Positions 1 through 64,000 of a stretch of 64,000 bases of DNA are shown piece by piece. How positions within the stretch are numbered: position 1 is the first letter of the stretch; each line of letters begins with the position of its first letter. Under the pieces are notes generated by a model. The model was not told the origin of the DNA. It saw only the letters and a program-made list of their open reading frames with translations, and searched no databases. Source of the DNA: Gemmobacter aquaticus (GTDB lineage: Bacteria > Pseudomonadota > Alphaproteobacteria > Rhodobacterales > Rhodobacteraceae); the NCBI RefSeq assembly GCF_007859075.1, contig NZ_VOAK01000026.1, forward strand, positions 1 through 64,000. Direction: 5' to 3'. The position numbers were made by a program, and so were the translations under genes.

Positions 1-342
1 TGACTTCAACCGCGAAGGCCTGGGCATCGAGGGCGACTTCTCGTTGCCAGCCGAGCGGGTCGTCCGATCCCTGAACCAGATCATCGAATGGCGTGGCAAA
101 CCATTGGCGATCAGGGTCGACAACGGCCCCGAATACGTCAGTTCCACGCTGATGACCTGGGCCGAGAAGCAGGGCATCGCCCTGACCTACATCCAGCCCG
201 GCAAGCCCCAGCAGAACGCCTATGTCGAGCGCTACAACCGGACAGTCCGGCATGAATGGCTGAACCTCTACATCTTTGAAACCATCGAGGAGGTGCAGCA
301 GATCGCCACCGAATGGCTGTGGACCTACAACAACGAACGCCC
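1..342 (+). pseudogene. IS3-family transposase OrfB, 5' part, interrupted by an IS407-like element
   Basis: The reading frame is open from the left edge (frame 2) and encodes the C-terminal half of an IS3-type DDE integrase. The second catalytic Asp lies in RVDNGPEY and the Glu in NAYVERYNRTVRHEW; the frame ends at YNNERP. It stops abruptly at 342 where the IS407-like element begins. The missing C-terminus, NMGIGGVTPAMKLKMAA and stop, is found in frame at 50759-50813, just beyond the second IS copy. The gene was therefore intact before the IS-bounded unit entered. The N-terminal part lies outside the window, so whether the rest of this element is intact cannot be told. Confidence 0.9.
339..342. 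repeat. Target-site duplication GCCC, left copy
   Basis: The four bases GCCC before the left IS407-like copy recur directly after the right copy (50755-50758). Removing one copy restores the IS3-type transposase frame exactly. Four-base duplications are usual for the IS407 subgroup of IS3. Confidence 0.8.
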
Positions 343-360
343 TGCTCTGCCCCCCGGAGC

Positions 361-1287
361 TCATCCAGCTGAAACCAGAGCCGGCTGGTGACAATTGCCC
401 GCTTGTGCGGAGGGGGCAATGGGCGAACGGCGGAACGCTTCCGTTTCGTGGAGCCGATCGCCCATTGCGGCGAGTAGGGCGGCATAGGCCGCGGGGGTCT
501 GGTAACCCAAGGCCGAATGAGGCCTTTCAGCGTTGTAGTCGGCCACCCAGGCGGCGATGACGCTGCGGGCGTGGTCGAGGCTGAAGAACAGCGTCTCGTT
601 CAAGAGCTCGTCGCGCATCTTCGAATTGAAGGCCTCGCAGATCCCGTTCTGCATCGGCTTTCCCGGCGCGATGAAGTGCCAGGGCACGCCCGTATCCTCG
701 CTCCAGGCCAGTATCGCGTTGGAGGTGAACTCGGTCCCGTGGTCGGAGACGATCAGGCCGGGCTTGCCGCGCCGGGCGATCAGCGCCGTCAGTTCCCGCG
801 CCACGCGGCGGCCCGAGATCGAGGTGTCGACCACGGCCGCCAGACATTCTTTCGTGACATCGTCGATCACGTTGAAGATCCGGAACCGCCGCCCCTGGGC
901 GAACTGGTCATGCACGAAGTCGACCGACCAGCGCGCGTTCGGCGCGGCCACCGTCAGGAGCGGCGCCCGCGTGCCCGTCGCCTTCTTCCGTCCCCGTCGC
1001 TTGCGCACCGACAGGCCCTCCTCTCGGTAGAGCCGCTGGGTCTTCTTGCGGTTCACGACATGGCCCTCCCGACGCAGCAGAACATGCAGCCGCCGGTAGC
1101 CGAACCGGCGCCGCTCGGATGCCCGCGCCCGCAGGCGCTCGCGCAGATCGTGATCGTCGGGGCGTCGGCCGCGGTATCGGATCGAGGTCCGGTCCGTGCC
1201 GATCACGGAACACGCCCGCCGCTCGCTCATCTCGTGGCACTCCACGAGGATCGCGACGGCTTCGCGCCTAGCGGCGGGCGTCACCAC
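361..1287 (-). CDS. IS407-like transposase OrfB (DDE integrase), copy 1
   Basis: This is the catalytic subunit of the IS407-like transposase. The rve-type core shows first Asp in WSVDFVHD, second Asp in IVSDHGTEF and Glu in [14 protein letters not shown], followed by the C-terminal [15 protein letters not shown] typical of the family. It has no strong start of its own and overlaps the end of OrfA in the -1 frame around GCGAAAG (near 1290), so it is probably made as an OrfAB fusion by programmed -1 frameshifting, as is known for IS3 elements. The frame runs intact to its stop at 361, so the element may still be active. Confidence 0.9.
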
Positions 1288-1547
1288 TTTCGCGACAGGA
1301 GGTCCTTCAGCGCAGCCTGGTCGAGCAGCGACTCCGCCAAGAGCCGCTTCAGCCGAGCATTCTCCTCTTCCAGCGCCTTCAGCCGCTTCGCGTCCGACAC
1401 CTCCATCCCGCCGAACTTGGCTTTCCAAGTGTAGAACGTCGCGCTGCTGATCCCGTGACGCCGGCACAGCTCCGCCGTCTTCGCACCCGCCTCCTGCTCC
1501 CGCAGGATGCAGATGATCTGCTCTTCCGTGAACTTCGATCGCTTCAT
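1281..1547 (-). CDS. IS407-like transposase OrfA (helix-turn-helix), copy 1
   Basis: A protein of 88 residues starting [12 protein letters not shown]. It has an N-terminal helix-turn-helix ([20 protein letters not shown]) and a following leucine-zipper-like stretch ([17 protein letters not shown]), the standard IS3-family OrfA layout for end binding and dimerisation. It ends LLSRKW and stop, overlapping OrfB. It is identical to the frame at 50424-50690. Confidence 0.92.
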
Positions 1548-1611
1548 CGTCCGGTCCTCTCCTTGGGCCGGACTCTAGCATCAGATGGAGGAGTTATCGG
1601 GGGTCAGAGCA

Positions 1612-1640
1612 CTGTTCCCCGCACCCGCGGGGATGAACAT
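1612..1640 (+). CRISPR. Orphan type I-E CRISPR repeat remnant abutting the IS end
   Basis: Starting at the first base after the IS, 29 bases match the widespread type I-E repeat, with the palindromic core TTCCCCGCACCCGCGGGGAT followed by GAAC. The last two bases are AT instead of the usual CG, as often seen in the final degenerate repeat of an array. No second repeat occurs at the expected distance of about 32 bp, and no cas gene is visible. I infer that the IS or a deletion next to it removed the rest of an array. Confidence 0.7.
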
Positions 1641-1839
1641 AGCCAGATCGGTATCACATCCTGCGCAACGATTTTAGCATTACATTACATAACTATCCTT
1701 AGAGGATTTCGAATTCACGGAGGGATTTTAATAGGCGTATCCCCCCATCGCAATGTAGTTCGTCATGAAAAAAACTCCACCGCGTTGAAATGTGGTGATC
1801 TGCCGCAACACTGCACCAAGTTGAGGCAGTATGCTGTCT
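1641..1839. other. AT-rich intergenic stretch without a recognised gene
   Basis: This 199-bp stretch lies between the CRISPR remnant and the stop of the membrane protein gene. It is richer in A+T than the surroundings. I see no repeat, convincing reading frame or terminator here. Confidence 0.5.
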
Positions 1840-3501
1840 CTACTGGCATTCTGGCATGCTGCTCAGAGGGCTCATGGGCTCCGCGCGCAAGGTGAGTGTG
1901 AGCGTAGACCAATGCCCAAAGTGTGATTGTTTGCTCACATTTTCGATATCCTTGGCGGTTTGATCGTGGCCAATACGGAACATAGTGCTGACGGTGTGCT
2001 GCAGTCCCTTGGAATTGCCAACCCTCTCAAGGACATCCATCTTTCCTCCACCTCCAAAGAACCTATTTCTATGTATCCTGAGGTGCTGTTCAATCGCGAT
2101 AGAGAAGGTTACAGGCAGATTGGTCCGGGCAGTAAAGTTTGGGTTAAGGTAGATATTGAAGCCATTGATCTCCGTGGCATTAGTCTTCGCAACGTCGATT
2201 TTTATTCCGCCAATATACACGTTTCCAGAGACTTTCCGATCTGCGCGGTTCTCCGTTGGCAGGTTCCCTTTTATTTCTGCCGAAGATACCTTCACTTCAG
2301 TAGCCTTCTTCAGGTTCTCCTCAAGTTCTTGGACCAATGGTCCAAGAGATGGATGTCCATGGTATCCAGCGATTTCGCTACGCAGCGCTTCAATGGCTAG
2401 GGGTTTTCTCTCCCTTAGGTTTTCGCGCATGGGTTCGAATTTCTCATACAGCCGAGCCGCAACCGCACAGGTCTCGGCGTTACCCTCACCGGAAAGTTCT
2501 CGCAAAGTGAAGTCGTGTTTCTGAACGAATTTCGCCGAGCTTTTTTGGACTGCAACAGCGCGCTCAGCTAGAGCCTGCTCGAGCGACTTTCTGTGGGCAT
2601 TTTTCTGGTCGTCCACCATGCCTCTTAAGTCGCTTTCAAACTCTTCACGATTCCAGTATTCGTCCAGCTTTACAATGCCATAGTCTGCAACAATCCAAGC
2701 GCCGAGCCCGCCTGCTGCTGCACAAAGTCCTGCACCTGGACCTGCCCACGAACATAAAGCTGCGCCGGCGCCAGTGCCTCCTAGAACTGTCGCTAGCTTG
2801 CCACCTGTCTTTGCCCCGGCTTTCATCGCAAGTTTGGCTCCGATCTTCTTCGCCATAACCTTAACCATGGGCTTTAATGCCAACCCAGTGCTTAGCGCCG
2901 CAGTAGTGGCTAGCGGAGCAGTGATCCGCATCCGCGCCACTGCGTCTCCGAGGACCTGGCGTGTCAGCGGCCCTGTGTGAATCCCATTCTGTTCAGCATT
3001 CTCAGGTAGAGCTTGCTGAAATTCGGAGCTGAACAGTGTGTCCATCTTGGTGTGCATGCTGGCAAGCCGCACGTCCAGGCCCGCGAACAGAGTATCCTGG
3101 AGCTTTCCGCTCATATTTCCGAGCGCGGCTTCGGAAAGCTCGGCGTATTCGCCAAGAACTGTGTAATGGAAGTTCGCATAGGTCGGGATGGCATCATAGA
3201 CGGGCTCGTAGGCGGCGTTAAGCAGTGGATCGATCTGGCTTGTGACTGCTTGCAGTGCAGCTTTGTTTGCGGTGTTCAATAATTCTTGAAGTTCAGTGGC
3301 GCTTGCCTCAGCAGGTGCTGGAGGCTGGCTGCCTTCTGCGGCGACAGTTGTGGTCGCACCGCTGTCGCTTAGGTTACGAGTAGTCGCCGCGATGCCGAGA
3401 ACGAGGCTAAGAACTGCCATCATAATGATGCTACCCCAGAACCAACGTGCAAGGTTAGGTCCTTTTCTTCGCTCAGCAGATGTTTCTGTGCTGTCTGTCA
3501 T
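1840..3501 (-). CDS. Uncharacterised membrane-anchored protein, last gene of the GTPase operon
   Basis: A protein of 553 residues that I do not recognise. There is a short charged N-terminus, one membrane segment at about 20-40 (FWGSIIMMAVLSLVLGIA), a polar linker, then a helical region. A glycine/alanine-rich hydrophobic stretch at about 215-275 could insert in a membrane, and a charged helical region and a beta-rich C-terminus follow. It overlaps the upstream membrane gene by 4 bp (ATGA), so the two are translationally coupled. Base composition is clearly more A+T-rich than in the GTPase genes upstream, suggesting a different origin. The architecture resembles an envelope-anchored effector or scaffold, but that is inference only. 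Confidence 0.75.
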   Translation of the reverse strand: MTDSTETSAERRKGPNLARWFWGSIIMMAVLSLVLGIAATTRNLSDSGATTTVAAEGSQPPAPAEASATELQELLNTANKAALQAVTSQIDPLLNAAYEPVYDAIPTYANFHYTVLGEYAELSEAALGNMSGKLQDTLFAGLDVRLASMHTKMDTLFSSEFQQALPENAEQNGIHTGPLTRQVLGDAVARMRITAPLATTAALSTGLALKPMVKVMAKKIGAKLAMKAGAKTGGKLATVLGGTGAGAALCSWAGPGAGLCAAAGGLGAWIVADYGIVKLDEYWNREEFESDLRGMVDDQKNAHRKSLEQALAERAVAVQKSSAKFVQKHDFTLRELSGEGNAETCAVAARLYEKFEPMRENLRERKPLAIEALRSEIAGYHGHPSLGPLVQELEENLKKATEVKVSSAEIKGNLPTENRADRKVSGNVYIGGIKIDVAKTNATEINGFNIYLNPNFTARTNLPVTFSIAIEQHLRIHRNRFFGGGGKMDVLERVGNSKGLQHTVSTMFRIGHDQTAKDIENVSKQSHFGHWSTLTLTLRAEPMSPLSSMPECQ

Positions 3502-4265
3502 TCTGCCACCTTCAAAATGTGAGTGTCGATAAACTGATTAAGTATGACAGCTGATCGACAAAGAACAAAACTGAACAATGCCACATCCAAGCTAAACAGA
3601 GCGCTAAAGATCGGATAATCGCGAAGCTGAACAACCGCCCATAGTTTTATTGCCTCGTATCCATATGGAATGGAGAGAAAGCCGGCGATCCATCCGCCTC
3701 GCTCGGGAAGATTGCTCAATCCAATTTGCACAGCCTCAACAAAATCCGCCTGGAGCATTTCATGGGGCATCGGTGTGGATGTCCAGGTTGTAAGTGCGAT
3801 TACAAGAATCAAGGGCAATGCGACCGACCAAGAGACCAGCGATGTTGCTAGCCCGCGTGCGAAAGGTTCATGGAAGTGGCGTGCGAGATACCGCTGGCCT
3901 CTGGAAAAGAGGCCAGCCGACAGAAAAAAGGCTACAAGCATTATCGAAGCGTCGACGACAGAGGCATCTAGTGCTTGCCATGCGAGGAGTGTAACCGCGA
4001 TACATGTGAACCCGGCTGTTACTAGGAATGCCCTCACGTTGCCCTGAAGAATCCGCTCCAAGGGGGATTCCCTGCGCAGTGCAACATGCAGCCAAGCTCT
4101 CCAAGGAGACAGAGTCAGAGGCCAGAATCCGATCCATATTCCGACAGCCAGCGGCGCTAAGGCCAGAATGGCCCAGTCGCTGTAAATGTAGCTTAGACGC
4201 CATAAGTACAGTGAAAGCCCGGCGAGCGCAGTGGCGGCGAAGGCGTTAGTAATTGAACGGCGCAT
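3498..4265 (-). CDS. Uncharacterised polytopic membrane protein
   Basis: A protein of 255 residues from the ATG at 4265, preceded by AAGGAAAGG at good spacing; the frame extends to 4289, but that start has no comparable ribosome site. There are about six hydrophobic segments (SLYLWRLSYIYSDWAIL, LVTAGFTCIAVTLLAW, IMLVAFFLSAGLF, SVALPLILVIALTTW and two near the C-terminus) with no soluble domain. No family is recognised. It sits between the GTPase gene (60 bp upstream) and the anchored protein (4-bp overlap), so it probably acts in the membrane with them. A+T content is higher than in the GTPase genes. Confidence 0.75.
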   Translation of the reverse strand: MRRSITNAFAATALAGLSLYLWRLSYIYSDWAILALAPLAVGIWIGFWPLTLSPWRAWLHVALRRESPLERILQGNVRAFLVTAGFTCIAVTLLAWQALDASVVDASIMLVAFFLSAGLFSRGQRYLARHFHEPFARGLATSLVSWSVALPLILVIALTTWTSTPMPHEMLQADFVEAVQIGLSNLPERGGWIAGFLSIPYGYEAIKLWAVVQLRDYPIFSALFSLDVALFSFVLCRSAVILNQFIDTHILKVAE

Positions 4266-4325
4266 GATTGCCTTTCCTTGAATGAACAAGGTCGAAAGTT
4301 CTGCGATGCATCTCTCTCGACCTGC

Positions 4326-5870
4326 CTATCCGCCCCCAACCAAACCCCTCCGCACCAATTGTGCCAGCCGACCCACGCCACCGGTCCCACGGCGCAGCTC
4401 GGCCATTGCGGTCGACGATCGGGCACGGCCTTCCAGGCGGCGGCGGTTACGCTGGACCATCAGTGCCTCGGCGGCATGGGTGGTCAACATGCTTTCCAGG
4501 AGGGGTAGGTTCCACTCCGGCGCCTCGACCGAGACGGGCAGCACCAGCCGGCTATCCATCTCGCGCCCGATCTCCGCCACCATATCCGCAAGCTGCGTGC
4601 GGGCGGCGTCGGGCAGGTCGTGCTCGGCGAATGGCCAGCCCGGAACCAGCAAATCGACAGCGGTAAGGGCGATGATGACTGGCGGTCGCCTGCGTGTGGG
4701 ATCGGTGTCGAGGGCAGCTTCAAAACGTTGCAGCAGCGCCGCGTCAGGCGCACGCGCCGGGCGGTTTGCGCGCATCACCCACAGGATCATGTCGCACTGC
4801 ATCATCTCGGACAACATGCGGTCTTCGGCAGCGCGGCTGCCGTCAAGACCCTGGCTGTCGATTACCTTGAACTCCATCCCTCCGATCGTCAGATCATGGC
4901 GCATGAGACCATCGGTCGTGGGCGCCATGTCGGTCTCAGTCAGGTCCTCGGCCGCCAGCGCGTTGACAAGGCTCGACTTGCCCGCACTCACCTGCCCGAC
5001 CAAGAGCAGACGCAGCGGCACGTCTGGTTCGGCAATGCTGCGAGCGTCAGTCGCTTCACTGGCAAGCTGGATCTCCAGCAGTTCGGCATCGGTAAAGCGC
5101 AGTGCGCCCGAATGTAGGTCGATGGCGGCACGGGCGACCTCTTCCAGCACGACGCGCTGCGCGGTGGTGCTGCCCACGAGCTTCAACGTGTCAGTTGTTC
5201 CAGAAATGATCAGGTTCTGCACCTCTTGCGCGATGCTGACGATGGGCGAGGTCATCATACGCTTGGCGCGCCACATCCACGATGCCGCCGATGAGCCATA
5301 CTGGAACCAGGCGCGGTTTTGCCACAACCAGAACAGGGTGCGCAGCGAGATCGTGTCAGAGAAGGGCACCGTGTCGCGCAGGTCTTGCCTCAGGCGTGTC
5401 AGGATCCTGTCTGCCAGCAGCAGTGCCTCGGGGACCGAGAAGTCCAGTGCCTTGCGCTTACCGCCTGACAACCTGTCGGCGGCGAGGTCGAGCACCTCGA
5501 AGGCCATGGGGGACAGCTGGGGCCAAGCGACGGGCTCGGACAGGCGTTCCGCGATGGTGGCAGAGATTGCCTTGTAGGCGCGCGCCTCGGTCTCGGTCCA
5601 TTCCGGGTTGCCCGCGACCAGCGGCCCCGCATAGGGCGCCGGTTCTTCCTTCGCGCGGCGCTTGCGGCGGATATGCGCGATCACTCGGAGAATACGCGCG
5701 AGGCCAAGCACGGTCGCGGTGGCGACGACAAAATGTAGAAGATAGCCCTGCTCTCCCAGCCAGACGAAACCGAGCACCATCGCCGCCGCGAACGGCAGTA
5801 GGTAAAGCACCAGAGAAATCAGTGCCTGACCCCGCAAAAGGCTACCTAGGATGGGCTGAAGGCTACGCAT
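4326..5870 (-). CDS. Membrane-anchored Era/dynamin-like GTPase
   Basis: A protein of 514 residues. Two membrane segments lie near the N-terminus (about 17-60), followed by a basic stretch (RRKRRAK), a helical region, and a GTPase domain from about 285. The G1 loop is GQVSAGKSS (292-300), G3 is DSQGLDG (338-344), and the G4-like motif is unusual: TAVD instead of NKxD. The fold is that of the Era/dynamin-like GTPases associated with membranes. The start overlaps the end of the second GTPase gene by 8 bp, so the two are coupled and may form a hetero-oligomer. Paired bacterial dynamin-like GTPases are known in phage defence (Eleos/LeoA-LeoBC), but orthology to these is not shown here. Confidence 0.85.
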   Translation of the reverse strand: MRSLQPILGSLLRGQALISLVLYLLPFAAAMVLGFVWLGEQGYLLHFVVATATVLGLARILRVIAHIRRKRRAKEEPAPYAGPLVAGNPEWTETEARAYKAISATIAERLSEPVAWPQLSPMAFEVLDLAADRLSGGKRKALDFSVPEALLLADRILTRLRQDLRDTVPFSDTISLRTLFWLWQNRAWFQYGSSAASWMWRAKRMMTSPIVSIAQEVQNLIISGTTDTLKLVGSTTAQRVVLEEVARAAIDLHSGALRFTDAELLEIQLASEATDARSIAEPDVPLRLLLVGQVSAGKSSLVNALAAEDLTETDMAPTTDGLMRHDLTIGGMEFKVIDSQGLDGSRAAEDRMLSEMMQCDMILWVMRANRPARAPDAALLQRFEAALDTDPTRRRPPVIIALTAVDLLVPGWPFAEHDLPDAARTQLADMVAEIGREMDSRLVLPVSVEAPEWNLPLLESMLTTHAAEALMVQRNRRRLEGRARSSTAMAELRRGTGGVGRLAQLVRRGLVGGG

Positions 5871-7773
5871 TGCTCAGTCCTTTCAGCGCATCGGCATATC
5901 GGGTGCGTAGGGCCTCGACGTCCACGGGCTTGCCTGCGCGCAGCTGGAACATCCACCAGGCGGCGGCGCGACCAAGCGCCCAGGTCGAACCGAAACCCCA
6001 GCCTGCGCCCAGAACCGGGCCTGCCGTCTGGCCAATCACCGGGATGAGCGAGACAAGCTGCCGGCTGACAAGTCGGAGCGCCTGCCCGCCAACGACGCTG
6101 ACGCCGAGCGCGGTTGCCAGTGCGGCCAGCTTGCTGCGGTCCCAGTCGATGCCGTAGCGGGTGGCCAGTTCGGCCAGCATCCGCGCCTGCAGGACGGGAA
6201 CCGAGGCCGCACCGACCAGAGGAACCGGCACCGCCCCACCGGCCGAGGCCATGCCGGAATAGCGCAACACCAGACCACGGTTGCGCAGGAACTCCGCCTC
6301 CTCGGCATCGGTCGCGCTCTGGCGATCGAGAAACAGCGCGACCGAAGGAAGGATGCCTGTCAGCGTCTCGGCGAGTGCGGAAAGGTCGGCGCTGTCAGGA
6401 TTGCCCAGGTCGAGCTCGACCGAGGGTAAGGGCTCTCCCCAGGCGGTATCCAGGCGCGACTGGTTGGCGTGGCGGACGCGGGCGCGCGCCTCGGGATCAG
6501 CGACAAGATCGGGCGCCGTATGCACCAGCAGGGCAGGCAACTTGCGGCCGCGCCGGGCAAGCAAAAGCGCCTCTGCGACGGCTCCCTGAACCGGATCGTC
6601 CAGTCGCGCCAGCACCAGTAGGACATGCGCGGCATCATGGCAGGCTGCCAGATCCTCGGCCGGGTCATAGGCGATTTCGCCTAGCCCACGGGTATCGAGG
6701 AAGCGCATCACCGGTTCTGCCGGCGGGTAGTCGAAGGCGAGCGAGGTGCGCGTGCAAGGCACGAAGCCATTGCCGATCTCGGCTGCGCTGGCGCCGGTCA
6801 TTGCCCGCACGAGCGAACTTTTCCCCGCGCCGGTCTTGCCCAGCAACCAGACCACCGGCACTGGCGGCGCGGGTTTCGCCACGTCCTCTGGCGGGTCCAC
6901 CTCGGCAGGTGCCTTCCCCGCCAGTTTGCCCCATATCCAGCCCGGCGTTTCGGCAACGCTGCTGGCAAGGCTTCCGACCCCATCCGACGCGGCACCGACC
7001 AGCTTGCCGACCGACCAGGGGGCCGCGTCGCGGAACACCTTGCCAATTCGGGCGATGGCGGCCGACTCGGCCTCGGAAACTTGTCCGTCAGCCTCGGCAA
7101 TCTCGGTCAGGAAGGTGACGACTTCGGCAGTCATCGCATCATAGTTGCAGTCCGGGTTCTCGCGCTTGAAGTCGGCGAGCGCGCGGGCGATCCCCTCTAT
7201 GCTGGCGTCGTCGAGACCGGCTTCGATCAACGGCAATGCGCGCGCGACATAGTCCGGGTCAAGTCCCCATTCCTGCACGAAATAGTCCCTGATCGCGGCT
7301 CTCTCAGTCTCGTCAATCTGCTCGGCCTCACGCGCGACCATCAGGGCGAGGGCGCCGATCAGGTCAAAAAGCGATGCGCCCAGCAGATCAAGCGGCGTGG
7401 TGATGAAGCGCGGCACCTTTTGGACGCGGCTGCCCTCATACCGGCGCAACAGGTGGATGACCCCCCACCCTGCAGCCCCCGCCGCCGTCGCGGCACCCAC
7501 GACCCAGCCAACGGGCGTCACCGCGGTGACGAGGCCAAGCCCGGTGATCCAGCTTCCGAAGAACGCGCTGGCAACCGTGGTCGAACTGGCGGCAACCCCG
7601 CCAGCGGCTGCGACACCCGTGACCTGCCAGAGCTCGCCTAACGTGCGTGTGGCCTTCAATGAGGCGTAAGCGTCCTCGCCAATCGCTAGTTTCGCCTTGA
7701 AGCGCATCGGATCGGCCACAACCCTTGTCAGTCCTTCGAGGGTTGCAGCGCCCTGCCCGTCTATCTTCCGCAT
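5863..7773 (-). CDS. TerB-like/GTPase/DUF697-type membrane protein
   Basis: A protein of 636 residues from ATG 7773, one base after the stop of the upstream gene; the frame reaches a TTG at 7782. Domains in order: hydrophobic segments at about 50-110; an acidic helical TerB-like domain at about 150-250 (FLTEIAEADGQVSEAESAAI); a GTPase domain with G1 GKTGAGKSS (about 312-320) and G3 DTRGLGE; and a C-terminal hydrophobic region (SLIPVIGQTAGPVLGAGWGF) like the DUF697/YcjF tail. Membrane-binding GTPases with such tails act at the inner membrane. Together with the adjacent GTPase it forms the core of the operon. The exact role is unknown. Confidence 0.85.
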   Translation of the reverse strand: MRKIDGQGAATLEGLTRVVADPMRFKAKLAIGEDAYASLKATRTLGELWQVTGVAAAGGVAASSTTVASAFFGSWITGLGLVTAVTPVGWVVGAATAAGAAGWGVIHLLRRYEGSRVQKVPRFITTPLDLLGASLFDLIGALALMVAREAEQIDETERAAIRDYFVQEWGLDPDYVARALPLIEAGLDDASIEGIARALADFKRENPDCNYDAMTAEVVTFLTEIAEADGQVSEAESAAIARIGKVFRDAAPWSVGKLVGAASDGVGSLASSVAETPGWIWGKLAGKAPAEVDPPEDVAKPAPPVPVVWLLGKTGAGKSSLVRAMTGASAAEIGNGFVPCTRTSLAFDYPPAEPVMRFLDTRGLGEIAYDPAEDLAACHDAAHVLLVLARLDDPVQGAVAEALLLARRGRKLPALLVHTAPDLVADPEARARVRHANQSRLDTAWGEPLPSVELDLGNPDSADLSALAETLTGILPSVALFLDRQSATDAEEAEFLRNRGLVLRYSGMASAGGAVPVPLVGAASVPVLQARMLAELATRYGIDWDRSKLAALATALGVSVVGGQALRLVSRQLVSLIPVIGQTAGPVLGAGWGFGSTWALGRAAAWWMFQLRAGKPVDVEALRTRYADALKGLSNA

Positions 7774-7774
7774 G

Positions 7775-8206
7775 TCAGGCAAGCAGGCTGGAGAGTTTCA
7801 CTTCGAGATCCCCCAGCCGATCTGACCAGAGCGGGTCACGCAGGTCGCTCAGTGCGCCCACGGTCAGGCCGTAAGTCACAAGCAGGGGTTTCAGAAACAC
7901 TCCAATGGCCGCGCCGATCACGGGAAACCCTGCGATCAGTGCCGCGACCACAACCGCTACCACGGTCCCGAAGATTGTGCCCGGAAAGGCCTGCACCACG
8001 GCAAGTGCGAGCGTCAGGATCTTGCGACCCAGATTGACCACGAACTCCCCAGCCTTCACTGTCACGGCCGCCAGATCCATCAGCAGTGCCTTGGTATCGG
8101 CCGACAGCGACATCCGGTCGAGGGCATCGGCAATCTTGCGCAAAGGCATCGCATCGTTGATGTCGCGTAACAGGGCATCACGATTGTTGACGGTCATCTC
8201 GGTCAT
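7775..8206 (-). CDS. Small membrane protein, first gene of the GTPase operon
   Basis: A protein of 143 residues starting MTEMTVNNRDALLRDINDAM at 8206, preceded by AAGGACCG; a GTG at 8251 would add 15 residues. A soluble helical N-terminus is followed by two close hydrophobic helices (ILTLALAVVQAFPGTIFG, VVAVVVAALIAGFPVIGAAI). I recognise no family. Its stop is one base from the start of the TerB-GTPase gene. As the first gene of the operon it may be a membrane adaptor for the GTPases. Confidence 0.75.
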   Translation of the reverse strand: MTEMTVNNRDALLRDINDAMPLRKIADALDRMSLSADTKALLMDLAAVTVKAGEFVVNLGRKILTLALAVVQAFPGTIFGTVVAVVVAALIAGFPVIGAAIGVFLKPLLVTYGLTVGALSDLRDPLWSDRLGDLEVKLSSLLA

Positions 8207-8502
8207 CGGGGCGGTCCTTGAAATCAGATGCTCGGTTACTGGGACATCCACCGGAAATGCGGCAGATTTTCGGTGACATTACGGTTGCTTGGCGCGGGGA
8301 TGACGGTCAAGCACAACTCGAAGATGGGGGCGCACCGCGTCAAAAAGTGTCATACCTGCTCTTGGCAGCCAATATGAACAGAAGTTCGCCCCCTGCCCCG
8401 CACATACACTGTGGTGCGCGCGGCCTTACGCAACTCATCGCAGCCTATTGATATCTCCGCCAAAACCGCGCAACCATAGGGAAAGTCAGACCCAATGGTG
8501 CC
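8207..8502. promoter_or_regulatory. Divergent promoter region between GTPase operon and HEPN-WYL pair
   Basis: This 296-bp non-coding stretch separates two oppositely transcribed units and must hold both promoters. I could not pick convincing -35/-10 pairs or an operator by eye. The WYL regulator encoded at 9168 is the obvious candidate to bind here. Confidence 0.4.
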
Positions 8503-9150
8503 ATGCCTCACCACGATCGCCTGAAAGCCCGCCAGCGCGCCCTGCGAGAGGGGTTTTCATCCGATTTCGGCCTGCGGATCCACCGCGCCATCAGCTGGAT
8601 CGGCCGGGCCGAGCAGGCAAGCGGTGATCTGGATGCGGCTTTCGTCTTCTACTGGATCGCCTTCAACGCCGCCTATGCGCAGGACCGAGATCCAGTGGCG
8701 GAGCGGGATGCATTCCGGGGCTTCTTCTCGCAGCTGTCGCGCCTCGACAAGGAGCACCGCATCCATTCCGAGGTTTGGACGGCATTCTCAGGCCCGATCC
8801 GGCTGTTTCTGGAAAACCGCTATGTCTTTGCGCCCTTCTGGCAGCACCAGAACGGTGTCGATGGCTATGCCGACTGGGAGGCGCGTTTCACTGCCGCCAA
8901 GTCCCGCTTCCATGCTGCGCTTGGCCAGCGCGATGCGGTGCTGATCCTGTCGATGCTCTTCGATCGGCTCTATGTGCTGCGCAATCAAGTCGTGCATGGT
9001 GGCGCTACCTGGAACTCGTCTGCAAACCGCGACCAGCTTCGCGATGGCACGAGGATTCTTGGAACACTCTTGCCCACCATCGTCGATCTGATGATGGACC
9101 ACCCTGCCGAGGACTGGGGTCGCCCGTGGTATCCCGTCGTCGCTGACTGA
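8503..9150 (+). CDS. Apea-like HEPN domain protein
   Basis: A protein of 215 residues that is mostly helical. The diagnostic HEPN motif RxxxxH is present near residue 165 (YVLRNQVVHGGATW), after a helix with FYWIAFNAAYAQ. Many HEPN proteins are metal-independent RNases, often toxins or effectors in defence systems, with the Arg and His forming the active site. It is transcribed away from the GTPase operon and followed after 17 bp by a WYL regulator, so the two probably share a transcript. Whether it works with the GTPases or only with the WYL protein cannot be told from sequence. Confidence 0.8.
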   Translation: MPHHDRLKARQRALREGFSSDFGLRIHRAISWIGRAEQASGDLDAAFVFYWIAFNAAYAQDRDPVAERDAFRGFFSQLSRLDKEHRIHSEVWTAFSGPIRLFLENRYVFAPFWQHQNGVDGYADWEARFTAAKSRFHAALGQRDAVLILSMLFDRLYVLRNQVVHGGATWNSSANRDQLRDGTRILGTLLPTIVDLMMDHPAEDWGRPWYPVVAD

Positions 9151-9167
9151 GCCGCCAGGAAACCCAC

Positions 9168-10148
9168 ATGTCCTATGCCAAGGCCCATGACATCCTGAAG
9201 CTCGCCGACTTCGCCCGCGCCCGGCACCGTGGCGTGACTCTGGAGGAGATCCGCGACGAGTTTGGCGTGAGCCACCGCACCGCGCAGCGGATGACCGACG
9301 CGCTGGAGTCGCTGTTTCCCTACGCGGTGAACATTCTTGAGGATGACGACCGCCGCCGCCGCTGGACCATCGACTCGGTCCCGCTGGCTGCGCTCCGGCT
9401 ACGCGGCGATACCGAGCTTGCGGCGCTGGAGATGGCGATCGAGCGGTTGCGCGTCGATGGGGACCTGCGCGAGGCCTCGGCGCTCTCTGCCTTGCGCAAC
9501 CGGCTGCTCGCGGCCCTGCGCCCACAAGACGCCCGGCGCGCCGAGGCGGATGCCGAAGCGCTGCTTGAGGCACATGGCATGGCGGCGCGTCCCGGCCCTG
9601 TGGTTGAGGTGGATCCCGACCTTGCCGAGTTGATCGCCAGTGCGCTGCGCGGCCCGTTCGTGATGGATATTACCTACAATGACGAACGCCGCCGGGTTGA
9701 ACCCTATGGCATCCTGATTGGGGCGCGGCGCTATCTGGTAGCCCGTCAACCGGATCGACCTGATGGGAGGATGCGCTACTTCCGGCTCGACCTGATCCGC
9801 GATGCGCTGCTGGTCGAGGAAAGCTTTGCCCGCGACCCGAACTTCAGCCTGCGCGATCACGCCGCCCGCGCCTTCGGAACCTGGCAGAACGACGCGGAGT
9901 ATGGCGAGGTGATCTGGCATTTCACGCCAGAAGCCGCCGCACGGGCCCGCGAGTGGCGTTTTCATCCAGCGCAGGTTCAGCGCGACCTGCCCGACGGCGG
10001 GCTCGAAGTGCGCTTTCATGCCGGTGGCTGGCTCGAGATGACCTGGCACCTCTACCAGTGGGGCGCCGAGGTGACGGTGATCGCCCCGCCCCAGTTGCGC
10101 GCGATGGTCGATGGACATGGCCGCACGGACTTTCCGGTCCTGCCGTGA
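9168..10148 (+). CDS. WYL-domain transcriptional regulator
   Basis: A protein of 326 residues. The N-terminal helix-turn-helix (GVTLEEIRDEFGVSHRTAQRMTDAL, about 22-45) is followed by a WYL domain at about 165-230 (YNDERRRVEPYGILIGARRYLVA, then RYFRLDLI) and a C-terminal WCX-type part. WYL proteins are ligand-sensing regulators that commonly control defence islands. A second WYL protein on the same unit (24237-25208) has the same layout, with VRFHAGGWLEMTWHLYQW here matching VRFRAGGRQEMQWYLARW there. It probably autoregulates the divergent region before the HEPN gene. Confidence 0.88.
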   Translation: MSYAKAHDILKLADFARARHRGVTLEEIRDEFGVSHRTAQRMTDALESLFPYAVNILEDDDRRRRWTIDSVPLAALRLRGDTELAALEMAIERLRVDGDLREASALSALRNRLLAALRPQDARRAEADAEALLEAHGMAARPGPVVEVDPDLAELIASALRGPFVMDITYNDERRRVEPYGILIGARRYLVARQPDRPDGRMRYFRLDLIRDALLVEESFARDPNFSLRDHAARAFGTWQNDAEYGEVIWHFTPEAAARAREWRFHPAQVQRDLPDGGLEVRFHAGGWLEMTWHLYQWGAEVTVIAPPQLRAMVDGHGRTDFPVLP

Positions 10149-10279
10149 TATTCGCGTTTTGTTCTTGTTGCAATCCGGCGCCGCTTGCGGCCCAAACCCG
10201 GTATGACAGCTTTTGACGCTGGCCGCACGCTGAGCCGGCGCGTCAGGCCCCTGCCCCGGCACTTGCGGTATGCGGTCAG

Positions 10280-10300
10280 TTATCCACAAGCTGTGGATCA
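10280..10300. promoter_or_regulatory. DnaA-box-like inverted pair upstream of repA
   Basis: TTATCCACA (10280-10288), a perfect DnaA box, is followed after AGC by TGTGGATCA, a one-mismatch box on the other strand. The pair lies about 100 bp before repA. It may influence replication control or the repABC promoter. Confidence 0.55.
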
Positions 10301-10396
10301 AAACACTTGCCCGAATCTGAAAACTGGCGCATTCATTTACGCCAAGCAGTGATAAAATCGCTCAAAGCCGTAACAAACGGCGGGGCAGAGGGCAGT

Positions 10397-11572
10397 ATGA
10401 AACAGCAAACCCGGATCGACCGGCTGGTCGGCGAACACGCATCCAAGCTGTCAGAACGGCTCCTCGCCCATCGTGCGCAGCTTTTCCCGCCAGACGCCAG
10501 CAAGCAGTTGCGCCGCTTCACCAGCGGCGAAGTGGCCGAGCTTTTGGGCGTGAAAGATGCCTATCTGCGCAAGCTCAGCCTCGAAGGCCGTGGTCCGCAG
10601 CCCGAAACCGGCGCAGGCGGTCGCAGGCTCTATACGCCCGAAGACATCGTGGCGCTGCGTCATCTGCTGGAGTCGGGTGCCAAGACGCCCGGCACCTACC
10701 TGCCCGGCCGCCGCGAGGGGGATCACCTGCAGGTCATCACCGTCATCAACTTCAAGGGCGGCTCGGGCAAGACCACCACTGCCGCGCATCTGGCGCAGAA
10801 ATGCGCGCTCGACGGCTACCGGGTGCTGGCGATCGACCTCGACCCTCAGGCCAGCCTCTCGGCCCTGCACGGCTTTCAGCCCGAGTTCGACCTGCTCGAT
10901 GGTGGCACGCTTTATGACGCCATCCGCTACGAAGACCCGGTGCCGCTGCGCGATGTGATCCGCAAGACCTACTTCACCAATCTCGACCTCATCCCCGGTA
11001 ATCTCGACCTGATGGAGTTCGAGCACGAAACGCCGCGGATGCTGGTCGCACGGTCCGGCAACCTCTTCTTTACCAGGATCTCCGAGAAGCTGGCCGAGGT
11101 TGAAGCGGAGTATGATCTGGTGATCGTCGACTGCCCTCCCCAGCTGGGGTTCCTGACCATGAGCGCGCTTTCGGCGGCGACGGCTGTGCTGGTCACGGTC
11201 CATCCGCAGATGCTCGACGTCATGTCGATGTGCCAGTTCCTCCTTATGACCTCGAACCTTCTGGGCGTGGTCGCCGATGCCGGCGGCAACATGGAATATG
11301 ACTGGTTGCGCTATGTCATCACCCGATATGAGCCCGGCGACGGCCCGCAGAACCAGATGGTCAGCTTCATGCGCTCGCTGTTCGGCGAGCATGTGCTGAA
11401 CCACCCGGTCCTGAAATCCACGGCGATTTCCGATGCCGGCATCACCAAGCAGACGCTCTACGAGGTGGAGAAAAGCGCCTTCACCCGGAGCACCTATGAT
11501 CGCGCGATCGAAAGCCTGAACGCGGTCAATGGTGAGATCGAGGCGCTGATCCAGTCCGCATGGGGCCGCTGA
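10397..11572 (+). CDS. repA: Plasmid partition ATPase RepA (ParA family)
   Basis: A protein of 391 residues from ATG 10397, after GAGGGCAGT. The frame is open from 10307, but the 10397 start gives the usual RepA length. It has an N-terminal helix-turn-helix (SGEVAELLGVKDAYLRKL) and a ParA domain with deviant Walker A FKGGSGKTTTAAH, a DLDPQASLS motif and IVDCPPQLGF. RepA separates plasmid copies with RepB bound to parS and represses the repABC promoter. It is the first gene of a repA-repB-repC cluster, 13 bp before repB. Such replicons are specific to Alphaproteobacteria. Confidence 0.96.
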   Translation: MKQQTRIDRLVGEHASKLSERLLAHRAQLFPPDASKQLRRFTSGEVAELLGVKDAYLRKLSLEGRGPQPETGAGGRRLYTPEDIVALRHLLESGAKTPGTYLPGRREGDHLQVITVINFKGGSGKTTTAAHLAQKCALDGYRVLAIDLDPQASLSALHGFQPEFDLLDGGTLYDAIRYEDPVPLRDVIRKTYFTNLDLIPGNLDLMEFEHETPRMLVARSGNLFFTRISEKLAEVEAEYDLVIVDCPPQLGFLTMSALSAATAVLVTVHPQMLDVMSMCQFLLMTSNLLGVVADAGGNMEYDWLRYVITRYEPGDGPQNQMVSFMRSLFGEHVLNHPVLKSTAISDAGITKQTLYEVEKSAFTRSTYDRAIESLNAVNGEIEALIQSAWGR

Positions 11573-11585
11573 AAGGGGGGCTACG

Positions 11586-12524
11586 ATGGCACGCAAGAAC
11601 CTGCTCGAAGGGCTGATGAACCCACCCGAGGTTGCCACGACCGAAACCGAGCGTCCGCGCTATGCCCGTGGCGCGATTGGCGCCATTTCTCGCTCGGTCG
11701 CGGATCTGCAGGCCCGCGCCCTGATCGAGATCGACCCGGATCTGATCGACGCGGGCGGTCTGCAGGACCGTCTGGAATCCGACGATGCCGAGGATGCGGC
11801 GCTACGCCAGTCCATCGCCGAATATGGCCAGCAGGTGCCCGTTCTGGTGCGTCCGCACCCGGAGCATGAGGGTCGATACCAAATCGTCTACGGTCGCCGC
11901 CGGGTGCTGGCCCTGCGGGACCTAAAGCGCCCGGTCAAGGCGCTGCTGCGTCAGCTTGATGACCGCGATCTGCTGATCGCTCAGGGGCAGGAGAACACCG
12001 CCCGGCGTGATCTATCATTCATCGAAAAGGCCAGTTTTGCCCGGCAGATGGAAGAGTCCGGATATGACCGCAAGGTGATCGGCGATACCCTGTCTATGGA
12101 CAAGACCTTGATATCCCGAGTTCTTTCCGTCGCCGAGCGGATCTCGCCCGATCTGATCCAGGCGATTGGTGCGGCGCCTTCGGTGGGCCGTGACCGCTGG
12201 CTTGCCCTGGCCGAAGCTTTGGTGGCGGGTGGTCATGAGCCCGGCGAGGTGATCGCAATCGTGAACATCTCAGGGGCGGCCAGTTCGGACGCCCGCTTTG
12301 ACGCGGCGCTCGACTACGCCAAGGGCATCAGCACCCGCAAAAGCGCATCCGACCGCCCTGCCCCGCTGCGGATCAACAGCGTCAACGGTGTGCCGCTTGC
12401 CGAGGCCAGCCGCAAAGGTGGTCGCATGGTGATCGCGCTCGAGAAGCGCCTCGACCGTAGCTTTGAGGACTGGCTTCTGACCCAGATCCCCGAACTTCAC
12501 CGCAAGTGGAGCGAGGGCACATGA
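11586..12524 (+). CDS. repB: Plasmid partition protein RepB (ParB family)
   Basis: A protein of 312 residues. The ParB N-terminal domain shows GRYQIVYGRRRVLA and QGQENTARRDLSFIEKA (boxes of the CTP-binding/ParB fold), followed by a helix-turn-helix (YDRKVIGDTLSMDKTLISRVLS). RepB binds the parS centromeres. Two perfect copies of the repABC parS palindrome lie just after repC at 13869 and 13907. RepB is the second gene of the cluster and is followed by the antisense RNA that controls repC. Confidence 0.96.
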   Translation: MARKNLLEGLMNPPEVATTETERPRYARGAIGAISRSVADLQARALIEIDPDLIDAGGLQDRLESDDAEDAALRQSIAEYGQQVPVLVRPHPEHEGRYQIVYGRRRVLALRDLKRPVKALLRQLDDRDLLIAQGQENTARRDLSFIEKASFARQMEESGYDRKVIGDTLSMDKTLISRVLSVAERISPDLIQAIGAAPSVGRDRWLALAEALVAGGHEPGEVIAIVNISGAASSDARFDAALDYAKGISTRKSASDRPAPLRINSVNGVPLAEASRKGGRMVIALEKRLDRSFEDWLLTQIPELHRKWSEGT

Positions 12525-12562
12525 CGATCCTGAAACCCCAGACAAGGAGGCACGACCCGGCC

Positions 12563-12616
12563 TAAGAAAAAGCCCCCCAGGACATGACATCCCGAGAGGC
12601 CCATTCTTGTTCTAGC
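12563..12616 (-). ncRNA. Antisense incompatibility RNA (ctRNA) between repB and repC
   Basis: A minus-strand promoter (TTGACA, 18-bp spacer, TATTCT at 12652-12623) is followed by about 54 bases ending in a terminator. An 11-bp stem, with several G-U pairs, formed by GCCTCTCGGGA and TCCTGGGGGGC is followed by TTTTTCTTA. This is the usual place and size of the small antisense RNA that limits RepC synthesis and causes incompatibility in repABC plasmids. The ends are estimated from the promoter and terminator. Confidence 0.8.
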
Positions 12617-12622
12617 ACCTCA

Positions 12623-12652
12623 AGAATACTGCCGCCTCTGATTCGCTGTCAA
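12623..12652 (-). promoter_or_regulatory. Promoter of the antisense RNA
   Basis: On the minus strand a perfect -35 TTGACA (12652-12647) is separated by 18 bp from -10 TATTCT (12628-12623). It is one of the best sigma-70-like promoters in the window, in keeping with a constitutive copy-control RNA. Confidence 0.75.
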
Positions 12653-12683
12653 CCACCGTCTTTCGGTGGGCGTCTTTCTTTTG
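12653..12683 (+). terminator. S-element-like hairpin in the repC leader
   Basis: CCACCG, loop TCTTT, CGGTGG is followed by GCGTCTTTCTTTT. It lies 15-45 bases before repC. In repABC plasmids such a leader hairpin forms when the antisense RNA pairs, ending transcription or hiding the repC start. Confidence 0.7.
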
Positions 12684-12697
12684 CCCCGTGATATGCA

Positions 12698-13867
12698 ATG
12701 CAGCACATTTCCACGACGCCTTTCGGGCGGCGCGCGGTCTCGCATGGCCTTTTGGCTTCGCAGGCGCTGGCTGCGGCCCCTGCTGCGGTCGCCTCAGCCG
12801 ACAAGTGGCAGCTCTTCAACGATCTGCGCACCGCGCGGCATCATTTTGGGGTCACCGATCGCGATCTTGCGGTGCTCAATGCGCTGCTGACCTTCCTGCC
12901 CGACCGTGACCTCGTCGATGGTGCTGACCTGATCGTCTTCCCCTCGAATGCCACACTCTCCGACCGGGCGCATGGAATGGCCGAAAGCACGCTGCGTCGG
13001 CATCTTGCGGCGTTGGTCCAGGCTGGTCTGATCGCACGGCATGACAGCCCCAACGGCAAGCGCTACGCCACCCGTGGCCCGGGCAGCGAGGTGTTGCGCG
13101 CCTTCGGTTTCTCTCTGCGCCCGCTTCTGGTGCGTGCGCCCGCCATCCACAGTGCCGCCGAGGATGCCCGCACAGCCGCGCTGCACCTCAAGCTGGCAAG
13201 GGAAGCTGTCGTGCTGCGCCTGCGCGACGCGGTGAAGCTGTTCCTCTACGCCGTGGAGACGGGCCAAGCGGCTGCCGACCACCCGCTGCATCGCGCGCTC
13301 TGTGCAGCGCAGGGCCAACTGCGCCGAAAGCTCGACACAGATGCGCTGACTTCACTGCAGGAGATCGTGGATCAGCTACGCGCGGCGGTGGACAATTTGC
13401 TCGAGCCAGTCGTTGTAGCAGAGGAAATGAGCGGCAATGACGTTCATTTTGGGCGGCACTGTCAATATTCAAAACCAGATCTTCAAGAATCTGAACCTTG
13501 CCTTGGAACAGGCAAAGGGGCCGATGTTGCGCCCCCTGCCCTTCCCCTTGGACTTGTGGTGAAGGCGTGCCCTGACATCCTGCCCTACGCTCAGGGCCAT
13601 ATCCGAAGCTGGCACGAGTTGATCACGGCTGCATCGCAGGTGCGCCCCATGATGGGCGTCAGTCCCGATGCCTGGGCCGAGGCGCAACGCATCATGGGTG
13701 CCGAGGTTGCGGCCATCACGCTGTCGGCCATCCTGCAGAGGGTTGGTGCCATCCAGAAACCAGGCGCATACCTGCGTAACCTCACCGAACGCGCCGCTAA
13801 CGGACAGTTCAGCCCTGGCCCGATGATCATGGCCCTGCTCTCGCCTGCCAACGCCAGGGCGGTGTAG
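12698..13867 (+). CDS. repC: Replication initiator RepC
   Basis: A protein of 389 residues, the usual RepC length. The N-terminus (MQHISTTPFGRRAVSH) and the winged-helix replication domain (DRDLAVLNALLTFLP, IVFPSNATLSDRAHGMAESTLRRHL, LIARHDSPNGKRYA) are characteristic. RepC binds the origin, which in this family lies within repC itself. Its expression is under the antisense RNA and leader hairpin just upstream. No second initiator is present, so this gene defines the replicon type of the IS-bounded unit. Confidence 0.96.
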   Translation: MQHISTTPFGRRAVSHGLLASQALAAAPAAVASADKWQLFNDLRTARHHFGVTDRDLAVLNALLTFLPDRDLVDGADLIVFPSNATLSDRAHGMAESTLRRHLAALVQAGLIARHDSPNGKRYATRGPGSEVLRAFGFSLRPLLVRAPAIHSAAEDARTAALHLKLAREAVVLRLRDAVKLFLYAVETGQAAADHPLHRALCAAQGQLRRKLDTDALTSLQEIVDQLRAAVDNLLEPVVVAEEMSGNDVHFGRHCQYSKPDLQESEPCLGTGKGADVAPPALPLGLVVKACPDILPYAQGHIRSWHELITAASQVRPMMGVSPDAWAEAQRIMGAEVAAITLSAILQRVGAIQKPGAYLRNLTERAANGQFSPGPMIMALLSPANARAV

Positions 13868-13868
13868 A

Positions 13869-13884
13869 GTTGACAGCTGTCAAC
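13869..13884. promoter_or_regulatory. parS centromere site 1
   Basis: GTTGACAGCTGTCAAC is a perfect 16-bp palindrome fitting the repABC parS form GTT-N4-GC-N4-AAC. It lies 1 bp after the repC stop. Confidence 0.92.
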
Positions 13885-13906
13885 TCGGCGCCCCGGGTTG
13901 GTGGAA

Positions 13907-13922
13907 GTTGACAGCTGTCAAC
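13907..13922. promoter_or_regulatory. parS centromere site 2
   Basis: This is the same perfect 16-bp palindrome as site 1, 38 bp further on centre to centre. Two close sites downstream of repC make a RepB partition complex. Confidence 0.92.
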
Positions 13923-13988
13923 TTTCTGGGCGGGATTGCCAGCGAACGACCTGCCGTTTACCGTCGGGTGTATTCAGATAAATGGTGG

Positions 13989-14675
13989 ATGATGAGTGCC
14001 CAAGCTCTTGCCGCAGAACTCGATTTCCTGGCCTGGCGCGATGCGCAGATGGGCGCAGTCACCGAGCAGTTGGAAACGGCCCTGCCCGCTTTTCTCGAGG
14101 ATCTGATGCGTCAGACAGAGGGTGCTGGCAAGCTTGCCATGCTGCGTGCGGGTCTGACGAGCCGTGCCACCGTAGGGAAACGCCTCGAAGACTGGGGTGC
14201 CGAGCAAATGCGGGTTGCGCTTCTCAGGGCGGACGGAGCACTCGCGGGTGTGATGCAAGCACATGCCAGTGAATTGTCCAGCAACGCTGAACTGCGGAAG
14301 CAGGCTGGCGATATGCTGACCAGCGCGACCGGGATTGGCCTGATCGCCGGATCCCTTGCGGCCGTTCCGGCCATCATCGCAGCGGCCACAGTAACCACAG
14401 GTGGCGTGTTCGGTCTTTTCGCGACGTCCACCATCAGTATCCCCATCCTCGCTGTCGGTGCCGCAGGCGTAGGACTCGCCTCACTGGCAGGGGTAAAGAT
14501 CTTCGATGGAACAGCTGACCGGGTCACCCGAGATGCTTTGTCCAATCGCCTTGAACGAGAACTGGAACGTCAGATCCTTGGGGTCGGCGCTCCACCTGAT
14601 GCCCGGTCGCTTCTCAGCGATATTCAGGCTGCCGTGCTGACGGCGGGCCAGACCCGTATCGGAACCGTCAAATGA
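13989..14675 (+). CDS. Uncharacterised protein with paired hydrophobic helices
   Basis: A protein of about 228 residues from the ATGATG at 13989/13992. The frame is open from 13908, but that start lies inside parS site 2. A soluble helical N-terminal half is followed by two hydrophobic glycine/alanine-rich segments (SATGIGLIAGSLAAVPAIIAAATV and STISIPILAVGAAGVGLASLAG) and a helical tail. No family is recognised. Its stop overlaps the start of the next gene (ATGA). The hairpin-membrane layout recalls pore-forming or membrane-deforming effectors, but that is a guess from hydropathy alone. Confidence 0.75.
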   Translation: MMSAQALAAELDFLAWRDAQMGAVTEQLETALPAFLEDLMRQTEGAGKLAMLRAGLTSRATVGKRLEDWGAEQMRVALLRADGALAGVMQAHASELSSNAELRKQAGDMLTSATGIGLIAGSLAAVPAIIAAATVTTGGVFGLFATSTISIPILAVGAAGVGLASLAGVKIFDGTADRVTRDALSNRLERELERQILGVGAPPDARSLLSDIQAAVLTAGQTRIGTVK

Positions 14676-15688
14676 TACCCCTGCTCTACTCCATTCCCGC
14701 CGGTCTCGCAGCACAGGTGGCTTCCGGCCAGGTGCAGCTGTTTGGTGCAATCCTCAAGGACAGCGTCAGTGGCCAGATCGTTGGACATGTTCAGCAGACA
14801 GGACTGCTGACCCAGATGCTTTCGGGTGCTGCAGGGATACCTGTTTTCCAGCCCTTGCATGTGGCCGCCAATCTTGCGGGCGACACAATGATCATGTCAA
14901 AACTCTCCGAGATGGGTGAGACCTTGAACCTGCTGCAGGCTCTGCAGATCGGTAGTCTGGCAGTCTCTGGTGTCGGCCTCGGTGTCTCGGTCGCGGGCTT
15001 CGCGATGATGATGAAGCGACTTAGCGCGATCGAGGAACACCTGGCACGCCTCGATCAGCGCATTGATGCTGTGACGGCGGATCGGCGGTCAGATGACTTG
15101 CGCCGGTTGTTCGGCGATATCACCACGGCACTGGATGACGTGGAAACCTTGTCGCTTCGTCGTCGGCGGACTGCTACCGCCGAGGCCTCACAGCGGCAGC
15201 TCGCGATTTGTGCCGGACAGCTGGAGGTGCATTTTCGCGGACAGGTCGATCGGTTCAGTAAAGGCCGCGTGACCGAGGCCGATCTGGATGCCCTGTGGTC
15301 AGTTGCTGCTGCGATTCGATTGTGCCATGAGGCAGGGAGCCGCGCGCTGTTCCAGATCAATGAGCTGACGGCAGCGTCCTCTCTCGCGTCCAGGCAAGCA
15401 CAGAGATTTCTCGACCTCTCGCGGCCGCTTTCTCCCGATGGCCTCACCCGGCGAATCGCTGCAGAGTGCAAGACTGCCGACGAATTCGCATCGGCTCGTC
15501 GTGCCGCTGACCCGGCTGCTTCGACCTTGGTGCGGGGGCTGAGAGAGTCCGTCGCCGCCATCATCTCGCAATCTGCGCTCGCTGCGGATCTGTCGGCTCG
15601 GAACATCTCTGGGACCGACTATCTGGCGAGTGTGGAGCAGATGACGGATGTGCCGCTGGTCTATCTGCCGGTCGCGGGGCGGGCTTAA
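14672..15688 (+). CDS. Uncharacterised membrane-associated helical protein
   Basis: A protein of 338 residues coupled to the preceding gene by a 4-bp overlap. The N-terminus is moderately hydrophobic. A membrane-like segment lies at about 93-113 (LAVSGVGLGVSVAGFAMMM), followed by a coiled-coil-like stretch (KRLSAIEEHLARLDQRIDAV) and a long helical soluble part. No enzyme motif is visible. The two genes make a small cassette between the partition sites and hipBA. They may be a toxin-like pair or a plasmid-maintenance function; neither is demonstrated. Confidence 0.75.
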   Translation: MIPLLYSIPAGLAAQVASGQVQLFGAILKDSVSGQIVGHVQQTGLLTQMLSGAAGIPVFQPLHVAANLAGDTMIMSKLSEMGETLNLLQALQIGSLAVSGVGLGVSVAGFAMMMKRLSAIEEHLARLDQRIDAVTADRRSDDLRRLFGDITTALDDVETLSLRRRRTATAEASQRQLAICAGQLEVHFRGQVDRFSKGRVTEADLDALWSVAAAIRLCHEAGSRALFQINELTAASSLASRQAQRFLDLSRPLSPDGLTRRIAAECKTADEFASARRAADPAASTLVRGLRESVAAIISQSALAADLSARNISGTDYLASVEQMTDVPLVYLPVAGRA

Positions 15689-15735
15689 GGCTCAATCGGT
15701 TCCGAAACCGTCCCATACTCTAGCATTCTAGTAAG

Positions 15736-17034
15736 TCAGGGGCGGTTGATCACCAGGGCATCGCGTTCAGGAATAGTGATCTCAAGGTTGAGCGCCGCCG
15801 CCAGCCAGCGGGTCTGTTCTGCGATCGCATCGCCGATGCGTTTGCGGGTAGGACCGCCCATCTCGGTGATATGTGATGCGACCTCGGCTACGATTGTGCG
15901 CATCCGTCGTGATAGGGCAGGGGTCAGGCGCGGGAACCCGAGATCTCTGACAAAGCTGGCAATGTCTTCGCCAGTGATATCGTCGGTCATCTGGGCGCGA
16001 CCGACGTCGAAGGAGAGCTGGTGCAGGACGTTGGCGTCAGTCAGCACCGGCGCCACGTCATAGACCGGCGCCAACTGCGGGCGTGGACCCAGATAGAGGA
16101 GCGCGTGGTTCTTCGCATGATTGTCGGTGTTTCCAAGCAGCAGATTGACCAGCGTCACTTCGAGAAATGCCTGGCGCGCGCTCCCGGGGTTCTCAGTCTG
16201 GGTCAGCAGGCCGCCAACCGCCGCGGCGCTGAAACACCGGGACGGGGTTCCATTGCGCTGATACTTCAGATGTGGACCGAGGCCCAGGGCCTGGGCGAAG
16301 TCTTCCTGATGAAGGCGCTGCACGCTGGCGCCATCGACGACCCTGTCGAACCGGGAGACCAGCAGGCCGTGGAGATCGCCCTCACCAAGGATCTCGGTCT
16401 CGGCTACAGGATGGGCCTGCGCACCCGCCATCAGACGCATGAGCAGGTGCTCCTGTATCATGCTGACCGACTCGTTGGCACGGGGCACCTTGAGGATGTG
16501 GGTCGTCGGCACGTTCAGCCCGGGCTTTGGCAGAGCGAAATTTCCGTCCGGTAGGCGCGCCAGTGCGATCTTGCCCTGCACGCCGGCAAGTGGCGACGGA
16601 TCGCGCGTCTCGGCCGGAACACGCCGGTAGTCTCGCAGCGAGGTCATGATGCGCTGAAGTTCGGCTGGGTCGAGTATGTCGTAGTCGTTCAGCAAATTGC
16701 CCGGCCTTTTGGCAGGCCCTGCGCCCAAGGGCACACATGAGATCGCACCGGGGCAGTCGGCACCCAGATGCTCCAGAAGCCCCACCACGTCGGAGTAGTC
16801 GAGCCCATGGCGCTGCATCACCTGTTCGCGCTGCGCATTCTCGAACAGGAGATTGGCGAAGAAGCTGCGCGTGGTCGCATCGTCGAAGGGCATCTCGCGG
16901 ACCGGCAGCGAGAGCGAGAGCGGATGGGGGAGGGCGTCTCGCACATAGCGGAACGAGACACTTCCATCATCCTGCCGGGTCAGGCGTCCGACCGGCTCGG
17001 GCAACGCCTCAAGAAATATATCGAGCTCCAGCAT
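15736..17034 (-). CDS. hipA: HipA-type serine/threonine kinase toxin
   Basis: A protein of 432 residues. The N-terminal part is HipA-like (LSLSLPVREMPFDDATTRSFFANLLFE). The kinase core shows GVQGKIALARL, SRFDR, the catalytic loop GNTDNHAKNHALLY and the metal-binding PVYDVAPVL. HipA kinases phosphorylate translation factors such as glutamyl-tRNA synthetase, causing growth arrest, and are neutralised by HipB. The start is 3 bp from the end of hipB in the same operon. All catalytic motifs are intact. The pair probably stabilises the plasmid or acts in defence. Confidence 0.93.
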   Translation of the reverse strand: MLELDIFLEALPEPVGRLTRQDDGSVSFRYVRDALPHPLSLSLPVREMPFDDATTRSFFANLLFENAQREQVMQRHGLDYSDVVGLLEHLGADCPGAISCVPLGAGPAKRPGNLLNDYDILDPAELQRIMTSLRDYRRVPAETRDPSPLAGVQGKIALARLPDGNFALPKPGLNVPTTHILKVPRANESVSMIQEHLLMRLMAGAQAHPVAETEILGEGDLHGLLVSRFDRVVDGASVQRLHQEDFAQALGLGPHLKYQRNGTPSRCFSAAAVGGLLTQTENPGSARQAFLEVTLVNLLLGNTDNHAKNHALLYLGPRPQLAPVYDVAPVLTDANVLHQLSFDVGRAQMTDDITGEDIASFVRDLGFPRLTPALSRRMRTIVAEVASHITEMGGPTRKRIGDAIAEQTRWLAAALNLEITIPERDALVINRP

Positions 17035-17037
17035 GGA

Positions 17038-17262
17038 TCAGACTCCTGCCGTCAGCTGCAGTCCAAGGTCCCGGCATATCTGCATCACGAGGCCGATGCG
17101 CGCAGTTTCCTTGCCGTTTTCGATTGCACTGACGGTGGGGGTCGACACGCCGCTCTGCATCGCCACATCGGCCTGTGTCAGCCCAAGCGCAAGCCGACGG
17201 TCGCGTATGGCGCGGCCAAGGTCTGCGGGAGTTTGTAGCAGGAAGGGAGTGTATGGAGCCAT
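17038..17262 (-). CDS. hipB: HipB-type XRE antitoxin
   Basis: A protein of 74 residues with a Cro/C1 helix-turn-helix (LALGLTQADVAMQSGVSTPTVSAIENGK), just upstream of hipA. HipB binds HipA and represses the operon. Three copies of a 14-bp palindromic operator lie directly before the gene at exact 50-bp intervals. Confidence 0.92.
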   Translation of the reverse strand: MAPYTPFLLQTPADLGRAIRDRRLALGLTQADVAMQSGVSTPTVSAIENGKETARIGLVMQICRDLGLQLTAGV

Positions 17263-17266
17263 GACT

Positions 17267-17380
17267 TCAATGATCGTTGATATGCGAAGAGAATATGGGT
17301 CAGGATGTGTCTTGCGTCAATGATCGTTGAAAAATCGGGCCGGCGGGACGCTTGGCATCCAGAAACTAAACGATCATTGA
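17267..17380. promoter_or_regulatory. Three-operator array upstream of hipBA
   Basis: TCAATGATCGTTGA occurs at 17267-17280 and 17317-17330, and the variant TAAACGATCATTGA at 17367-17380. Each is a near-palindrome of the form TCAAYGATCRTTGA. The spacing is exactly 50 bp between neighbours, close to five helical turns, so bound HipB dimers would lie on roughly the same face of the DNA. Confidence 0.8.
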
Positions 17381-17485
17381 TGTGATATGTCGTCTCTGCC
17401 GGATACTCTGGTTCGGCACATGGGAAGACCACGGCGCTTTTCTAGGTACGAACCCTTCGTCACGCTTACGAGTATTCAACGGGGA

Positions 17486-20400
17486 TCATAGCGATGAACC
17501 GCATGCCTCGGCGATCTCCACCACCTCCAGCGTTCCGTGGTCGATCCAGAAGATCGCGGCACCGCGGAGGCGTGACTGGGGAAGCAGCTCGGGAACCAGC
17601 CGGGCGTAGGCGGCGAGCTGTGGCCAGTAGGGGCCAAGTCCTGTGCCGGTGCCGCCCGACTTGTGGTCGATCAGCATGCATCCATCCGGGCCGATGGCCA
17701 GCAGGTCGATTGTGCCGGGGATCTCGGCGCCCTCCGGGGTCTGGCCGAGAATCGGGATCTCGCAGATGAGGCGGGTGTAACCTTGCGAGGTTAGCCAGCC
17801 TTTCAGCGCCTCGGCACGGGCTCTGACCGCCGCCAGGGTATCCGGATCAAGCCCGGTTGCCTCGGGAAGGGCAGGGGCAAGCTCAGGGCGGGTCAGGTGG
17901 GTGCGCAGCGCCAGGTGCAGCGCAGTGCCACGGGTGGCATCGTTTGCGACTGTGCCCCAGGCCGGGCCAAGCGTGATGCCCCGGCTGACCGGCGCTGCCC
18001 CGCGCGCTGAGAGTTGCGAGGGCTGCAGCCGCCAGGGGCTCTGCGGCACCGGGGGCAGGGGGACGCCCGCCCCTGGGCGCGCCGGCCGGTCTGTAGTGCC
18101 GGTGCCGAATTCAGTGAACCCGGCCTGTTCGGGCACTCCAGTCACATTCGCCGGGCAGGCGACACCACCGATCCGAAGTTCACCGGCACCCAGAACCGGC
18201 GAACAATTATCCTCGAACACATGGAAAAGGCAGCTGGCTTCGGGTGCCTCTTCCTCGCGTTCCTTCAAAAAGGCGGGCCATTCCAGCACCAGCCGGTCGC
18301 GGGCGCGGGTCAGCGCGACATAGAGGAGGTTCCGGGCATTGGCCTCGAAGTCCGCTCGGCGATCCTCGACGAAACGCGCCTTGACTTCGGGCGCGGCGAA
18401 AGACGGGGTGTGGATCAGCCGGGCCGAGGCCAGAACGGCCGCCATGTCGTCAATCCGGTCGAGCGCCTCGAAGCGGGTCGAGGTGGTGCCGGGGCGTTCG
18501 GCGATGGCGTGGTCGAATTCGGTCACCACCACGACGGGCCATTCCCGGCCCTTCGAGGCATGCCAGGTCACGATCTCCACCGCTTCTGCGCTGTCGGCCG
18601 AAGGGTCGGGCCTGCGGTCGAAGTCGCGCTCTCCGGCGCGTGCGTCGAGCCAGCCGAGGAACACCTTGGCGGTGTCGCCATGGAACCCAGAGGCGGCTCG
18701 GAGGTCACGGTGCGCGCCCTCGAAGGCCTCGGCCTCGGCCTCGAGGCGCAGAAGGTCTGCGCGGGATTGGTCGGGCTCGGGCAGCCCGTCGGCCCAGGGA
18801 CGAAGCCCAGCAGTCTCGATCACCAGATCAATCGCGGAGGTGATCGGCAGATGGGCGAGCCGATCCGCCAGCGCAGCCAGCCGCATCAGCGCCGGGTCGT
18901 CCGCCAGCATCCCGTCGATCTGCCGTGCCATGGCCTGTTCCAGCGGCAGCGGATCAGGGCCCAGTGTGCGCAGCAGTAGGCCTGCGTGGATGTCGGCAGG
19001 GTTGGCGGCATAGGCCAGTGCTGCGCGGGCAGCCAGCACCACCGGGCTTTGCGCCCAGCCATCCTCGGAAATACGGACCGGCACGCCGCGCGCGCGCAAC
19101 TCCTCGGCATAGCGACCGGCGGTGACATGGCGACAGACCAGTAGCGCCACGTCCGAGGGACGGATCGCGCGCGCCTGACCCGAGTGTCGATCGGTGATTA
19201 TCTCGGCCCCGCTGAGCATTTTGGCAATGCGTTCGGCGATGTGTTCGGGCGGTCTGGAGCCGCTGCGCACAGTCCGGCCCTTTGTAACCTGCAGAACCTC
19301 CAGAGCGGGGCCATCGACCGGGGCGCGGGTCGGGGCCAGCGGCGTGTAACCCGCACCGAACAGCCCCGTGCCCATCGCGTTGATGAAGGCCATCACGGCG
19401 GGCGTCGATCGCCAGTTCTTCTCGAGCGGCTGGATCGCCTGCGGATTGGCTGCCGCGAGCGCGGTCGAGAGCCGCGCATCCGCCCCCTGGAAGCCCATTA
19501 TCGACTGTTTGACATCGCCCACCAGCAGCGTGCGCGGGGCAAAGCGCCCCAACTGCCAGAGCAGCGCAAACTGCACCGGGTTCGTGTCCTGAAACTCGTC
19601 GATGATGACGCAGTCCACCTCGTCGAGCACGGCCTGACGCACGGCGGGGTCGTTACGCAGAAGCCGCTCGGCACCGGTGATCATGTCGGCAAAGTCGATC
19701 AGGCCAAGCGCCTTCTTGCGTGCCTCATAGGCGGTCATCACCTCCTGCGCGCAAGCGATGAGGCAGGACAGATGCTGCTTGGCGTCCTGAAGCGGGCCAG
19801 GGTGCTGTGGCAGGACCTCGGCCGCGGCCATGATGGCCTCGGCCAGATCGTCATAGCCCGGCGGTGTTTTACTGTTCCGGTTTGAGACGAACAGATCGCG
19901 CAGAGACTGCCACACGCCCCAGTCACGACCCAGAAGGCTGCGGTCGCGCTGAACGCGACGGAAGAGCGCGAGGTTCTTCTCCAGCTTCTCGATGTTGGAT
20001 TTGGCCGTGACGGTTTCCATGCCGCCATCGGGGAAGGCCGCCAGCATCTCGGCCACCGCATCGGTCAGTGCCTTGGTCGCAGCCTCGGGGTCGGCCAGCA
20101 CCGGGCCATGCACCGCATCGAGCCGCGCAAGCGCCGGCGGGATCAGCCCTGGGTCGCGGCCGGTATCGCCGAGCGCGCGCAGCAGGTCGATCATTGCCAG
20201 AACCCGGCCGCGCAAGGAATCCTCGACCGTCTCGCCCTTTTGCCAGTCGGCGGCATAGCCATAGCGTTCGGGATCGGCCTTGATCGGGTCCAGCGCGCGG
20301 GCATGGGCCAGCGCCTGCCGGATCAGCAGATCCCGCTCGGCATCGCCCAGATGGCGCGGTTGTGGTGAGGCGCCTGCGGCCAGCGCGTGTTCGGTCAGCA

Positions 20401-20674
20401 GGCGCAGTCCCAGCCCGTGGATGGTTGAGACATAGGCCCGCTCCACCGCCAGCGCGCCCTCGACCAGCCCCTCGGCGAGAAGTCCCGCGCGGATGCGTTC
20501 GCGCAACTCGCTCGCGGCAGCCTCGGTGAAGGTGACGGCGAGGATGCGTTCGGGGCGCACCAGACCGCGCTTCACCCAATCGGCAAGCTGGGTCTTGATG
20601 CGGTGGGTCTTGCCGGCGCCGGCGCCAGCGGGGACGATGACAAGGCCGCCGTCCATGTTCAATTCCATGTTCAT
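17486..20674 (-). CDS. AddA-like UvrD-family helicase-nuclease
   Basis: A protein of 1062 residues. The superfamily 1A helicase has Walker A PAGAGAGKTHR (about 14-24), motif Ia VTFTEAAASEL, Walker B IIDEFQDTNP and the GDVKQSIMGFQGAD motif. The C-terminal RecB-type nuclease shows GTALHLALRTHL, PGTIDLLAI and MLIDHKSGG, that is His, Asp and Asp-x-Lys of the active site. AddA with AddB forms a two-subunit end-resecting helicase-nuclease. It is the last gene of the operon and overlaps the AddB-like gene by 4 bp. Divergence and context suggest a specialised defence or plasmid paralogue rather than the housekeeping enzyme. Confidence 0.88.
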   Translation of the reverse strand: MNMELNMDGGLVIVPAGAGAGKTHRIKTQLADWVKRGLVRPERILAVTFTEAAASELRERIRAGLLAEGLVEGALAVERAYVSTIHGLGLRLLTEHALAAGASPQPRHLGDAERDLLIRQALAHARALDPIKADPERYGYAADWQKGETVEDSLRGRVLAMIDLLRALGDTGRDPGLIPPALARLDAVHGPVLADPEAATKALTDAVAEMLAAFPDGGMETVTAKSNIEKLEKNLALFRRVQRDRSLLGRDWGVWQSLRDLFVSNRNSKTPPGYDDLAEAIMAAAEVLPQHPGPLQDAKQHLSCLIACAQEVMTAYEARKKALGLIDFADMITGAERLLRNDPAVRQAVLDEVDCVIIDEFQDTNPVQFALLWQLGRFAPRTLLVGDVKQSIMGFQGADARLSTALAAANPQAIQPLEKNWRSTPAVMAFINAMGTGLFGAGYTPLAPTRAPVDGPALEVLQVTKGRTVRSGSRPPEHIAERIAKMLSGAEIITDRHSGQARAIRPSDVALLVCRHVTAGRYAEELRARGVPVRISEDGWAQSPVVLAARAALAYAANPADIHAGLLLRTLGPDPLPLEQAMARQIDGMLADDPALMRLAALADRLAHLPITSAIDLVIETAGLRPWADGLPEPDQSRADLLRLEAEAEAFEGAHRDLRAASGFHGDTAKVFLGWLDARAGERDFDRRPDPSADSAEAVEIVTWHASKGREWPVVVVTEFDHAIAERPGTTSTRFEALDRIDDMAAVLASARLIHTPSFAAPEVKARFVEDRRADFEANARNLLYVALTRARDRLVLEWPAFLKEREEEAPEASCLFHVFEDNCSPVLGAGELRIGGVACPANVTGVPEQAGFTEFGTGTTDRPARPGAGVPLPPVPQSPWRLQPSQLSARGAAPVSRGITLGPAWGTVANDATRGTALHLALRTHLTRPELAPALPEATGLDPDTLAAVRARAEALKGWLTSQGYTRLICEIPILGQTPEGAEIPGTIDLLAIGPDGCMLIDHKSGGTGTGLGPYWPQLAAYARLVPELLPQSRLRGAAIFWIDHGTLEVVEIAEACGSSL

Positions 20675-23217
20675 TCCTCGGGGGCCTCGCGCAGGAAGGC
20701 GGTGACGAGGGCCGAGCCCTCGGTCAGCGCATAGGGGGTAAGGCCGGCTTCCTTGCGGAAGAAATCGGCGTCCTCTGTCGTGTTCAGCACGATGTGGCCC
20801 GTGCCAACCTCGGCCAGCCGTCGGGCCAGCTGCGCCACCGCGGCATCGCTGATCGCATCGCCCATATCGCGGGCCGGGCCGCCTGCAGTCAGGGCAATGC
20901 CGCTAGAGAGCAGCCCGCCATCGTTCATCAGGTGATAGGCAACCCCAAGCTTGCGGCCGATCAGCGGGCCCATGTCGTCGCCCTCGGTCCGGATCGGGCG
21001 GGCGATCATGTCGCGGTAGAGACCGGCTTGCAGGTCCCAGCCCGCCTCCATCCGGCGACGTCGACCGCTGGTCCCGCTTTTCTTGTGATCGACCACCAGC
21101 AATGCGCCATCCGGCAGTTCGAGGATCGCATCGGCCTTGCCACGCAGGCGGATGCCATGAGCCTCGCCTTGCAGCCACAACTCGTTGCCCAGCGTCCGCG
21201 CGCCGAGGTCGCGCAGGTGGTCGCGCCAGCGCAGGGCCGCGCGGGTGATATCGCGTTCAAGCCCCTTGCGCTCCATCTCCCAGGACGGGCTGCGCAGGAA
21301 GCCCGCGTGGCGGGTCAGGGCGTTGTCATAGGCAACGGCGACAGCTTCGGTCAGTGCCGTGTCGTCAGCGAGGGGCTGGTCAGGCAGGAAGACGTGCTCA
21401 AAGACATCATGCGCGATGTTGCCGCGCGCGATGACGTCCAGATCCTCGGCCGACCAGGAAAGATCCTTCGCGCCCATTTCATCAAGCAGCCAGGCGAGCG
21501 GGCTGACGAGCAGCGTCTCCAGACGGCTGGGCGACTGCGGCAGCGTCAGCCCCGCCTCGTCCCGGCGCAGGCCCAGCAGGTCGCGGCCGCCCAGATCCAG
21601 CGCCTCGGGCGGGGCAGGGGGGTCGGGAAGGGCCAGCGGGCGCTGATGCGGCGCCGGCCAGTCGGCAGGGTTCTGGCGGGCAAGGTCGATGACGAGATCC
21701 GCGGCATCACGTCCTTCGATCGCCCGCGCGACCAGCGAGAGCCCTGCCGAGGGCGCAAGCCGCGCCCCCGCCATGTCACGCCAGGGGATCAGGAAAGTGA
21801 CACTGCCGGACACGGCGCGCAGCTGTTCGTCAAAGAGCGCGAGGCTGCGCGCCAGCCCCTCGGCCCGGCCACTCAGGGAAAGGCCGGTCGTCTCGCGGAT
21901 GCGGGCGATCTCGCTGTCGAGGAACAGCGGATTGGCATGCGGGCGGGTGGGATAGAGACCTTCGGTGAAGTCGGTCACGATCAGGTGCCGGCAGCGCCGC
22001 CATGGGCTCTCACCGGCCTGCCAGAGGCTGACCCCCTCAAGCGTGCGGGCGGGGTCGGACTGCGTGGGCGGGGCAATCGCAATGCTGCGTAGCATCGTCT
22101 CCCAGTCGGGGCTGCCCTCGCCGATCAGCAGCGGCGCGAGCCGCGCGCGCAGCGAGGCCCCACCGGTCAGCCGGTCGCAGATCCGGTCCATGAGGAAGCG
22201 CAGTTGGGCAAGACTGGCGGCCGGGGCGCGGATGTCATCCCACAGCGCCTTGTGCTCGGGCGTGGCCTCCAGCGCACGGGCGCGGAAGCTGCCCTGCATC
22301 AGCGCTTCGGCCAGATCGCGGCCGGTCTGCGCCCCCCATGGCATGAGGGGGGAGAGGCAGAGCGAGGCCAGCACCATGGCAGGCGTCGGCGGGCGCTTGG
22401 CCAGCAGCAGATGCAGCAGTGTCTCGCCCGCGACGTCACGCTCGGGCAGGGTCGCAGGCAGGCCCGAGAGCGGCACGCCCTGCTCGGCGAAGGCACGGGC
22501 AAGCTGGAGCGGATCGGCCGCCGTCATCACCGCGATCTCACGCGCAGGGCATCCCGCCTCGATCAGTGCGCGGGCACGGGCGGCGGCGAAATCGGCGCAG
22601 AGCGCGGCATCGCGTAGGCCGTAGAAGGTGAGCGTCTCATCCACAGGGCCTGATGCCAGCTCCGGGCGCGCAAGTCCGGCCTGCAAGGCTGCCAGGCGGG
22701 TGTCCTCGGGTGCGCCATCCGGCGCGGGCAGGGGCGCAACCGTCCCGAACTCGGCCTGCAGGCGATCGTAGAGCGCGCGCATCGCCGGCGGTGCCAGCGG
22801 ATCGAGCGAGCCCTCGACCACGGGAAGCCGATCGAGGAACTGACCCGTGGGCAGGGTCAGCACATGGCGCACCGTCGCCAGCCCCTCGGGCAGGGCATCG
22901 CCCATCGCCTGCCAGAGGGCGACCAGCGCCGCCAGATGCCGCTGCGCCCGGCTATCGGGCAAGTTGAGCGCGGCAGGCGGGCGCAGGTCGGGCGTGGCAA
23001 GCACCAACCCTTCCAGCGCGTGTGACACCGCCGCAATGGTCTCGACCGGCGCATTGGCGAGGCTCTCGGCCCAGACCGGATCAGACTCCGCCACAATCAC
23101 CCGCCCCGGCACCCATTCGGCGGGCCGGGGCGCCAGCGACAACTCGGCCAGCCGCGCATCAGTCAGCCGGTAGTGGAGGCCCGAGTGCGGGTCAGCGACG
23201 AGGAAGGGGGTGTGCAT
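20671..23217 (-). CDS. AddB-like PD-(D/E)XK nuclease
   Basis: A protein of 848 residues. The central part resembles a degenerate helicase domain without a Walker A loop, as in AddB. The C-terminal nuclease has GNIAHDVFEHVF, GIRLRGKADAILEL and LLVVDHKKSG, supplying the RecB-type His, Asp and Asp-x-Lys. No cysteines occur in the C-terminal third, so the iron-sulfur cluster of classical AddB seems absent; the usual cysteine-proline near the nuclease is SP here (LLVSPLAWLLDE). The gene follows the HNH gene by 24 bp and overlaps the AddA-like gene. Together they could form a two-nuclease resection engine. Confidence 0.85.
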   Translation of the reverse strand: MHTPFLVADPHSGLHYRLTDARLAELSLAPRPAEWVPGRVIVAESDPVWAESLANAPVETIAAVSHALEGLVLATPDLRPPAALNLPDSRAQRHLAALVALWQAMGDALPEGLATVRHVLTLPTGQFLDRLPVVEGSLDPLAPPAMRALYDRLQAEFGTVAPLPAPDGAPEDTRLAALQAGLARPELASGPVDETLTFYGLRDAALCADFAAARARALIEAGCPAREIAVMTAADPLQLARAFAEQGVPLSGLPATLPERDVAGETLLHLLLAKRPPTPAMVLASLCLSPLMPWGAQTGRDLAEALMQGSFRARALEATPEHKALWDDIRAPAASLAQLRFLMDRICDRLTGGASLRARLAPLLIGEGSPDWETMLRSIAIAPPTQSDPARTLEGVSLWQAGESPWRRCRHLIVTDFTEGLYPTRPHANPLFLDSEIARIRETTGLSLSGRAEGLARSLALFDEQLRAVSGSVTFLIPWRDMAGARLAPSAGLSLVARAIEGRDAADLVIDLARQNPADWPAPHQRPLALPDPPAPPEALDLGGRDLLGLRRDEAGLTLPQSPSRLETLLVSPLAWLLDEMGAKDLSWSAEDLDVIARGNIAHDVFEHVFLPDQPLADDTALTEAVAVAYDNALTRHAGFLRSPSWEMERKGLERDITRAALRWRDHLRDLGARTLGNELWLQGEAHGIRLRGKADAILELPDGALLVVDHKKSGTSGRRRRMEAGWDLQAGLYRDMIARPIRTEGDDMGPLIGRKLGVAYHLMNDGGLLSSGIALTAGGPARDMGDAISDAAVAQLARRLAEVGTGHIVLNTTEDADFFRKEAGLTPYALTEGSALVTAFLREAPEE

Positions 23218-23241
23218 GGGGTAGGGCCCTGATATGTTCGA

Positions 23242-24198
23242 TCATCGCGGCAGCACCAGCTTTGACAATCCGTCGATATCATCCAACCGACCGGATGCAT
23301 GAATCGCACGGTGACAGTTCGCACAAAGAAGCGCGTAATGCTCCAAGCCAAGAAAGCGCGTCTCTCCCTCTGCAAGTTCAGAATAAGGAACCTTATGGTG
23401 GACTTCGAGACACTTTTCTGAAACGTTTGGTTCACGAGTAGAGTGAGGGTCGAAACCGCAGGATTGGCAAGTTGACCCTAGGCGAGCGCGCACATGGTGG
23501 TATTGACCTTGCCTCTCAAGGCGCTCACTAAGTATCTTAGCTCGAGTCTCTTTAATACTCATGCTGTCTGCGATATTAGTGAACGAAAGTGATTCAACTT
23601 GCAAATGCAGTTGCTCTAGCCGTTGCCTGTATTTTTGCTGCGAGGTTGCGTAAGGCGCACGTTCGTCCAAAAAGAGGTGCCGGTTGATAGCGTGCTTTTG
23701 GTTAAGCCCGAAATCTCTCAAATCGCCAATGGCCGGTCGATACTCTTCCGGGATCAAGACAGCTCTCTTCGAGCGAACTCGATATTTCAGATCAGAGAAT
23801 GATTGCCCTTCTGAGTTATGGAGCTTGAGGTAGCTTGGCGGAAATGGTTGGGGAGAGCTGAATACGGTGGCATTCTCATACCATCCAATGAGGCACATCG
23901 CATTATCAAGTGGCCTGCGCGCGACCCAAAATACCATTGGGCACTCGACACTCTCGGCGGAGCCAATGTCTGGGTCAATCCTGGATAAATCTATATCCGC
24001 GTCTTCGCCGAGTCTTTTGAGGGGAAAATAACCATAAAAATATGATGCCGGTGAGGTTCCGCTCCTTAGAAAATTGAAACAATCATACGAGACGATTTCC
24101 TCGTCGTTGCCTTCATTGTAGGCGGGGTCATGAGATGGTTCATCGTAAGTCTGATATGTGGGTCGCCAGCTGATCCTGATTTGAATTGGATACGCCAT
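23242..24198 (-). CDS. HNH endonuclease with uncharacterised N-terminal domain
   Basis: A protein of 318 residues. The C-terminal HNH fold is intact: CQSCGFDP, then CLEVHHKVPYSEL, then YALLCANCHRAIHASGR, giving two CxxC zinc pairs and the catalytic His-His and downstream His. The first 190 residues are mixed alpha/beta and match nothing I recognise; they could recognise a modified base or bind a partner. The gene is visibly more A+T-rich than both neighbours, suggesting a separate acquisition. It is third in the operon, 38 bp after the WYL gene and 24 bp before the AddB-like gene. It most likely nicks or cuts DNA. Confidence 0.88.
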   Translation of the reverse strand: MAYPIQIRISWRPTYQTYDEPSHDPAYNEGNDEEIVSYDCFNFLRSGTSPASYFYGYFPLKRLGEDADIDLSRIDPDIGSAESVECPMVFWVARRPLDNAMCLIGWYENATVFSSPQPFPPSYLKLHNSEGQSFSDLKYRVRSKRAVLIPEEYRPAIGDLRDFGLNQKHAINRHLFLDERAPYATSQQKYRQRLEQLHLQVESLSFTNIADSMSIKETRAKILSERLERQGQYHHVRARLGSTCQSCGFDPHSTREPNVSEKCLEVHHKVPYSELAEGETRFLGLEHYALLCANCHRAIHASGRLDDIDGLSKLVLPR

Positions 24199-24236
24199 AC
24201 TAGTTCCTTTCTTGGACTAAAATTGGTGATACGTGG

Positions 24237-25208
24237 TCAAGCCGCATCGGGACCCGTTCCGTTGACTTCCAACTTTCCGAACCGCACCTCCACCTTCCCC
24301 TCCCACCGGGCCAGATACCATTGCATCTCTTGCCGGCCGCCCGCCCTGAAGCGGACGACCAGCGAACCATCCTCCAGACGCTCAGTTTCCTGGCGGGGGT
24401 GGAAGATGTAGGACGCGGCTTCGTCCGCGACCTCGGGGATGAAGCGCCATTCGACGTCCTGGGGTTCTTCGCGCCAGATGCCAAAGCTATCGGCCAGCCA
24501 ATCCTGCAGGTCGAAACCTTCGGGGCGTGTGTAGACGTCGGGCTCAAGTTCAATCTGCTCGAACCCGGCCAGGGCAAAGAGGCGCAGGTCATCCTGGTAT
24601 TCGCTCCAGGCCAGAAGGTATTGCCGCCCGTCGCCGAGGAGCAGCGCGATCGGGCCGAGGCGGGTGTTGCGCGACAGCTTGCCGCTGGTGCGGGCGCGGT
24701 GATCGGCCGAGATCATGACCCCGGCCAGGATGGCTTCGCGCAGGGTCGACAGAGTCTCCGGGGCGATGCGTTCACGCGGGCCTGGGCGAAAGGCCACGCC
24801 ATCCGCCAACAACTGCGCCTCCAGATCAGCCGAGAGCTTGCGACGCTGGTCGCCGCGCTGCATCGCCTGCACCTTGGCCGTCAGCCGTGCGAGCGTCTCG
24901 GCCGTGTCGATGTCACCTTCGCGGCGGGCGATGGCTGCGGCGCGGTGCGCGGCAGCAAGCTCGTCAAGCGAGGGTTCTACCATCCGGCCCAAAGTGCCGG
25001 GCGGAAAGCGCCAGCGCTTGCGGCCGTTGTCGTCGGGCGGCAATTCCTCGATCTGTGGGAAAACGAACAGAAGGGTGTCGCGCATGCGCTCGGCGGAACG
25101 ACGACAGACGCCGCACATGTCGGCAATCTCCAGAAGGCTGAGACCTTCGGCTGACCCCTGCATCGCCACCGCGATCCTCAGGAGGTCTGCCAGACGACCA
25201 TAACGCAT
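24237..25208 (-). CDS. WYL-domain transcriptional regulator, second copy
   Basis: A protein of 323 residues from ATG 25208 (MRYGRLADLLRIAVAM). The helix-turn-helix (GLSLLEIADMCGVCRRSAERMRDTL) is followed by a WYL domain (YLLAWSEYQDDLRLFALAGFEQIEL) and a WCX-like C-terminus. It is a paralogue of the protein at 9168-10148, with the same order of domains and similar spacing. It lies between the AAA+ ATPase and HNH genes in the minus-strand operon, so it probably senses a ligand and controls this operon. Confidence 0.87.
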   Translation of the reverse strand: MRYGRLADLLRIAVAMQGSAEGLSLLEIADMCGVCRRSAERMRDTLLFVFPQIEELPPDDNGRKRWRFPPGTLGRMVEPSLDELAAAHRAAAIARREGDIDTAETLARLTAKVQAMQRGDQRRKLSADLEAQLLADGVAFRPGPRERIAPETLSTLREAILAGVMISADHRARTSGKLSRNTRLGPIALLLGDGRQYLLAWSEYQDDLRLFALAGFEQIELEPDVYTRPEGFDLQDWLADSFGIWREEPQDVEWRFIPEVADEAASYIFHPRQETERLEDGSLVVRFRAGGRQEMQWYLARWEGKVEVRFGKLEVNGTGPDAA

Positions 25209-25258
25209 TGCTTCACCAATAATTATGGCTGACACCTTCGCCACGGCGGAACGGCCTG

Positions 25259-27280
25259 TCAACGCCCGAAACCGATCGGGCGTGACGTTCCCTGCTTGGC
25301 GTCGCACTCGCGCCGCAGTTGTTCGAGGATCTCGTCTGGGTCGTCCTGGCCCAGCACCTGCATCCGTCGTGCGACATTGGCGAAGTCGCCTGGCGTGAGG
25401 TGGTTCAGCCGACCGAGATCCTGCGGGGCAGGCATGCCGAAGTGGGAGGCCCAGGCGTGGGGCAGCTGCTGGCGCGTCAGCCAGTCGAAGCGGACGCGGA
25501 ACGTGAAGCGCCGCTGCGTGGCCGGATCGAGACGTTCGACGAAGTTCGTGGTGCAGACGAAGGGCAGGGGGTGGCTTTCCATCCAGGTCAGCATTTCATT
25601 GACCTGTGTCACCTCCCAACTTTGGCGCGCGCCACGGCGGTCAGAGAGCAGGCTGTCGGCTTCGTCGAAGATCAGCATCGCGCCTTCGGCGCGCGCCGAT
25701 GCGAAGGCGCGGGCGATGTTCTGCTCCGATCCGCCCAGCCACATCGAGAGCAGGTCCGAGGCGCGCTTCTCAATGACTGGCAGGCGCATCACCCCGGCCA
25801 GATGGCGGGCCCAGGCACTTTTGCCGGTGCCGGGGGGACCTTCGAGGCAGAAGGACAGGCGCCGGGGCGCATCGGGTTTCGATACCAGTGCCTCGATCCG
25901 CCCCAGGTCGCAGTCTGCCTGCGCCAGTTCAGGCTCCCACGGGCGATCTGGCCGCGCTTGCCGGGCCGGGGCGACGCCGCCATTCGTGACCCGTGCCGCC
26001 GCCTCCAGCACCTGGCTGAAGACTTCGACACCGCCTTCGCAGAGCCGCGCCACCCGCATCGCATCGGCCACAAGGGCCGGCGGGAGCGGGTTGGCCTCTG
26101 CCATCTCGCGCAGGGTGCCGGTGTCGATCCCCAGTGCGATGCGCTGATCCAGCCGCTGCCAGATCCGCGAACGGATCTCCCCGGTAGGCGGGCGCATTTC
26201 GAGCGAGAATGTCATGCGCCGCAGGAACGCCGGGTCGCAGTCGTCGATCGAGTTGGTCGTCCAGAGCACCGGCACCGGGTTGGTCTCGAGTATGCGGTTG
26301 AAATGGACTTTCGAGCCTGAGCGCGATCTGGGTCGGAACAGGAAGATGCCGCTGCCAGCACCGTCTCCGAGCAGGTCTTCCATCTCGTCGAACAGCAGAA
26401 CCGTGTCCCTGCGCTTGGCGAACATACGACTGGCCAAGCGGAGTTCGGACATGCGATCGCCGCGCGAGGGCTCGCTTCCGTGTTCATCGGTTTCTCCGAC
26501 GGCACGGAGATCGGCCCCCAGTTCACGGGCGAGGACCTTGCAGAACTCGGTCTTGCCAGTTCCAGGCACACCGTAGAGCAGGATATTGATCCCCGACGTT
26601 CCCGACTTCATGGCGTGGCGGAGCAGTGAGCGCGCGAGCTCCGCTTGGGGTCCTAGCATCTTGAAGTCCTGCCATTCCGCTTCCGGCGAGGGTGCCCTAG
26701 GAAACAGCAACGCGATCAGCTCTTCCATGCTTTCGACGTCAGATTGTATGGCATGGCAGAGGCGTTCGCCAACCTCGAAAGGCATGCGATCCAGCTCTGG
26801 GCGCCGAGCCTCTTGGAGAACACCTAGGGTTTGCAGAGGAGCAGTGGCGCGCAGCGCGGCTCGCACCTCCGCTTCACTAGAGCCAGAGAACTGCGCGACG
26901 AGGCCCACCGGAGTGACTTCGCCGGTGTTCACGATTGCATCGACCAAGTTCTCAAAATTATCGGACAATTTGCGAAGTGCGAACAAGGTGAAGATCTGGG
27001 TTTCGAGGTCGGAGAGACCAAAGTGTGATGAGAGCCGAGTGATGTTGATGTAAGCAGTATCCCCGCTGCAGTCCTCGTATCGGTCAGCCTGTTTGCGCGC
27101 CAGGCGGCGCACCTGCTCCCACCAACCCTGCGCGGGCGGGTTTTTCGGACGTGGCGGGCATTCGATGTCAGCGCAGCTTTCGATCCACCGGGGCAGCACG
27201 TGTGAGATACCGCTTGCGGGACCAAACCGCTCGGCGATCGTTGCCACAAGTTCGAGGGCGAGTTTCTTTTCAAGTGCCAT
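25259..27280 (-). CDS. Tandem AAA+ ATPase
   Basis: A protein of 673 residues from ATG 27280 (MALEKKLALELV). The helical N-terminal domain runs to about 200. The first AAA+ module has Walker A GVPGTGKT (237-244), Walker B VLLFDEMED and sensor TTNSIDDCD. The second has Walker A GPPGTGKS (481-488), Walker B MLIFDEADS, sensor TTNFVERLD and RRFTF. The tandem layout resembles CDC48/proteasome-type unfoldases. It is the first gene of the AAA-WYL-HNH-AddB-AddA operon and is transcribed away from the sirtuin group. It may remodel a partner or target complex for the nucleases; this is inferred from linkage. Confidence 0.87.
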   Translation of the reverse strand: MALEKKLALELVATIAERFGPASGISHVLPRWIESCADIECPPRPKNPPAQGWWEQVRRLARKQADRYEDCSGDTAYINITRLSSHFGLSDLETQIFTLFALRKLSDNFENLVDAIVNTGEVTPVGLVAQFSGSSEAEVRAALRATAPLQTLGVLQEARRPELDRMPFEVGERLCHAIQSDVESMEELIALLFPRAPSPEAEWQDFKMLGPQAELARSLLRHAMKSGTSGINILLYGVPGTGKTEFCKVLARELGADLRAVGETDEHGSEPSRGDRMSELRLASRMFAKRRDTVLLFDEMEDLLGDGAGSGIFLFRPRSRSGSKVHFNRILETNPVPVLWTTNSIDDCDPAFLRRMTFSLEMRPPTGEIRSRIWQRLDQRIALGIDTGTLREMAEANPLPPALVADAMRVARLCEGGVEVFSQVLEAAARVTNGGVAPARQARPDRPWEPELAQADCDLGRIEALVSKPDAPRRLSFCLEGPPGTGKSAWARHLAGVMRLPVIEKRASDLLSMWLGGSEQNIARAFASARAEGAMLIFDEADSLLSDRRGARQSWEVTQVNEMLTWMESHPLPFVCTTNFVERLDPATQRRFTFRVRFDWLTRQQLPHAWASHFGMPAPQDLGRLNHLTPGDFANVARRMQVLGQDDPDEILEQLRRECDAKQGTSRPIGFGR

Positions 27281-27506
27281 GTCTTCATCTCCGTGTTGAG
27301 GAAGACAATGACATGCCGATACGACAGATCCGGACGTATCCATTTTGGAGGCTTATTGCGCCTTTCTTCCGGGCAAGCTCTTGTTCCAGAATGATTCTGC
27401 ACCTGCCGGGCAGGGGTGTGACCATTTCTGTCGTGGTCATGCTGCATAAGGATCTGCATGGCTGGAGCAGATTCGCGCCCCGCCGGATTTACGAAAGGAC
27501 GACGAA
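27281..27506. promoter_or_regulatory. Divergent promoter region between AAA+ operon and sirtuin group
   Basis: This 226-bp non-coding stretch separates two operons read in opposite directions, so it should contain both promoters. No operator repeat stands out by eye. Confidence 0.4.
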
Positions 27507-27821
27507 ATGACCCCTATCCCAGAATACCACTTCCTGCTGACCAAGCCGCCATCGGGCAAGGGGCTGAAAGTGTCTGTTCTGATCGACGGTGATGTCGGGA
27601 AGATGCCTGCGGGTGAAATGGAGCCTGCGACGCTCGATCGGCTTGTGCGCGCCCATGCGGCGGGGCGCCTGCCCTTCATGTCGTTTGCCGAGCATCCCCT
27701 GCGGCTGCTGGACATCGTGGTGACCGGGAGCCCGCGCCGCGCCCAAATTCAGGCGCGGGCCCTTCAGCCGAAGGATGCCTTCCCCGGGACCTGGGAACCC
27801 GCCGGGATCGAGGCGGTTTGA
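27507..27821 (+). CDS. Small uncharacterised protein
   Basis: A protein of 104 residues (MTPIPEYHFLLTKPPSGKGLKVSV), preceded by GAAAGGACGACGAA as ribosome site. It has no membrane segment or cysteine pair and no recognised family. Its stop overlaps the start of the sirtuin gene (TGATG), so the two are translationally coupled and probably work together. It could be a partner, inhibitor or target adaptor of the sirtuin. Confidence 0.75.
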   Translation: MTPIPEYHFLLTKPPSGKGLKVSVLIDGDVGKMPAGEMEPATLDRLVRAHAAGRLPFMSFAEHPLRLLDIVVTGSPRRAQIQARALQPKDAFPGTWEPAGIEAV

Positions 27822-28537
27822 TGATCGCCGCCCCCGCCGCCCCCGCGCTGGTCGTTCTGACCGGGGCGGGTATCTCCGCCGAAAGCGGTCTTGGCACCTT
27901 TCGCAGCAGCGATGGTCTCTGGGCGAAATACGACCTGCGGAAGGTTGCCACGCCCGAGGCCTTTGCCCGCGACCCGCAGATGGTGCATGACTTCTACAAC
28001 CTGCGCCGCCGCGCCTGTCTGGATGCCGAGCCGAACGCCGCGCATCTCGCGCTGGCGCGGCTTCAGCGAGACTGGAAGGGATCGTTTCACCTGATCACCC
28101 AGAATGTCGATGACCTGCACGAACGCGCAGGCAACACCGATATCCTGCACATGCATGGCTCGCTGCTGACGGCGCGCTGTGCGCTCTGCGGTCATCGCTG
28201 GCCTGCGCCCGAGGTCATGGCGCCAACCGATCCGTGCCCGCACTGTGCGGGCCCCGCCACGCGTCCCGACGTGGTCTGGTTTGGCGAAGAGCCCTATCAT
28301 ATGGAGCAGATCGGTGAACTCGCGCGCGCGGCCACACTCTTCGTGGTGATCGGCAGTTCGGGGCAGGTCTATCCGGCTGCGGGGCTGGGCGGCATTGCCC
28401 GGCGCAACGGAGCGCGACTGCTGGAGATCAACCTGATGCGCACTGGCAAGCCGTTCCGGGCCGGGTTCTATGGCCCCGCGACCGAGATGGTGCCTCGCTG
28501 GGTCGATGAGCTTCTGGCGGGGCAGGGGGCTGGCTGA
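27821..28537 (+). CDS. Sir2-family NAD-dependent protein deacylase
   Basis: A protein of 238 residues. NAD-binding motifs are GAGISAESGLGTFR near the N-terminus and TQNVDDLHERAG; the catalytic His is in HMHGSL. The zinc site is CALCGH with CPHC, and the end of the Rossmann fold is VIGSSGQVYPAAGL. It resembles CobB-type class III bacterial sirtuins (DFYNLRR) rather than the divergent Sir2 NADases of defence systems. It is coupled to the upstream small gene. Downstream lies an ADP-ribosylglycohydrolase fusion, suggesting shared NAD/ADP-ribose chemistry. Confidence 0.93.
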   Translation: MIAAPAAPALVVLTGAGISAESGLGTFRSSDGLWAKYDLRKVATPEAFARDPQMVHDFYNLRRRACLDAEPNAAHLALARLQRDWKGSFHLITQNVDDLHERAGNTDILHMHGSLLTARCALCGHRWPAPEVMAPTDPCPHCAGPATRPDVVWFGEEPYHMEQIGELARAATLFVVIGSSGQVYPAAGLGGIARRNGARLLEINLMRTGKPFRAGFYGPATEMVPRWVDELLAGQGAG

Positions 28538-28547
28538 AAGCTGACCC

Positions 28548-29159
28548 TCAGCCCTGCAGGAACTTGCGCAGGTTGTCCCCGGTCCAGAGCTTGCCGCCAT
28601 GGGTTTGCAGCCCCAGTGCGTTCAGCGCAATGGCGCGAGCGGGGAACGACACGCCGTCGATCTCGGCCAGTGCATCGAGGACCGCGGAGCGGTGGTCTGG
28701 CTTGGCTGCGATCTTCTCCCGTGTCCGCTCGCGCCATTTCTCGAAGTGATCGTAGGGGTTGAGGCCCGTCAGATGCACATCCTCATAGGCGGCGCGGACC
28801 ACCTCGCAGCAGGGGTGGTCATAGTGCTGGTTCAGATACTGGTGACCGCGCCAGCCATTGTGGCCCGAGAAATCGACGATGACCACCTTTGCCCCGCACG
28901 TCGCTGCCTTGTCGAGGAGCGCACGGAACGCGTCGCCGATCTCGGGGCTGCCCCGGTCCGGTGCAAGCTCGATGATCGCGACCTCGCCCTTTGGCGCCAT
29001 CGTGCCGCCCTGCTGCGCCACATGCGCCCGTGCCTTCTGGCGGGAATATCGGATGGTCCGGCTGGCGGCGGCTGCCTCGTCCAGATCCCCGGGAAGGCTG
29101 GTGAAGCCCACCCAGGGCACCGGGAACGTCCAGTAGAAGGCGAAGTATGTCTGACCCAT
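28548..29159 (-). CDS. Uncharacterised protein with serine-recombinase-like C-terminus
   Basis: A protein of 203 residues from ATG 29159 (MGQTYFAFYW); an in-frame start at 29177 is also possible. The C-terminal NALGLQTHGGKLWTGDNLRKFL resembles the helix-turn-helix end of serine recombinases, and the central part (TIRYSRQKARAHVAQQGG) recalls their fold. The catalytic serine and active-site arginine pattern are not seen, so it is probably not a working recombinase. It lies opposite in strand between the sirtuin and phosphatase-glycohydrolase genes, which suggests later insertion or independent control. Confidence 0.7.
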   Translation of the reverse strand: MGQTYFAFYWTFPVPWVGFTSLPGDLDEAAAASRTIRYSRQKARAHVAQQGGTMAPKGEVAIIELAPDRGSPEIGDAFRALLDKAATCGAKVVIVDFSGHNGWRGHQYLNQHYDHPCCEVVRAAYEDVHLTGLNPYDHFEKWRERTREKIAAKPDHRSAVLDALAEIDGVSFPARAIALNALGLQTHGGKLWTGDNLRKFLQG

Positions 29160-29242
29160 GCGGAAAATCCCGAGCATCCCGGCGGCGATGTTTTCCCGCT
29201 GCTATCACAAGCACAAGAGTTAAGTCCAAGTGGAGATACCAG

Positions 29243-30802
29243 ATGCGCACGTCCGACAGTCACCCCCTGATGATCGACAGCTTTGATCTTGCCCGTGGCA
29301 AGGTCGGCATGACCCTTTGTCCCGGCCGCAGGGGCCCGTCCTCGCTGGGCGAGGAATGGCGCCGCGATCTTGCCGCCGATGTGCTGCGCCTGAAGCTGTG
29401 GAAGACCGACATCATTGTCTCGCTGACCGAGACGGCCGAGATGGAACGACTGGGCGTCGACGGGATGGGAGAGGCGCTGCGGGAGGCGGGCATCCTATGG
29501 CTGCACCTGCCGATCCCTGACACCCAGGCCCCGGGGCGCGGCTGGCATGACGACTGGCGCCGCATCGCCCCGGTGCTGCACCAGCGGCTTGAGGCTGGCG
29601 GTCGCGTCGTCATCCATTGCAAGGCCGGGCTTGAGCGCACGGCAGTTGTCGCGGCGTTGCTGCAATGTGAACGGGGCGAAAGCCTCGCCTCAGCACTGAA
29701 GGTCATCGCCAAGGCCCGTTCGGGTGCCCGACCGCTGCCGCATCAACGCGGCTGGCTGGAGGCACTTCTTGTCGAGGGCGACCGCCGCCGCCAGATGATC
29801 CGCGCGAGCCTCTTCGGTGGCGCGATCGGCGACGCCCTTGGCGCCGAGATCGAGTTCTGGGGCCTCGACCGCATCCGTGTCCGGTTCCCCAAGGGCGTGG
29901 ACCGCATCCTTGCCCATGACGGTGTTCCGGCGGCGATCACTGACGACACGCAGATGACGCTCTTCACCGCGGAGGGGCTGATCCGGGCCGTGGTGCGGGC
30001 ACACTCCAAGGGTATCTGCCACCCGCCATCGGTCGTCCACCATGCGCTGATACGCTGGCTGCTGACGCAGAGCGAAACCGGGTTGATCGAAGGGATCGAG
30101 CGCAAGGGGCTGGTGTGCGATCCGCGCCTGCACCGCCGTCGCGCCCCAGGCAACACCTGTCTTTCCGCCCTGCGCAAGAGCCGTCACTTTGGCGACATGG
30201 CCAGAAACGACAGCAAGGGCTGCGGCACGATCATGCGGGTGGCCCCGGTCGGTCTGCTGGGCACGGCCGAACAGATCGACACGCTGGCCGAACAATGCTC
30301 GCACCTGACCCATGGTCACCAGACCGGTCGCGACGCCGCCCGCGCCTTCGCCCATGTGCTGGCGCTGGTGCTCGACGGCAACCGGCTGGACGAGGCGCTG
30401 CGACGGGTGCAGCAGATGTCCTTCGACGCACCGACCCTACGCGCCATCGCCAGTGCCATCACTGCCCCGGCAGACGGTCTGCCCGCGACGGTCGAACGGC
30501 TGGGCGGCGGTTGGGTTGCGGAGGAGGCGCTGTCGATTGCCCTCTATGCCGCGCGGGTGGCGACGGATTTCGAGCATGGCCTGCGGATCGCGGTGACGCA
30601 TTCCGGGGATAGCGACAGCACGGGCGCCATCGCAGGCAACCTGCTGGGCCTGATCTTCCCCGACCAAGTCATGTCCCACGCCTGGCGGCGGCAGGTCGAA
30701 TGCGCCGATCTGATCGACCGCATCGCGGCTGACTTGCACACCGCAAAGGAGCCTGACCGTGATTTCGCCGAGGCGATGTGGCCCTGGTATCCCGGCGTCT
30801 GA
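29243..30802 (+). CDS. Dual-specificity phosphatase fused to ADP-ribosylglycohydrolase
   Basis: A protein of 519 residues from ATG 29243 after TGGAGAT. Residues about 10-175 form a cysteine phosphatase: P-loop HCKAGLERT (Cys126, Arg132) and an acid-loop Asp at 93 (LPIPDTQAP). Residues about 185-510 form an ADP-ribosylglycohydrolase of the DraG/ARH type: GGAIGDALGAEIEF, the metal motif TDDTQMT (about 233-239) and HSGDSDSTGAIAG (about 452-464). Both active sites look complete. The expected reactions are removal of phosphate and of ADP-ribose from protein, nucleic acid or a nucleotide. The fusion suggests a substrate or signal carrying both groups. Confidence 0.92.
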   Translation: MRTSDSHPLMIDSFDLARGKVGMTLCPGRRGPSSLGEEWRRDLAADVLRLKLWKTDIIVSLTETAEMERLGVDGMGEALREAGILWLHLPIPDTQAPGRGWHDDWRRIAPVLHQRLEAGGRVVIHCKAGLERTAVVAALLQCERGESLASALKVIAKARSGARPLPHQRGWLEALLVEGDRRRQMIRASLFGGAIGDALGAEIEFWGLDRIRVRFPKGVDRILAHDGVPAAITDDTQMTLFTAEGLIRAVVRAHSKGICHPPSVVHHALIRWLLTQSETGLIEGIERKGLVCDPRLHRRRAPGNTCLSALRKSRHFGDMARNDSKGCGTIMRVAPVGLLGTAEQIDTLAEQCSHLTHGHQTGRDAARAFAHVLALVLDGNRLDEALRRVQQMSFDAPTLRAIASAITAPADGLPATVERLGGGWVAEEALSIALYAARVATDFEHGLRIAVTHSGDSDSTGAIAGNLLGLIFPDQVMSHAWRRQVECADLIDRIAADLHTAKEPDRDFAEAMWPWYPGV

Positions 30803-30898
30803 ACCCGCCCCCGCACAACCATAGGTGCAACGCCGCCGCGGCGCTTGCACGCCTTGGCCTCGCATGGTCAATGGCAGACAGAAAAGGAAATCAATACG

Positions 30899-32062
30899 AT
30901 GCTGACCATCATCCCCGACATTCACGCCAATCTGACGCTGCTCGACTCCTGTCTCGCGGCGGCGAAGGGGTCGCGCCCGGCCTTCCTTGGCGATTTCATC
31001 GACGCCGGCAAAGCGCCCAAGTTCACGCCTGACGACCGCGTCGTGTTGGAGCGTGTGCGCGGGCTTATCGACAGTGGCGAGGCGCTGGCCGTGATGGGGA
31101 ACCATGAACTGAACGCGATCCTCTTTCACCGCACCGGGAACGACGGGAAGCCCCTGCGCGCGCATATCCAGAAGAACATCGATCAGCACCAGAGCTTCGT
31201 CGATGCCTTCGGCATCGGAACGCCCGAGGCAATCGAGTGGACGACGTGGTTTCTCTCCACGCTGCCCTTGTGGCACGAGGCGGATGGCTTCCGCCTGATC
31301 CACGCCTGCTGGTCGGAGCCGGAGATCGAGGTGATCCGCGCCCGCCGCCCCGATGGCAGGCTGCAACCCGAGGATCTGCCCGAGATCGCGCGTGAGGATA
31401 CCGAGTTCGGCCGTGCGGTGAAGCTGATCACCTCGGGCCGCGAGGTGCCCTTGCCCGAAGGCTATTCTTTCCTCGACAAGGGGAACCACAGTCGCCATGA
31501 GGTCCGCCTATCGTGGTGGCGAGAGGGCGGCAGCTGGCGCAGCGCGGCGCTTTCGGTGCCCGATCGCAACAGCCTGCCTGACGCGCCCTTGCCTGCCGAG
31601 GTGGCGACCCCGGCCTATCCGGACGATGCGCCGCCGGTCTTTGTCGGGCACTACAAGATGGACCTGAACCCACGGCTCGAGAATGACCGGGTGCTCTGCC
31701 TCGACTATCCCGAGGCGCCTTGCGTCTATCATTGGCAGGGCGAGACGCGGCTCACGGCCGCACATATCCAGCCCCTGCAGCGCCGCACCAGCAAATTGGC
31801 GGACAACCCGCTGATCTCGACGGGATACGGGGTCTTCATCTTCAAGATCGTCTTCCGCACAGCCAGGGTCGACGCTGAGGCCGTGCGCGATGCCATGGGC
31901 CTGGAGCCGCAGTATCGCGAGGATGATCCCGGTGGCGCCTACTTCAGCTGGTCGCCAACCGGGACAAAGCGCGGGGACGACGAGACGATCGTGTGGGGCC
32001 TGCACCACGCCCTGCCAGAGGGTATCCACCACCGTATCCTATGGGAGCAGTCGCGGTATTGA
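30899..32062 (+). CDS. Calcineurin-like metallophosphoesterase
   Basis: A protein of 387 residues from ATG 30899, with AAAAGGAAATC before it. The metal-binding motifs are PDIHAN, GDFIDAG and GNHELN, followed by a more distant VGHYK. The C-terminal about 80 residues (after QRRTSKLADNP) form an extra domain I do not recognise. The family includes protein phosphatases and Ap4A hydrolases of the PrpE/ApaH kind. It follows the phosphatase-ADP-ribosylglycohydrolase gene in the same direction with about 100 bp between. It may act on the same phosphate/ADP-ribose signal. Confidence 0.88.
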   Translation: MLTIIPDIHANLTLLDSCLAAAKGSRPAFLGDFIDAGKAPKFTPDDRVVLERVRGLIDSGEALAVMGNHELNAILFHRTGNDGKPLRAHIQKNIDQHQSFVDAFGIGTPEAIEWTTWFLSTLPLWHEADGFRLIHACWSEPEIEVIRARRPDGRLQPEDLPEIAREDTEFGRAVKLITSGREVPLPEGYSFLDKGNHSRHEVRLSWWREGGSWRSAALSVPDRNSLPDAPLPAEVATPAYPDDAPPVFVGHYKMDLNPRLENDRVLCLDYPEAPCVYHWQGETRLTAAHIQPLQRRTSKLADNPLISTGYGVFIFKIVFRTARVDAEAVRDAMGLEPQYREDDPGGAYFSWSPTGTKRGDDETIVWGLHHALPEGIHHRILWEQSRY

Positions 32063-32075
32063 GCGGGTGGGGGTT

Positions 32076-32693
32076 TCAGACTGGCTCTGGCCAGGGATAG
32101 CGCGCGCTTGACGTGACGCGGTCAAGCGCGTCTCCCGGCAGATCGAACAGATTGACGGTCCAGCGCCCAAGAAACCCCTGCGCCGCGCACCAGGCCGCAA
32201 CGACTGCGTCCGCCATATCGTCGGCACGCTTTGCTGCAGCCGGCGCTGCCCCCGCAAGATCCTTGATAGTCCGATAGGCCGCCAAGACACTTTGGGATGC
32301 TGAACCTTCGTTCGGCAGCACACGTGTCAGCAGCTTTGGATGGCTTTCGAACACAGGAAGGCCATGTCGTTCCGCACGACGGGCGACCATTGCACCATTT
32401 AGCGTCATGGAACTGTAAAGGGCGTTCTGGGCGATGACCGTTGGGGCGTGATTGCGATACTTCCGGCGCAACGCATCGTCGCATGCCCGCCCACCGCACG
32501 GCGACCAGGCGAGGAGTGTGTCGATGCCGAGGGCACAGGCCCCTTCGCGTTGGCGGAGCCAATTCCACGCGGCCCCGGCGTCTTGCGCAATCTCGCAGAC
32601 AGGGCGGCCGATCAATTCGCCACTTTGCGAAACCTGAATCGCCGCGACCCCGTGAGTTCCCTTCCCGCCCGGATCGTATCCCAAAAACAGCAT
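32076..32693 (-). CDS. RNase H-fold (DUF429-like) predicted nuclease
   Basis: A protein of 205 residues (MLFLGYDPGGKGTHGVAAI). The first strand carries the acidic DPGGKG motif, a second Asp follows in LGIDTLLAW, and C-terminal acids lie in KRADDMADAVVAAW. This is the pattern of RNase H-like nucleases of the DUF429 type. The gene is convergent with the phosphoesterase gene 13 bp away. No partner is obvious. The function is unproven, but the fold points to nucleic-acid processing. Confidence 0.72.
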   Translation of the reverse strand: MLFLGYDPGGKGTHGVAAIQVSQSGELIGRPVCEIAQDAGAAWNWLRQREGACALGIDTLLAWSPCGGRACDDALRRKYRNHAPTVIAQNALYSSMTLNGAMVARRAERHGLPVFESHPKLLTRVLPNEGSASQSVLAAYRTIKDLAGAAPAAAKRADDMADAVVAAWCAAQGFLGRWTVNLFDLPGDALDRVTSSARYPWPEPV

Positions 32694-32799
32694 ACTGCCC
32701 CCTTATGCCAAACGACCATAGATCCCAACACAGCTATCACTGTTTATGGATCACGCCGCAAACTTGACGCCCCTGTCGGTCAGTCATTTGCCGCTTATG

Positions 32800-33417
32800 C
32801 TACCCAAGATAGAGCCAGCGCACATCCTCGGCTTCTGCCGTCTTCTGACAAATGGCCACATCCTCGGCGCGCATCCGCTCCGAAGGCAGTGGGGCGACAT
32901 CAATGACCATCATCACGGGAGTCATGTCGGCGCCGAGGCGTCGAACCTCATGTCGATGGGCCGACAGTTTCTGAATGTCGCGCAGCACCTCCGCGCGTGA
33001 AAGGCGACCGCCTGCCCGTTCCGATGCCTTCACCTCAATCGCCATCAGCATATGTCGCAGGGTGTTGTCCCGATTGCGCCGACGCCAATCACCCTCGATC
33101 TCCGGACGGAACAGCACGATGTCGGGGATCGGTTCAAAGCCGCCCTGATACGCTTCCGGCTTTCGCAATGAGAGCTGCCTGAAGAGCTCGGATGTGGGCT
33201 CTGCAATCCACTGCTTCACGTTCATTCCCACCTGCGCCAGTGGAACACCTGCCATGCGAAGCGCATGATACGCCATGGCCTGGTAGTGAAGCTCTCCACC
33301 GAGGACCGCCCGACATTCATCCGCCATGATCTGCCAGGCTCTGCCAAGCAGGCTTTCTGCTTCTTTAAGCGTTTTCAATCGTCGTCCTTCCTGAAGCCCT
33401 GCCGCCGACAAGATCAT
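32800..33417 (-). CDS. Predicted PD-(D/E)XK-fold protein
   Basis: A protein of 205 residues from ATG 33417 (MILSAAGLQEG); a TTG start at 33450 would add 11. A helical N-terminus precedes a nuclease-like core with PIPDIVLFRPEIEG and MAIEVKASER, that is Asp followed by Glu-x-Lys as in restriction-type PD-(D/E)XK folds. A strand with VMMVIDVAPL follows. The family is not recognised. It is divergent from the NYN gene, with about 120 bp between starts. Confidence 0.68.
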   Translation of the reverse strand: MILSAAGLQEGRRLKTLKEAESLLGRAWQIMADECRAVLGGELHYQAMAYHALRMAGVPLAQVGMNVKQWIAEPTSELFRQLSLRKPEAYQGGFEPIPDIVLFRPEIEGDWRRRNRDNTLRHMLMAIEVKASERAGGRLSRAEVLRDIQKLSAHRHEVRRLGADMTPVMMVIDVAPLPSERMRAEDVAICQKTAEAEDVRWLYLG

Positions 33418-33537
33418 ATCCGAAGTCGGAAAAATATGACTTATTATCAAGCGGTTCCGCTGTGCAAGAGGCGGCCAGATTTTTGGCGCATTTCTTCTCT
33501 AACCTTTCGGGCAAACGAATTCACGCTGCAGGATTAC

Positions 33538-34212
33538 ATGGTCTCGGTTGCGGTTCTGGTCGATGGCGACAACTTCTCGGGCAAGCATGCGGCCCTGATC
33601 CTGACGGTCGCACAGGGTATGGGTGACCCGACGGTGGTGCGAGTCTATGCAGATGCGCAGCGTCAGTCGGAGTGGCACAAGGCGGTCGGTTTCAGGCTGA
33701 TCCATGCGGGAACCGGGAAGAATGCATCCGACCTCTTGCTTGTCATCGACGCAATGGAGCTTGTCTTGAGCAAGGGGATTGCGCGCTTCGTGATCGTCAG
33801 CTCTGACGGCGATTTCACGCATCTGGCGCAACGCGTGCGGGAGCACGGCGCACAGGTGACAGGGGTGGGCGAAGCCAAGGCGCCGCTGGCGTTTCGTGCG
33901 GCCTGCAACTCGTTCGTGGAGATTGGTGCAGAGCCATCGGTCGCGCTAGTTTCCAAGTCGCCAAGCGGCGCGTCTGACCTTGATCGCAAGATCCGCGCGC
34001 TGATCGCCGAGCACAGTCGAGAGGGGGCTGGCATGGCGATCATGGTGCTTGGCCAGATGATGCACGCCCGGCACGGGACCAGGATTACCGCGCATGGGGT
34101 GCAGACATGGCGGGCCTATCTTGCGGCCCGACCCGATCTCTATGACCTTGACCCGCGCGGGCCCGACGCAAAGGTGCGCTTCCGACCCGCTGGGTTTGCC
34201 TCCGCCGCCTGA
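33538..34212 (+). CDS. NYN-domain (LabA-like) protein with LOTUS-like C-terminus
   Basis: A protein of 224 residues from ATG 33538; the frame is open further upstream but has no better start. The NYN (PIN-like) RNase domain shows AVLVDGDNFS, SDLLLVIDAME and VIVSSDGDFTHLAQRVRE, the usual set of acidic residues. The C-terminal part (about 145-215, RKIRALIAEHSREGAG) resembles an OST-HTH/LOTUS RNA-binding module, commonly paired with NYN in bacteria. It probably cleaves or binds RNA. It is convergent with the glycosylase-like gene. Confidence 0.85.
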   Translation: MVSVAVLVDGDNFSGKHAALILTVAQGMGDPTVVRVYADAQRQSEWHKAVGFRLIHAGTGKNASDLLLVIDAMELVLSKGIARFVIVSSDGDFTHLAQRVREHGAQVTGVGEAKAPLAFRAACNSFVEIGAEPSVALVSKSPSGASDLDRKIRALIAEHSREGAGMAIMVLGQMMHARHGTRITAHGVQTWRAYLAARPDLYDLDPRGPDAKVRFRPAGFASAA

Positions 34213-34224
34213 GAGGATCGCGGC

Positions 34225-34872
34225 CTAGAGGATCGAACGGGCGGCTTCAGCCCAGATCTCGGGGATCACGTTCCAGCGTCCGGGATAGGCGGCGCGGTTT
34301 CTGGGGGATGGATGGGCCGACGCCCAGACAGAAAGTCCACGCTCGGTCAGAAACGCCCGTGCGCGCTCGGCCTTCTTACCCACCAGTACGACACCACGCA
34401 AGTCGGGCAGAAGGGCTGTCAGCGCCTCAAGGCGCGACAGGCCATCCCGCCATTCCTGCGGCGTGATCCTGATCGTTCCATTCCACCATGGGATCGCGTT
34501 CCACAGAAGCGTCTGATCGCGAGGGATCCGGGCCGCGTTCATGAAACCGAAGATCGCCGCAGCGGTCTGGTCATCATTGTCCCGAGAGATGAATCCGGAA
34601 CCTTGTTTTTTGATTTCGCCCGGTGCGGTCATCGGGCCTGGCTTCTCCATCAGGAAGAGCAGCCTTGCCCCCACCCCGCCGTCGAGAGGGTCCATATCGG
34701 GCACGTAGCCGCGCTCTTCGTCCCGCAAGGCGCCGATCATCTGAGTGAGCGGGCGCATGTGCGGATAGTCAAGCAGACCACGCCGATACGCGATCACCTG
34801 CGGGTCGCGTAAACTGCGCGGTTCGGTCGGCGTCAGACGTTCTGGAGGGCTCACAACGGAGTCTGTGGACAT
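34225..34872 (-). CDS. Uracil-DNA glycosylase superfamily protein
   Basis: A protein of 215 residues. Motifs of the UDG fold are ARLLFLMEKPGP (substrate loop), LLWNAIPWW (strand with catalytic-region Asn) and WASAHPSPRN (the His-Pro-Ser loop). The N-terminus carries about 35 extra residues. Members remove damaged or modified bases or bind DNA. In this defence-rich setting it might act on base-modified phage DNA, but housekeeping-type repair cannot be excluded. Confidence 0.82.
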   Translation of the reverse strand: MSTDSVVSPPERLTPTEPRSLRDPQVIAYRRGLLDYPHMRPLTQMIGALRDEERGYVPDMDPLDGGVGARLLFLMEKPGPMTAPGEIKKQGSGFISRDNDDQTAAAIFGFMNAARIPRDQTLLWNAIPWWNGTIRITPQEWRDGLSRLEALTALLPDLRGVVLVGKKAERARAFLTERGLSVWASAHPSPRNRAAYPGRWNVIPEIWAEAARSIL

Positions 34873-35245
34873 GTCCGGCCTGTTTTCTGGGGTTGGTCAG
34901 AGTCTCGCAGCTATGGGGCATTCCGGCAAGGGCTGCCCAACTCCGGTCACACGGCTTATGCTGCGAACATCTGACCGGTATGCCCGGCAGGGTCAGTGGA
35001 CCGCATGGGCAGTGTGGAGCGCCGACGACCGCACGGATAGTTTGGGCGAAGGGGCCTCCGCCAGTCGCATGATGCTGACCAGGTCCTGAGCCTTTGTGAG
35101 CGACACTTGTCGTCTGGAGATATGCCAGATTTTGTCACCCCCGCGGGGCAAATGTTTTCTGCGACCTGTCGAGCCGATTCCCGATTGACCTTCCTTGCGA
35201 GTGCGACGGCACGGCAGGCGCAACAGTGACCAGAAAGGAACCTGC
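34873..35245. other. Intergenic region without a recognised gene
   Basis: This 373-bp region lies between the glycosylase-like gene and a small basic protein gene. A 74-codon frame starting at 34865 overlaps the glycosylase start and has no ribosome site or recognisable product. I see no repeat or RNA gene. Confidence 0.5.
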
Positions 35246-35515
35246 ATGCGCGGATGTGTCATAAGGATTAAACGGATATCTTCCCGAGCTGGGGTGGTGG
35301 AGGAGCCGGTCGTCACCGCGAAGGGTTATCAACTCGCCGACCCCGCGCATGGCAAGCACAAGCACCATGCGAACAATGTGAAGACGCTGGTTGAGGCGGC
35401 CGCGCTGATCGGGCGCGGTTTCTCTATGCGAATGCGAGCAAAGGGCAAACCCCCGTCGCTGATCGTGCCGAAGAGGCTCCGCATCGTCAGGCAGGATGAA
35501 GCGCCGGTCGGCTGA
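35246..35515 (+). CDS. Small basic uncharacterised protein
   Basis: A protein of 89 residues from ATG 35246, preceded by AGAAAGGAACCTGC. It is rich in Arg and Lys (MRMRAKGKPPSLIVPKRLRIVR) and has a KHKHHANN stretch, which suggests nucleic-acid binding. No family is recognised. It lies about 230 bp before mcrB on the same strand but is probably a separate unit. Confidence 0.6.
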   Translation: MRGCVIRIKRISSRAGVVEEPVVTAKGYQLADPAHGKHKHHANNVKTLVEAAALIGRGFSMRMRAKGKPPSLIVPKRLRIVRQDEAPVG

Positions 35516-35746
35516 AAGAACCATGCATTTCTTTATTTTCAGGGACTTGCCCCGTCAGGCAGTAATTGACACCCCTTTGGATAGCTGAAAGATTGCGACC
35601 GCTTGAGGCGAGCCATCTTTGGATCGCTTGCGTTTGAGATTGTAGGGCGATCATGCGCAGATCTGGCGGCACGCCGGGCGAATGTCGTTGGTCACCATCT
35701 TATTCACGATTGCTGCGCGCATCGTTTGACTTGAGGAAGACGCACA

Positions 35747-38347
35747 ATGACGAACTGGGAACCCTTTGAGGACCGTATCCGTGAGCTAGAGGCCAAGCGG
35801 TCGGTATCAGAGAACCGTCGATCTGTATTCGAAGTGATCAAGGCCTCACAACTCCGACCAAATCCCGAATTTTCCCCCTCACTCTATCTCGGCCCTCTGA
35901 TCGACCTTCATGGCAAGTCATTGTGCCTGGAGTATACTAATGATTACCCCAACCTCTGGTTTCATTCAGACCATGCCGCGCAGTTGCGTGCAGCGGGCTT
36001 CACTCTCGAACGCAAGCCTCCTTCCGGCATTGACAGCGAAGGGCGCCACGCGGGTCTCAAAGGAAAAGGGTTTCGTGACGTTGATGCGTGGAAGCTTGGC
36101 AATCTTGATGCCGATCTGACTTTGGCGGCACTGAGTGCCCTCGGCTTGACGGGAGCCCGAGGAAGCGGCCCCACAACACCGCGGTTCCCTCGCAGCGAAG
36201 TTGAGACGGCGATGGATGCCTATGACATCTATCGCCCTAGTAAGGGTGGAGCGGACAAGGACTTTTTTGATCGCTTTGACGAGCCACGCCAGTTTTGGGT
36301 GCGCTCGACACGCCGGCGGAAGGACCCTGTCTATCCAACCAAGCCGATTGTCGGATACATCCTCAAGACCGACAATATCAACGGTGGATGGAGCCAGAAG
36401 ACCAGCGCTGCGACGCGGCTTTACAACGCGGGCTATGTCATCGTGGATAGCGACAACAAGCCATCACCGCCGCCGCAGCAATTCGGACATCTAATCGACC
36501 AGGCGGATCGGATCAGGCTGTGTGCGCTCAACTACTACATCGAGCCGGCGCGCGAAGAGGGCAAAGGCGAGGTTTCAATCAGGGCCGGCGATCTTGCCAC
36601 GGAAATGGGTCTGACCGCCGCCCATCCGAACATCTGTCAAGCGCTCGGCGGCGAGACTTTTCAAAAGCTGGCTCGGGTATCCCCACCCACCCACACCGAA
36701 CCCAACCCGAGCAGTTCAACCGTTTTCACTTTCAAGCTTGCAGATCAGGCCAAGGCAATTTCCATGACCGACCAAACCGCAAAGAAGGCGACCGAAGCGA
36801 CCAACCTGATCCTCTACGGGCCGCCCGGTACTGGTAAGACCTATCATACGGCCTGGGAGGCGGTCCGGCTTTGCCTAGGCGACGCACGCGCAGAAGAGCT
36901 GCGCGGCAATGATAAGCGCGAAGACCTGATGGCGGAGTACGAGCGTCTCGTTGAGGCCGAGAGGGTGGAGTTCGTGACCTTCCACCAGTCGATGTCCTAC
37001 GAAGAGTTCGTCGAGGGATTGCGACCGACGACCGGCCGGTCTGCAGATCCTGAAGCGCCACAGGAAGAAGAGCCGACCTCAGGGTTTCGGCTTGAGCCGC
37101 AGAGCGGGATCTTCAAGCGGATCTGCGAACGAGCGGTAAATGACCGTGGCGACAGCGAGACTGGAGGTCTGGACCGGACACAAAGAATCTATCGTCTCGG
37201 CCTCACCGGTGCAGATTGGCACGCAGACTTTCGGCGTGCCATTGAAGATAGCGAAATCGTCTGGGGCTTCGGCGGCGACATCGACTGGTCATCCCCGGAC
37301 TATGAGGACTGGGAGGCGATTAAACAGAAGAGGAAGGCCGAAGATCCTTCGGTCAGGGGTAATCATGCGACGGTTTACGGGACATGGCTGGTTCGCTTTT
37401 CGGCGCCGAATGATGCCTATGTCATGCTCACTGTTGGCAGAAACAAGGTTGTCGCCTTCGGACGTTTCGCTGGTGATTACCGCTTCACTCCCGCATCGGG
37501 GGGATCGGATGCAAAGCATTCGCGGCCTGTGGAGTGGATATGGAGCGATCCGGAAGGCATCGACCGTTCGACGTTCTACGATACGCCCTTCACCTCATTC
37601 CACCCAATCTACCCTCTGGAAAAGGATCAGATCAACTGGTTGGCCCTGGAAACTGCCGTTCTCGGTGCTCCGGTAAAACCGGCGGATCCGCGGCCCTATG
37701 TCCTCATCATCGATGAGATCAACAGGGCCAACATCTCAAAGGTCTTCGGGGAACTGATAACGCTCTTGGAGCCCGACAAGCGCCTCGGGAAACCGAACGT
37801 GATCCAGCTGACATTGCCCTATTCGAAGAAAAAGTTCGGCGTGCCCGCCAACCTTCACATCATCGGGACAATGAACACGGCCGACAGGTCGATCGCGCTC
37901 TTGGACACTGCGCTGCGTCGCCGCTTCACCTTCCGCGAACTGATGCCTGATCCCGAGGCGCTGAAAGCCAACGTCGATGGGATAGATCTGCAAAAGCTGT
38001 TGCGCACGCTGAACACGCGCATCGAGTATCTGTTCGACCGCGACCATCAGATCGGCCACGCCTACTTCACGGAGTGCAAGAATCGCGACGGCGTAGAGTC
38101 TGTGATGCGGCACAAGGTGATCCCGCTGCTGGCCGAGTACTTCTATGACGACTGGTCGAAGGTTGCGGCCGTTCTCGGGGACGCCAGGCAGGGCAAGGAA
38201 TGCTTCCTCCTGCGCGAACCAATGGCTGCGCCGGATGGTCTTGAGGGCGAGGAATACTCCAATCCCCGGCAGCGTTGGCGCGTAAGGCCGCCTCGCGATG
38301 GCAATGGTAACGGCGGGTTCGATTTCACGGAGTTCGAGGTTAGATGA
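35747..38347 (+). CDS. mcrB: McrB-type AAA+ GTPase of a type IV restriction system
   Basis: A protein of 866 residues. The N-terminal region (1-340) probably reads modified DNA; it has RQFWVRSTRR and PIVGYILKTDNINGGWS. The AAA+ domain has Walker A GPPGTGKT (358-365), a later IIDEINRANISKVFGEL and the McrB signature TMNTADRSIALLDTALRRRF. An insert of about 150 residues between Walker A and B (about 470-630, WHADFRRAIEDSEIVWGFGGD) is large for the family. GTP hydrolysis drives translocation with McrC. A methionine at 340 (36764) with AAGG upstream sits just before the AAA+ domain and could give a short form. Confidence 0.92.
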   Translation: MTNWEPFEDRIRELEAKRSVSENRRSVFEVIKASQLRPNPEFSPSLYLGPLIDLHGKSLCLEYTNDYPNLWFHSDHAAQLRAAGFTLERKPPSGIDSEGRHAGLKGKGFRDVDAWKLGNLDADLTLAALSALGLTGARGSGPTTPRFPRSEVETAMDAYDIYRPSKGGADKDFFDRFDEPRQFWVRSTRRRKDPVYPTKPIVGYILKTDNINGGWSQKTSAATRLYNAGYVIVDSDNKPSPPPQQFGHLIDQADRIRLCALNYYIEPAREEGKGEVSIRAGDLATEMGLTAAHPNICQALGGETFQKLARVSPPTHTEPNPSSSTVFTFKLADQAKAISMTDQTAKKATEATNLILYGPPGTGKTYHTAWEAVRLCLGDARAEELRGNDKREDLMAEYERLVEAERVEFVTFHQSMSYEEFVEGLRPTTGRSADPEAPQEEEPTSGFRLEPQSGIFKRICERAVNDRGDSETGGLDRTQRIYRLGLTGADWHADFRRAIEDSEIVWGFGGDIDWSSPDYEDWEAIKQKRKAEDPSVRGNHATVYGTWLVRFSAPNDAYVMLTVGRNKVVAFGRFAGDYRFTPASGGSDAKHSRPVEWIWSDPEGIDRSTFYDTPFTSFHPIYPLEKDQINWLALETAVLGAPVKPADPRPYVLIIDEINRANISKVFGELITLLEPDKRLGKPNVIQLTLPYSKKKFGVPANLHIIGTMNTADRSIALLDTALRRRFTFRELMPDPEALKANVDGIDLQKLLRTLNTRIEYLFDRDHQIGHAYFTECKNRDGVESVMRHKVIPLLAEYFYDDWSKVAAVLGDARQGKECFLLREPMAAPDGLEGEEYSNPRQRWRVRPPRDGNGNGGFDFTEFEVR

Positions 38348-39654
38348 CCGCCTACAGCGTGCTTGAATATCGGTCGCTCCCGCACGGTGATGAAGCTGGC
38401 GCCATTCCCGAACAACTTGCACGTCGGCTTGCGGCTGTTGCTCAGCGATCCGTCTTCGCAGGCCGTGGAGAGGGCGGTGTGCTGGAGGATCGGGCAAAGG
38501 AACTGCGCGCTCGGGGCGTGGTCGGGGTCATCGCAGCCGAAGGGTGCAGCCTTGAAATCCTTCCGAAGATCGATGTCCCGGCTGCGGAAGATACTGCCGA
38601 ACAGCGGGGCGCAATCCGTAAGCGGCTGGTGCATATGCTTGCCGTTACACTCGATCTGAAGATCGAGACTGGCCGTGTGACCGAACTTGCCTGGCAAAAT
38701 GAAACGCTGCTCGAGATCCTGATCCGGATCTTCTGCGACAAGCTGAACGAGGCGGTGCGCCGTGGGTTGCCGAGGCGCTACATCCTTCATGAAGACGATC
38801 TGTCAGCGCTGCGGGGCACGCTTGACGTGCCGCGCCAGTTCACCCGTCATGCTGCGAACCCCAGTCGTATCGCATGCCGCTTTGACGAGTTGTCGGACGA
38901 CATCGCGCTCAATCGCATCATGAAGGCGGCGATTGCGCATCTTGCCCGCGCAACGCGGAGTGCCGCCAATATGCAGCGACTTCGTGAACTGGCATTCGTC
39001 TTTGCCGATATCACCGCCGTGCCGGAGTCGGCCTTGCCGTGGGGCGAGGTGGTGATCGACCGGACAAACCGTGCCTGGCACGATCTCTATGGCTTGGCGC
39101 AACTGCTGATCCGGAATCGCTACCAGGCGACCAACGCGGGAACAGGCCGGGGGACCGCGCTGCTTTTCGAGATGAACACCCTGTTCGAGGAATATGTCGG
39201 TCGGCTTGTGTCCCGCGCCCTCGCAGGGACGCGTCATCAGGTCAAGCTGCAAGGGGGGCGGAAGTACTGTCTGACAGGCGAGGGTGGCCAGCTCTTCCAG
39301 ACCAAACCCGACATCCTGATCTCGCTGGACGGAAGGATCGTTCATGTGATCGACACCAAATGGAAGCGGATTTCCAGCCAGATCGAGGACCGCAAGCAAG
39401 GTGTGTCGCAGGTCGACGTGTACCAGATGATGGCCTACGCTCACCTCTATGAAGCGCCGCGCCTTACCCTGCTCTATCCTCATCACGCGGGGCTGTCACA
39501 GCACGACGGAGTTCAATCGCGTTTCAAGATCACGGGCCGGGAGAACATCATTGAAACGGCGAGCATCGATGTGGCGAAGGGAAGTGACGCCGATATTGTC
39601 TCGAGTCTCATGAGAATGATGATTGAAAGCGGCCAAATCGAACGGCCAGCCTGA
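38344..39654 (+). CDS. mcrC: McrC nuclease of a type IV restriction system
   Basis: A protein of 436 residues with a 4-bp overlap with mcrB. The N-terminal part binds McrB, and the C-terminal PD-(D/E)XK nuclease shows TKPDILISLDG and HVIDTKWKRI, the catalytic Asp and Asp-x-Lys. The conserved family region LEEYVGRL-like is present (NTLFEEYVGRLVSRAL). With McrB it cleaves DNA containing modified cytosines, which fits a plasmid that bars modified phage DNA. Nothing looks broken. Confidence 0.92.
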   Translation: MTAYSVLEYRSLPHGDEAGAIPEQLARRLAAVAQRSVFAGRGEGGVLEDRAKELRARGVVGVIAAEGCSLEILPKIDVPAAEDTAEQRGAIRKRLVHMLAVTLDLKIETGRVTELAWQNETLLEILIRIFCDKLNEAVRRGLPRRYILHEDDLSALRGTLDVPRQFTRHAANPSRIACRFDELSDDIALNRIMKAAIAHLARATRSAANMQRLRELAFVFADITAVPESALPWGEVVIDRTNRAWHDLYGLAQLLIRNRYQATNAGTGRGTALLFEMNTLFEEYVGRLVSRALAGTRHQVKLQGGRKYCLTGEGGQLFQTKPDILISLDGRIVHVIDTKWKRISSQIEDRKQGVSQVDVYQMMAYAHLYEAPRLTLLYPHHAGLSQHDGVQSRFKITGRENIIETASIDVAKGSDADIVSSLMRMMIESGQIERPA

Positions 39655-39944
39655 GAAGGCCGCCTGCGTTTTCGGTCATCGGATCTGATATGAGCATAGG
39701 CTCCGCTTCGTCGGCCATCCGCCTGCGGGTCTGGACCGGCTCACCGATCATGGTCTTGTCCCGGCTCAATCGCCGGCGGCTCTGCGGGGCCTGTGATTGC
39801 GGCTGCTGGCTCCCGGTCATGTTGTCCGAGCGAGACGAGGGTAAGCTGGTGCCGCATGGCTATCCCCATGTAGTCGAGGGCAACGGTAAGTGTGCGGAGG
39901 AGAAGCTCGCCCCGAGGGGACTTTCCGCCGGTCGGCAGTAGGCC
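39655..39944. other. Intergenic region between mcrC and relaxase gene
   Basis: This 290-bp region lies between two convergent genes. An 83-codon plus-strand frame (39690-39941) has no ribosome site and an implausible composition, so I do not call it. No clear terminator is seen. Confidence 0.45.
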
Positions 39945-41816
39945 TTAGGCCATCCGGCCGCCATAGATCTTGCCGAGCGTGGGCGGTTTTGTGTCGATGA
40001 GGGCGACTTCATAGCCGCATATGCGGGCGCCCTCGTCGCGATGCGCCAGAAAGGTCATGGCCTCTGGCAGGTTCACCAGATCGCCCATCACGGCTTGGCC
40101 GCGGTTCCCTGAAGCGATCATCGGCCCGAGTATATGATCGACCGCCGTGAAAGTCAGGGCCGGGTGATCAGGACGCAGTCGCCTGCGCCGCAGGGTGGAA
40201 AGGATGGGGCCGGTGATCCTGTGCGCATCACGGGCGGGCAGGGGCTGTGCTGCGGGCCTGAGGTCGGTTCTCTTCACCGACGCGGCGCGCAAGGCGTGCC
40301 GCAGGCCTTTCAGCAGGACCCAACGATATGCGATCGGCAATTCATCAAGCTGCGCTGCAATCTTTGCCTCTGTCGCATCGGCTGTGCGCAGCAGCCTGTC
40401 CCGTTTCTCCTTTCGCGCCTGCCGGGCCGCCGTGTTCCGCTGCAGCTGTTCCGCGTGTTCGGTCAAGGCCTTGCGCTCAGGCGCCGTCAGCCCCAGCAGT
40501 CTTTCCGGGAGAGCAGTGCGATCTGCTTTTGCATGCATAGGGCGTCCGTTGAGGCTGCGAACTTTCATCCCCATTGCGTCGGCGATCATGGCCATGGTCG
40601 GTGCGATGTCCGTTTCGCCCTTCACTGCGATTTCGTCCCATCCCTGTACCTGAGCGATGATACAGGCCGCCAGACAGCTCTGCACATCCAGACCCTTACC
40701 GTTGATGGTGATCGCCCCATCCGCGTAGCGGACCCAGCCATTCCCCTCGAGGGTCACCTGAACCGTGTCGTCTGCAAATCGGATGCCGGTGATGATATCC
40801 CGGAGTTGGCGCGGCTCAAGAAGGTTCGCATGCATCCGGCTGCGCGCGCCACGCGCGATCCATGGTATCGACATAAAAAGCGAAGCCTCGTCGGCGCGCT
40901 TGCCACTCAGCCCCAGTGCCGGCGCCTCGTTCGGGTGCAGGATCTCCAATGCGTTGCAGGCCACGACAAACGGGCCAAGCCTGTCCCGCAGGCGCCCCAT
41001 CGCAAGGTCAGGGCAGAGGTGGCTTGCCGCAATCGCGTCCGGGGTGCCACGGACCGCGATGACCGCACCGCGCGGAACTGCGCGATACTCCAACCCGTAT
41101 GCCGCGAGACCGTCGTGCAAGGTTGGCCAGTCGGACGCGCCCGCCACGACGTCGACGATGCGCGTGATCATCCGTTCCGGCAGACGCAGATGTAGCGGCA
41201 TCTGCGCGCTGCCACGTGCCGTGTCAAAGTCTGACTGCCGCGGCAATGCTCCGGCGATGCGGCGCAACTTTTTCGCCACCCAATATGCTGGTTCTTTTTG
41301 CTGCAATTTGACCTGCCGCTTCGGGCCAGTGGTATCGATGACGGCTTCAAATCTCCCGTTGTCCTGCGCCCAGCCCTGCATGACCTCGATTTCCCGGCAG
41401 GCAAGCTCGAGGCTCTTGTAGTCATTCCACAGGTTCAGAAGCCTGCCGGTGATCGGATGGACCCGGCTGAACAGAATGTGGACATGGGCGTTCCCGGTGT
41501 CGCGGTGAATACCGATCAGCGCCTCGTGCGCGTCGGCGCGCAGCCGCTTCAAGGCGTGTCTTGCGGCGGCAACGGCCTGATCGGGCGTCGGGTGTTCATC
41601 GACCTGCCAGGAGAGAACCAGATGCACAAAAGCGGTATTGGGATTTCTGCGGTGCTGCCGGCAGGTTGCAGCCATCTGTGCCGGCGCATCCGCTGGCGCG
41701 CCAGCAATCCAGTCCGCCACAAGGCCGACCGCCTTGCGCCCGATGTACCCTGCGCGGGCCCGGAGCCCGTGCCCACGTCCGTGGCGCCAGGCCCTGCGAA
41801 TGACCTTTGCGATCAT
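39945..41816 (-). CDS. Relaxase/mobilization nuclease
   Basis: A protein of 623 residues. The N-terminal relaxase domain shows RARAGYIGRKA and the metal-binding motif AHVHILFSRVHP followed by GRLLNLWNDYKSLE, as in MobA/VirD2-type (PF03432-like) relaxases. It nicks oriT and pilots the strand in conjugation. The C-terminal region (about 330-620) is long and may bind DNA. The start overlaps the stop of the accessory gene by 4 bp. No type IV secretion genes are present in the window, so the plasmid is at best mobilizable by a helper. Confidence 0.87.
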   Translation of the reverse strand: MIAKVIRRAWRHGRGHGLRARAGYIGRKAVGLVADWIAGAPADAPAQMAATCRQHRRNPNTAFVHLVLSWQVDEHPTPDQAVAAARHALKRLRADAHEALIGIHRDTGNAHVHILFSRVHPITGRLLNLWNDYKSLELACREIEVMQGWAQDNGRFEAVIDTTGPKRQVKLQQKEPAYWVAKKLRRIAGALPRQSDFDTARGSAQMPLHLRLPERMITRIVDVVAGASDWPTLHDGLAAYGLEYRAVPRGAVIAVRGTPDAIAASHLCPDLAMGRLRDRLGPFVVACNALEILHPNEAPALGLSGKRADEASLFMSIPWIARGARSRMHANLLEPRQLRDIITGIRFADDTVQVTLEGNGWVRYADGAITINGKGLDVQSCLAACIIAQVQGWDEIAVKGETDIAPTMAMIADAMGMKVRSLNGRPMHAKADRTALPERLLGLTAPERKALTEHAEQLQRNTAARQARKEKRDRLLRTADATEAKIAAQLDELPIAYRWVLLKGLRHALRAASVKRTDLRPAAQPLPARDAHRITGPILSTLRRRRLRPDHPALTFTAVDHILGPMIASGNRGQAVMGDLVNLPEAMTFLAHRDEGARICGYEVALIDTKPPTLGKIYGGRMA

Positions 41817-42136
41817 CCTTGCGCCCCGTCGATCATCCGCATGATCTCACCAAGGATCGATTGCCGATGCGCCGAACTGAGCGGACCGGTGAGAGTGATG
41901 CACCGCATGCGGATCTGCGCAAGGATATGCAGCGCGACGTCGAGGCGTGTCGCCGCGTCGTCGGGGTAGTCCAAATGGCGCAACAAGATGTCGCGGGCCT
42001 GGGTATTCGGTGAATGCGCCCCACGTCTTTGGGCCAGCTGCGCCAGGGCGGTCTGTTGTGCGGGCAGAATGCGGAAGGCCACCGCTTTCGTGGTCCTCCG
42101 CTGCTCAGAGCGCGGCTTCCGGTCCCCCGCTGCCAT
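41813..42136 (-). CDS. MobC-like mobilization accessory protein
   Basis: A protein of 107 residues. The N-terminal KAVAFRILPAQQTALAQLAQRRG has a ribbon-helix-helix character, and the rest is helical. Size, position directly before the relaxase gene and the 4-bp overlap are typical of MobC-type oriT-binding relaxosome proteins. It overlaps the preceding gene by 32 bp. The family match is by pattern only. Confidence 0.7.
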   Translation of the reverse strand: MAAGDRKPRSEQRRTTKAVAFRILPAQQTALAQLAQRRGAHSPNTQARDILLRHLDYPDDAATRLDVALHILAQIRMRCITLTGPLSSAHRQSILGEIMRMIDGAQG

Positions 42137-42581
42137 CAGGTCGCGCCGTGATGTCGGGAGACGGGCGCTCGTGGACAGGTGCAGGTGGTGCGTGCGGGGC
42201 GCTTCCCGTGGGCGTCGCAGTATCCCGGTGCGGCAATGCCCTGCCAGCAGTCATCGCCTTGGCGGCGCGCGCGGCTTTCTCCTTCTCCTTGTCCGCCTTC
42301 TTCTTCTCGGCGGCAGCCTTGGCCGCAGCCAAATACGACCTGACAGTGGCCTCGCGCAGGTTGAGATCGAAGCTCCCCAGAATCGCGACAATCTCCTTCA
42401 CGGTCACGCCGCGCCTGATGGCCTGATCGAGGAACTTCGCAACGGTCGTGACCGCCTCGCGGCCGGTAATGGCGCGCTTGGGGTCAGGCTGTGCTTCGCA
42501 GATCATTCTGATCAGCTCATCAAGCGAGTCGTGCCGGAACTTCTTGCCCGGCTCGGCAGGCTTCTCGGTATCTTCCGTCAT
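42105..42581 (-). CDS. Putative mobilization accessory protein with coiled basic region
   Basis: A protein of 158 residues. The helical N-terminal half (about 20-85) has a possible helix-turn-helix (RRGVTVKEIVAILGSFDLNL). A lysine/alanine-rich helix (LAAAKAAAEKKKADKEKEK) and a proline-rich disordered tail follow. It is the first gene of the mob operon, overlapping the next by 32 bp. It probably binds DNA at oriT or represses the operon; an inverted repeat (TCACCA/TGGTGA at 42585-42608) lies right at its start. Confidence 0.65.
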   Translation of the reverse strand: MTEDTEKPAEPGKKFRHDSLDELIRMICEAQPDPKRAITGREAVTTVAKFLDQAIRRGVTVKEIVAILGSFDLNLREATVRSYLAAAKAAAEKKKADKEKEKAARAAKAMTAGRALPHRDTATPTGSAPHAPPAPVHERPSPDITARPDGSGGPEAAL

Positions 42582-43017
42582 GTATCACCATAGGATTGTT
42601 TCTGGTGACCTTTACATATGACTGGAAAATCTCGTTTGAGAACAATTGTTTTGGGTTATCCACATGCTCGTGACATGGCCCGCGCCGCGCCAGACGCCGA
42701 TCTTCACCTGTCAAGAGGTTCTCCACATGTTCCGCAGCTCTCTCCACATGTTTTTGCGGCTGGCCTGGCAGCGATGTGCTGAACGGACATACGACTGATG
42801 CCTGCCGGGACCGGACAGATGGACATGCGCGCGGCATGGGGAGCATCTCAAGATAGTGTGTCTGCCTGTAGCCGTTTTGGAGCCTCTCATCTCCTGCAGG
42901 GTATTTGAACGGTTAACCGTTCAGCTTTGGTCGATCGGGGTCAGCGGCTGCGATCTGATGGTAACCTTTCGACGCCGCCACCCAGGGTGTTGCCGCTCGC
43001 TCTGGATGGGCAGGGCA
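42582..43017. promoter_or_regulatory. Candidate oriT/regulatory region upstream of the mob operon
   Basis: This 436-bp non-coding region contains the inverted repeat TCACCA...TGGTGA (42585-42608). It also holds three copies of TCCACATG (42659, 42722, 42743), the first being part of a perfect DnaA box TTATCCACA (42656-42664). A perfect 18-bp palindrome TGAACGGTTAACCGTTCA lies at 42906-42923. Its place just before relaxase genes is typical of oriT. I cannot point to a nic site. Confidence 0.5.
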
Positions 43018-46000
43018 TCATGGACTTGCGTCCAGACCAGCCTGCCAGGCCCGGCAATGCCCGAGATACTCGCGGGCATCCTTGCTCAGCCTTGCGATTC
43101 CGCAGAGGCGCGCGAGCTCCAGCTCTGGATCCTCTGATGATGCAAGCCTCTGTGCATGCACGTCGATCAGGGCAGCAATCTCCGTGCGCGATATGTCGCG
43201 CAGGGCACGCTCCCCCATGCCGCGGAACGGGATGCGATCCACGATACTGCCCTTGGCCCAGACAAACCGCACACCGTCTTCATCCGCCAGATCGAAGGCC
43301 GAATGCAATTCTGCGATCCGGGCCTGAATGCGGCCACCGGTGCGCTGCCAGCCATGACGTTGCGCAACCATGCGGGCAAGGTTCGCCTCGGTGAGTGGGG
43401 CATTCTCAGCGACGATCTGGTGCAGCAACGCAAGCAATGTTGGCGTATAGTCTGCATCGAAGAACCGCTCAGGACTGACCGTGCCTTGTGCGGCTCTGGT
43501 GGTCGCGTCCAATAGGGCGGACGCGTCGATCGGAGCGGACGCGAAGTGCGGGGTATCATCATGAGGAATGCTTTCCATTGCCGACATGACCTGCGCCTCG
43601 TCTACCACATCTGCGATCTTCTGAACGGCCTCGGCCCGCAGGGCGCGATCAGATTCCAGTGCAGCGCGAAGCTGACCGTCGATCCGCTCCAGTGTGGCCT
43701 GGGGTGCGCGGAACCAGTCGGTCGACCAGATGCGCAGGATGGTCCATCCCAGCCCTTCCAGCACCGCTTGCCGGATGCGATCGCGGTCGCGCGCGGTAGC
43801 AGAAGAGTGATAGCGCGCACCGTCACACTCCACCCCGGCCAACCAGACGCCAGCATGATCTGGATGACGCACGCCAAGATCGATGCGGAAGCCCGAGACG
43901 CCGATCTGGCTGTGAACCTCCCATCCTTTCAGGGCCAGCGCATCGCGCACGGCTTCCTCGAACGGCGATTCAACGGGGCCAAGCGAACCGCTGTCCTGTG
44001 CGGCCAGCGCGACCGCCCCACGGTTGGCGAAATCGAGGAAGGCCTTGAGATCGGCCACCCCGCGGCCGCGGGCGCGACCGATGTCGATCTGGTCGGCTGT
44101 GACCGACGAAAACACATGCAGTTCCGACCGCGCACGGGTGACTGCCACGTTCAGCCGCTTTTCGCCGCCATCACCATTCAACGCGCCGAAGTTCATCGTC
44201 AGCTTGCCTGCCTGATCGGGTCCGAAGGTGATCGAGAACAGCATCACGTCCCGCTCGTCGCCCTGGATATTCTCGAGGTTCTTTACGATCAGCGGCTCCT
44301 CACGTTCATCCGAGAAGAACCATTCGAAATCAGGGGTCGCCTTGCGCTCGGCATCAAGAAGATCGAGGATCAGCCCCTGCTGCTGCGCGTTGAAGGTGAT
44401 GACGCCTAGGGTGGGGCGGCAATCCTCCGGGAGTTTCAGCCATTCGTTCAACCGCTTGCGGATGAACGTGACGATCGCGCGTGCCTCGTCGGGGTTGGTG
44501 CGCCCTTGGCCGCGCATGTAGGTGCCCGCGACCTTGTGCAGACGCACCGCCTGTCCCGAGGCATCTGGCGAAGGGAAGGTGACCAGACCGCCATCATAGT
44601 AGAAATGGTTGGAAAAGGCGATCAACGCCTCGTCCCGGCTGCGGTAGTGCCAGTTGAGCCGATGCGTCGGGATGCCGGCGGCCGACACTTCGTCGAGGAT
44701 CGAAGGCATGTCCTTCTCGAATTCCTCTACGCCGGGCATGTCGTCAGATGCATCCTCGCTGCGCCCGAAGAAGTTTGTGGGCGGCAGCTGCTTGGGGTCG
44801 CCCACAATAATCGCCTGCCGCCCGCGCGCGATTGCGCCGATCGCGTCCCAGGTCGAGATCTGCGAGGCCTCGTCGAAGATGACCAGATCGAACTGCGCCT
44901 GTCCGGCGGGCAGATACTGGGCCACCGAAAGCGGCGACATCAGAACGCAGGGGGCAAGTTTTCCGAAGGTTGTGGGCATGTCGCCGATAAGGCTGCGGAT
45001 CGCCTTCGTCGGGCGTTGCAGTCCAAGCTGATGGCGCAAACCACCGAGTTCAGAGTTCCGTGGAACGTCGTCTCGGCGGGGGAGATCGTTTCCTAGCCGG
45101 CGCATCACCTCCGAGGATGCAAGGCGCGCCATCGCATCATCCAGTTCGCGGAACCTGCGGATCAAGGCGTCGTGCTGCCAGTGGGAAAAACCGCGCAGAC
45201 AAGGCTCGGCATCCATCGCAAGGCGTAGCCACCATGCCATGTAGGCCTGCTCAAATGCTACGGCGGTATCGGCGAGGTCCGCCTTCGCTTCTAGCGCACT
45301 GACCAGCGGTTCGAGACCCGCTGCGATCGCCCGCGCGCGGCTGTCGCGCCATTTCAACCAGTCGCTGAATCTGTGTTGCAAGGACTCTAGCCCTCGCAGC
45401 AGGTCTGCGGCTTCTGGCCCAGGATCGCCCCCAAGTTCTTCGAAGCGCGCGCGCGCCGCCGTGACCATGGCATCGGCGGTTTGCAGCGCGGCCAGGAGCG
45501 GTGCGAGGTCGCCACCTGCGGCCGCTGCAAGCACAGGGCGATGTGCCTCGAGCCGGGCAGCCGGAATTCCTGCACCCTGGAGATGACGCTCAAGCGCAAG
45601 GAAGGCTTCGGCGGCGTCCAGCTCGGCCCGAAGCTGTTGAAGGTCGCTGCCTTCCTCGGCGAAGCCCGGTACGACACGCAGCGGAGATGCGGCGATATCT
45701 GCAAGGGCCCTGCGCAGTTGCTTGAGTGCCGACAGATCGCGCGCCGGGTCCGCTTTGCCTGTGCTGGCATAGGTCTGCAACAGCTTGGTCACCTTGCCTT
45801 TCGCCATGCCGGCAAAAGGCCAGGATTTCGCTTGAGCCTCGCGCCACTGCAGCTCCAGCGCATCCAGCGGCATGTCGGGCAGACCGCTGTCTGGATACTG
45901 TGCAGCAAGCGTGGCGCGGGCTGCCTTGGCCTGTGCGATTGTGGCCTCAAGCGCGTCCACGCCCAGTCTGAGGGCGGCAAGCGATGTCAATGCCTCTTCT

Positions 46001-48810
46001 GATACTCTGGGCTTGCCCAGACGTTGATCCGCAAGCCATACCAGCGCTGCCGCGACACCGGGTGCGTCGGCTTCGTCGGGACGCAGGCCAAGTCTTTCGC
46101 CCAAGCGGTGCCGTGCCATCCGTGCCTCGGTCATAGACTGGCGCAAGGACTTGGCGGCTTCCAGATAGTTGTCCTGCCAGCCGAAGGACCACTCCCCCCG
46201 ATCCAGCAGCGACAGCGGTCCTTGCGGGTCAAGGTCGGCAACGATGCCATGGCGCGTGCCAAGTTCTGCCGCCAATCCGCGCAAGTGCCGCCAGCTTGCC
46301 TGATCATGGCAGTCCTTGTTGTCGAAGTGCAGCGCAAACCCTGGAACACCACCCGCCACTTTACCGATGGCCTGATAAACGCTGAAACCCTGCGTGCCCG
46401 GACGATGCAGGGCATCGACATAGGCGTTGAGCTCATCTCGGGTCAGGCGCAAATCCTCCGCAATGCGTACCCACTCTTGCGCCGAGGCTTCAGTGGCGCG
46501 CTCCCAGGAGCGGCCAAGCTGCGCCAGCACCTTCTTGCGATCCGCCTTGTTGGAGTGCAACTCCAGAACCGCGTCGCCAAGGCCATGTCGCTCCAGTCGC
46601 CGATGCACCACATCAAGTGCCGCCGACTTTTCGGCTACGAACAGCACGGTCCGACCCCGGCCCAATTGATCGGCGATGATGTTTGTGATCGTCTGGCTCT
46701 TGCCGGTGCCGGGCGGGCCAATCAGCACGAAGTCATGCCCCGCGCCTGCCGCCAGAACCGCCGCCAGTTGTGAACTATCCGCCGGCAGCGGCGCCAGGAT
46801 GTCTGCCGGGGCATGCTTGCGGTCAACGTCTGCCGGACGGGGAAGCGGATTGCGGCTGCCCGGGAAGACTTCGGTCGGATTATCGACAAGATGCGCAACC
46901 AGCCGACTTTCGCGCAGGCTATCGGTGCGATCCACCAGGTCTTTCCACATCAGGTACTTTGCGAAGGAGAAGGTCGAAAGCGCGAACTCTTCGACGACCT
47001 CGAACCCCGCTACATCGCGCACGCGCTGGCGCAGGATCTCCATGATGCGATAAATGTCGATGCCACTTTCATCGCGGGGCAAATCGCCTTCAAGTTCGGG
47101 AATTCGCAGCTCGAAATCCCGTTTCAGCAGCTCCAGAAGAGTGGAGTTGATGCGAACCTCATCTTCAAGTTGGCTCAACCGGAACTCCGACTGGGCCGAG
47201 CGCCGCTCGAGCTTCGCTGGCAACAGAATGAGGGGTGCGCGATAGGTTCGCGTGTCGCCCTCGGTACGTTTCCAGCGCAAGAAGCCCACTGCCAGAAAAA
47301 GCGTGTTCGTTCCGCCCTCGGCGAGGTCGCTGCGTGCCTTCCTGTAAAGCTCTGTGAGACGGGTCGTCATGTCGCGCGACGTCAAAGGTACCGCAATCTG
47401 CCCGCGATCAAAGGCGTCACGGGCCAGATCTATTTCGATCTGGCGTGCCTCTTCGGGCGGCAGGTCGCGCCCAGTTGTCGCGTTTTCGTCCTTCAGCGCA
47501 AGAAGCCGAAACTGCTCGCCATCCGCCAGCCTGTCCTCGGCGCGAGAGATGTCAGGGCAGAGCATTGACACCGCGCCCTTGGTGTCGCGGAAGTTCAGCA
47601 ACCGATTGCTGAGCGACAGATCGAGAAGTTTGCGTTGCCAGCGCTCGATACGCCCAAGCGCGGTAGTTGGCGTCTCATCGGTTATTTCGCCGGGCAGCAG
47701 CCCGAGATCGAGCGGTCGGGGCAGCGCGGCCGGCGCTGCGGTGATCGCATCTGCTGGGGCGCTCTCGATCTGGCGATGGCTGGCCAGCGGGCGGATGCGC
47801 GCCGCACGGGCGCGGTTGATGTCCACCGCCTCAACGAATTCGGCCTCTCGCGCCTCGGACAGGCGATCCCTGCCTGCATCCACGGCCTGTTGAAAGCCTA
47901 TGGCGGGACGCTTGGTGACAAGTGTGGTTTCGAGCGGCACAAATTCGCGCGCGACCGAAGCCTTGCGCACCGTAACCACGTCAGTCTCGACCAGCCTGCC
48001 GAAGTCCTTCTTGATCAGCCAGACGCCTACCCAGGCATGGCCCTGTGAGAACAGCACCGCAGCATTCAGCCCGGCTGCCTCAAAAGCCGCTGCCAGCAGC
48101 AGGGTGCTGTCAAGGCAGGTGGCGAGGCCCTCGGCGCATATGCGTTCAGGGTCGCGCACTTTCTGCCCGATACGCTCGAACGAAGCGGGTGGAACGGCAT
48201 AGGACAGGCCAAGCCCGGTCGCGGCGGACCAGATAGCACCGGCGAGCATCCAGACCCGGCCCGCATCTCCAGTTTGATAGCCGTCAATCGCACCAGATTG
48301 TCCTGCTGCTTCCAGAAGCCGCGATGCTTCTTTCAGGATGCGAGCGACGTAGGGTTGATTGGGCGACACATAGGCCGCGAGGATGTTGTCCATTTCAGCC
48401 AGCCCGCCCCACTCGTCACGGGCAAGCATCTCGATCGGGTGCATGACAGTCACATCTTCCAGCCCGTCCGCCGACAAGTGAAACGCAAGCTGGCCGAATT
48501 CGGCCTCGTCAAGCCCGCTGAGCATGACGGGGTCAAGCGGGGTTTCAAGATCACTGATCCGTACGCTGCTGCCCGCGGCGATCCGGTCGATGACCCAGGT
48601 CTTTTCGCGCCGGATTGCCGGGCGAGCAGTCAAATGGAGGCGAACACCTTCGACGACATCAGGGCCGAGATTTTCGATGCTCAGTTCCTTGATGACCGCG
48701 ACACCGTTTTGCGCCGTCGCGAAGTTGACCTTGGCCGCCGCAGATATGTGCAAAACAAGTCCGCTGGCTTGGACGGCATCGACCATAGGAATCAGGTCAA
48801 GATCTTGCAT
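43018..48810 (-). CDS. DUF4011-helicase-Vsr-DUF3320 defence protein with transglutaminase-like domain
   Basis: A protein of 1930 residues from ATG 48810. Domains in order: a beta-rich N-terminus; a transglutaminase-like domain with a Cys-His-Asp triad (Cys232 in ATCLDSTLL, His258 in QGHAWVGVW, Asp277 in VETD); DUF4011 at about 385-640 (WQRKLLDLSLSNRLLNF); and a superfamily 1 helicase with Walker A GPPGTGKS (698-705), Walker B VIFDEASQIS and GDPKQLPP. A Vsr/DUF559-like nuclease (GFRIDLGVRHPD, AGVECDGARYHSS, RDRIRQAVLEGLGW, ILRIWSTDWF) and a DUF3320-type C-terminus follow. Single proteins with DUF4011, helicase and Vsr domains are known anti-phage systems. It is alone on its strand. Confidence 0.9.
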   Translation of the reverse strand: MQDLDLIPMVDAVQASGLVLHISAAAKVNFATAQNGVAVIKELSIENLGPDVVEGVRLHLTARPAIRREKTWVIDRIAAGSSVRISDLETPLDPVMLSGLDEAEFGQLAFHLSADGLEDVTVMHPIEMLARDEWGGLAEMDNILAAYVSPNQPYVARILKEASRLLEAAGQSGAIDGYQTGDAGRVWMLAGAIWSAATGLGLSYAVPPASFERIGQKVRDPERICAEGLATCLDSTLLLAAAFEAAGLNAAVLFSQGHAWVGVWLIKKDFGRLVETDVVTVRKASVAREFVPLETTLVTKRPAIGFQQAVDAGRDRLSEAREAEFVEAVDINRARAARIRPLASHRQIESAPADAITAAPAALPRPLDLGLLPGEITDETPTTALGRIERWQRKLLDLSLSNRLLNFRDTKGAVSMLCPDISRAEDRLADGEQFRLLALKDENATTGRDLPPEEARQIEIDLARDAFDRGQIAVPLTSRDMTTRLTELYRKARSDLAEGGTNTLFLAVGFLRWKRTEGDTRTYRAPLILLPAKLERRSAQSEFRLSQLEDEVRINSTLLELLKRDFELRIPELEGDLPRDESGIDIYRIMEILRQRVRDVAGFEVVEEFALSTFSFAKYLMWKDLVDRTDSLRESRLVAHLVDNPTEVFPGSRNPLPRPADVDRKHAPADILAPLPADSSQLAAVLAAGAGHDFVLIGPPGTGKSQTITNIIADQLGRGRTVLFVAEKSAALDVVHRRLERHGLGDAVLELHSNKADRKKVLAQLGRSWERATEASAQEWVRIAEDLRLTRDELNAYVDALHRPGTQGFSVYQAIGKVAGGVPGFALHFDNKDCHDQASWRHLRGLAAELGTRHGIVADLDPQGPLSLLDRGEWSFGWQDNYLEAAKSLRQSMTEARMARHRLGERLGLRPDEADAPGVAAALVWLADQRLGKPRVSEEALTSLAALRLGVDALEATIAQAKAARATLAAQYPDSGLPDMPLDALELQWREAQAKSWPFAGMAKGKVTKLLQTYASTGKADPARDLSALKQLRRALADIAASPLRVVPGFAEEGSDLQQLRAELDAAEAFLALERHLQGAGIPAARLEAHRPVLAAAAGGDLAPLLAALQTADAMVTAARARFEELGGDPGPEAADLLRGLESLQHRFSDWLKWRDSRARAIAAGLEPLVSALEAKADLADTAVAFEQAYMAWWLRLAMDAEPCLRGFSHWQHDALIRRFRELDDAMARLASSEVMRRLGNDLPRRDDVPRNSELGGLRHQLGLQRPTKAIRSLIGDMPTTFGKLAPCVLMSPLSVAQYLPAGQAQFDLVIFDEASQISTWDAIGAIARGRQAIIVGDPKQLPPTNFFGRSEDASDDMPGVEEFEKDMPSILDEVSAAGIPTHRLNWHYRSRDEALIAFSNHFYYDGGLVTFPSPDASGQAVRLHKVAGTYMRGQGRTNPDEARAIVTFIRKRLNEWLKLPEDCRPTLGVITFNAQQQGLILDLLDAERKATPDFEWFFSDEREEPLIVKNLENIQGDERDVMLFSITFGPDQAGKLTMNFGALNGDGGEKRLNVAVTRARSELHVFSSVTADQIDIGRARGRGVADLKAFLDFANRGAVALAAQDSGSLGPVESPFEEAVRDALALKGWEVHSQIGVSGFRIDLGVRHPDHAGVWLAGVECDGARYHSSATARDRDRIRQAVLEGLGWTILRIWSTDWFRAPQATLERIDGQLRAALESDRALRAEAVQKIADVVDEAQVMSAMESIPHDDTPHFASAPIDASALLDATTRAAQGTVSPERFFDADYTPTLLALLHQIVAENAPLTEANLARMVAQRHGWQRTGGRIQARIAELHSAFDLADEDGVRFVWAKGSIVDRIPFRGMGERALRDISRTEIAALIDVHAQRLASSEDPELELARLCGIARLSKDAREYLGHCRAWQAGLDASP

Positions 48811-49022
48811 GACGAATCTCTTGAAAAACAACGTGTCCCGGAATGCCTGTCAGAAGAGCCGGTCCTCATGATGTCATGCAGATGGCGGCAATGTGACGAG
48901 ATGATCATGTGTGTTTTGGGTCGATCCCGGTATCGGTTTCCTCGGCCCGTTTAGACCAGCCACTGAGGCGCCCCTAGATTTATAGACACGTTGCCCCCTT
49001 GCTTTGAGGCTGGGAGGCCGAG

Positions 49023-49260
49023 ATGGGGACAAGTTACTACTGCGACGAGTTCAAGCGTGATTTGGAGCAGCAGATCACGGTTCGGGGGTACCTTGTCAGC
49101 GAGGCTGCCCTGCGTTTGGGGGTGAGTTCGCGTTCCCTATACAAGTGGCTGAAGCTGTTTGGAGAACCGATGGCTAAAGCGCGAGCTGGCGCGAGTGACC
49201 GAGGAGCGCGATATATAAAAACTGTCACGGGCCGCGGCCCGCCTGTGCGCGGTATAAACG
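49023..49260 (+). pseudogene. IS3-type OrfA remnant
   Basis: The frame MGTSYYCDEFKRDLEQQITV with SEAALRLGVSSRSLYKWLKLFGEP is an IS3-family OrfA helix-turn-helix. After FGEP the frame is lost: the sequence for KRELARVTEERDI follows in another frame and then breaks up in A+T-rich DNA. It lies about 225 bp before the second IS407-like copy. It belongs to the inside of the IS-bounded unit and is a decayed, probably older, element. Confidence 0.75.
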
Positions 49261-49485
49261 GCCGTGCTGCGCTTGATGGCCTGAAGGGCCGTTGTCGATT
49301 GCTTCTTGTCCGTTGAGCTATGTTCGGAAGAACCGAAAAGATGGAAAGCAGGAGAACGCAAACATCCGGTTCCTCCTAGGGACAGAAAAAAGAAGAGAAC
49401 GGCCAATCGCCCCCGGGAAGGAACAGAAAAGAAAGAAAGGCATCGCCTCCTGAACAGAAGTTGAAAACAGGAAAACAGTCGTGAC
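49261..49485. other. Purine-rich non-coding stretch before IS copy 2
   Basis: The plus strand is strikingly rich in A and G (GAACGGCC..., AAAGAAAGAAAGG at about 49429-49441). No gene or repeat is recognised. It ends at GTGAC directly against the IS. Confidence 0.5.
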
Positions 49486-49503
49486 TGCTCTGCCCCCCGG
49501 AGC

Positions 49504-50430
49504 TCATCCAGCTGAAACCAGAGCCGGCTGGTGACAATTGCCCGCTTGTGCGGAGGGGGCAATGGGCGAACGGCGGAACGCTTCCGTTTCGTGGAGCCGA
49601 TCGCCCATTGCGGCGAGTAGGGCGGCATAGGCCGCGGGGGTCTGGTAACCCAAGGCCGAATGAGGCCTTTCAGCGTTGTAGTCGGCCACCCAGGCGGCGA
49701 TGACGCTGCGGGCGTGGTCGAGGCTGAAGAACAGCGTCTCGTTCAAGAGCTCGTCGCGCATCTTCGAATTGAAGGCCTCGCAGATCCCGTTCTGCATCGG
49801 CTTTCCCGGCGCGATGAAGTGCCAGGGCACGCCCGTATCCTCGCTCCAGGCCAGTATCGCGTTGGAGGTGAACTCGGTCCCGTGGTCGGAGACGATCAGG
49901 CCGGGCTTGCCGCGCCGGGCGATCAGCGCCGTCAGTTCCCGCGCCACGCGGCGGCCCGAGATCGAGGTGTCGACCACGGCCGCCAGACATTCTTTCGTGA
50001 CATCGTCGATCACGTTGAAGATCCGGAACCGCCGCCCCTGGGCGAACTGGTCATGCACGAAGTCGACCGACCAGCGCGCGTTCGGCGCGGCCACCGTCAG
50101 GAGCGGCGCCCGCGTGCCCGTCGCCTTCTTCCGTCCCCGTCGCTTGCGCACCGACAGGCCCTCCTCTCGGTAGAGCCGCTGGGTCTTCTTGCGGTTCACG
50201 ACATGGCCCTCCCGACGCAGCAGAACATGCAGCCGCCGGTAGCCGAACCGGCGCCGCTCGGATGCCCGCGCCCGCAGGCGCTCGCGCAGATCGTGATCGT
50301 CGGGGCGTCGGCCGCGGTATCGGATCGAGGTCCGGTCCGTGCCGATCACGGAACACGCCCGCCGCTCGCTCATCTCGTGGCACTCCACGAGGATCGCGAC
50401 GGCTTCGCGCCTAGCGGCGGGCGTCACCAC
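49504..50430 (-). CDS. IS407-like transposase OrfB, copy 2
   Basis: Identical in sequence to the OrfB of copy 1, with complete DDE residues (VDFVHD, SDHGTEF, CEAFNSK). It is probably produced by -1 frameshifting from OrfA at GCGAAAG. Confidence 0.9.
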
Positions 50431-50690
50431 TTTCGCGACAGGAGGTCCTTCAGCGCAGCCTGGTCGAGCAGCGACTCCGCCAAGAGCCGCTTCAGCCGAG
50501 CATTCTCCTCTTCCAGCGCCTTCAGCCGCTTCGCGTCCGACACCTCCATCCCGCCGAACTTGGCTTTCCAAGTGTAGAACGTCGCGCTGCTGATCCCGTG
50601 ACGCCGGCACAGCTCCGCCGTCTTCGCACCCGCCTCCTGCTCCCGCAGGATGCAGATGATCTGCTCTTCCGTGAACTTCGATCGCTTCAT
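50424..50690 (-). CDS. IS407-like transposase OrfA, copy 2
   Basis: A protein of 88 residues identical to the OrfA of copy 1 (helix-turn-helix plus leucine-zipper-like stretch), overlapping OrfB. Confidence 0.92.
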
Positions 50691-50754
50691 CGTCCGGTCC
50701 TCTCCTTGGGCCGGACTCTAGCATCAGATGGAGGAGTTATCGGGGGTCAGAGCA

Positions 50755-50758
50755 GCCC
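50755..50758. repeat. Target-site duplication GCCC, right copy
   Basis: This matches 339-342. Together with that copy it brackets the whole region from the left end of IS copy 1 to the right end of IS copy 2. Confidence 0.8.
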
Positions 50759-50813
50759 CAACATGGGCATCGGCGGCGTTACACCCGCCATGAAACTGAA
50801 AATGGCCGCGTGA
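50759..50813 (+). pseudogene. IS3-family transposase OrfB, 3' end
   Basis: Codes in frame for NMGIGGVTPAMKLKMAA and a stop, the natural end of the transposase whose earlier part is at 1-342 (ending YNNERP). The joined sequence reads through without a gap once one GCCC is removed. The following about 40 bp to GGATTACC are probably the right end of that element. Confidence 0.88.
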
Positions 50814-50859
50814 GTTCTACGGTCGTGCCCCGCTAAAATGGAGAGGATTACCGGTGGGG

Positions 50860-50892
50860 AATGTGAAGGCGCTGCTGGAGAGGGTGGTGGGG
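50860..50892 (+). repeat. 33-bp repeat, copy 1 (serine-recombinase 3' end)
   Basis: These 33 bases match 54150-54182 with one mismatch and encode NVKALLERVVG, the last residues of a serine-recombinase-type protein. Here only this scrap remains, directly after the IS3-type element end. Confidence 0.75.
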
Positions 50893-51272
50893 TACGGTGA
50901 CGTTGGGTGGTTGGACTGTCGTTGGTGGCAACTCTGCAACGCCTTGTCGCTATCGTTGGATTGCAAGGCAACGGCGACTCTCGCGCCTGCCCGGTCGGGC
51001 TGCCGCGCATCGTGTGCGCAGAACGTCGCATCGAAGTCTGGCGATCTGAATGGAAAACTGACTTGCCGCAATACGGGACTAGATCGCACGGGACGACGCG
51101 GCTCAGCCCCTGGAAATGACTTGGCAGTGCGCGCGCGCCGTTCTTGTCCGCACAGAAATCAATCGCCGTGCTCTAGGATCAGAAGGTGGGGCTGTCGGGG
51201 AACATGGTGGCATCTGCGAGCGAATCCTGAGGTGCATCTGACGTCTCCAAAGCCATCGAAGCTGGCCCCTCA
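50893..51272. other. Remnant region without a recognised gene
   Basis: This 380-bp region lies between the recombinase scrap and the tetR stop. A 182-codon frame (50854-51402) crosses it but has an unnatural composition rich in Cys, Trp and Arg and runs into tetR antisense. I regard the region as debris from past insertions. Confidence 0.5.
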
Positions 51273-51902
51273 TCAGCTCACAGCAGTTTCCCCCTTATCC
51301 CCTGCGATATCCCCGAAGGCGAGCGTCTGCAGGGTTTGCCCGATCAAGCTGACAATCTGTTGCCGTGTCAGTGCAACGAGTGGAGGCAGCTTCAGGATAT
51401 AGCGCCCGAGCGCTACGCCAAGCAGAAGGCTGGAGATCAGCGCCGCCCGTGTGGGGATTTGGTCGGCGGGCAGATAGGTGCGCAGGAAGGGAGCGACCTG
51501 CTTGCCAAAGATTTCGCGCATGCGCTCGGCCGCGAGTTCATTCGATGAGGCCGAGCGCAGAAGAACGGGCAGACCTCCGGCGCGTTCACCCTCCCAGACA
51601 TCCAGAAAGTGACCGGCAAGGGTTTGACCCAACTCCGAAGTGGCGATCGGCGGCAACGCCTCGAGACCCAGAGAGAAATCGGCCGACTGCACGAAGAGAG
51701 CCTCTTTCCCGCCGAAGTAGCGCACGACCAGTGCTGGATCGGCCCCCGCCTCGGCGGCGATATCGCGCACGGTGGTGCGGTCAAAGCCGTTCTGCGCAAA
51801 GAGCGTACCTGCGGCGGTCAGGATCGCAAGCCTTGTGCGATCAGATTTCTTGAGCTTTTGGGGTTCCTGCACGGGTATATCTCCTTTGGTCGTCTGGACC
51901 AT
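51273..51902 (-). CDS. TetR-family transcriptional repressor
   Basis: A protein of 209 residues from ATG 51902; an upstream TTG at 51926 is less likely. The N-terminal TetR helix-turn-helix is clear (ILTAAGTLFAQNGFDRTTVRDIAAEAGADPALVVRYFGGKEAL), followed by a helical ligand-binding domain. It is divergent from the FAD monooxygenase gene. Two copies of a palindromic site overlap the shared promoter region (51923-51936 and 51961-51974), so it very probably represses the monooxygenase operon and itself. Confidence 0.92.
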   Translation of the reverse strand: MVQTTKGDIPVQEPQKLKKSDRTRLAILTAAGTLFAQNGFDRTTVRDIAAEAGADPALVVRYFGGKEALFVQSADFSLGLEALPPIATSELGQTLAGHFLDVWEGERAGGLPVLLRSASSNELAAERMREIFGKQVAPFLRTYLPADQIPTRAALISSLLLGVALGRYILKLPPLVALTRQQIVSLIGQTLQTLAFGDIAGDKGETAVS

Positions 51903-51922
51903 CGCCTGCCGGGTTGGAAAAA

Positions 51923-51974
51923 TCAACAGTCATTGACAAAAATCCTGCACGTCATGTATATCAACAATCGTTGA
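51923..51974 (+). promoter_or_regulatory. Promoter with paired TetR operators
   Basis: A -35 TTGACA (51933-51938), an 18-bp spacer and -10 TATATC (51957-51962) face the monooxygenase gene. The sites TCAACAGTCATTGA (51923-51936) and TCAACAATCGTTGA (51961-51974) overlap the two promoter elements, 38 bp apart. Binding there would block RNA polymerase. Confidence 0.75.
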
Positions 51975-52096
51975 CTTTATGATTCGAAACGCGTCCGAGC
52001 TTCCTTCACCGACTTCACGTTCATGGCGCGGCCAGCGAGGCGGCGAACGGCGGGGGCATGCTCAGACACATCCGGACCTGTCCAAAGGAGGCTGAC

Positions 52097-53278
52097 ATGC
52101 TGGACGAAAAGACAGACGTACTCGTGGTTGGTGCCGGCCCGGTTGGGATGGCCGTTGCCATCACGCTTGCAGACCGTGGCCTGCGCCCGATGATCGTCGA
52201 GCGCGCGGCAGCCCATCAGACGACCTCGCGTGCGGCGGTCATCCACGCCCATACGCTCGACATTCTTGACCGGATGGGCGTTGGGGCGTCGATGCGGGCC
52301 GAGGGGCGCCTGATCCAGAAGTTCGTGATCCACGACCGCGACCGCGACCTTGCGAAGTTCAGTTTTGCGAACCTGCCCGGCAAGAACACATCGCTTCTCA
52401 TGCTGGGGCAGGACAGGACCGAAGCCATCATGCTTGCGCGCCTTGCCGAACTCGGAGTGCGTATCGCTTGGGGCGCTACCTTCACCGAAATGACGGATAT
52501 GGGGGATCGCGTCGTGGTCGACTTGCAGACAGCGGATGGGTTGGCCCGCGTCACGGCAAGCTACGTCGTTGGTGCGGACGGGATGCACAGCGCGGTCCGC
52601 AATGCATGCAATATCCCCTTCGAAGGAGAGCAGTATGCCGAGTCCTTTGTCCTTGCTGATGTTCACATCGCTGGGGCCGAGGCAAGGGATGAGGTCTCGT
52701 TCTTTTTCTCGCCTGCCGGGTTAATGGTCGCTGCACCTTTACCGGGCGGACGGTTCCGGATCGTGGCGACGGTCGATGCCGCACCCGAGCGCCCGGATGA
52801 GGCGCTGATCCAGTCGCTGATCGATACGCGGGGACCGACGAGGCCCAAACTCGGCCGTGTGAGCAATGTGACCTGGGCCTCACGCTTCCATGTGCATCAC
52901 CGGTTGGCGCGCAGCTACCGGAAGGGGAGGGTGTTCATCGCCGGCGACGCAGCCCACGTCCACAGCCCGGCCGGTGGCCAGGGTATGAACACCGGTATCG
53001 TTGACGCCTATACGCTGGGTCGTCTGCTCGCCGATGTTCTTCTGGGCCGCGCGGAGGAGCAAAGCCTCGCGACGTACGAAGCATTGCGTCGACCGGCGGC
53101 GGTTCAGGTGCTCAGGCTTGCCGGGCGCATGACAGACGCGGCTACGGTGCGTTCACCCCTGCGTCGTCGACTGCGAAATGCGGCACTTTCGACGCTCACA
53201 CGGATCGGCGTCGTCCGGCGCCGTATCGAGATGGAGCTGTCGGGACTGGCCCGCGAGGCCCTTACCATCAGTGACTGA
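52097..53278 (+). CDS. FAD-dependent monooxygenase
   Basis: A protein of 393 residues from ATG 52097 with AAGGAGG at ideal spacing; the frame opens earlier at 52058. It shows dinucleotide-binding VVGAGPVGMAVAITLADRG, the DG motif VGADGMHSAVRNA, and the GD motif VFIAGDAAHVHSPAGGQGMN binding FAD ribityl. This is a group A aromatic-hydroxylase-type flavoenzyme (PheA/TetX/UbiH-like) using NAD(P)H and oxygen. Control by TetR suggests a xenobiotic or antibiotic substrate; the substrate is unknown. It is followed by two small genes in the same direction. Confidence 0.92.
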   Translation: MLDEKTDVLVVGAGPVGMAVAITLADRGLRPMIVERAAAHQTTSRAAVIHAHTLDILDRMGVGASMRAEGRLIQKFVIHDRDRDLAKFSFANLPGKNTSLLMLGQDRTEAIMLARLAELGVRIAWGATFTEMTDMGDRVVVDLQTADGLARVTASYVVGADGMHSAVRNACNIPFEGEQYAESFVLADVHIAGAEARDEVSFFFSPAGLMVAAPLPGGRFRIVATVDAAPERPDEALIQSLIDTRGPTRPKLGRVSNVTWASRFHVHHRLARSYRKGRVFIAGDAAHVHSPAGGQGMNTGIVDAYTLGRLLADVLLGRAEEQSLATYEALRRPAAVQVLRLAGRMTDAATVRSPLRRRLRNAALSTLTRIGVVRRRIEMELSGLAREALTISD

Positions 53279-53300
53279 GCCCATGGAGAAGGAACTGAAA

Positions 53301-53516
53301 ATGGCAAGCCAACTTCTTACCGCCCCGACCTTGACCGCGTCGAAAGGGGCGTGGCCCCTGATGGACAGCTTTGCGGGCTTCTTGGCGCGTCGCCAGTCCG
53401 CGCGCGATCTTGGCCGGCTCGAGCCGCGCCTTTTGCGTGACGTCGGCCTACCCGAGGATCTCGCGCATCTGGCGCCCGCAGACTTGTGGGCTTGGCTGAA
53501 GGAGGAAGGGCTATGA
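53301..53516 (+). CDS. DUF1127-like small protein
   Basis: A protein of 71 residues from ATG 53301, with GAGAAGGAAC upstream; an in-frame ATG at 53283 is possible. The C-terminal half has the DUF1127/YjiS-type arrangement RRQSARDLGRLEPRLLRDVGL. It overlaps the next gene by 4 bp and is probably co-transcribed with the monooxygenase. Functions of the family include small regulatory RNA-binding proteins; none is shown here. Confidence 0.75.
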   Translation: MASQLLTAPTLTASKGAWPLMDSFAGFLARRQSARDLGRLEPRLLRDVGLPEDLAHLAPADLWAWLKEEGL

Positions 53517-53917
53517 CGGTCCGCTCCGAACGCTCGGCACAGTGGGCGCAAGGCATGATAGCGGCACCCTTCCTGATCCTTGGCAGTTGGTGCCTGCTCT
53601 TTCCCGGTCAGGTCGAGGCCTTGGGCTTCTTGCCAGAGCACTATATCGGCACCCAGGCCTCGCGGATCCTGATGGGCTGCTTCGGCGCACAGGCCATTCT
53701 CTCTGGCATCTTCGCCACATTCAGCCGGTTCACACGGGCGACCTTCCTCGCCTATGGCCTCGCGCTCTTGCCGTTCTTCTGGTTCAACGCCCAGTTCACG
53801 TTGATAGAGCCAGTCTTCAGCAGGCTTATGCTGATCGACTTTCTCGCAAACGTCGTGATGCTCGGCTTCTGCATGGTCGGATGGTGGGCACTTTCGCCGT
53901 GCAAGACCAATCGCTGA
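53513..53917 (+). CDS. Small four-helix membrane protein
   Basis: A protein of 134 residues coupled to the DUF1127-like gene (ATGA). There are four hydrophobic segments (MIAAPFLILGSWCLLFP, ILMGCFGAQAILSGIFATF, FLAYGLALLPFFWF, FLANVVMLGFCMVGWWAL). It resembles uncharacterised DoxX/DUF-type membrane proteins found beside oxygenases. It probably belongs to the TetR-controlled operon. Confidence 0.78.
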   Translation: MTVRSERSAQWAQGMIAAPFLILGSWCLLFPGQVEALGFLPEHYIGTQASRILMGCFGAQAILSGIFATFSRFTRATFLAYGLALLPFFWFNAQFTLIEPVFSRLMLIDFLANVVMLGFCMVGWWALSPCKTNR

Positions 53918-54034
53918 GCCAAATGCAGCGCAAATGACCGCCCGAGGCCGCTTGATCGGGCGATCAACCGACAATCACCGGATTGGACAAGATGAACCAA
54001 AGCCTTCCGATCATTGGCCTGCTTTTCGTCTCGG

Positions 54035-54185
54035 CATGTTGGACCTGTCGCGTATTTGTGCCGCCAGTCATCAGTCGCTCCGCGACATCGCTGCCGAGCT
54101 GACAGCAAGCGGAATTCGAACCCGACGTGGCGGGAGGTGACAGGTCTCGAATGTGAAGGCGCTGCTGGAGAGGGTGGCGGGGTGA
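54035..54185 (+). pseudogene. Serine-recombinase C-terminal remnant
   Basis: In frame this region codes for SLRDIAAELTASGIRTRRGG and, after a TGA where Trp is expected, QVSNVKALLERVAG and stop. That is the typical C-terminal helix-turn-helix of a resolvase/invertase-type recombinase. The catalytic domain is missing. Its last 33 bp recur at 50860. Confidence 0.75.
54150..54182 (+). repeat. 33-bp repeat, copy 2
   Basis: A direct repeat of 50860-50892 (one mismatch). The two copies enclose the 3.3-kb TetR/monooxygenase module. Confidence 0.75.
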
Positions 54186-54514
54186 AGAACAACGAACGGG
54201 TCTCGCAATTGCGGCATCCAGGATTTCTAGGGCTTCCGCAGTCTGCTCGCTACGGTACGTACACGACTAGGCCGTCCGGCAGGCGTCAGAAATGGGCTGC
54301 CCCGGGCTCCAGGGTAGATACAGTTTCTAACGAACTGCGCCGCAAGTGCCCTCGCTGTAACGGGAATTTTTCTCACCTCCAGCTTAGTGTGGGACCAAGA
54401 TGAGCCGCAAATCCCGCCTTTAGCAATCAAGCAAAACGGTTCCACAGTCGCTGATCGAGCAACTGGCAGTGAACTCCCTTGCCACTTCCGGGCATCTTCG
54501 GTCAGTTTGGCCAT
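54186..54514. other. Intergenic region before the LysR gene
   Basis: This 329-bp region has no gene I can support. It must contain the lysR promoter, which I could not place. Confidence 0.45.
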
Positions 54515-55402
54515 ATGAACCTTCGATTCATCGAGACATTCCTCTGGGTCGCGCGTCTTGGTAGCTTTCGTGCCGCGGCAGAGCGGTTGAATACCACCCA
54601 AGCTGCGGTGTCGAACCGGATCGCCTCGCTTGAAGCTGATCTCGGGCAAGAGTTGTTCGAGAGGATGCCGGGCGGTGTACGCCTGTCCGCGGTAGGGCAG
54701 CGTGCCATTGTACCCGCCGAGGACCTTATGCGCAGTGCGATGGAGTTCCGCGTCGCGGTTGGCCGGTCCGAGCAACTGCGGGCAACTGTTCGCATCGGAA
54801 CAATTGACAGTATTGTCCACAGTTGGCTGCCACAGTTCATCGAGCGGGTGCGTGAACAGTATCCGGGTCTGACGCTTGACCTTGATGTGGATACGTCGCG
54901 CGGGATCGCCCGCGAAATCATGGAGCGCCGCATCGACCTTGCGCTCCTTATGGGCCCGGTGCTTGAGCCCGGTCTGCGCAGCGTAGATCTGGGCCAGATG
55001 GATTGCGCTTGGGTCGCAGCACCTAAATTTGGGCTGGGGGGGCGAAAGATTGGGCTTGAAGATCTTGTTGACCTGCCAATTCTCACCTTCTCCAGAAACA
55101 GCGATCCCCACATCTGGCTGGTGCGACAGTTCGAAGAGTTGCGCCTGCGACAGCCGGCCATATCAAACTCGAATTCGCTATCGGCCGTCTTGCGGCTCGC
55201 CATCGAAGGGGTGGGCATCGCGCTCGTGGCAAAACCGGTAGTTGCCCAAGCTCTGGCAAATGGCACTTTGCAACTGCTGGATGTGACACCGCCATTCCCG
55301 CCGCTTACCATGCACGCGGTCTTCGCTGATCACGGTGACAACGTCATTCCTTCCGCCTTGTCGGAAGTTGCGGCCCTCGCCGCGTTTGAGGCACAAGGGT
55401 GA
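54515..55402 (+). CDS. LysR-family transcriptional regulator
   Basis: A protein of 295 residues from ATG 54515 (MNLRFIETFLWVARLGSFRAAAERL). The winged helix-turn-helix is standard (TTQAAVSNRIASLEADLGQELFER), and the effector domain of two Rossmann-like lobes follows. It is transcribed in the same direction as the catabolic/transport genes, 92 bp before the nitrilase-family gene. The gap holds the palindrome ACAAATATTTGT, a likely binding site. It probably activates the operon in response to its substrate. Confidence 0.92.
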   Translation: MNLRFIETFLWVARLGSFRAAAERLNTTQAAVSNRIASLEADLGQELFERMPGGVRLSAVGQRAIVPAEDLMRSAMEFRVAVGRSEQLRATVRIGTIDSIVHSWLPQFIERVREQYPGLTLDLDVDTSRGIAREIMERRIDLALLMGPVLEPGLRSVDLGQMDCAWVAAPKFGLGGRKIGLEDLVDLPILTFSRNSDPHIWLVRQFEELRLRQPAISNSNSLSAVLRLAIEGVGIALVAKPVVAQALANGTLQLLDVTPPFPPLTMHAVFADHGDNVIPSALSEVAALAAFEAQG

Positions 55403-55424
55403 TAATTTTTTCTTGTGCATCACA

Positions 55425-55436
55425 ACAAATATTTGT
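55425..55436. promoter_or_regulatory. Palindrome in the LysR-amidohydrolase gap
   Basis: ACAAATATTTGT is a perfect 12-bp palindrome with an A+T-rich centre, 59 bp before the amidohydrolase start. This is consistent with a LysR-type box. Confidence 0.5.
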
Positions 55437-55494
55437 CGTTTGCTCAAAACGGCGCGGGGAGTGAGCCTGAGGTTAGGAAACTCAGGAGGCTCGA

Positions 55495-56298
55495 ATGAGA
55501 GTTAGCATGGTCCAGATGAATTCCGCCGATGACAAGTCGCGGAATCTGGATGTGGCAGAGGAACTGACACGCAATGTCGTGGCTGTAGAGCAGCCTGACC
55601 TCGTGATCCTGCCAGAGTATTTTGCCTTTCTTGGCGAGGGGCGTGATGCAATCCACGCCAATGGAGAGGTGTTCCCCGATGGTCCTACCTATCAACGCTT
55701 CTCGGCTCTGGCGAAGGAACTGGGGGTGACACTGCACCTCGGAACCATGGTCGAAAAGGCGGGTAATGGACATTACAACGCCACCCTCGTCTTCGGTCCG
55801 GACGGCTCGGAAATTGCGAAATACCGCAAGATACATCTATTTGATATCGATGTGCCTGGTGGCATGTCCTACCGCGAGTCGGATACGATCAGCCGCGGCG
55901 AACAGGTCGTGACCTACAAGGTTGGGGACGCCACGGTTGGTTGCGCGATCTGCTATGATATCCGCTTTCCGGAGCTTTTCCGCGCGCTTCGTGACAAGGG
56001 CGCCGACGTGATCGTTCTGCCGGCAGCCTTCACGCTGATGACCGGCAAGGATCATTGGGAAGTGCTCGCCCGGGCGCGCGCCATCGAAACGCAGACATAC
56101 TTGGTCGCAGTCGGACAGACAGGCGCACATGCTGGCGGCAAGAAATGGTGCTGGGGGCACTCAATGGTGATCGATCCCTGGGGGCATATGGTCGCCCAGT
56201 GCTCCGATGGAGAGGGAACCGCGACTGCCGTTATCGACCTGGCGCGGGTCGAGGCCGTGCGCGTCGATGTACCACTCGCCAGCCACCACGTTCTGTGA
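55495..56298 (+). CDS. Carbon-nitrogen hydrolase (nitrilase family amidohydrolase)
   Basis: A protein of 267 residues with AGGAGG just upstream of ATG 55495. The catalytic triad is visible: Glu in LPEYFAF, Lys in KYRKIHLFDID, Cys in GCAICYDIRFPEL. Length and motifs fit Nit1/omega-amidase-like members that hydrolyse small amides. It is first in a co-directional set with an RraA-like protein and a polyamine-type ABC transporter, which suggests hydrolysis of an imported amide. The substrate is unknown. Confidence 0.92.
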   Translation: MRVSMVQMNSADDKSRNLDVAEELTRNVVAVEQPDLVILPEYFAFLGEGRDAIHANGEVFPDGPTYQRFSALAKELGVTLHLGTMVEKAGNGHYNATLVFGPDGSEIAKYRKIHLFDIDVPGGMSYRESDTISRGEQVVTYKVGDATVGCAICYDIRFPELFRALRDKGADVIVLPAAFTLMTGKDHWEVLARARAIETQTYLVAVGQTGAHAGGKKWCWGHSMVIDPWGHMVAQCSDGEGTATAVIDLARVEAVRVDVPLASHHVL

Positions 56299-56309
56299 GG
56301 GGACACGCG

Positions 56310-56963
56310 ATGTTCACTGTCAATCCGATGCCGAAACAGATCGAACCGGCGCTTATCTCCCGGATGGAGCGTGTCGAGACCGCAACCATTGGGCACTTCC
56401 TGCACTCTGGCTTTCTTGACCGGGAACTGCGCGCGGTCCTTCCGGAAAAACGCGTTGGCGGAACGGCCGTCACAGTTCGTCTGCCCCATGCAGACTCGAC
56501 CATTCTGCACTACCTGACCAAGTTGGTTCGTCCTGGCGACTTCATTCTCGTGGACCGATGTGGTGACACCAAGCATGCCTGCTGGGGCGGGGTTGTGACC
56601 CATGCGATGAAACTCGGGGGCATCGTCGGTGCCGCCATCGACGGTCCAGCGACCGATTTCTCAGAGATCCGGCGCGTGGAATTGCCGATGTGGTGCCGCG
56701 GACCGGCACCAATCACCACCAAGATCCTTGGCCTCGAAGGGGCGATCAACGTGCCAGTGAGCATCGGTGGTCAGATGGTCAATCCGGGAGATGCCGTCAT
56801 TGCGGATGAGAGCGGGGTTGTCGTCCTTTCCCAGAACCAGGCCGAATGGGCGGTCGACAAGGCGCTTGCAATGCAAGAGGCCGAGCTTGTCTTGCTTGAG
56901 CGTCTGCGCAAGGGCGAGAAATTGCCCGACATTTCAGGTGCGACAAAGCTGGTCGAGGCATGA
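56310..56963 (+). CDS. RraA-like/HMG aldolase-family protein
   Basis: A protein of 217 residues from ATG 56310, 11 bp after the amidohydrolase stop, with GAGGGG before it. The family fold is seen in CGDTKHACWGGVVTHAMKLGGIVGAAIDG and INVPVSIGGQMVNPGDAVIADESGVVVL. Members are metal-dependent aldolases/oxaloacetate decarboxylases or RraA-type RNase E inhibitors. The usual Gly-x-x-Arg-Asp is Gly-Pro-Ala-Thr-Asp here, so the substrate-binding Arg is replaced. In this context a role in breakdown of the hydrolysed product is more likely than RNase control. Confidence 0.85.
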   Translation: MFTVNPMPKQIEPALISRMERVETATIGHFLHSGFLDRELRAVLPEKRVGGTAVTVRLPHADSTILHYLTKLVRPGDFILVDRCGDTKHACWGGVVTHAMKLGGIVGAAIDGPATDFSEIRRVELPMWCRGPAPITTKILGLEGAINVPVSIGGQMVNPGDAVIADESGVVVLSQNQAEWAVDKALAMQEAELVLLERLRKGEKLPDISGATKLVEA

Positions 56964-56971
56964 ACAAATAC

Positions 56972-56999
56972 TTCCCGCGCTGCGAGTCGCAGCGCGGAA
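56972..56999 (+). promoter_or_regulatory. GC-rich stem-loop between RraA-like and binding-protein genes
   Basis: CGCGCTGCGA, a one-base loop position, then TCGCAGCGCG, extended by TTC/GAA with a bulge. There is no T tract. It probably acts as an mRNA-processing or partial-termination hairpin before the highly expressed binding-protein gene. Confidence 0.5.
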
Positions 57000-57035
57000 C
57001 ATGAAACGAGACAATCAACAGGGAGGGCGAATTCC

Positions 57036-58079
57036 ATGAAAACTGGAACTCTTGCGCGCAGCGTTGCGGCTCTGGCGCTGACGGCTGGTATGGGGCAGGC
57101 CGAGACGGTCGTGTTGTCCGCTTACTCGGGTATCTTCGAAGAGAACTATATGAAGGCAGTCGTCGAACCATTCATGGAGGCGCATCCCGAAATTGAGGTC
57201 GAGTTCTATGGCATGCCGAATTCGGCGCAGATGCTTGGCACCCTGCGCGCGCAAAAGGATGCGCCGCAGATTGACGTGATGATCATGGATGTCTCTGTCG
57301 CGAAGGCGGCGACAGACGAGGGGTTGTTTGCCCCTCTTGATGCAAGCGTGACGGGCCACATCGATGATCTCTACCCGCAGGCCAAGGTGGACGGGGTGAA
57401 TGCAGTTGGCGTGACCTTTGACAACCTTGTTCTTCTCTACAACACCGACAAAGTGACGGACAAACCCGCTTCTTGGGAAGCGCTGTGGGATCCCCAGTAC
57501 AAGGGGCAAGTTTCAATCCCTGCTGTCCCGGACATCCAGGGTACGACCCTGACCATCCTTGCAAACCGACTGGCGGGCGGTGAGAGCTATCTTGACGGAA
57601 TGGAGCCGGGACTCGCGAAGCTGATGGAGCTTGCCCCCAACGTCCAGACCTGGGAGCCGCGTCCCGATGTCTATCAGCCGATCTCAAGCGGGACGGCCGC
57701 AATCGGCATTGGCTGGAATGCGCGCGCGCAAGTCTATGCTGACAAGTCTGACGGCAAGCTGGGGGTAGTCCTGCCTGCAGAGGGCAGCGGGTTCCAGATC
57801 AATGTCATCGGCCTTGTTCAGGATGCACCTGCCGGTGACGCCGCCAAGACATTCATCGATTATGCCCTGAGCCCCGAAGTGCAAGCACGCTTCACTGAAA
57901 CCATGTTCTATGCGCCGACGAACCAGAAGGCAGCCCCGCTGATTTCGGATGCAGCAATTTCCCGCACGGCCGCAGGGGCGATGGACAAGATGGTCCCGAT
58001 TAACTGGCTGGAAGTCGCAACGATCCGCGATGGCATCACCGAGCAATGGCGTCGTCGCATCATTCCGCTGAGCCGTTGA
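57036..58079 (+). CDS. Periplasmic substrate-binding protein of a polyamine/amino-compound-type ABC transporter
   Basis: A protein of 347 residues with GGGAGGG before ATG 57036. The signal peptide is MKTGTLARSVAALALTAGMGQA, probably cut before ETV. The mature part resembles PotD-like (family 1) binding proteins: VLSAYSGIFEENYMKAVVEPF, DVMIMDVSVAKAATDEGLF, SWEALWDPQYKGQVSIP. It captures the ligand in the periplasm for the ATPase and two permeases encoded directly downstream. Confidence 0.92.
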   Translation: MKTGTLARSVAALALTAGMGQAETVVLSAYSGIFEENYMKAVVEPFMEAHPEIEVEFYGMPNSAQMLGTLRAQKDAPQIDVMIMDVSVAKAATDEGLFAPLDASVTGHIDDLYPQAKVDGVNAVGVTFDNLVLLYNTDKVTDKPASWEALWDPQYKGQVSIPAVPDIQGTTLTILANRLAGGESYLDGMEPGLAKLMELAPNVQTWEPRPDVYQPISSGTAAIGIGWNARAQVYADKSDGKLGVVLPAEGSGFQINVIGLVQDAPAGDAAKTFIDYALSPEVQARFTETMFYAPTNQKAAPLISDAAISRTAAGAMDKMVPINWLEVATIRDGITEQWRRRIIPLSR

Positions 58080-58098
58080 TATGATGCTGGAGCGCAAC

Positions 58099-59199
58099 AT
58101 GACTGCCTCGCCGAGCCGCACTGCCAAGGTTGCTGAGGATCATCTGGTCCTCAGCGAGGTGGGCATGACTTTTGGAACGGCGGATGTTATCCCCTCGCTG
58201 TCGCTTGCAGTGCGCCGGGGTGAGATGGTCGCCTTCCTTGGGCCGTCCGGCTGCGGAAAAACGACGACACTCCGCATGATCGCGGGGCTGATTGCGCCGT
58301 CGCGCGGTCGGATATCGGTTGGATGGCGCGACATTACGCGTCTTCCAGTTCATGAGCGGGACATGGGGCTGGTGTTCCAGAGCTACGCGCTGTTTCCACA
58401 CATGACCGTGTCGCAAAATGTTGCCTTCGGGCTTGAGATGCGTGGGATCGCCAAGCGAGAAATCCGGGTGCGGGTCGAAACTGCGCTGGAGATGGTGCAG
58501 CTCGGGCACCTGTCAGACCGCAAGCCCCGTGCCCTATCGGGCGGCCAGCAGCAAAGGGTCGCGTTGGCGCGGGCGCTGGTCGTCGAGCCTTCGATCCTCT
58601 TGCTCGACGAACCGTTGTCGAACCTCGATGCCAAGCTGCGTGACGAAATGCGGGTCCAGATCCGCAGCCTGCAGCAGCAAAGTGGCATCACCGCCGTATT
58701 CGTAACGCATGACCAGGTCGAGGCGCTGAGCATGTGCGACCGGATCGTGGTGATGCGCGGTGGGCACATCGAACAGTTCGGCACCCCCGGCGAGATCTAT
58801 GAACATCCGGCAACGCCCTTTGTGGCGTCATTCGTTGGGCGCACCAATCGTCTGTCAGGCGTTGTCGAACCTTCGGGTCGGTTGGCCGCTGCGGGGCAGG
58901 GGCTTCTGGCAGAGGGCGCTTTGCCGGTCGGGCAGGTGCAGATCATGATGCGACCGCATCGTGTGGCGCTGCTCGCCGCGCATGAGCATGTACCACCCGG
59001 GCACAACGCACTTCGCGGTCGGCTAACGGGGATCACCTTCGTCGGCGATCTCATCCAGGCCAACGTTCGCGTTGGCGAAGACGAAATTACCGTAGAGCAG
59101 CCGACCCGTCGCAGTACGGCCTTGCCATTGATGGGTGCCGAGGTGACGGTCAGCTGGGAAGCAGGTGACACGATGGTCTTCGCCGGAGGAGCAACATGA
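58099..59199 (+). CDS. ABC transporter ATPase (PotA-like)
   Basis: A protein of 366 residues from ATG 58099, with TGGAG before it; an ATG at 58081 in the same frame is possible. Walker A is GPSGCGKTTT, the Q-loop is in VFQSYALFPHMT, the signature is ALSGGQQQRVALARAL, Walker B is ILLLDEPLSNLD and the switch His is in VTHDQVEAL. The C-terminal TOBE-like regulatory part is typical of the Pot/Fbp/Ugp group. It overlaps the first permease gene by 4 bp. Confidence 0.94.
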   Translation: MTASPSRTAKVAEDHLVLSEVGMTFGTADVIPSLSLAVRRGEMVAFLGPSGCGKTTTLRMIAGLIAPSRGRISVGWRDITRLPVHERDMGLVFQSYALFPHMTVSQNVAFGLEMRGIAKREIRVRVETALEMVQLGHLSDRKPRALSGGQQQRVALARALVVEPSILLLDEPLSNLDAKLRDEMRVQIRSLQQQSGITAVFVTHDQVEALSMCDRIVVMRGGHIEQFGTPGEIYEHPATPFVASFVGRTNRLSGVVEPSGRLAAAGQGLLAEGALPVGQVQIMMRPHRVALLAAHEHVPPGHNALRGRLTGITFVGDLIQANVRVGEDEITVEQPTRRSTALPLMGAEVTVSWEAGDTMVFAGGAT

Positions 59200-60068
59200 C
59201 CACCGCGATCGCCCTAACCCGATCTCGGCGGAGGTTCAGTGACCATCAGGTTGCTATTGCACTGCTTCTGCCAATCGCACTGATCAATGTGGTGGGCTTC
59301 ATGTTGCCCATCTTCAACCTCGCTCGTTTCTCGTTCAACCGTGCCACGACAGGCGGTGGTATCGAAAACGTACTGACGCTGGAGAACTGGACGGGACTTC
59401 TGCGTGACCCCTTCTATCTGGAGTTGATCCTGAATTCGATCTGGATCAGTCTTGGGGTTACACTCTGCGCGCTGGTGCTTTCTTACCCGATTGCACTTTA
59501 CCTGCATCGGTCGTCTGGGACATGGCGGACGTTCCTGACCGTTCTCGTGATTTCACCTTTGCTGACATCGGCAGTCGTGCGGACTTACGGCTGGATCGCC
59601 ATTTTGTCTGACGAGGGCCCGGTTGTCGGAGCGATCAAGTCGGTCGGGCTCACCCCGCCGCCACTAATGTTCAACATCAATGGAGTATTCATCGGCCTGA
59701 CAGAAATCCTGATGCCCTACATGATCCTCGCGCTGATGGCTGGGTTTGGTCGGCTGGATCCGAAAGTCGAAGAAGCTGCGCGGACGCTTGGTGCAACACC
59801 GTGGCAGTGCTTTCGCCGGGTTATCCTGCCGTTGACGGCGCCCGGAATAGCACTTGGGTGTCTGCTCTGCTTTGTGCTGGCGGTGTCATCGTTCATCACG
59901 CCCAAGCTGATGGGTGGCGGGCGCGTGTTCCTGCTTGCCACGGAAATCTATGATCAGGCGATTGTCACGTTGAACTGGCCGCTGGCCTCGACGCTGTCGA
60001 TCCTTGTTCTGATTATCTTCGGCGCTGCCCTCGTGGCGTACTCGGCCGTGCTGAAGCGGCTGGACTAA
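59196..60068 (+). CDS. ABC transporter permease (PotB-like)
   Basis: A protein of 290 residues with six membrane segments. The cytoplasmic coupling motif EEAARTLGATPWQCFRRVILPLTAPGI (EAA loop) contacts the ATPase. The N-terminal segment precedes a periplasmic loop, as in PotB/ModB-type permeases. It pairs with the following permease. Confidence 0.92.
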   Translation: MTTAIALTRSRRRFSDHQVAIALLLPIALINVVGFMLPIFNLARFSFNRATTGGGIENVLTLENWTGLLRDPFYLELILNSIWISLGVTLCALVLSYPIALYLHRSSGTWRTFLTVLVISPLLTSAVVRTYGWIAILSDEGPVVGAIKSVGLTPPPLMFNINGVFIGLTEILMPYMILALMAGFGRLDPKVEEAARTLGATPWQCFRRVILPLTAPGIALGCLLCFVLAVSSFITPKLMGGGRVFLLATEIYDQAIVTLNWPLASTLSILVLIIFGAALVAYSAVLKRLD

Positions 60069-60078
60069 GGAGAGTTTG

Positions 60079-60873
60079 ATGGAAATCCACAAGACTTCCT
60101 GGCTGATGGGCCTTCTGGTGACGGTGCTGTTTATTTATCTCCTCGCCCCAGTCATCCTTGTATTCCCGATCTCCTTTTCAGGTGATGAGGTTTTGCGCTT
60201 CCCGCCGACGTCATGGTCCTTGCGATGGTATGAGGCCCTATTTGACAATCGAGACATGTTGCGGGCCTTCTGGACGAGCCTGACCCTGGCCTTCGTCGTC
60301 ACCATACTTTCGCTGGTGATCGGCATCCCCGCCGCCTGGGTTATCGTGCGGATGGAGTTCAAAGGCCGGGATCTGCTGTTCAACGTCTTCACCGCTCCGC
60401 TGTTGCTGCCAACCATCGTGCTCGGCCTCGCAATCCTGATTGTGTTTGCCTCATTCGGGTTGTTGGCCACGATGCGCGGTCTGGTTCTGGCCCATCTGGT
60501 AGTAAGTTTGCCCTATGCGCTGCGGATCCTTGCAGTATCGCTGGCAACACAGGACCGTTCTTGCGAGGAAGCCGCACTGACCCTTGGGGCAAAGCCGCTA
60601 AGTGTGTTTTTCCGGGTGACACTTCCAATGCTTTCCTCCGGCATCGTGGCTGCTGCGGCGTTGTGTTTCCTCGTGTCATTTGATGAGGTGGTGATCACGC
60701 TTTTCTTGACCGGCCCGCGGATCAGCACGTTGCCGGTGGAGTTGTACGACTATGTCTACAACACAGCCGATCCGATGGTAGCGGCGGCCTCGGTCCTGTT
60801 GATCCTGCTGACCCTTGGTGTGATCCTCGTCGTGGAGCGTGCCATGGGGCTAGGCCGTGCTTTCGTGAAGTGA
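60079..60873 (+). CDS. ABC transporter permease (PotC-like)
   Basis: A protein of 264 residues from ATG 60079 with AAGGAGAG before it. There are six membrane segments and the EAA loop CEEAALTLGAKPLSVFFRVTLPML. It is the last gene of the transporter operon, 10 bp after the first permease. It probably forms the heterodimeric channel with it. Confidence 0.92.
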   Translation: MEIHKTSWLMGLLVTVLFIYLLAPVILVFPISFSGDEVLRFPPTSWSLRWYEALFDNRDMLRAFWTSLTLAFVVTILSLVIGIPAAWVIVRMEFKGRDLLFNVFTAPLLLPTIVLGLAILIVFASFGLLATMRGLVLAHLVVSLPYALRILAVSLATQDRSCEEAALTLGAKPLSVFFRVTLPMLSSGIVAAAALCFLVSFDEVVITLFLTGPRISTLPVELYDYVYNTADPMVAAASVLLILLTLGVILVVERAMGLGRAFVK

Positions 60874-61109
60874 GTTACAGTGATCCTCGGCGCTGAGCGG
60901 ACCATCACGCGATTCCGCTCGGCTCGCGCTGATCAGGTTTGCGGGGCCGCGAAGTGACGCTGATCGATGCCTGGCGTTGCCCAATTGCCATCAAGTCTGA
61001 TGCCGCGGGCTGCCCTGCCGAGTGGATTGATCAGCAGGCCAAGGAAAGGGCGGGTTCTATCAGAAGAACTTTGCTTGAGGCGAGGAATGCTGCCCGGTAG
61101 CGTCCGGCC
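60874..61109. other. Junction between the transporter operon and IS debris
   Basis: This 236-bp region has no gene. A possible IS6-type terminal repeat (GGTTCTATCAGAAGAACTT, from about 61055) precedes the transposase fragment. No clear terminator for the transporter operon is seen. Confidence 0.4.
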
Positions 61110-61442
61110 ATGACGCGTCGCAGCCTCTTTCGTTACTTCAAGACTAGCCCCGAGGTCATCCGCCTGGCCGTGATGCTCTACGTCCGTTACCCGTTGCCGC
61201 TTCGGAACGTCGAGGATCTCTTGCACGAGCGTGGTATCGAGGTCAGCCACGAAACGGTGCGGTTCTGGTGGAACCGGTTTGGCCCGATGTTTGCCACCGC
61301 GATCCGGCACAAGCGCGTCGATGGGATGCGCGCCATGCCGCATTGGCGCTGGCACCTGGACGAAGTTTTCGTGAAGATCAACGGCGTTACGCACTATCTC
61401 TGGCGCGCCATCGACCACGTAGGTGAGGTGCTGGCGGTGGAG
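61110..61442 (+). pseudogene. IS6-family transposase, N-terminal fragment
   Basis: Codes for the first about 111 residues of an IS6/IS26-type transposase (RYFKTSPEVIRLAVMLYVRYPLPLRNVEDLL, then HWRWHLDEVFVKING with the first catalytic Asp). It is cut at GEVLAVE by the left end of an IS3-type element. The C-terminal half is not found on the other side, so DNA has also been deleted. Confidence 0.9.
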
Positions 61443-61505
61443 TGTCCCCACTGAAGTGGTCCACCAACCGGGTTATGATGATCCCATTTTTTGGAGGCCC
61501 AGAGG

Positions 61506-61763
61506 ATGGCTGGAAAGCGAGAGCAGCCTGGGGACATCGTCTTGAAGCTGCGGCAGGTAGAGGTGTTGCAGGGGCAGGGCAAGTCGGTGAAGGAGGCGGT
61601 TCGTCAGATTGGCGTGACGGTGCAGTCCGATTATCGATCGCGCAAGGAGTATGGCGCAATGAGCCGCGATCAGCTGAAGCGGCTGAAGGAGCTTGAGGCC
61701 GAGAACCAGCGACTGCGGCGCGCCGTGTCCGATCCGACCTTGGACAAGCTGATCCTGACTTAA
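61506..61763 (+). CDS. IS3-family OrfA
   Basis: A protein of 85 residues starting MAGKREQPGDIVLKLRQVEV. It has a helix-turn-helix-like region followed by a leucine-zipper-like LKRLKELEAENQRLRRAV. It is probably the last intact frame of a dead element, because the partner OrfB is broken. Confidence 0.75.
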   Translation: MAGKREQPGDIVLKLRQVEVLQGQGKSVKEAVRQIGVTVQSDYRSRKEYGAMSRDQLKRLKELEAENQRLRRAVSDPTLDKLILT

Positions 61764-62565
61764 GCGGTTCGGGGAAACTTCTGAGCCCTTCGCGTCGCAG
61801 GCATTGCATCGGCCATGTGCGGCAGCACCGATGGATCCTGCGCAAGGTGCCGAGCGGCTCGACCGACAAAGCGCGCCCGACCGAGGACATCATCGCCTTG
61901 GCCCGAGAGTTCGGGCGCTATGGCTAACGGATGATCACCGGGCTGCTGAACAACGCCGGCTGGCACGTGAATCACATGCGGGTCGAGCGGATCTGGCGAC
62001 GCGAGGGGCTCAAAGTTCCACAACAGCAGGCGAAGAAGAGCCGGCTCTGGCTGAACGACGGATCCTGCGTCCCGAACATCCCAACCTTGTCTGATCCTGC
62101 GTCTTCGTTCAGGACCGGACTTACGACGGCAAGGTGTTCCGCACCCTCAACATCATTGATGAGTTCACGAAGGAGGCGCTCGTAATCCGCGTCAAACGCA
62201 GACTTAATTCCACCGACGTCGTCGATGCCCTGACCGACCTCTTCATTCTGCGCGGCCCGCCCAAGTTCGTAATGTCTGACAATGGCGCAGAATTCATCGC
62301 CGAGAAGGTTCGCGTCTGGATCGCAGCAGTCGGCGCAAAGACCGCCTACATCGAGCCTGGCTCACGCTGCGAGAGCTTCAACGCCCGTTTCCGCGATGAC
62401 CTGCTCAACAGAGAGGTCTTCGATCCCATGCGCGAAGCCCAAATCCTGATCGAGAAATCGCGACGCCACTACAACACCGTCAGGCCACACAGCGCCTTAA
62501 GCTGCCGTTCCCCAGCGCCGGAAACCATCCCCCGATGGACCCAAGGCCACCCATGCACTAACATT
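61760..62565 (+). pseudogene. IS3-family OrfB, multiply frameshifted
   Basis: Pieces of the integrase appear in different frames: GLLNNAGWHVNHMRVERIWRREGLKVP, then VFRTLNIIDEFTKEALVIRVKRRLN, then NGAEFIAEKVRVWIAAVGAKTAYIEPGS, then ESFNARFRDDLLNREVF. A stop replaces Tyr near 61924, and a deletion removes the residues between EPGS and CESF. The transposase is certainly inactive. Confidence 0.85.
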
Positions 62566-62763
62566 CAACCCGGACCACTTGATGGGTGCAGGACAAGTCC
62601 TGCGCATTATCCACTTCGCCGTGTCGCACCAAAGTTGAATCTTGTTCCGCAAACTAGGTCGAGCCCGACGTCTTCAGCAACCTGGTGGAGATTGCGCGAG
62701 TTCGCCCCATTTCCGCCAAGCTATGCAGCAATGCTGCCGCCGATGATTGGAGCGGGGGCGGCG

Positions 62764-64000
62764 ATGCGATTCTTCCTGATGATTCTGGCAGTGGTTGCGG
62801 CCTTATCCTCCGTCGTGCGGGCAGATGATGCGGAGTTCAGCGCCGATACGATCCGTTCTCTGCTGGATGCGGGCGATCACGCCGCGCTTGAGGCGCAATT
62901 CGTCGCCGCGCATCAGGCAGCGTTGAAGGCGCGCGATTTCACGCCCATGCGCACAGTCTACAGCACGTTGTTCGCCACCGCAAACCACGCGCGACTTCAA
63001 CAGGTGGAGGGCTGGCAGAAGGCCGCCCCGGATTCGGCCTATGCCGCCACAGCGCGGGCATGGTCGCACATCCACCGGGCCTTTCTGCTGCGCGGCACCA
63101 ATCTTGTGCGGGAGACCTCGGGCGAGGCACTTGCAGCATTCCAGGGAGAGATGATGCTCGCCGCCGCTGCGGTGGACACTGCCCTCGGCTCCGCGCCCGA
63201 CTTCGCGCCGGCGCTGGATGCCTCGCTAAAGCTCAAACGCGCGAAAGTCGACCAGCGTGACCCAATCCCGCAGATCGAGTCGCTGTTGCAGATCGCGCCA
63301 GATCAACATGCCCTGGAGCTCGCACTGGATACCGCAGATCCCCGCTGGGGCGGCAGCGTGGAGCAGGTGATGCAGGTCTGCGAGCGCTACGCCCCACAGG
63401 TCCCGGGCTATACCCCCGAGCTGTGCAAGGTTCAGGCCGTTCTTGGCCTCGAGATCCAAGGCCCGTTGTACGTCGAGGCTTTGGCGCAACTGGAAAAGCT
63501 GACGGAACCGCAGCTCGATCACCTGCGCTTGCGGGCCTATCTGAGGGAATGGAGCGACCGCCCAAATGCCGCAACCGAGGCGATGCGCCTGCATCGGCAA
63601 AGCCTGACAACATCAAGGCAGTCCAAATATACCACCGCGATGATTGGCTTCCTGTTCGATCAGCCGGACTTCGTGCGTGAAATGAACCTCGCACAGGACA
63701 AGCTAGCCGAAAAGCGTCTACAGGACAGCCCCGACGATTCCGATTTGCTGCGCGACCGTGTACGCTATGGGGTGGATCAGTGGATCGCGACGTGGGCGGC
63801 GATGCCGTCAGATGCGCCAGCACCCGAACTCAACGATTCCGCGTTGGAGGCGATGTGGCGGCGGTCGCTGCTGCTTGGGCAGTTCCAGGCCGATACCTGG
63901 GATCTGGGTCAGGTGCTGACAGACGCCCGCGCGGGTGACCCGGATACGGCACATATCGAGAAATTCTGGCAGAACCGTGTGCATTACAGCAATTACGCGC
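62764..64000 (+). CDS. Secreted DUF4034-like protein (partial at right edge)
   Basis: Open from ATG 62764 to the window end (412 codons without a stop). The signal peptide is MRFFLMILAVVAALSSVVRA, probably cut before DDAEF. The mature part is helical and repeat-like (ADTIRSLLDAGDHAALEAQFVAAH, then AWSHIHRAFLLRG), resembling DUF4034/tetratricopeptide-type proteins of unknown function. It lies beyond the IS debris, so its link to the rest is unknown. The C-terminus is not in the window. Confidence 0.75.
   Translation, partial: MRFFLMILAVVAALSSVVRADDAEFSADTIRSLLDAGDHAALEAQFVAAHQAALKARDFTPMRTVYSTLFATANHARLQQVEGWQKAAPDSAYAATARAWSHIHRAFLLRGTNLVRETSGEALAAFQGEMMLAAAAVDTALGSAPDFAPALDASLKLKRAKVDQRDPIPQIESLLQIAPDQHALELALDTADPRWGGSVEQVMQVCERYAPQVPGYTPELCKVQAVLGLEIQGPLYVEALAQLEKLTEPQLDHLRLRAYLREWSDRPNAATEAMRLHRQSLTTSRQSKYTTAMIGFLFDQPDFVREMNLAQDKLAEKRLQDSPDDSDLLRDRVRYGVDQWIATWAAMPSDAPAPELNDSALEAMWRRSLLLGQFQADTWDLGQVLTDARAGDPDTAHIEKFWQNRVHYSNYA

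Follow-up and report, generated by a model that had tools for sequence, protein, structure and literature searches.

The 49,143-bp repABC plasmid that appears as an insertion between two identical IS copies in the window (the whole stretch of 64,000 nucleotides that was analysed) is probably a free, mobilizable circle, and its join with the host replicon was probably made by the assembly. In that case the window would combine two molecules with an IS in common: a host replicon with an IS407-group-like IS inside an IS3-type transposase gene, where GCCC is duplicated, and a 49,143-bp repABC plasmid with a relaxase that carries an identical copy of the IS. Base 1 of the window is base 1 of contig C26 (163,480 bp), i.e. 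a contig end. The features at the boundaries of the apparent insertion are as follows.

1-342, plus strand: IS3-type transposase gene, left part; its upstream part is missing, with the contig end at base 1, and 216-342 equals the end of contig C3
216-342, no strand: 127-mer common to the window and the C3 end, a fork of the assembly graph that stops exactly at the IS boundary
339-342, no strand: GCCC, left copy of the target duplication (flank reading)
343-1611, minus strand: IS407-group-like IS, copy 1, with orfA at 1281-1547 (worked out by hand) and, one frame over, orfB, whose end is at 361
49486-50754, minus strand: IS407-group-like IS, copy 2, identical to copy 1 (identity comparison)
50755-50758, no strand: GCCC, right copy of the target duplication (flank reading)
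50759-50813, plus strand: 3' end of the IS3-type transposase gene, with likeness to the other copies until about 50853

Sequence comparison of the two 1269-bp IS copies confirmed that they lie in direct orientation with 0 differences and at a spacing of 49,143 bp, as the original prediction had it, and identity beyond them extends for 1 common base leftward and 0 rightward. No full-length copy besides these two was found in the genome among the 40 of 90 first-look candidates that were scored, 10 small contigs being N. A 24-bp exact copy of one IS end is present at C24:219996-220019, where no additional match to the IS was reported alongside. Each IS encodes orfA (88 aa) followed by an overlapping orfB one frame over, which is the arrangement of the IS407 group, and the Pfam domains of its transposase are rve_3, rve and HTH_21 (integrase core). 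DNA matches over the IS in plasmid records reached approximately 72-81%, with the best in Sinorhizobium/Ensifer, among the best 20 of 88 records.

The outer flanks of the IS pair (...AACGAACGCCC and GCCCCAACATGG) both carry GCCC, while the inner flanks (CTGTTCCCC... and ...GTCGTGAC) are mutually unrelated and, as the contig lays the copies out, no target duplication surrounds either IS copy alone. As laid out, the contig displays two IS copies with direct repeats at the outer ends only, as a composite transposon would, a pattern that presupposes that the two ends are truly linked. When the host copy is taken with its own flanks, GCCC surrounds it as the 4-bp target duplication typical of the IS407 group; the edges of the plasmid copy are then TGAC and CTGT, without a 4-bp duplication. 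Joining the outer flanks with a single GCCC restores the C-terminus of the IS3-type transposase in frame (...TYNNERPNMGIGGVTPAMKLKMAA, followed by the stop). Both the rejoining of this gene and the restriction of GCCC to the outer ends had been claimed beforehand and were borne out by these readings. Elsewhere in the genome this sequence is found uninterrupted twice, at an end of contig C3 and of contig C4, so that the empty site is directly visible in sister copies of the element.

The contig ends indicate how this layout came about. A total of 34 ends could be read, from 17 of the 27 contigs, the other 10 small contigs being N. The terminal 127-mer recurs at 26 of these 34 ends, either in the last 1500 bases of contig ends or inside C26, and in every forward-strand end overlap the exact match stops at precisely 127 bases. 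The C27 pair recurs on the opposite strand, again over 127 bases, and a minus-strand recurrence of the C12 end was seen in C26 as well. No exact 127-bp partner was found for 8 of the 34 ends, the C26 start included, and their missing partners may lie in the 10 N contigs. The 250,694-bp contig C23 begins and ends with the same 127-mer in opposite orientations. A constant overlap of 127 bp points to a de Bruijn graph with k=127, and hence to short reads.

Given that the C3 end is identical to 216-342 and stops at the IS start, C26 crosses a fork of the graph at base 342, beyond which C3 runs on into the uninterrupted transposase. Furthermore, three contigs, C26, C3 and C4, break off within the IS3-type element, which indicates that the assembler left that repeat unbridged. 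The topology of the IS differs from that of the IS3-type element in that one of its exits, the plasmid, returns to the IS and forms a simple loop. Assemblers of this type walk a simple loop a number of times that is set by depth. In the published description of Unicycler, depth and graph connections guide the copy number (PMC5481147). In an assembly at k=127, both IS copies would become a single edge of the graph, with the plasmid as the loop IS-interior-IS on the path left flank-IS-right flank; by walking this loop once, the assembler would have written the plasmid into the host contig. Either state, with the loop written a single time, results in exactly this contig.

Word multisets were used to compare the two layouts, the integrated one of the contig and one in which the host and a free 49,143-bp circle each have a single IS. 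At all 11 word lengths tested between 128 and 1271 the multisets were equal; at each of the 4 tested between 1272 and 1300 they differed, and at 1272 the difference was 2 words in each direction. Given this equality up to 1271, the two layouts cannot be told apart in a contig for which only shorter reads were used; since this contig is the product of a de Bruijn graph, integration is unestablished and the integrated layout is the path that the assembler chose. Together with the exact 127-bp end overlaps, this leaves the central claim of the original prediction, that the plasmid is integrated, unsupported, whereas its two components, a 49,143-bp repABC replicon that carries a single IS and, inside the IS3-type gene, an identical IS flanked by duplicated GCCC, are supported. 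It had also named an artefactual IS pair as what would tell against it: the placement of the pair on one molecule is most likely an artefact, but the two IS copies themselves are real under either layout. In favour of the free state it was counted that the replicon looks complete, and against it that the deposited contig has the integrated layout.

The presence of repABC, parS and a relaxase in the interior, also foreseen, was verified by Pfam and by a pattern search for parS. The features of the interior are as follows.

1612-49485, no strand: interior, 47,874 bp, which with one IS makes the 49,143-bp circle
1612-1640, plus strand: single type I-E-like CRISPR repeat, 29 bp, starting at the first base past the IS (0 expected in shuffles)
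10307-11572, plus strand: repA (Pfam, protein comparison)
11586-12524, plus strand: repB (Pfam, protein comparison)
12698-13867, plus strand: repC (Pfam, protein comparison)
13869-13884 and 13907-13922, plus strand: two identical parS-like sites, GTTGACAGCTGTCAAC (pattern search)
39945-41816, minus strand: MobA/VirD2-type relaxase (PF03432, E 2e-25)
49023-49316, plus strand: short transposase orfA-like ORF, a remnant, near the right end of the plasmid (Pfam)

The order repA, repB, repC with parS is that of a repABC plasmid, and the closest known kind are the repABC plasmids of Rhodobacterales. Of the two parS patterns used, the stricter found 2 sites against 0.05 expected and the looser 2 against 0.70, a number that 15 of 100 shuffles reach. 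The gap between repB and repC, where repABC plasmids have a counter-transcribed RNA, is 173 bp, and no Rfam match at gathering score was found in the whole window. The relaxase makes the plasmid one of the mobilizable class, and a Pfam scan of 32 interior ORFs returned no type IV secretion family. The interior also encodes a HipA-like gene and several nuclease and helicase genes. A 1937-aa protein with DUF4011, helicase and MTES_1575 nuclease domains (43018-48831) has a strong PADLOC match to the PDC-S37 and Hhe models, and a row consisting of a UvrD helicase, a PD-(D/E)XK nuclease, an HNH protein, a WYL regulator and an AAA ATPase (17486-27343) resembles a defence or repair cluster. A McrBC-like pair, an AAA ATPase and a McrBC-component protein, lies at 35747-39654, and an operon-like row at 1840-8251 encodes a pair of GTPase proteins, one of which has a TerB domain; the LeoA/LeoBC matches of this row in PADLOC are weak.

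Relatives of the plasmid were sought by comparing the proteins of 36 ORFs (35 from the interior and the IS transposase) with 13 loci (12 and a stretch of C27) at E 1e-6. RepA, RepB and RepC were the sole ORFs of the 36 with relatives at E <=1e-6, in 6 of the 13 loci; the remaining 33 had no match at E 1e-6 in these loci, which included just 40 kb of the 770-kb contig of Gemmobacter aquatilis. The nearest repABC found is on that 770,119-bp contig of Gemmobacter aquatilis DSM 3857 (RepA 96%, 391/421 residues; RepB 81%; RepC 76%) and has a parS sequence identical to that of the window plasmid; unlike the window plasmid, it adjoins thiamine genes. Positions 9168-13867 have some DNA match in 11 of 11 genus genomes, its own included, the best others being G007 (82%), G009 (76%) and G001 (78%), of which G007 and G001, of the same genus as the window genome, are taken to be Gemmobacter aquatilis and Gemmobacter caeni. 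In the plasmid collection RepC matched 2355 records, 2224 of them with at least 80% cover and all below 60% identity, which indicates that a RepC of this kind is common on free plasmids. The search for a free 49-kb plasmid, proposed as a check of the original prediction, returned no near-identical record in PLSDB: 0 of 321 records matching 343-20000 and 0 of 88 matching 26000-50754 reach 80% cover, 20001-25999 being outside the queries, and the best cover among the matches listed is 12% and 10% respectively. The relaxase gave 23 stretches that fit a pattern in GTDB contigs, of which 0 were confirmed, and 3902 records in the plasmid collection, all below 60% identity and 0 with 80% cover; in the family genomes it had a match in 16 of 394, its own included, the best-scoring other being 32% identical with at most 3 candidates scored per genome.

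A free repABC plasmid would have to share the cell with C27, a 146-kb contig with repABC that carries the only other RepC found in the genome. The two ends of C27 overlap directly by 127 bp, which makes it a circular contig. Its parS is GTTCACAGCTGTGAAC, against GTTGACAGCTGTCAAC in the window plasmid, and RepA, RepB and RepC are 69%, 36% and 42% identical between the two. Judged from these differences in parS, RepB and RepC, the window plasmid is probably compatible with C27, and no incompatibility would plainly oppose the free state.

It is possible that an intact repABC plasmid truly resides in the host replicon, perhaps reversibly through recombination between the IS copies, and that the chromosome thereby holds a complete second origin and partition sites, although this is judged somewhat unlikely. 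As one route to this state, the one that the original prediction favoured, homologous recombination would have joined a free plasmid with one IS to the identical copy that the IS3-type gene already contained; this might hold for the whole population or for some of its cells. A duplication at the outer ends only, direct IS copies with 0 differences and the layout of the deposited contig all agree with such an event. However, it is unlikely for two reasons: first, a layout without integration yields an equal set of words at each length tested up to 1271, such that the contig carries no weight; second, it would put a repABC origin and partition sites into the host replicon, which would be unusual. 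Transposition, either of the IS-flanked 50.4-kb unit as a composite transposon or by insertion of the plasmid through an IS dimer or cointegrate, would itself have made the GCCC duplication; it is very improbable, since GCCC at the outer ends only, the trace that such an event leaves, is also left by a single IS insertion, the unit is very large and the IS3 family moves mainly by copy-out-paste-in via IS circles.

The host replicon itself is probably the chromosome. In the relative G003, matches to the right side of C26 were scattered at 68-75% on the largest contig and reached 79% on the second contig, and a tRNA-Ser lies near the far end of C26. Large plasmids from different genera, with ectoine genes, match C26:120000-139999 as well, at up to 40% cover and approximately 76%, and 50755-64000 has at most 6% cover in plasmids among the matches listed. 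A 16S count, intended as a control for the collapse of repeats, gave no match in the window's own genome (9 of 14 controls had one), perhaps because the 10 small contigs are N, and was given no weight. Given that C26 matches both G003 contigs and large plasmids, its assignment to the chromosome is only probable.

Under the preferred reading, of a free plasmid and a separate host IS, the IS would have moved from the plasmid to the host after losing one duplication on the plasmid; a plasmid IS without a duplication is expected if the plasmid copy is the older donor. The CRISPR repeat at 1612-1640 has 26 of 29 bases in common with the repeat of an array of approximately 60 copies in G001:C34. It is one of three lone type I-E-like repeats in the genome at up to 3 mismatches, none in an array, the others being C5:42320-42344 and C8:28392-28416. 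The sequence downstream of the C5 and C8 repeats is common to both, and a Mob_Pre-like gene (PF01076, E 3e-6) ends approximately 100 bases from the C5 repeat, with an ORF of equal size at the corresponding place in C8. In G001, taken as Gemmobacter caeni, the stretch L157 2320-18578 of C34 contains repABC with the parS of the window plasmid and then type I-E cas genes (cas3, cse1, cas7, cas5, a Cas6-type gene and cas1) with the array of about 60 repeats, although the layouts of the two plasmids are otherwise unlike. Outside the repeat, no flank common to the window and the compared loci was found among the matches listed, and Cse1 had no match in the window's own genome in a search run without a positive control. 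The plasmid IS may have inserted in a CRISPR repeat, with CTGT as its target duplication, and the CTGT partner at the IS 3' end may have been lost by a one-sided deletion at the IS, which would explain the plasmid IS without a target duplication. That this deletion removed a CRISPR array or a former CRISPR-Cas locus from the plasmid is a fair guess and no more, drawn from one relative, G001. A similar event is described for ISPmar2 of Paracoccus marcusii (IS3 family, IS407 group; 1269 bp, 4-bp duplications), where one of five analysed insertions lacked direct repeats owing to a deletion of 15 bp at the 3' end of the IS (PMC3281130). By description, the two are alike in the length of 1269 bp and in the altered side, the IS 3' end in both.

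In summary, the case is one of ordinary biology and an instructive assembly trap: a short-read draft can show a plasmid as integrated at identical IS copies, with textbook target duplications, without support from the contig. The test used here, a constant exact overlap of contig ends together with equality of word multisets, is usable on any such claim of integration. Were the integration true, an intact repABC replicon would be maintained within another replicon.

Sulfitobacter belongs to the same order as the organism of the window. In Sulfitobacter pontiacus CB2047 a 280-kb plasmid lies in the chromosome, a state that the authors validated with reads as not a misassembly (PMC13386836). Such a report of a real integration counts against the free reading. 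What it has in common with the window is a plasmid within chromosomal DNA, here in a marine genus that is related; that case differs in its rrn-associated locus and in that the account, as excerpted, names a ParAB-like system and not repABC. It has been reported that repeats common to the DNA units of a genome prevent complete plasmid assembly from short reads (PMC5695206); the outcomes given in that report, in the part available, are fragmentation or merged bins, whereas in the window the single-loop topology yields a contig that looks complete. In contrast to the read-validated state of Sulfitobacter pontiacus CB2047, the join in the window rests on a 1269-bp repeat.
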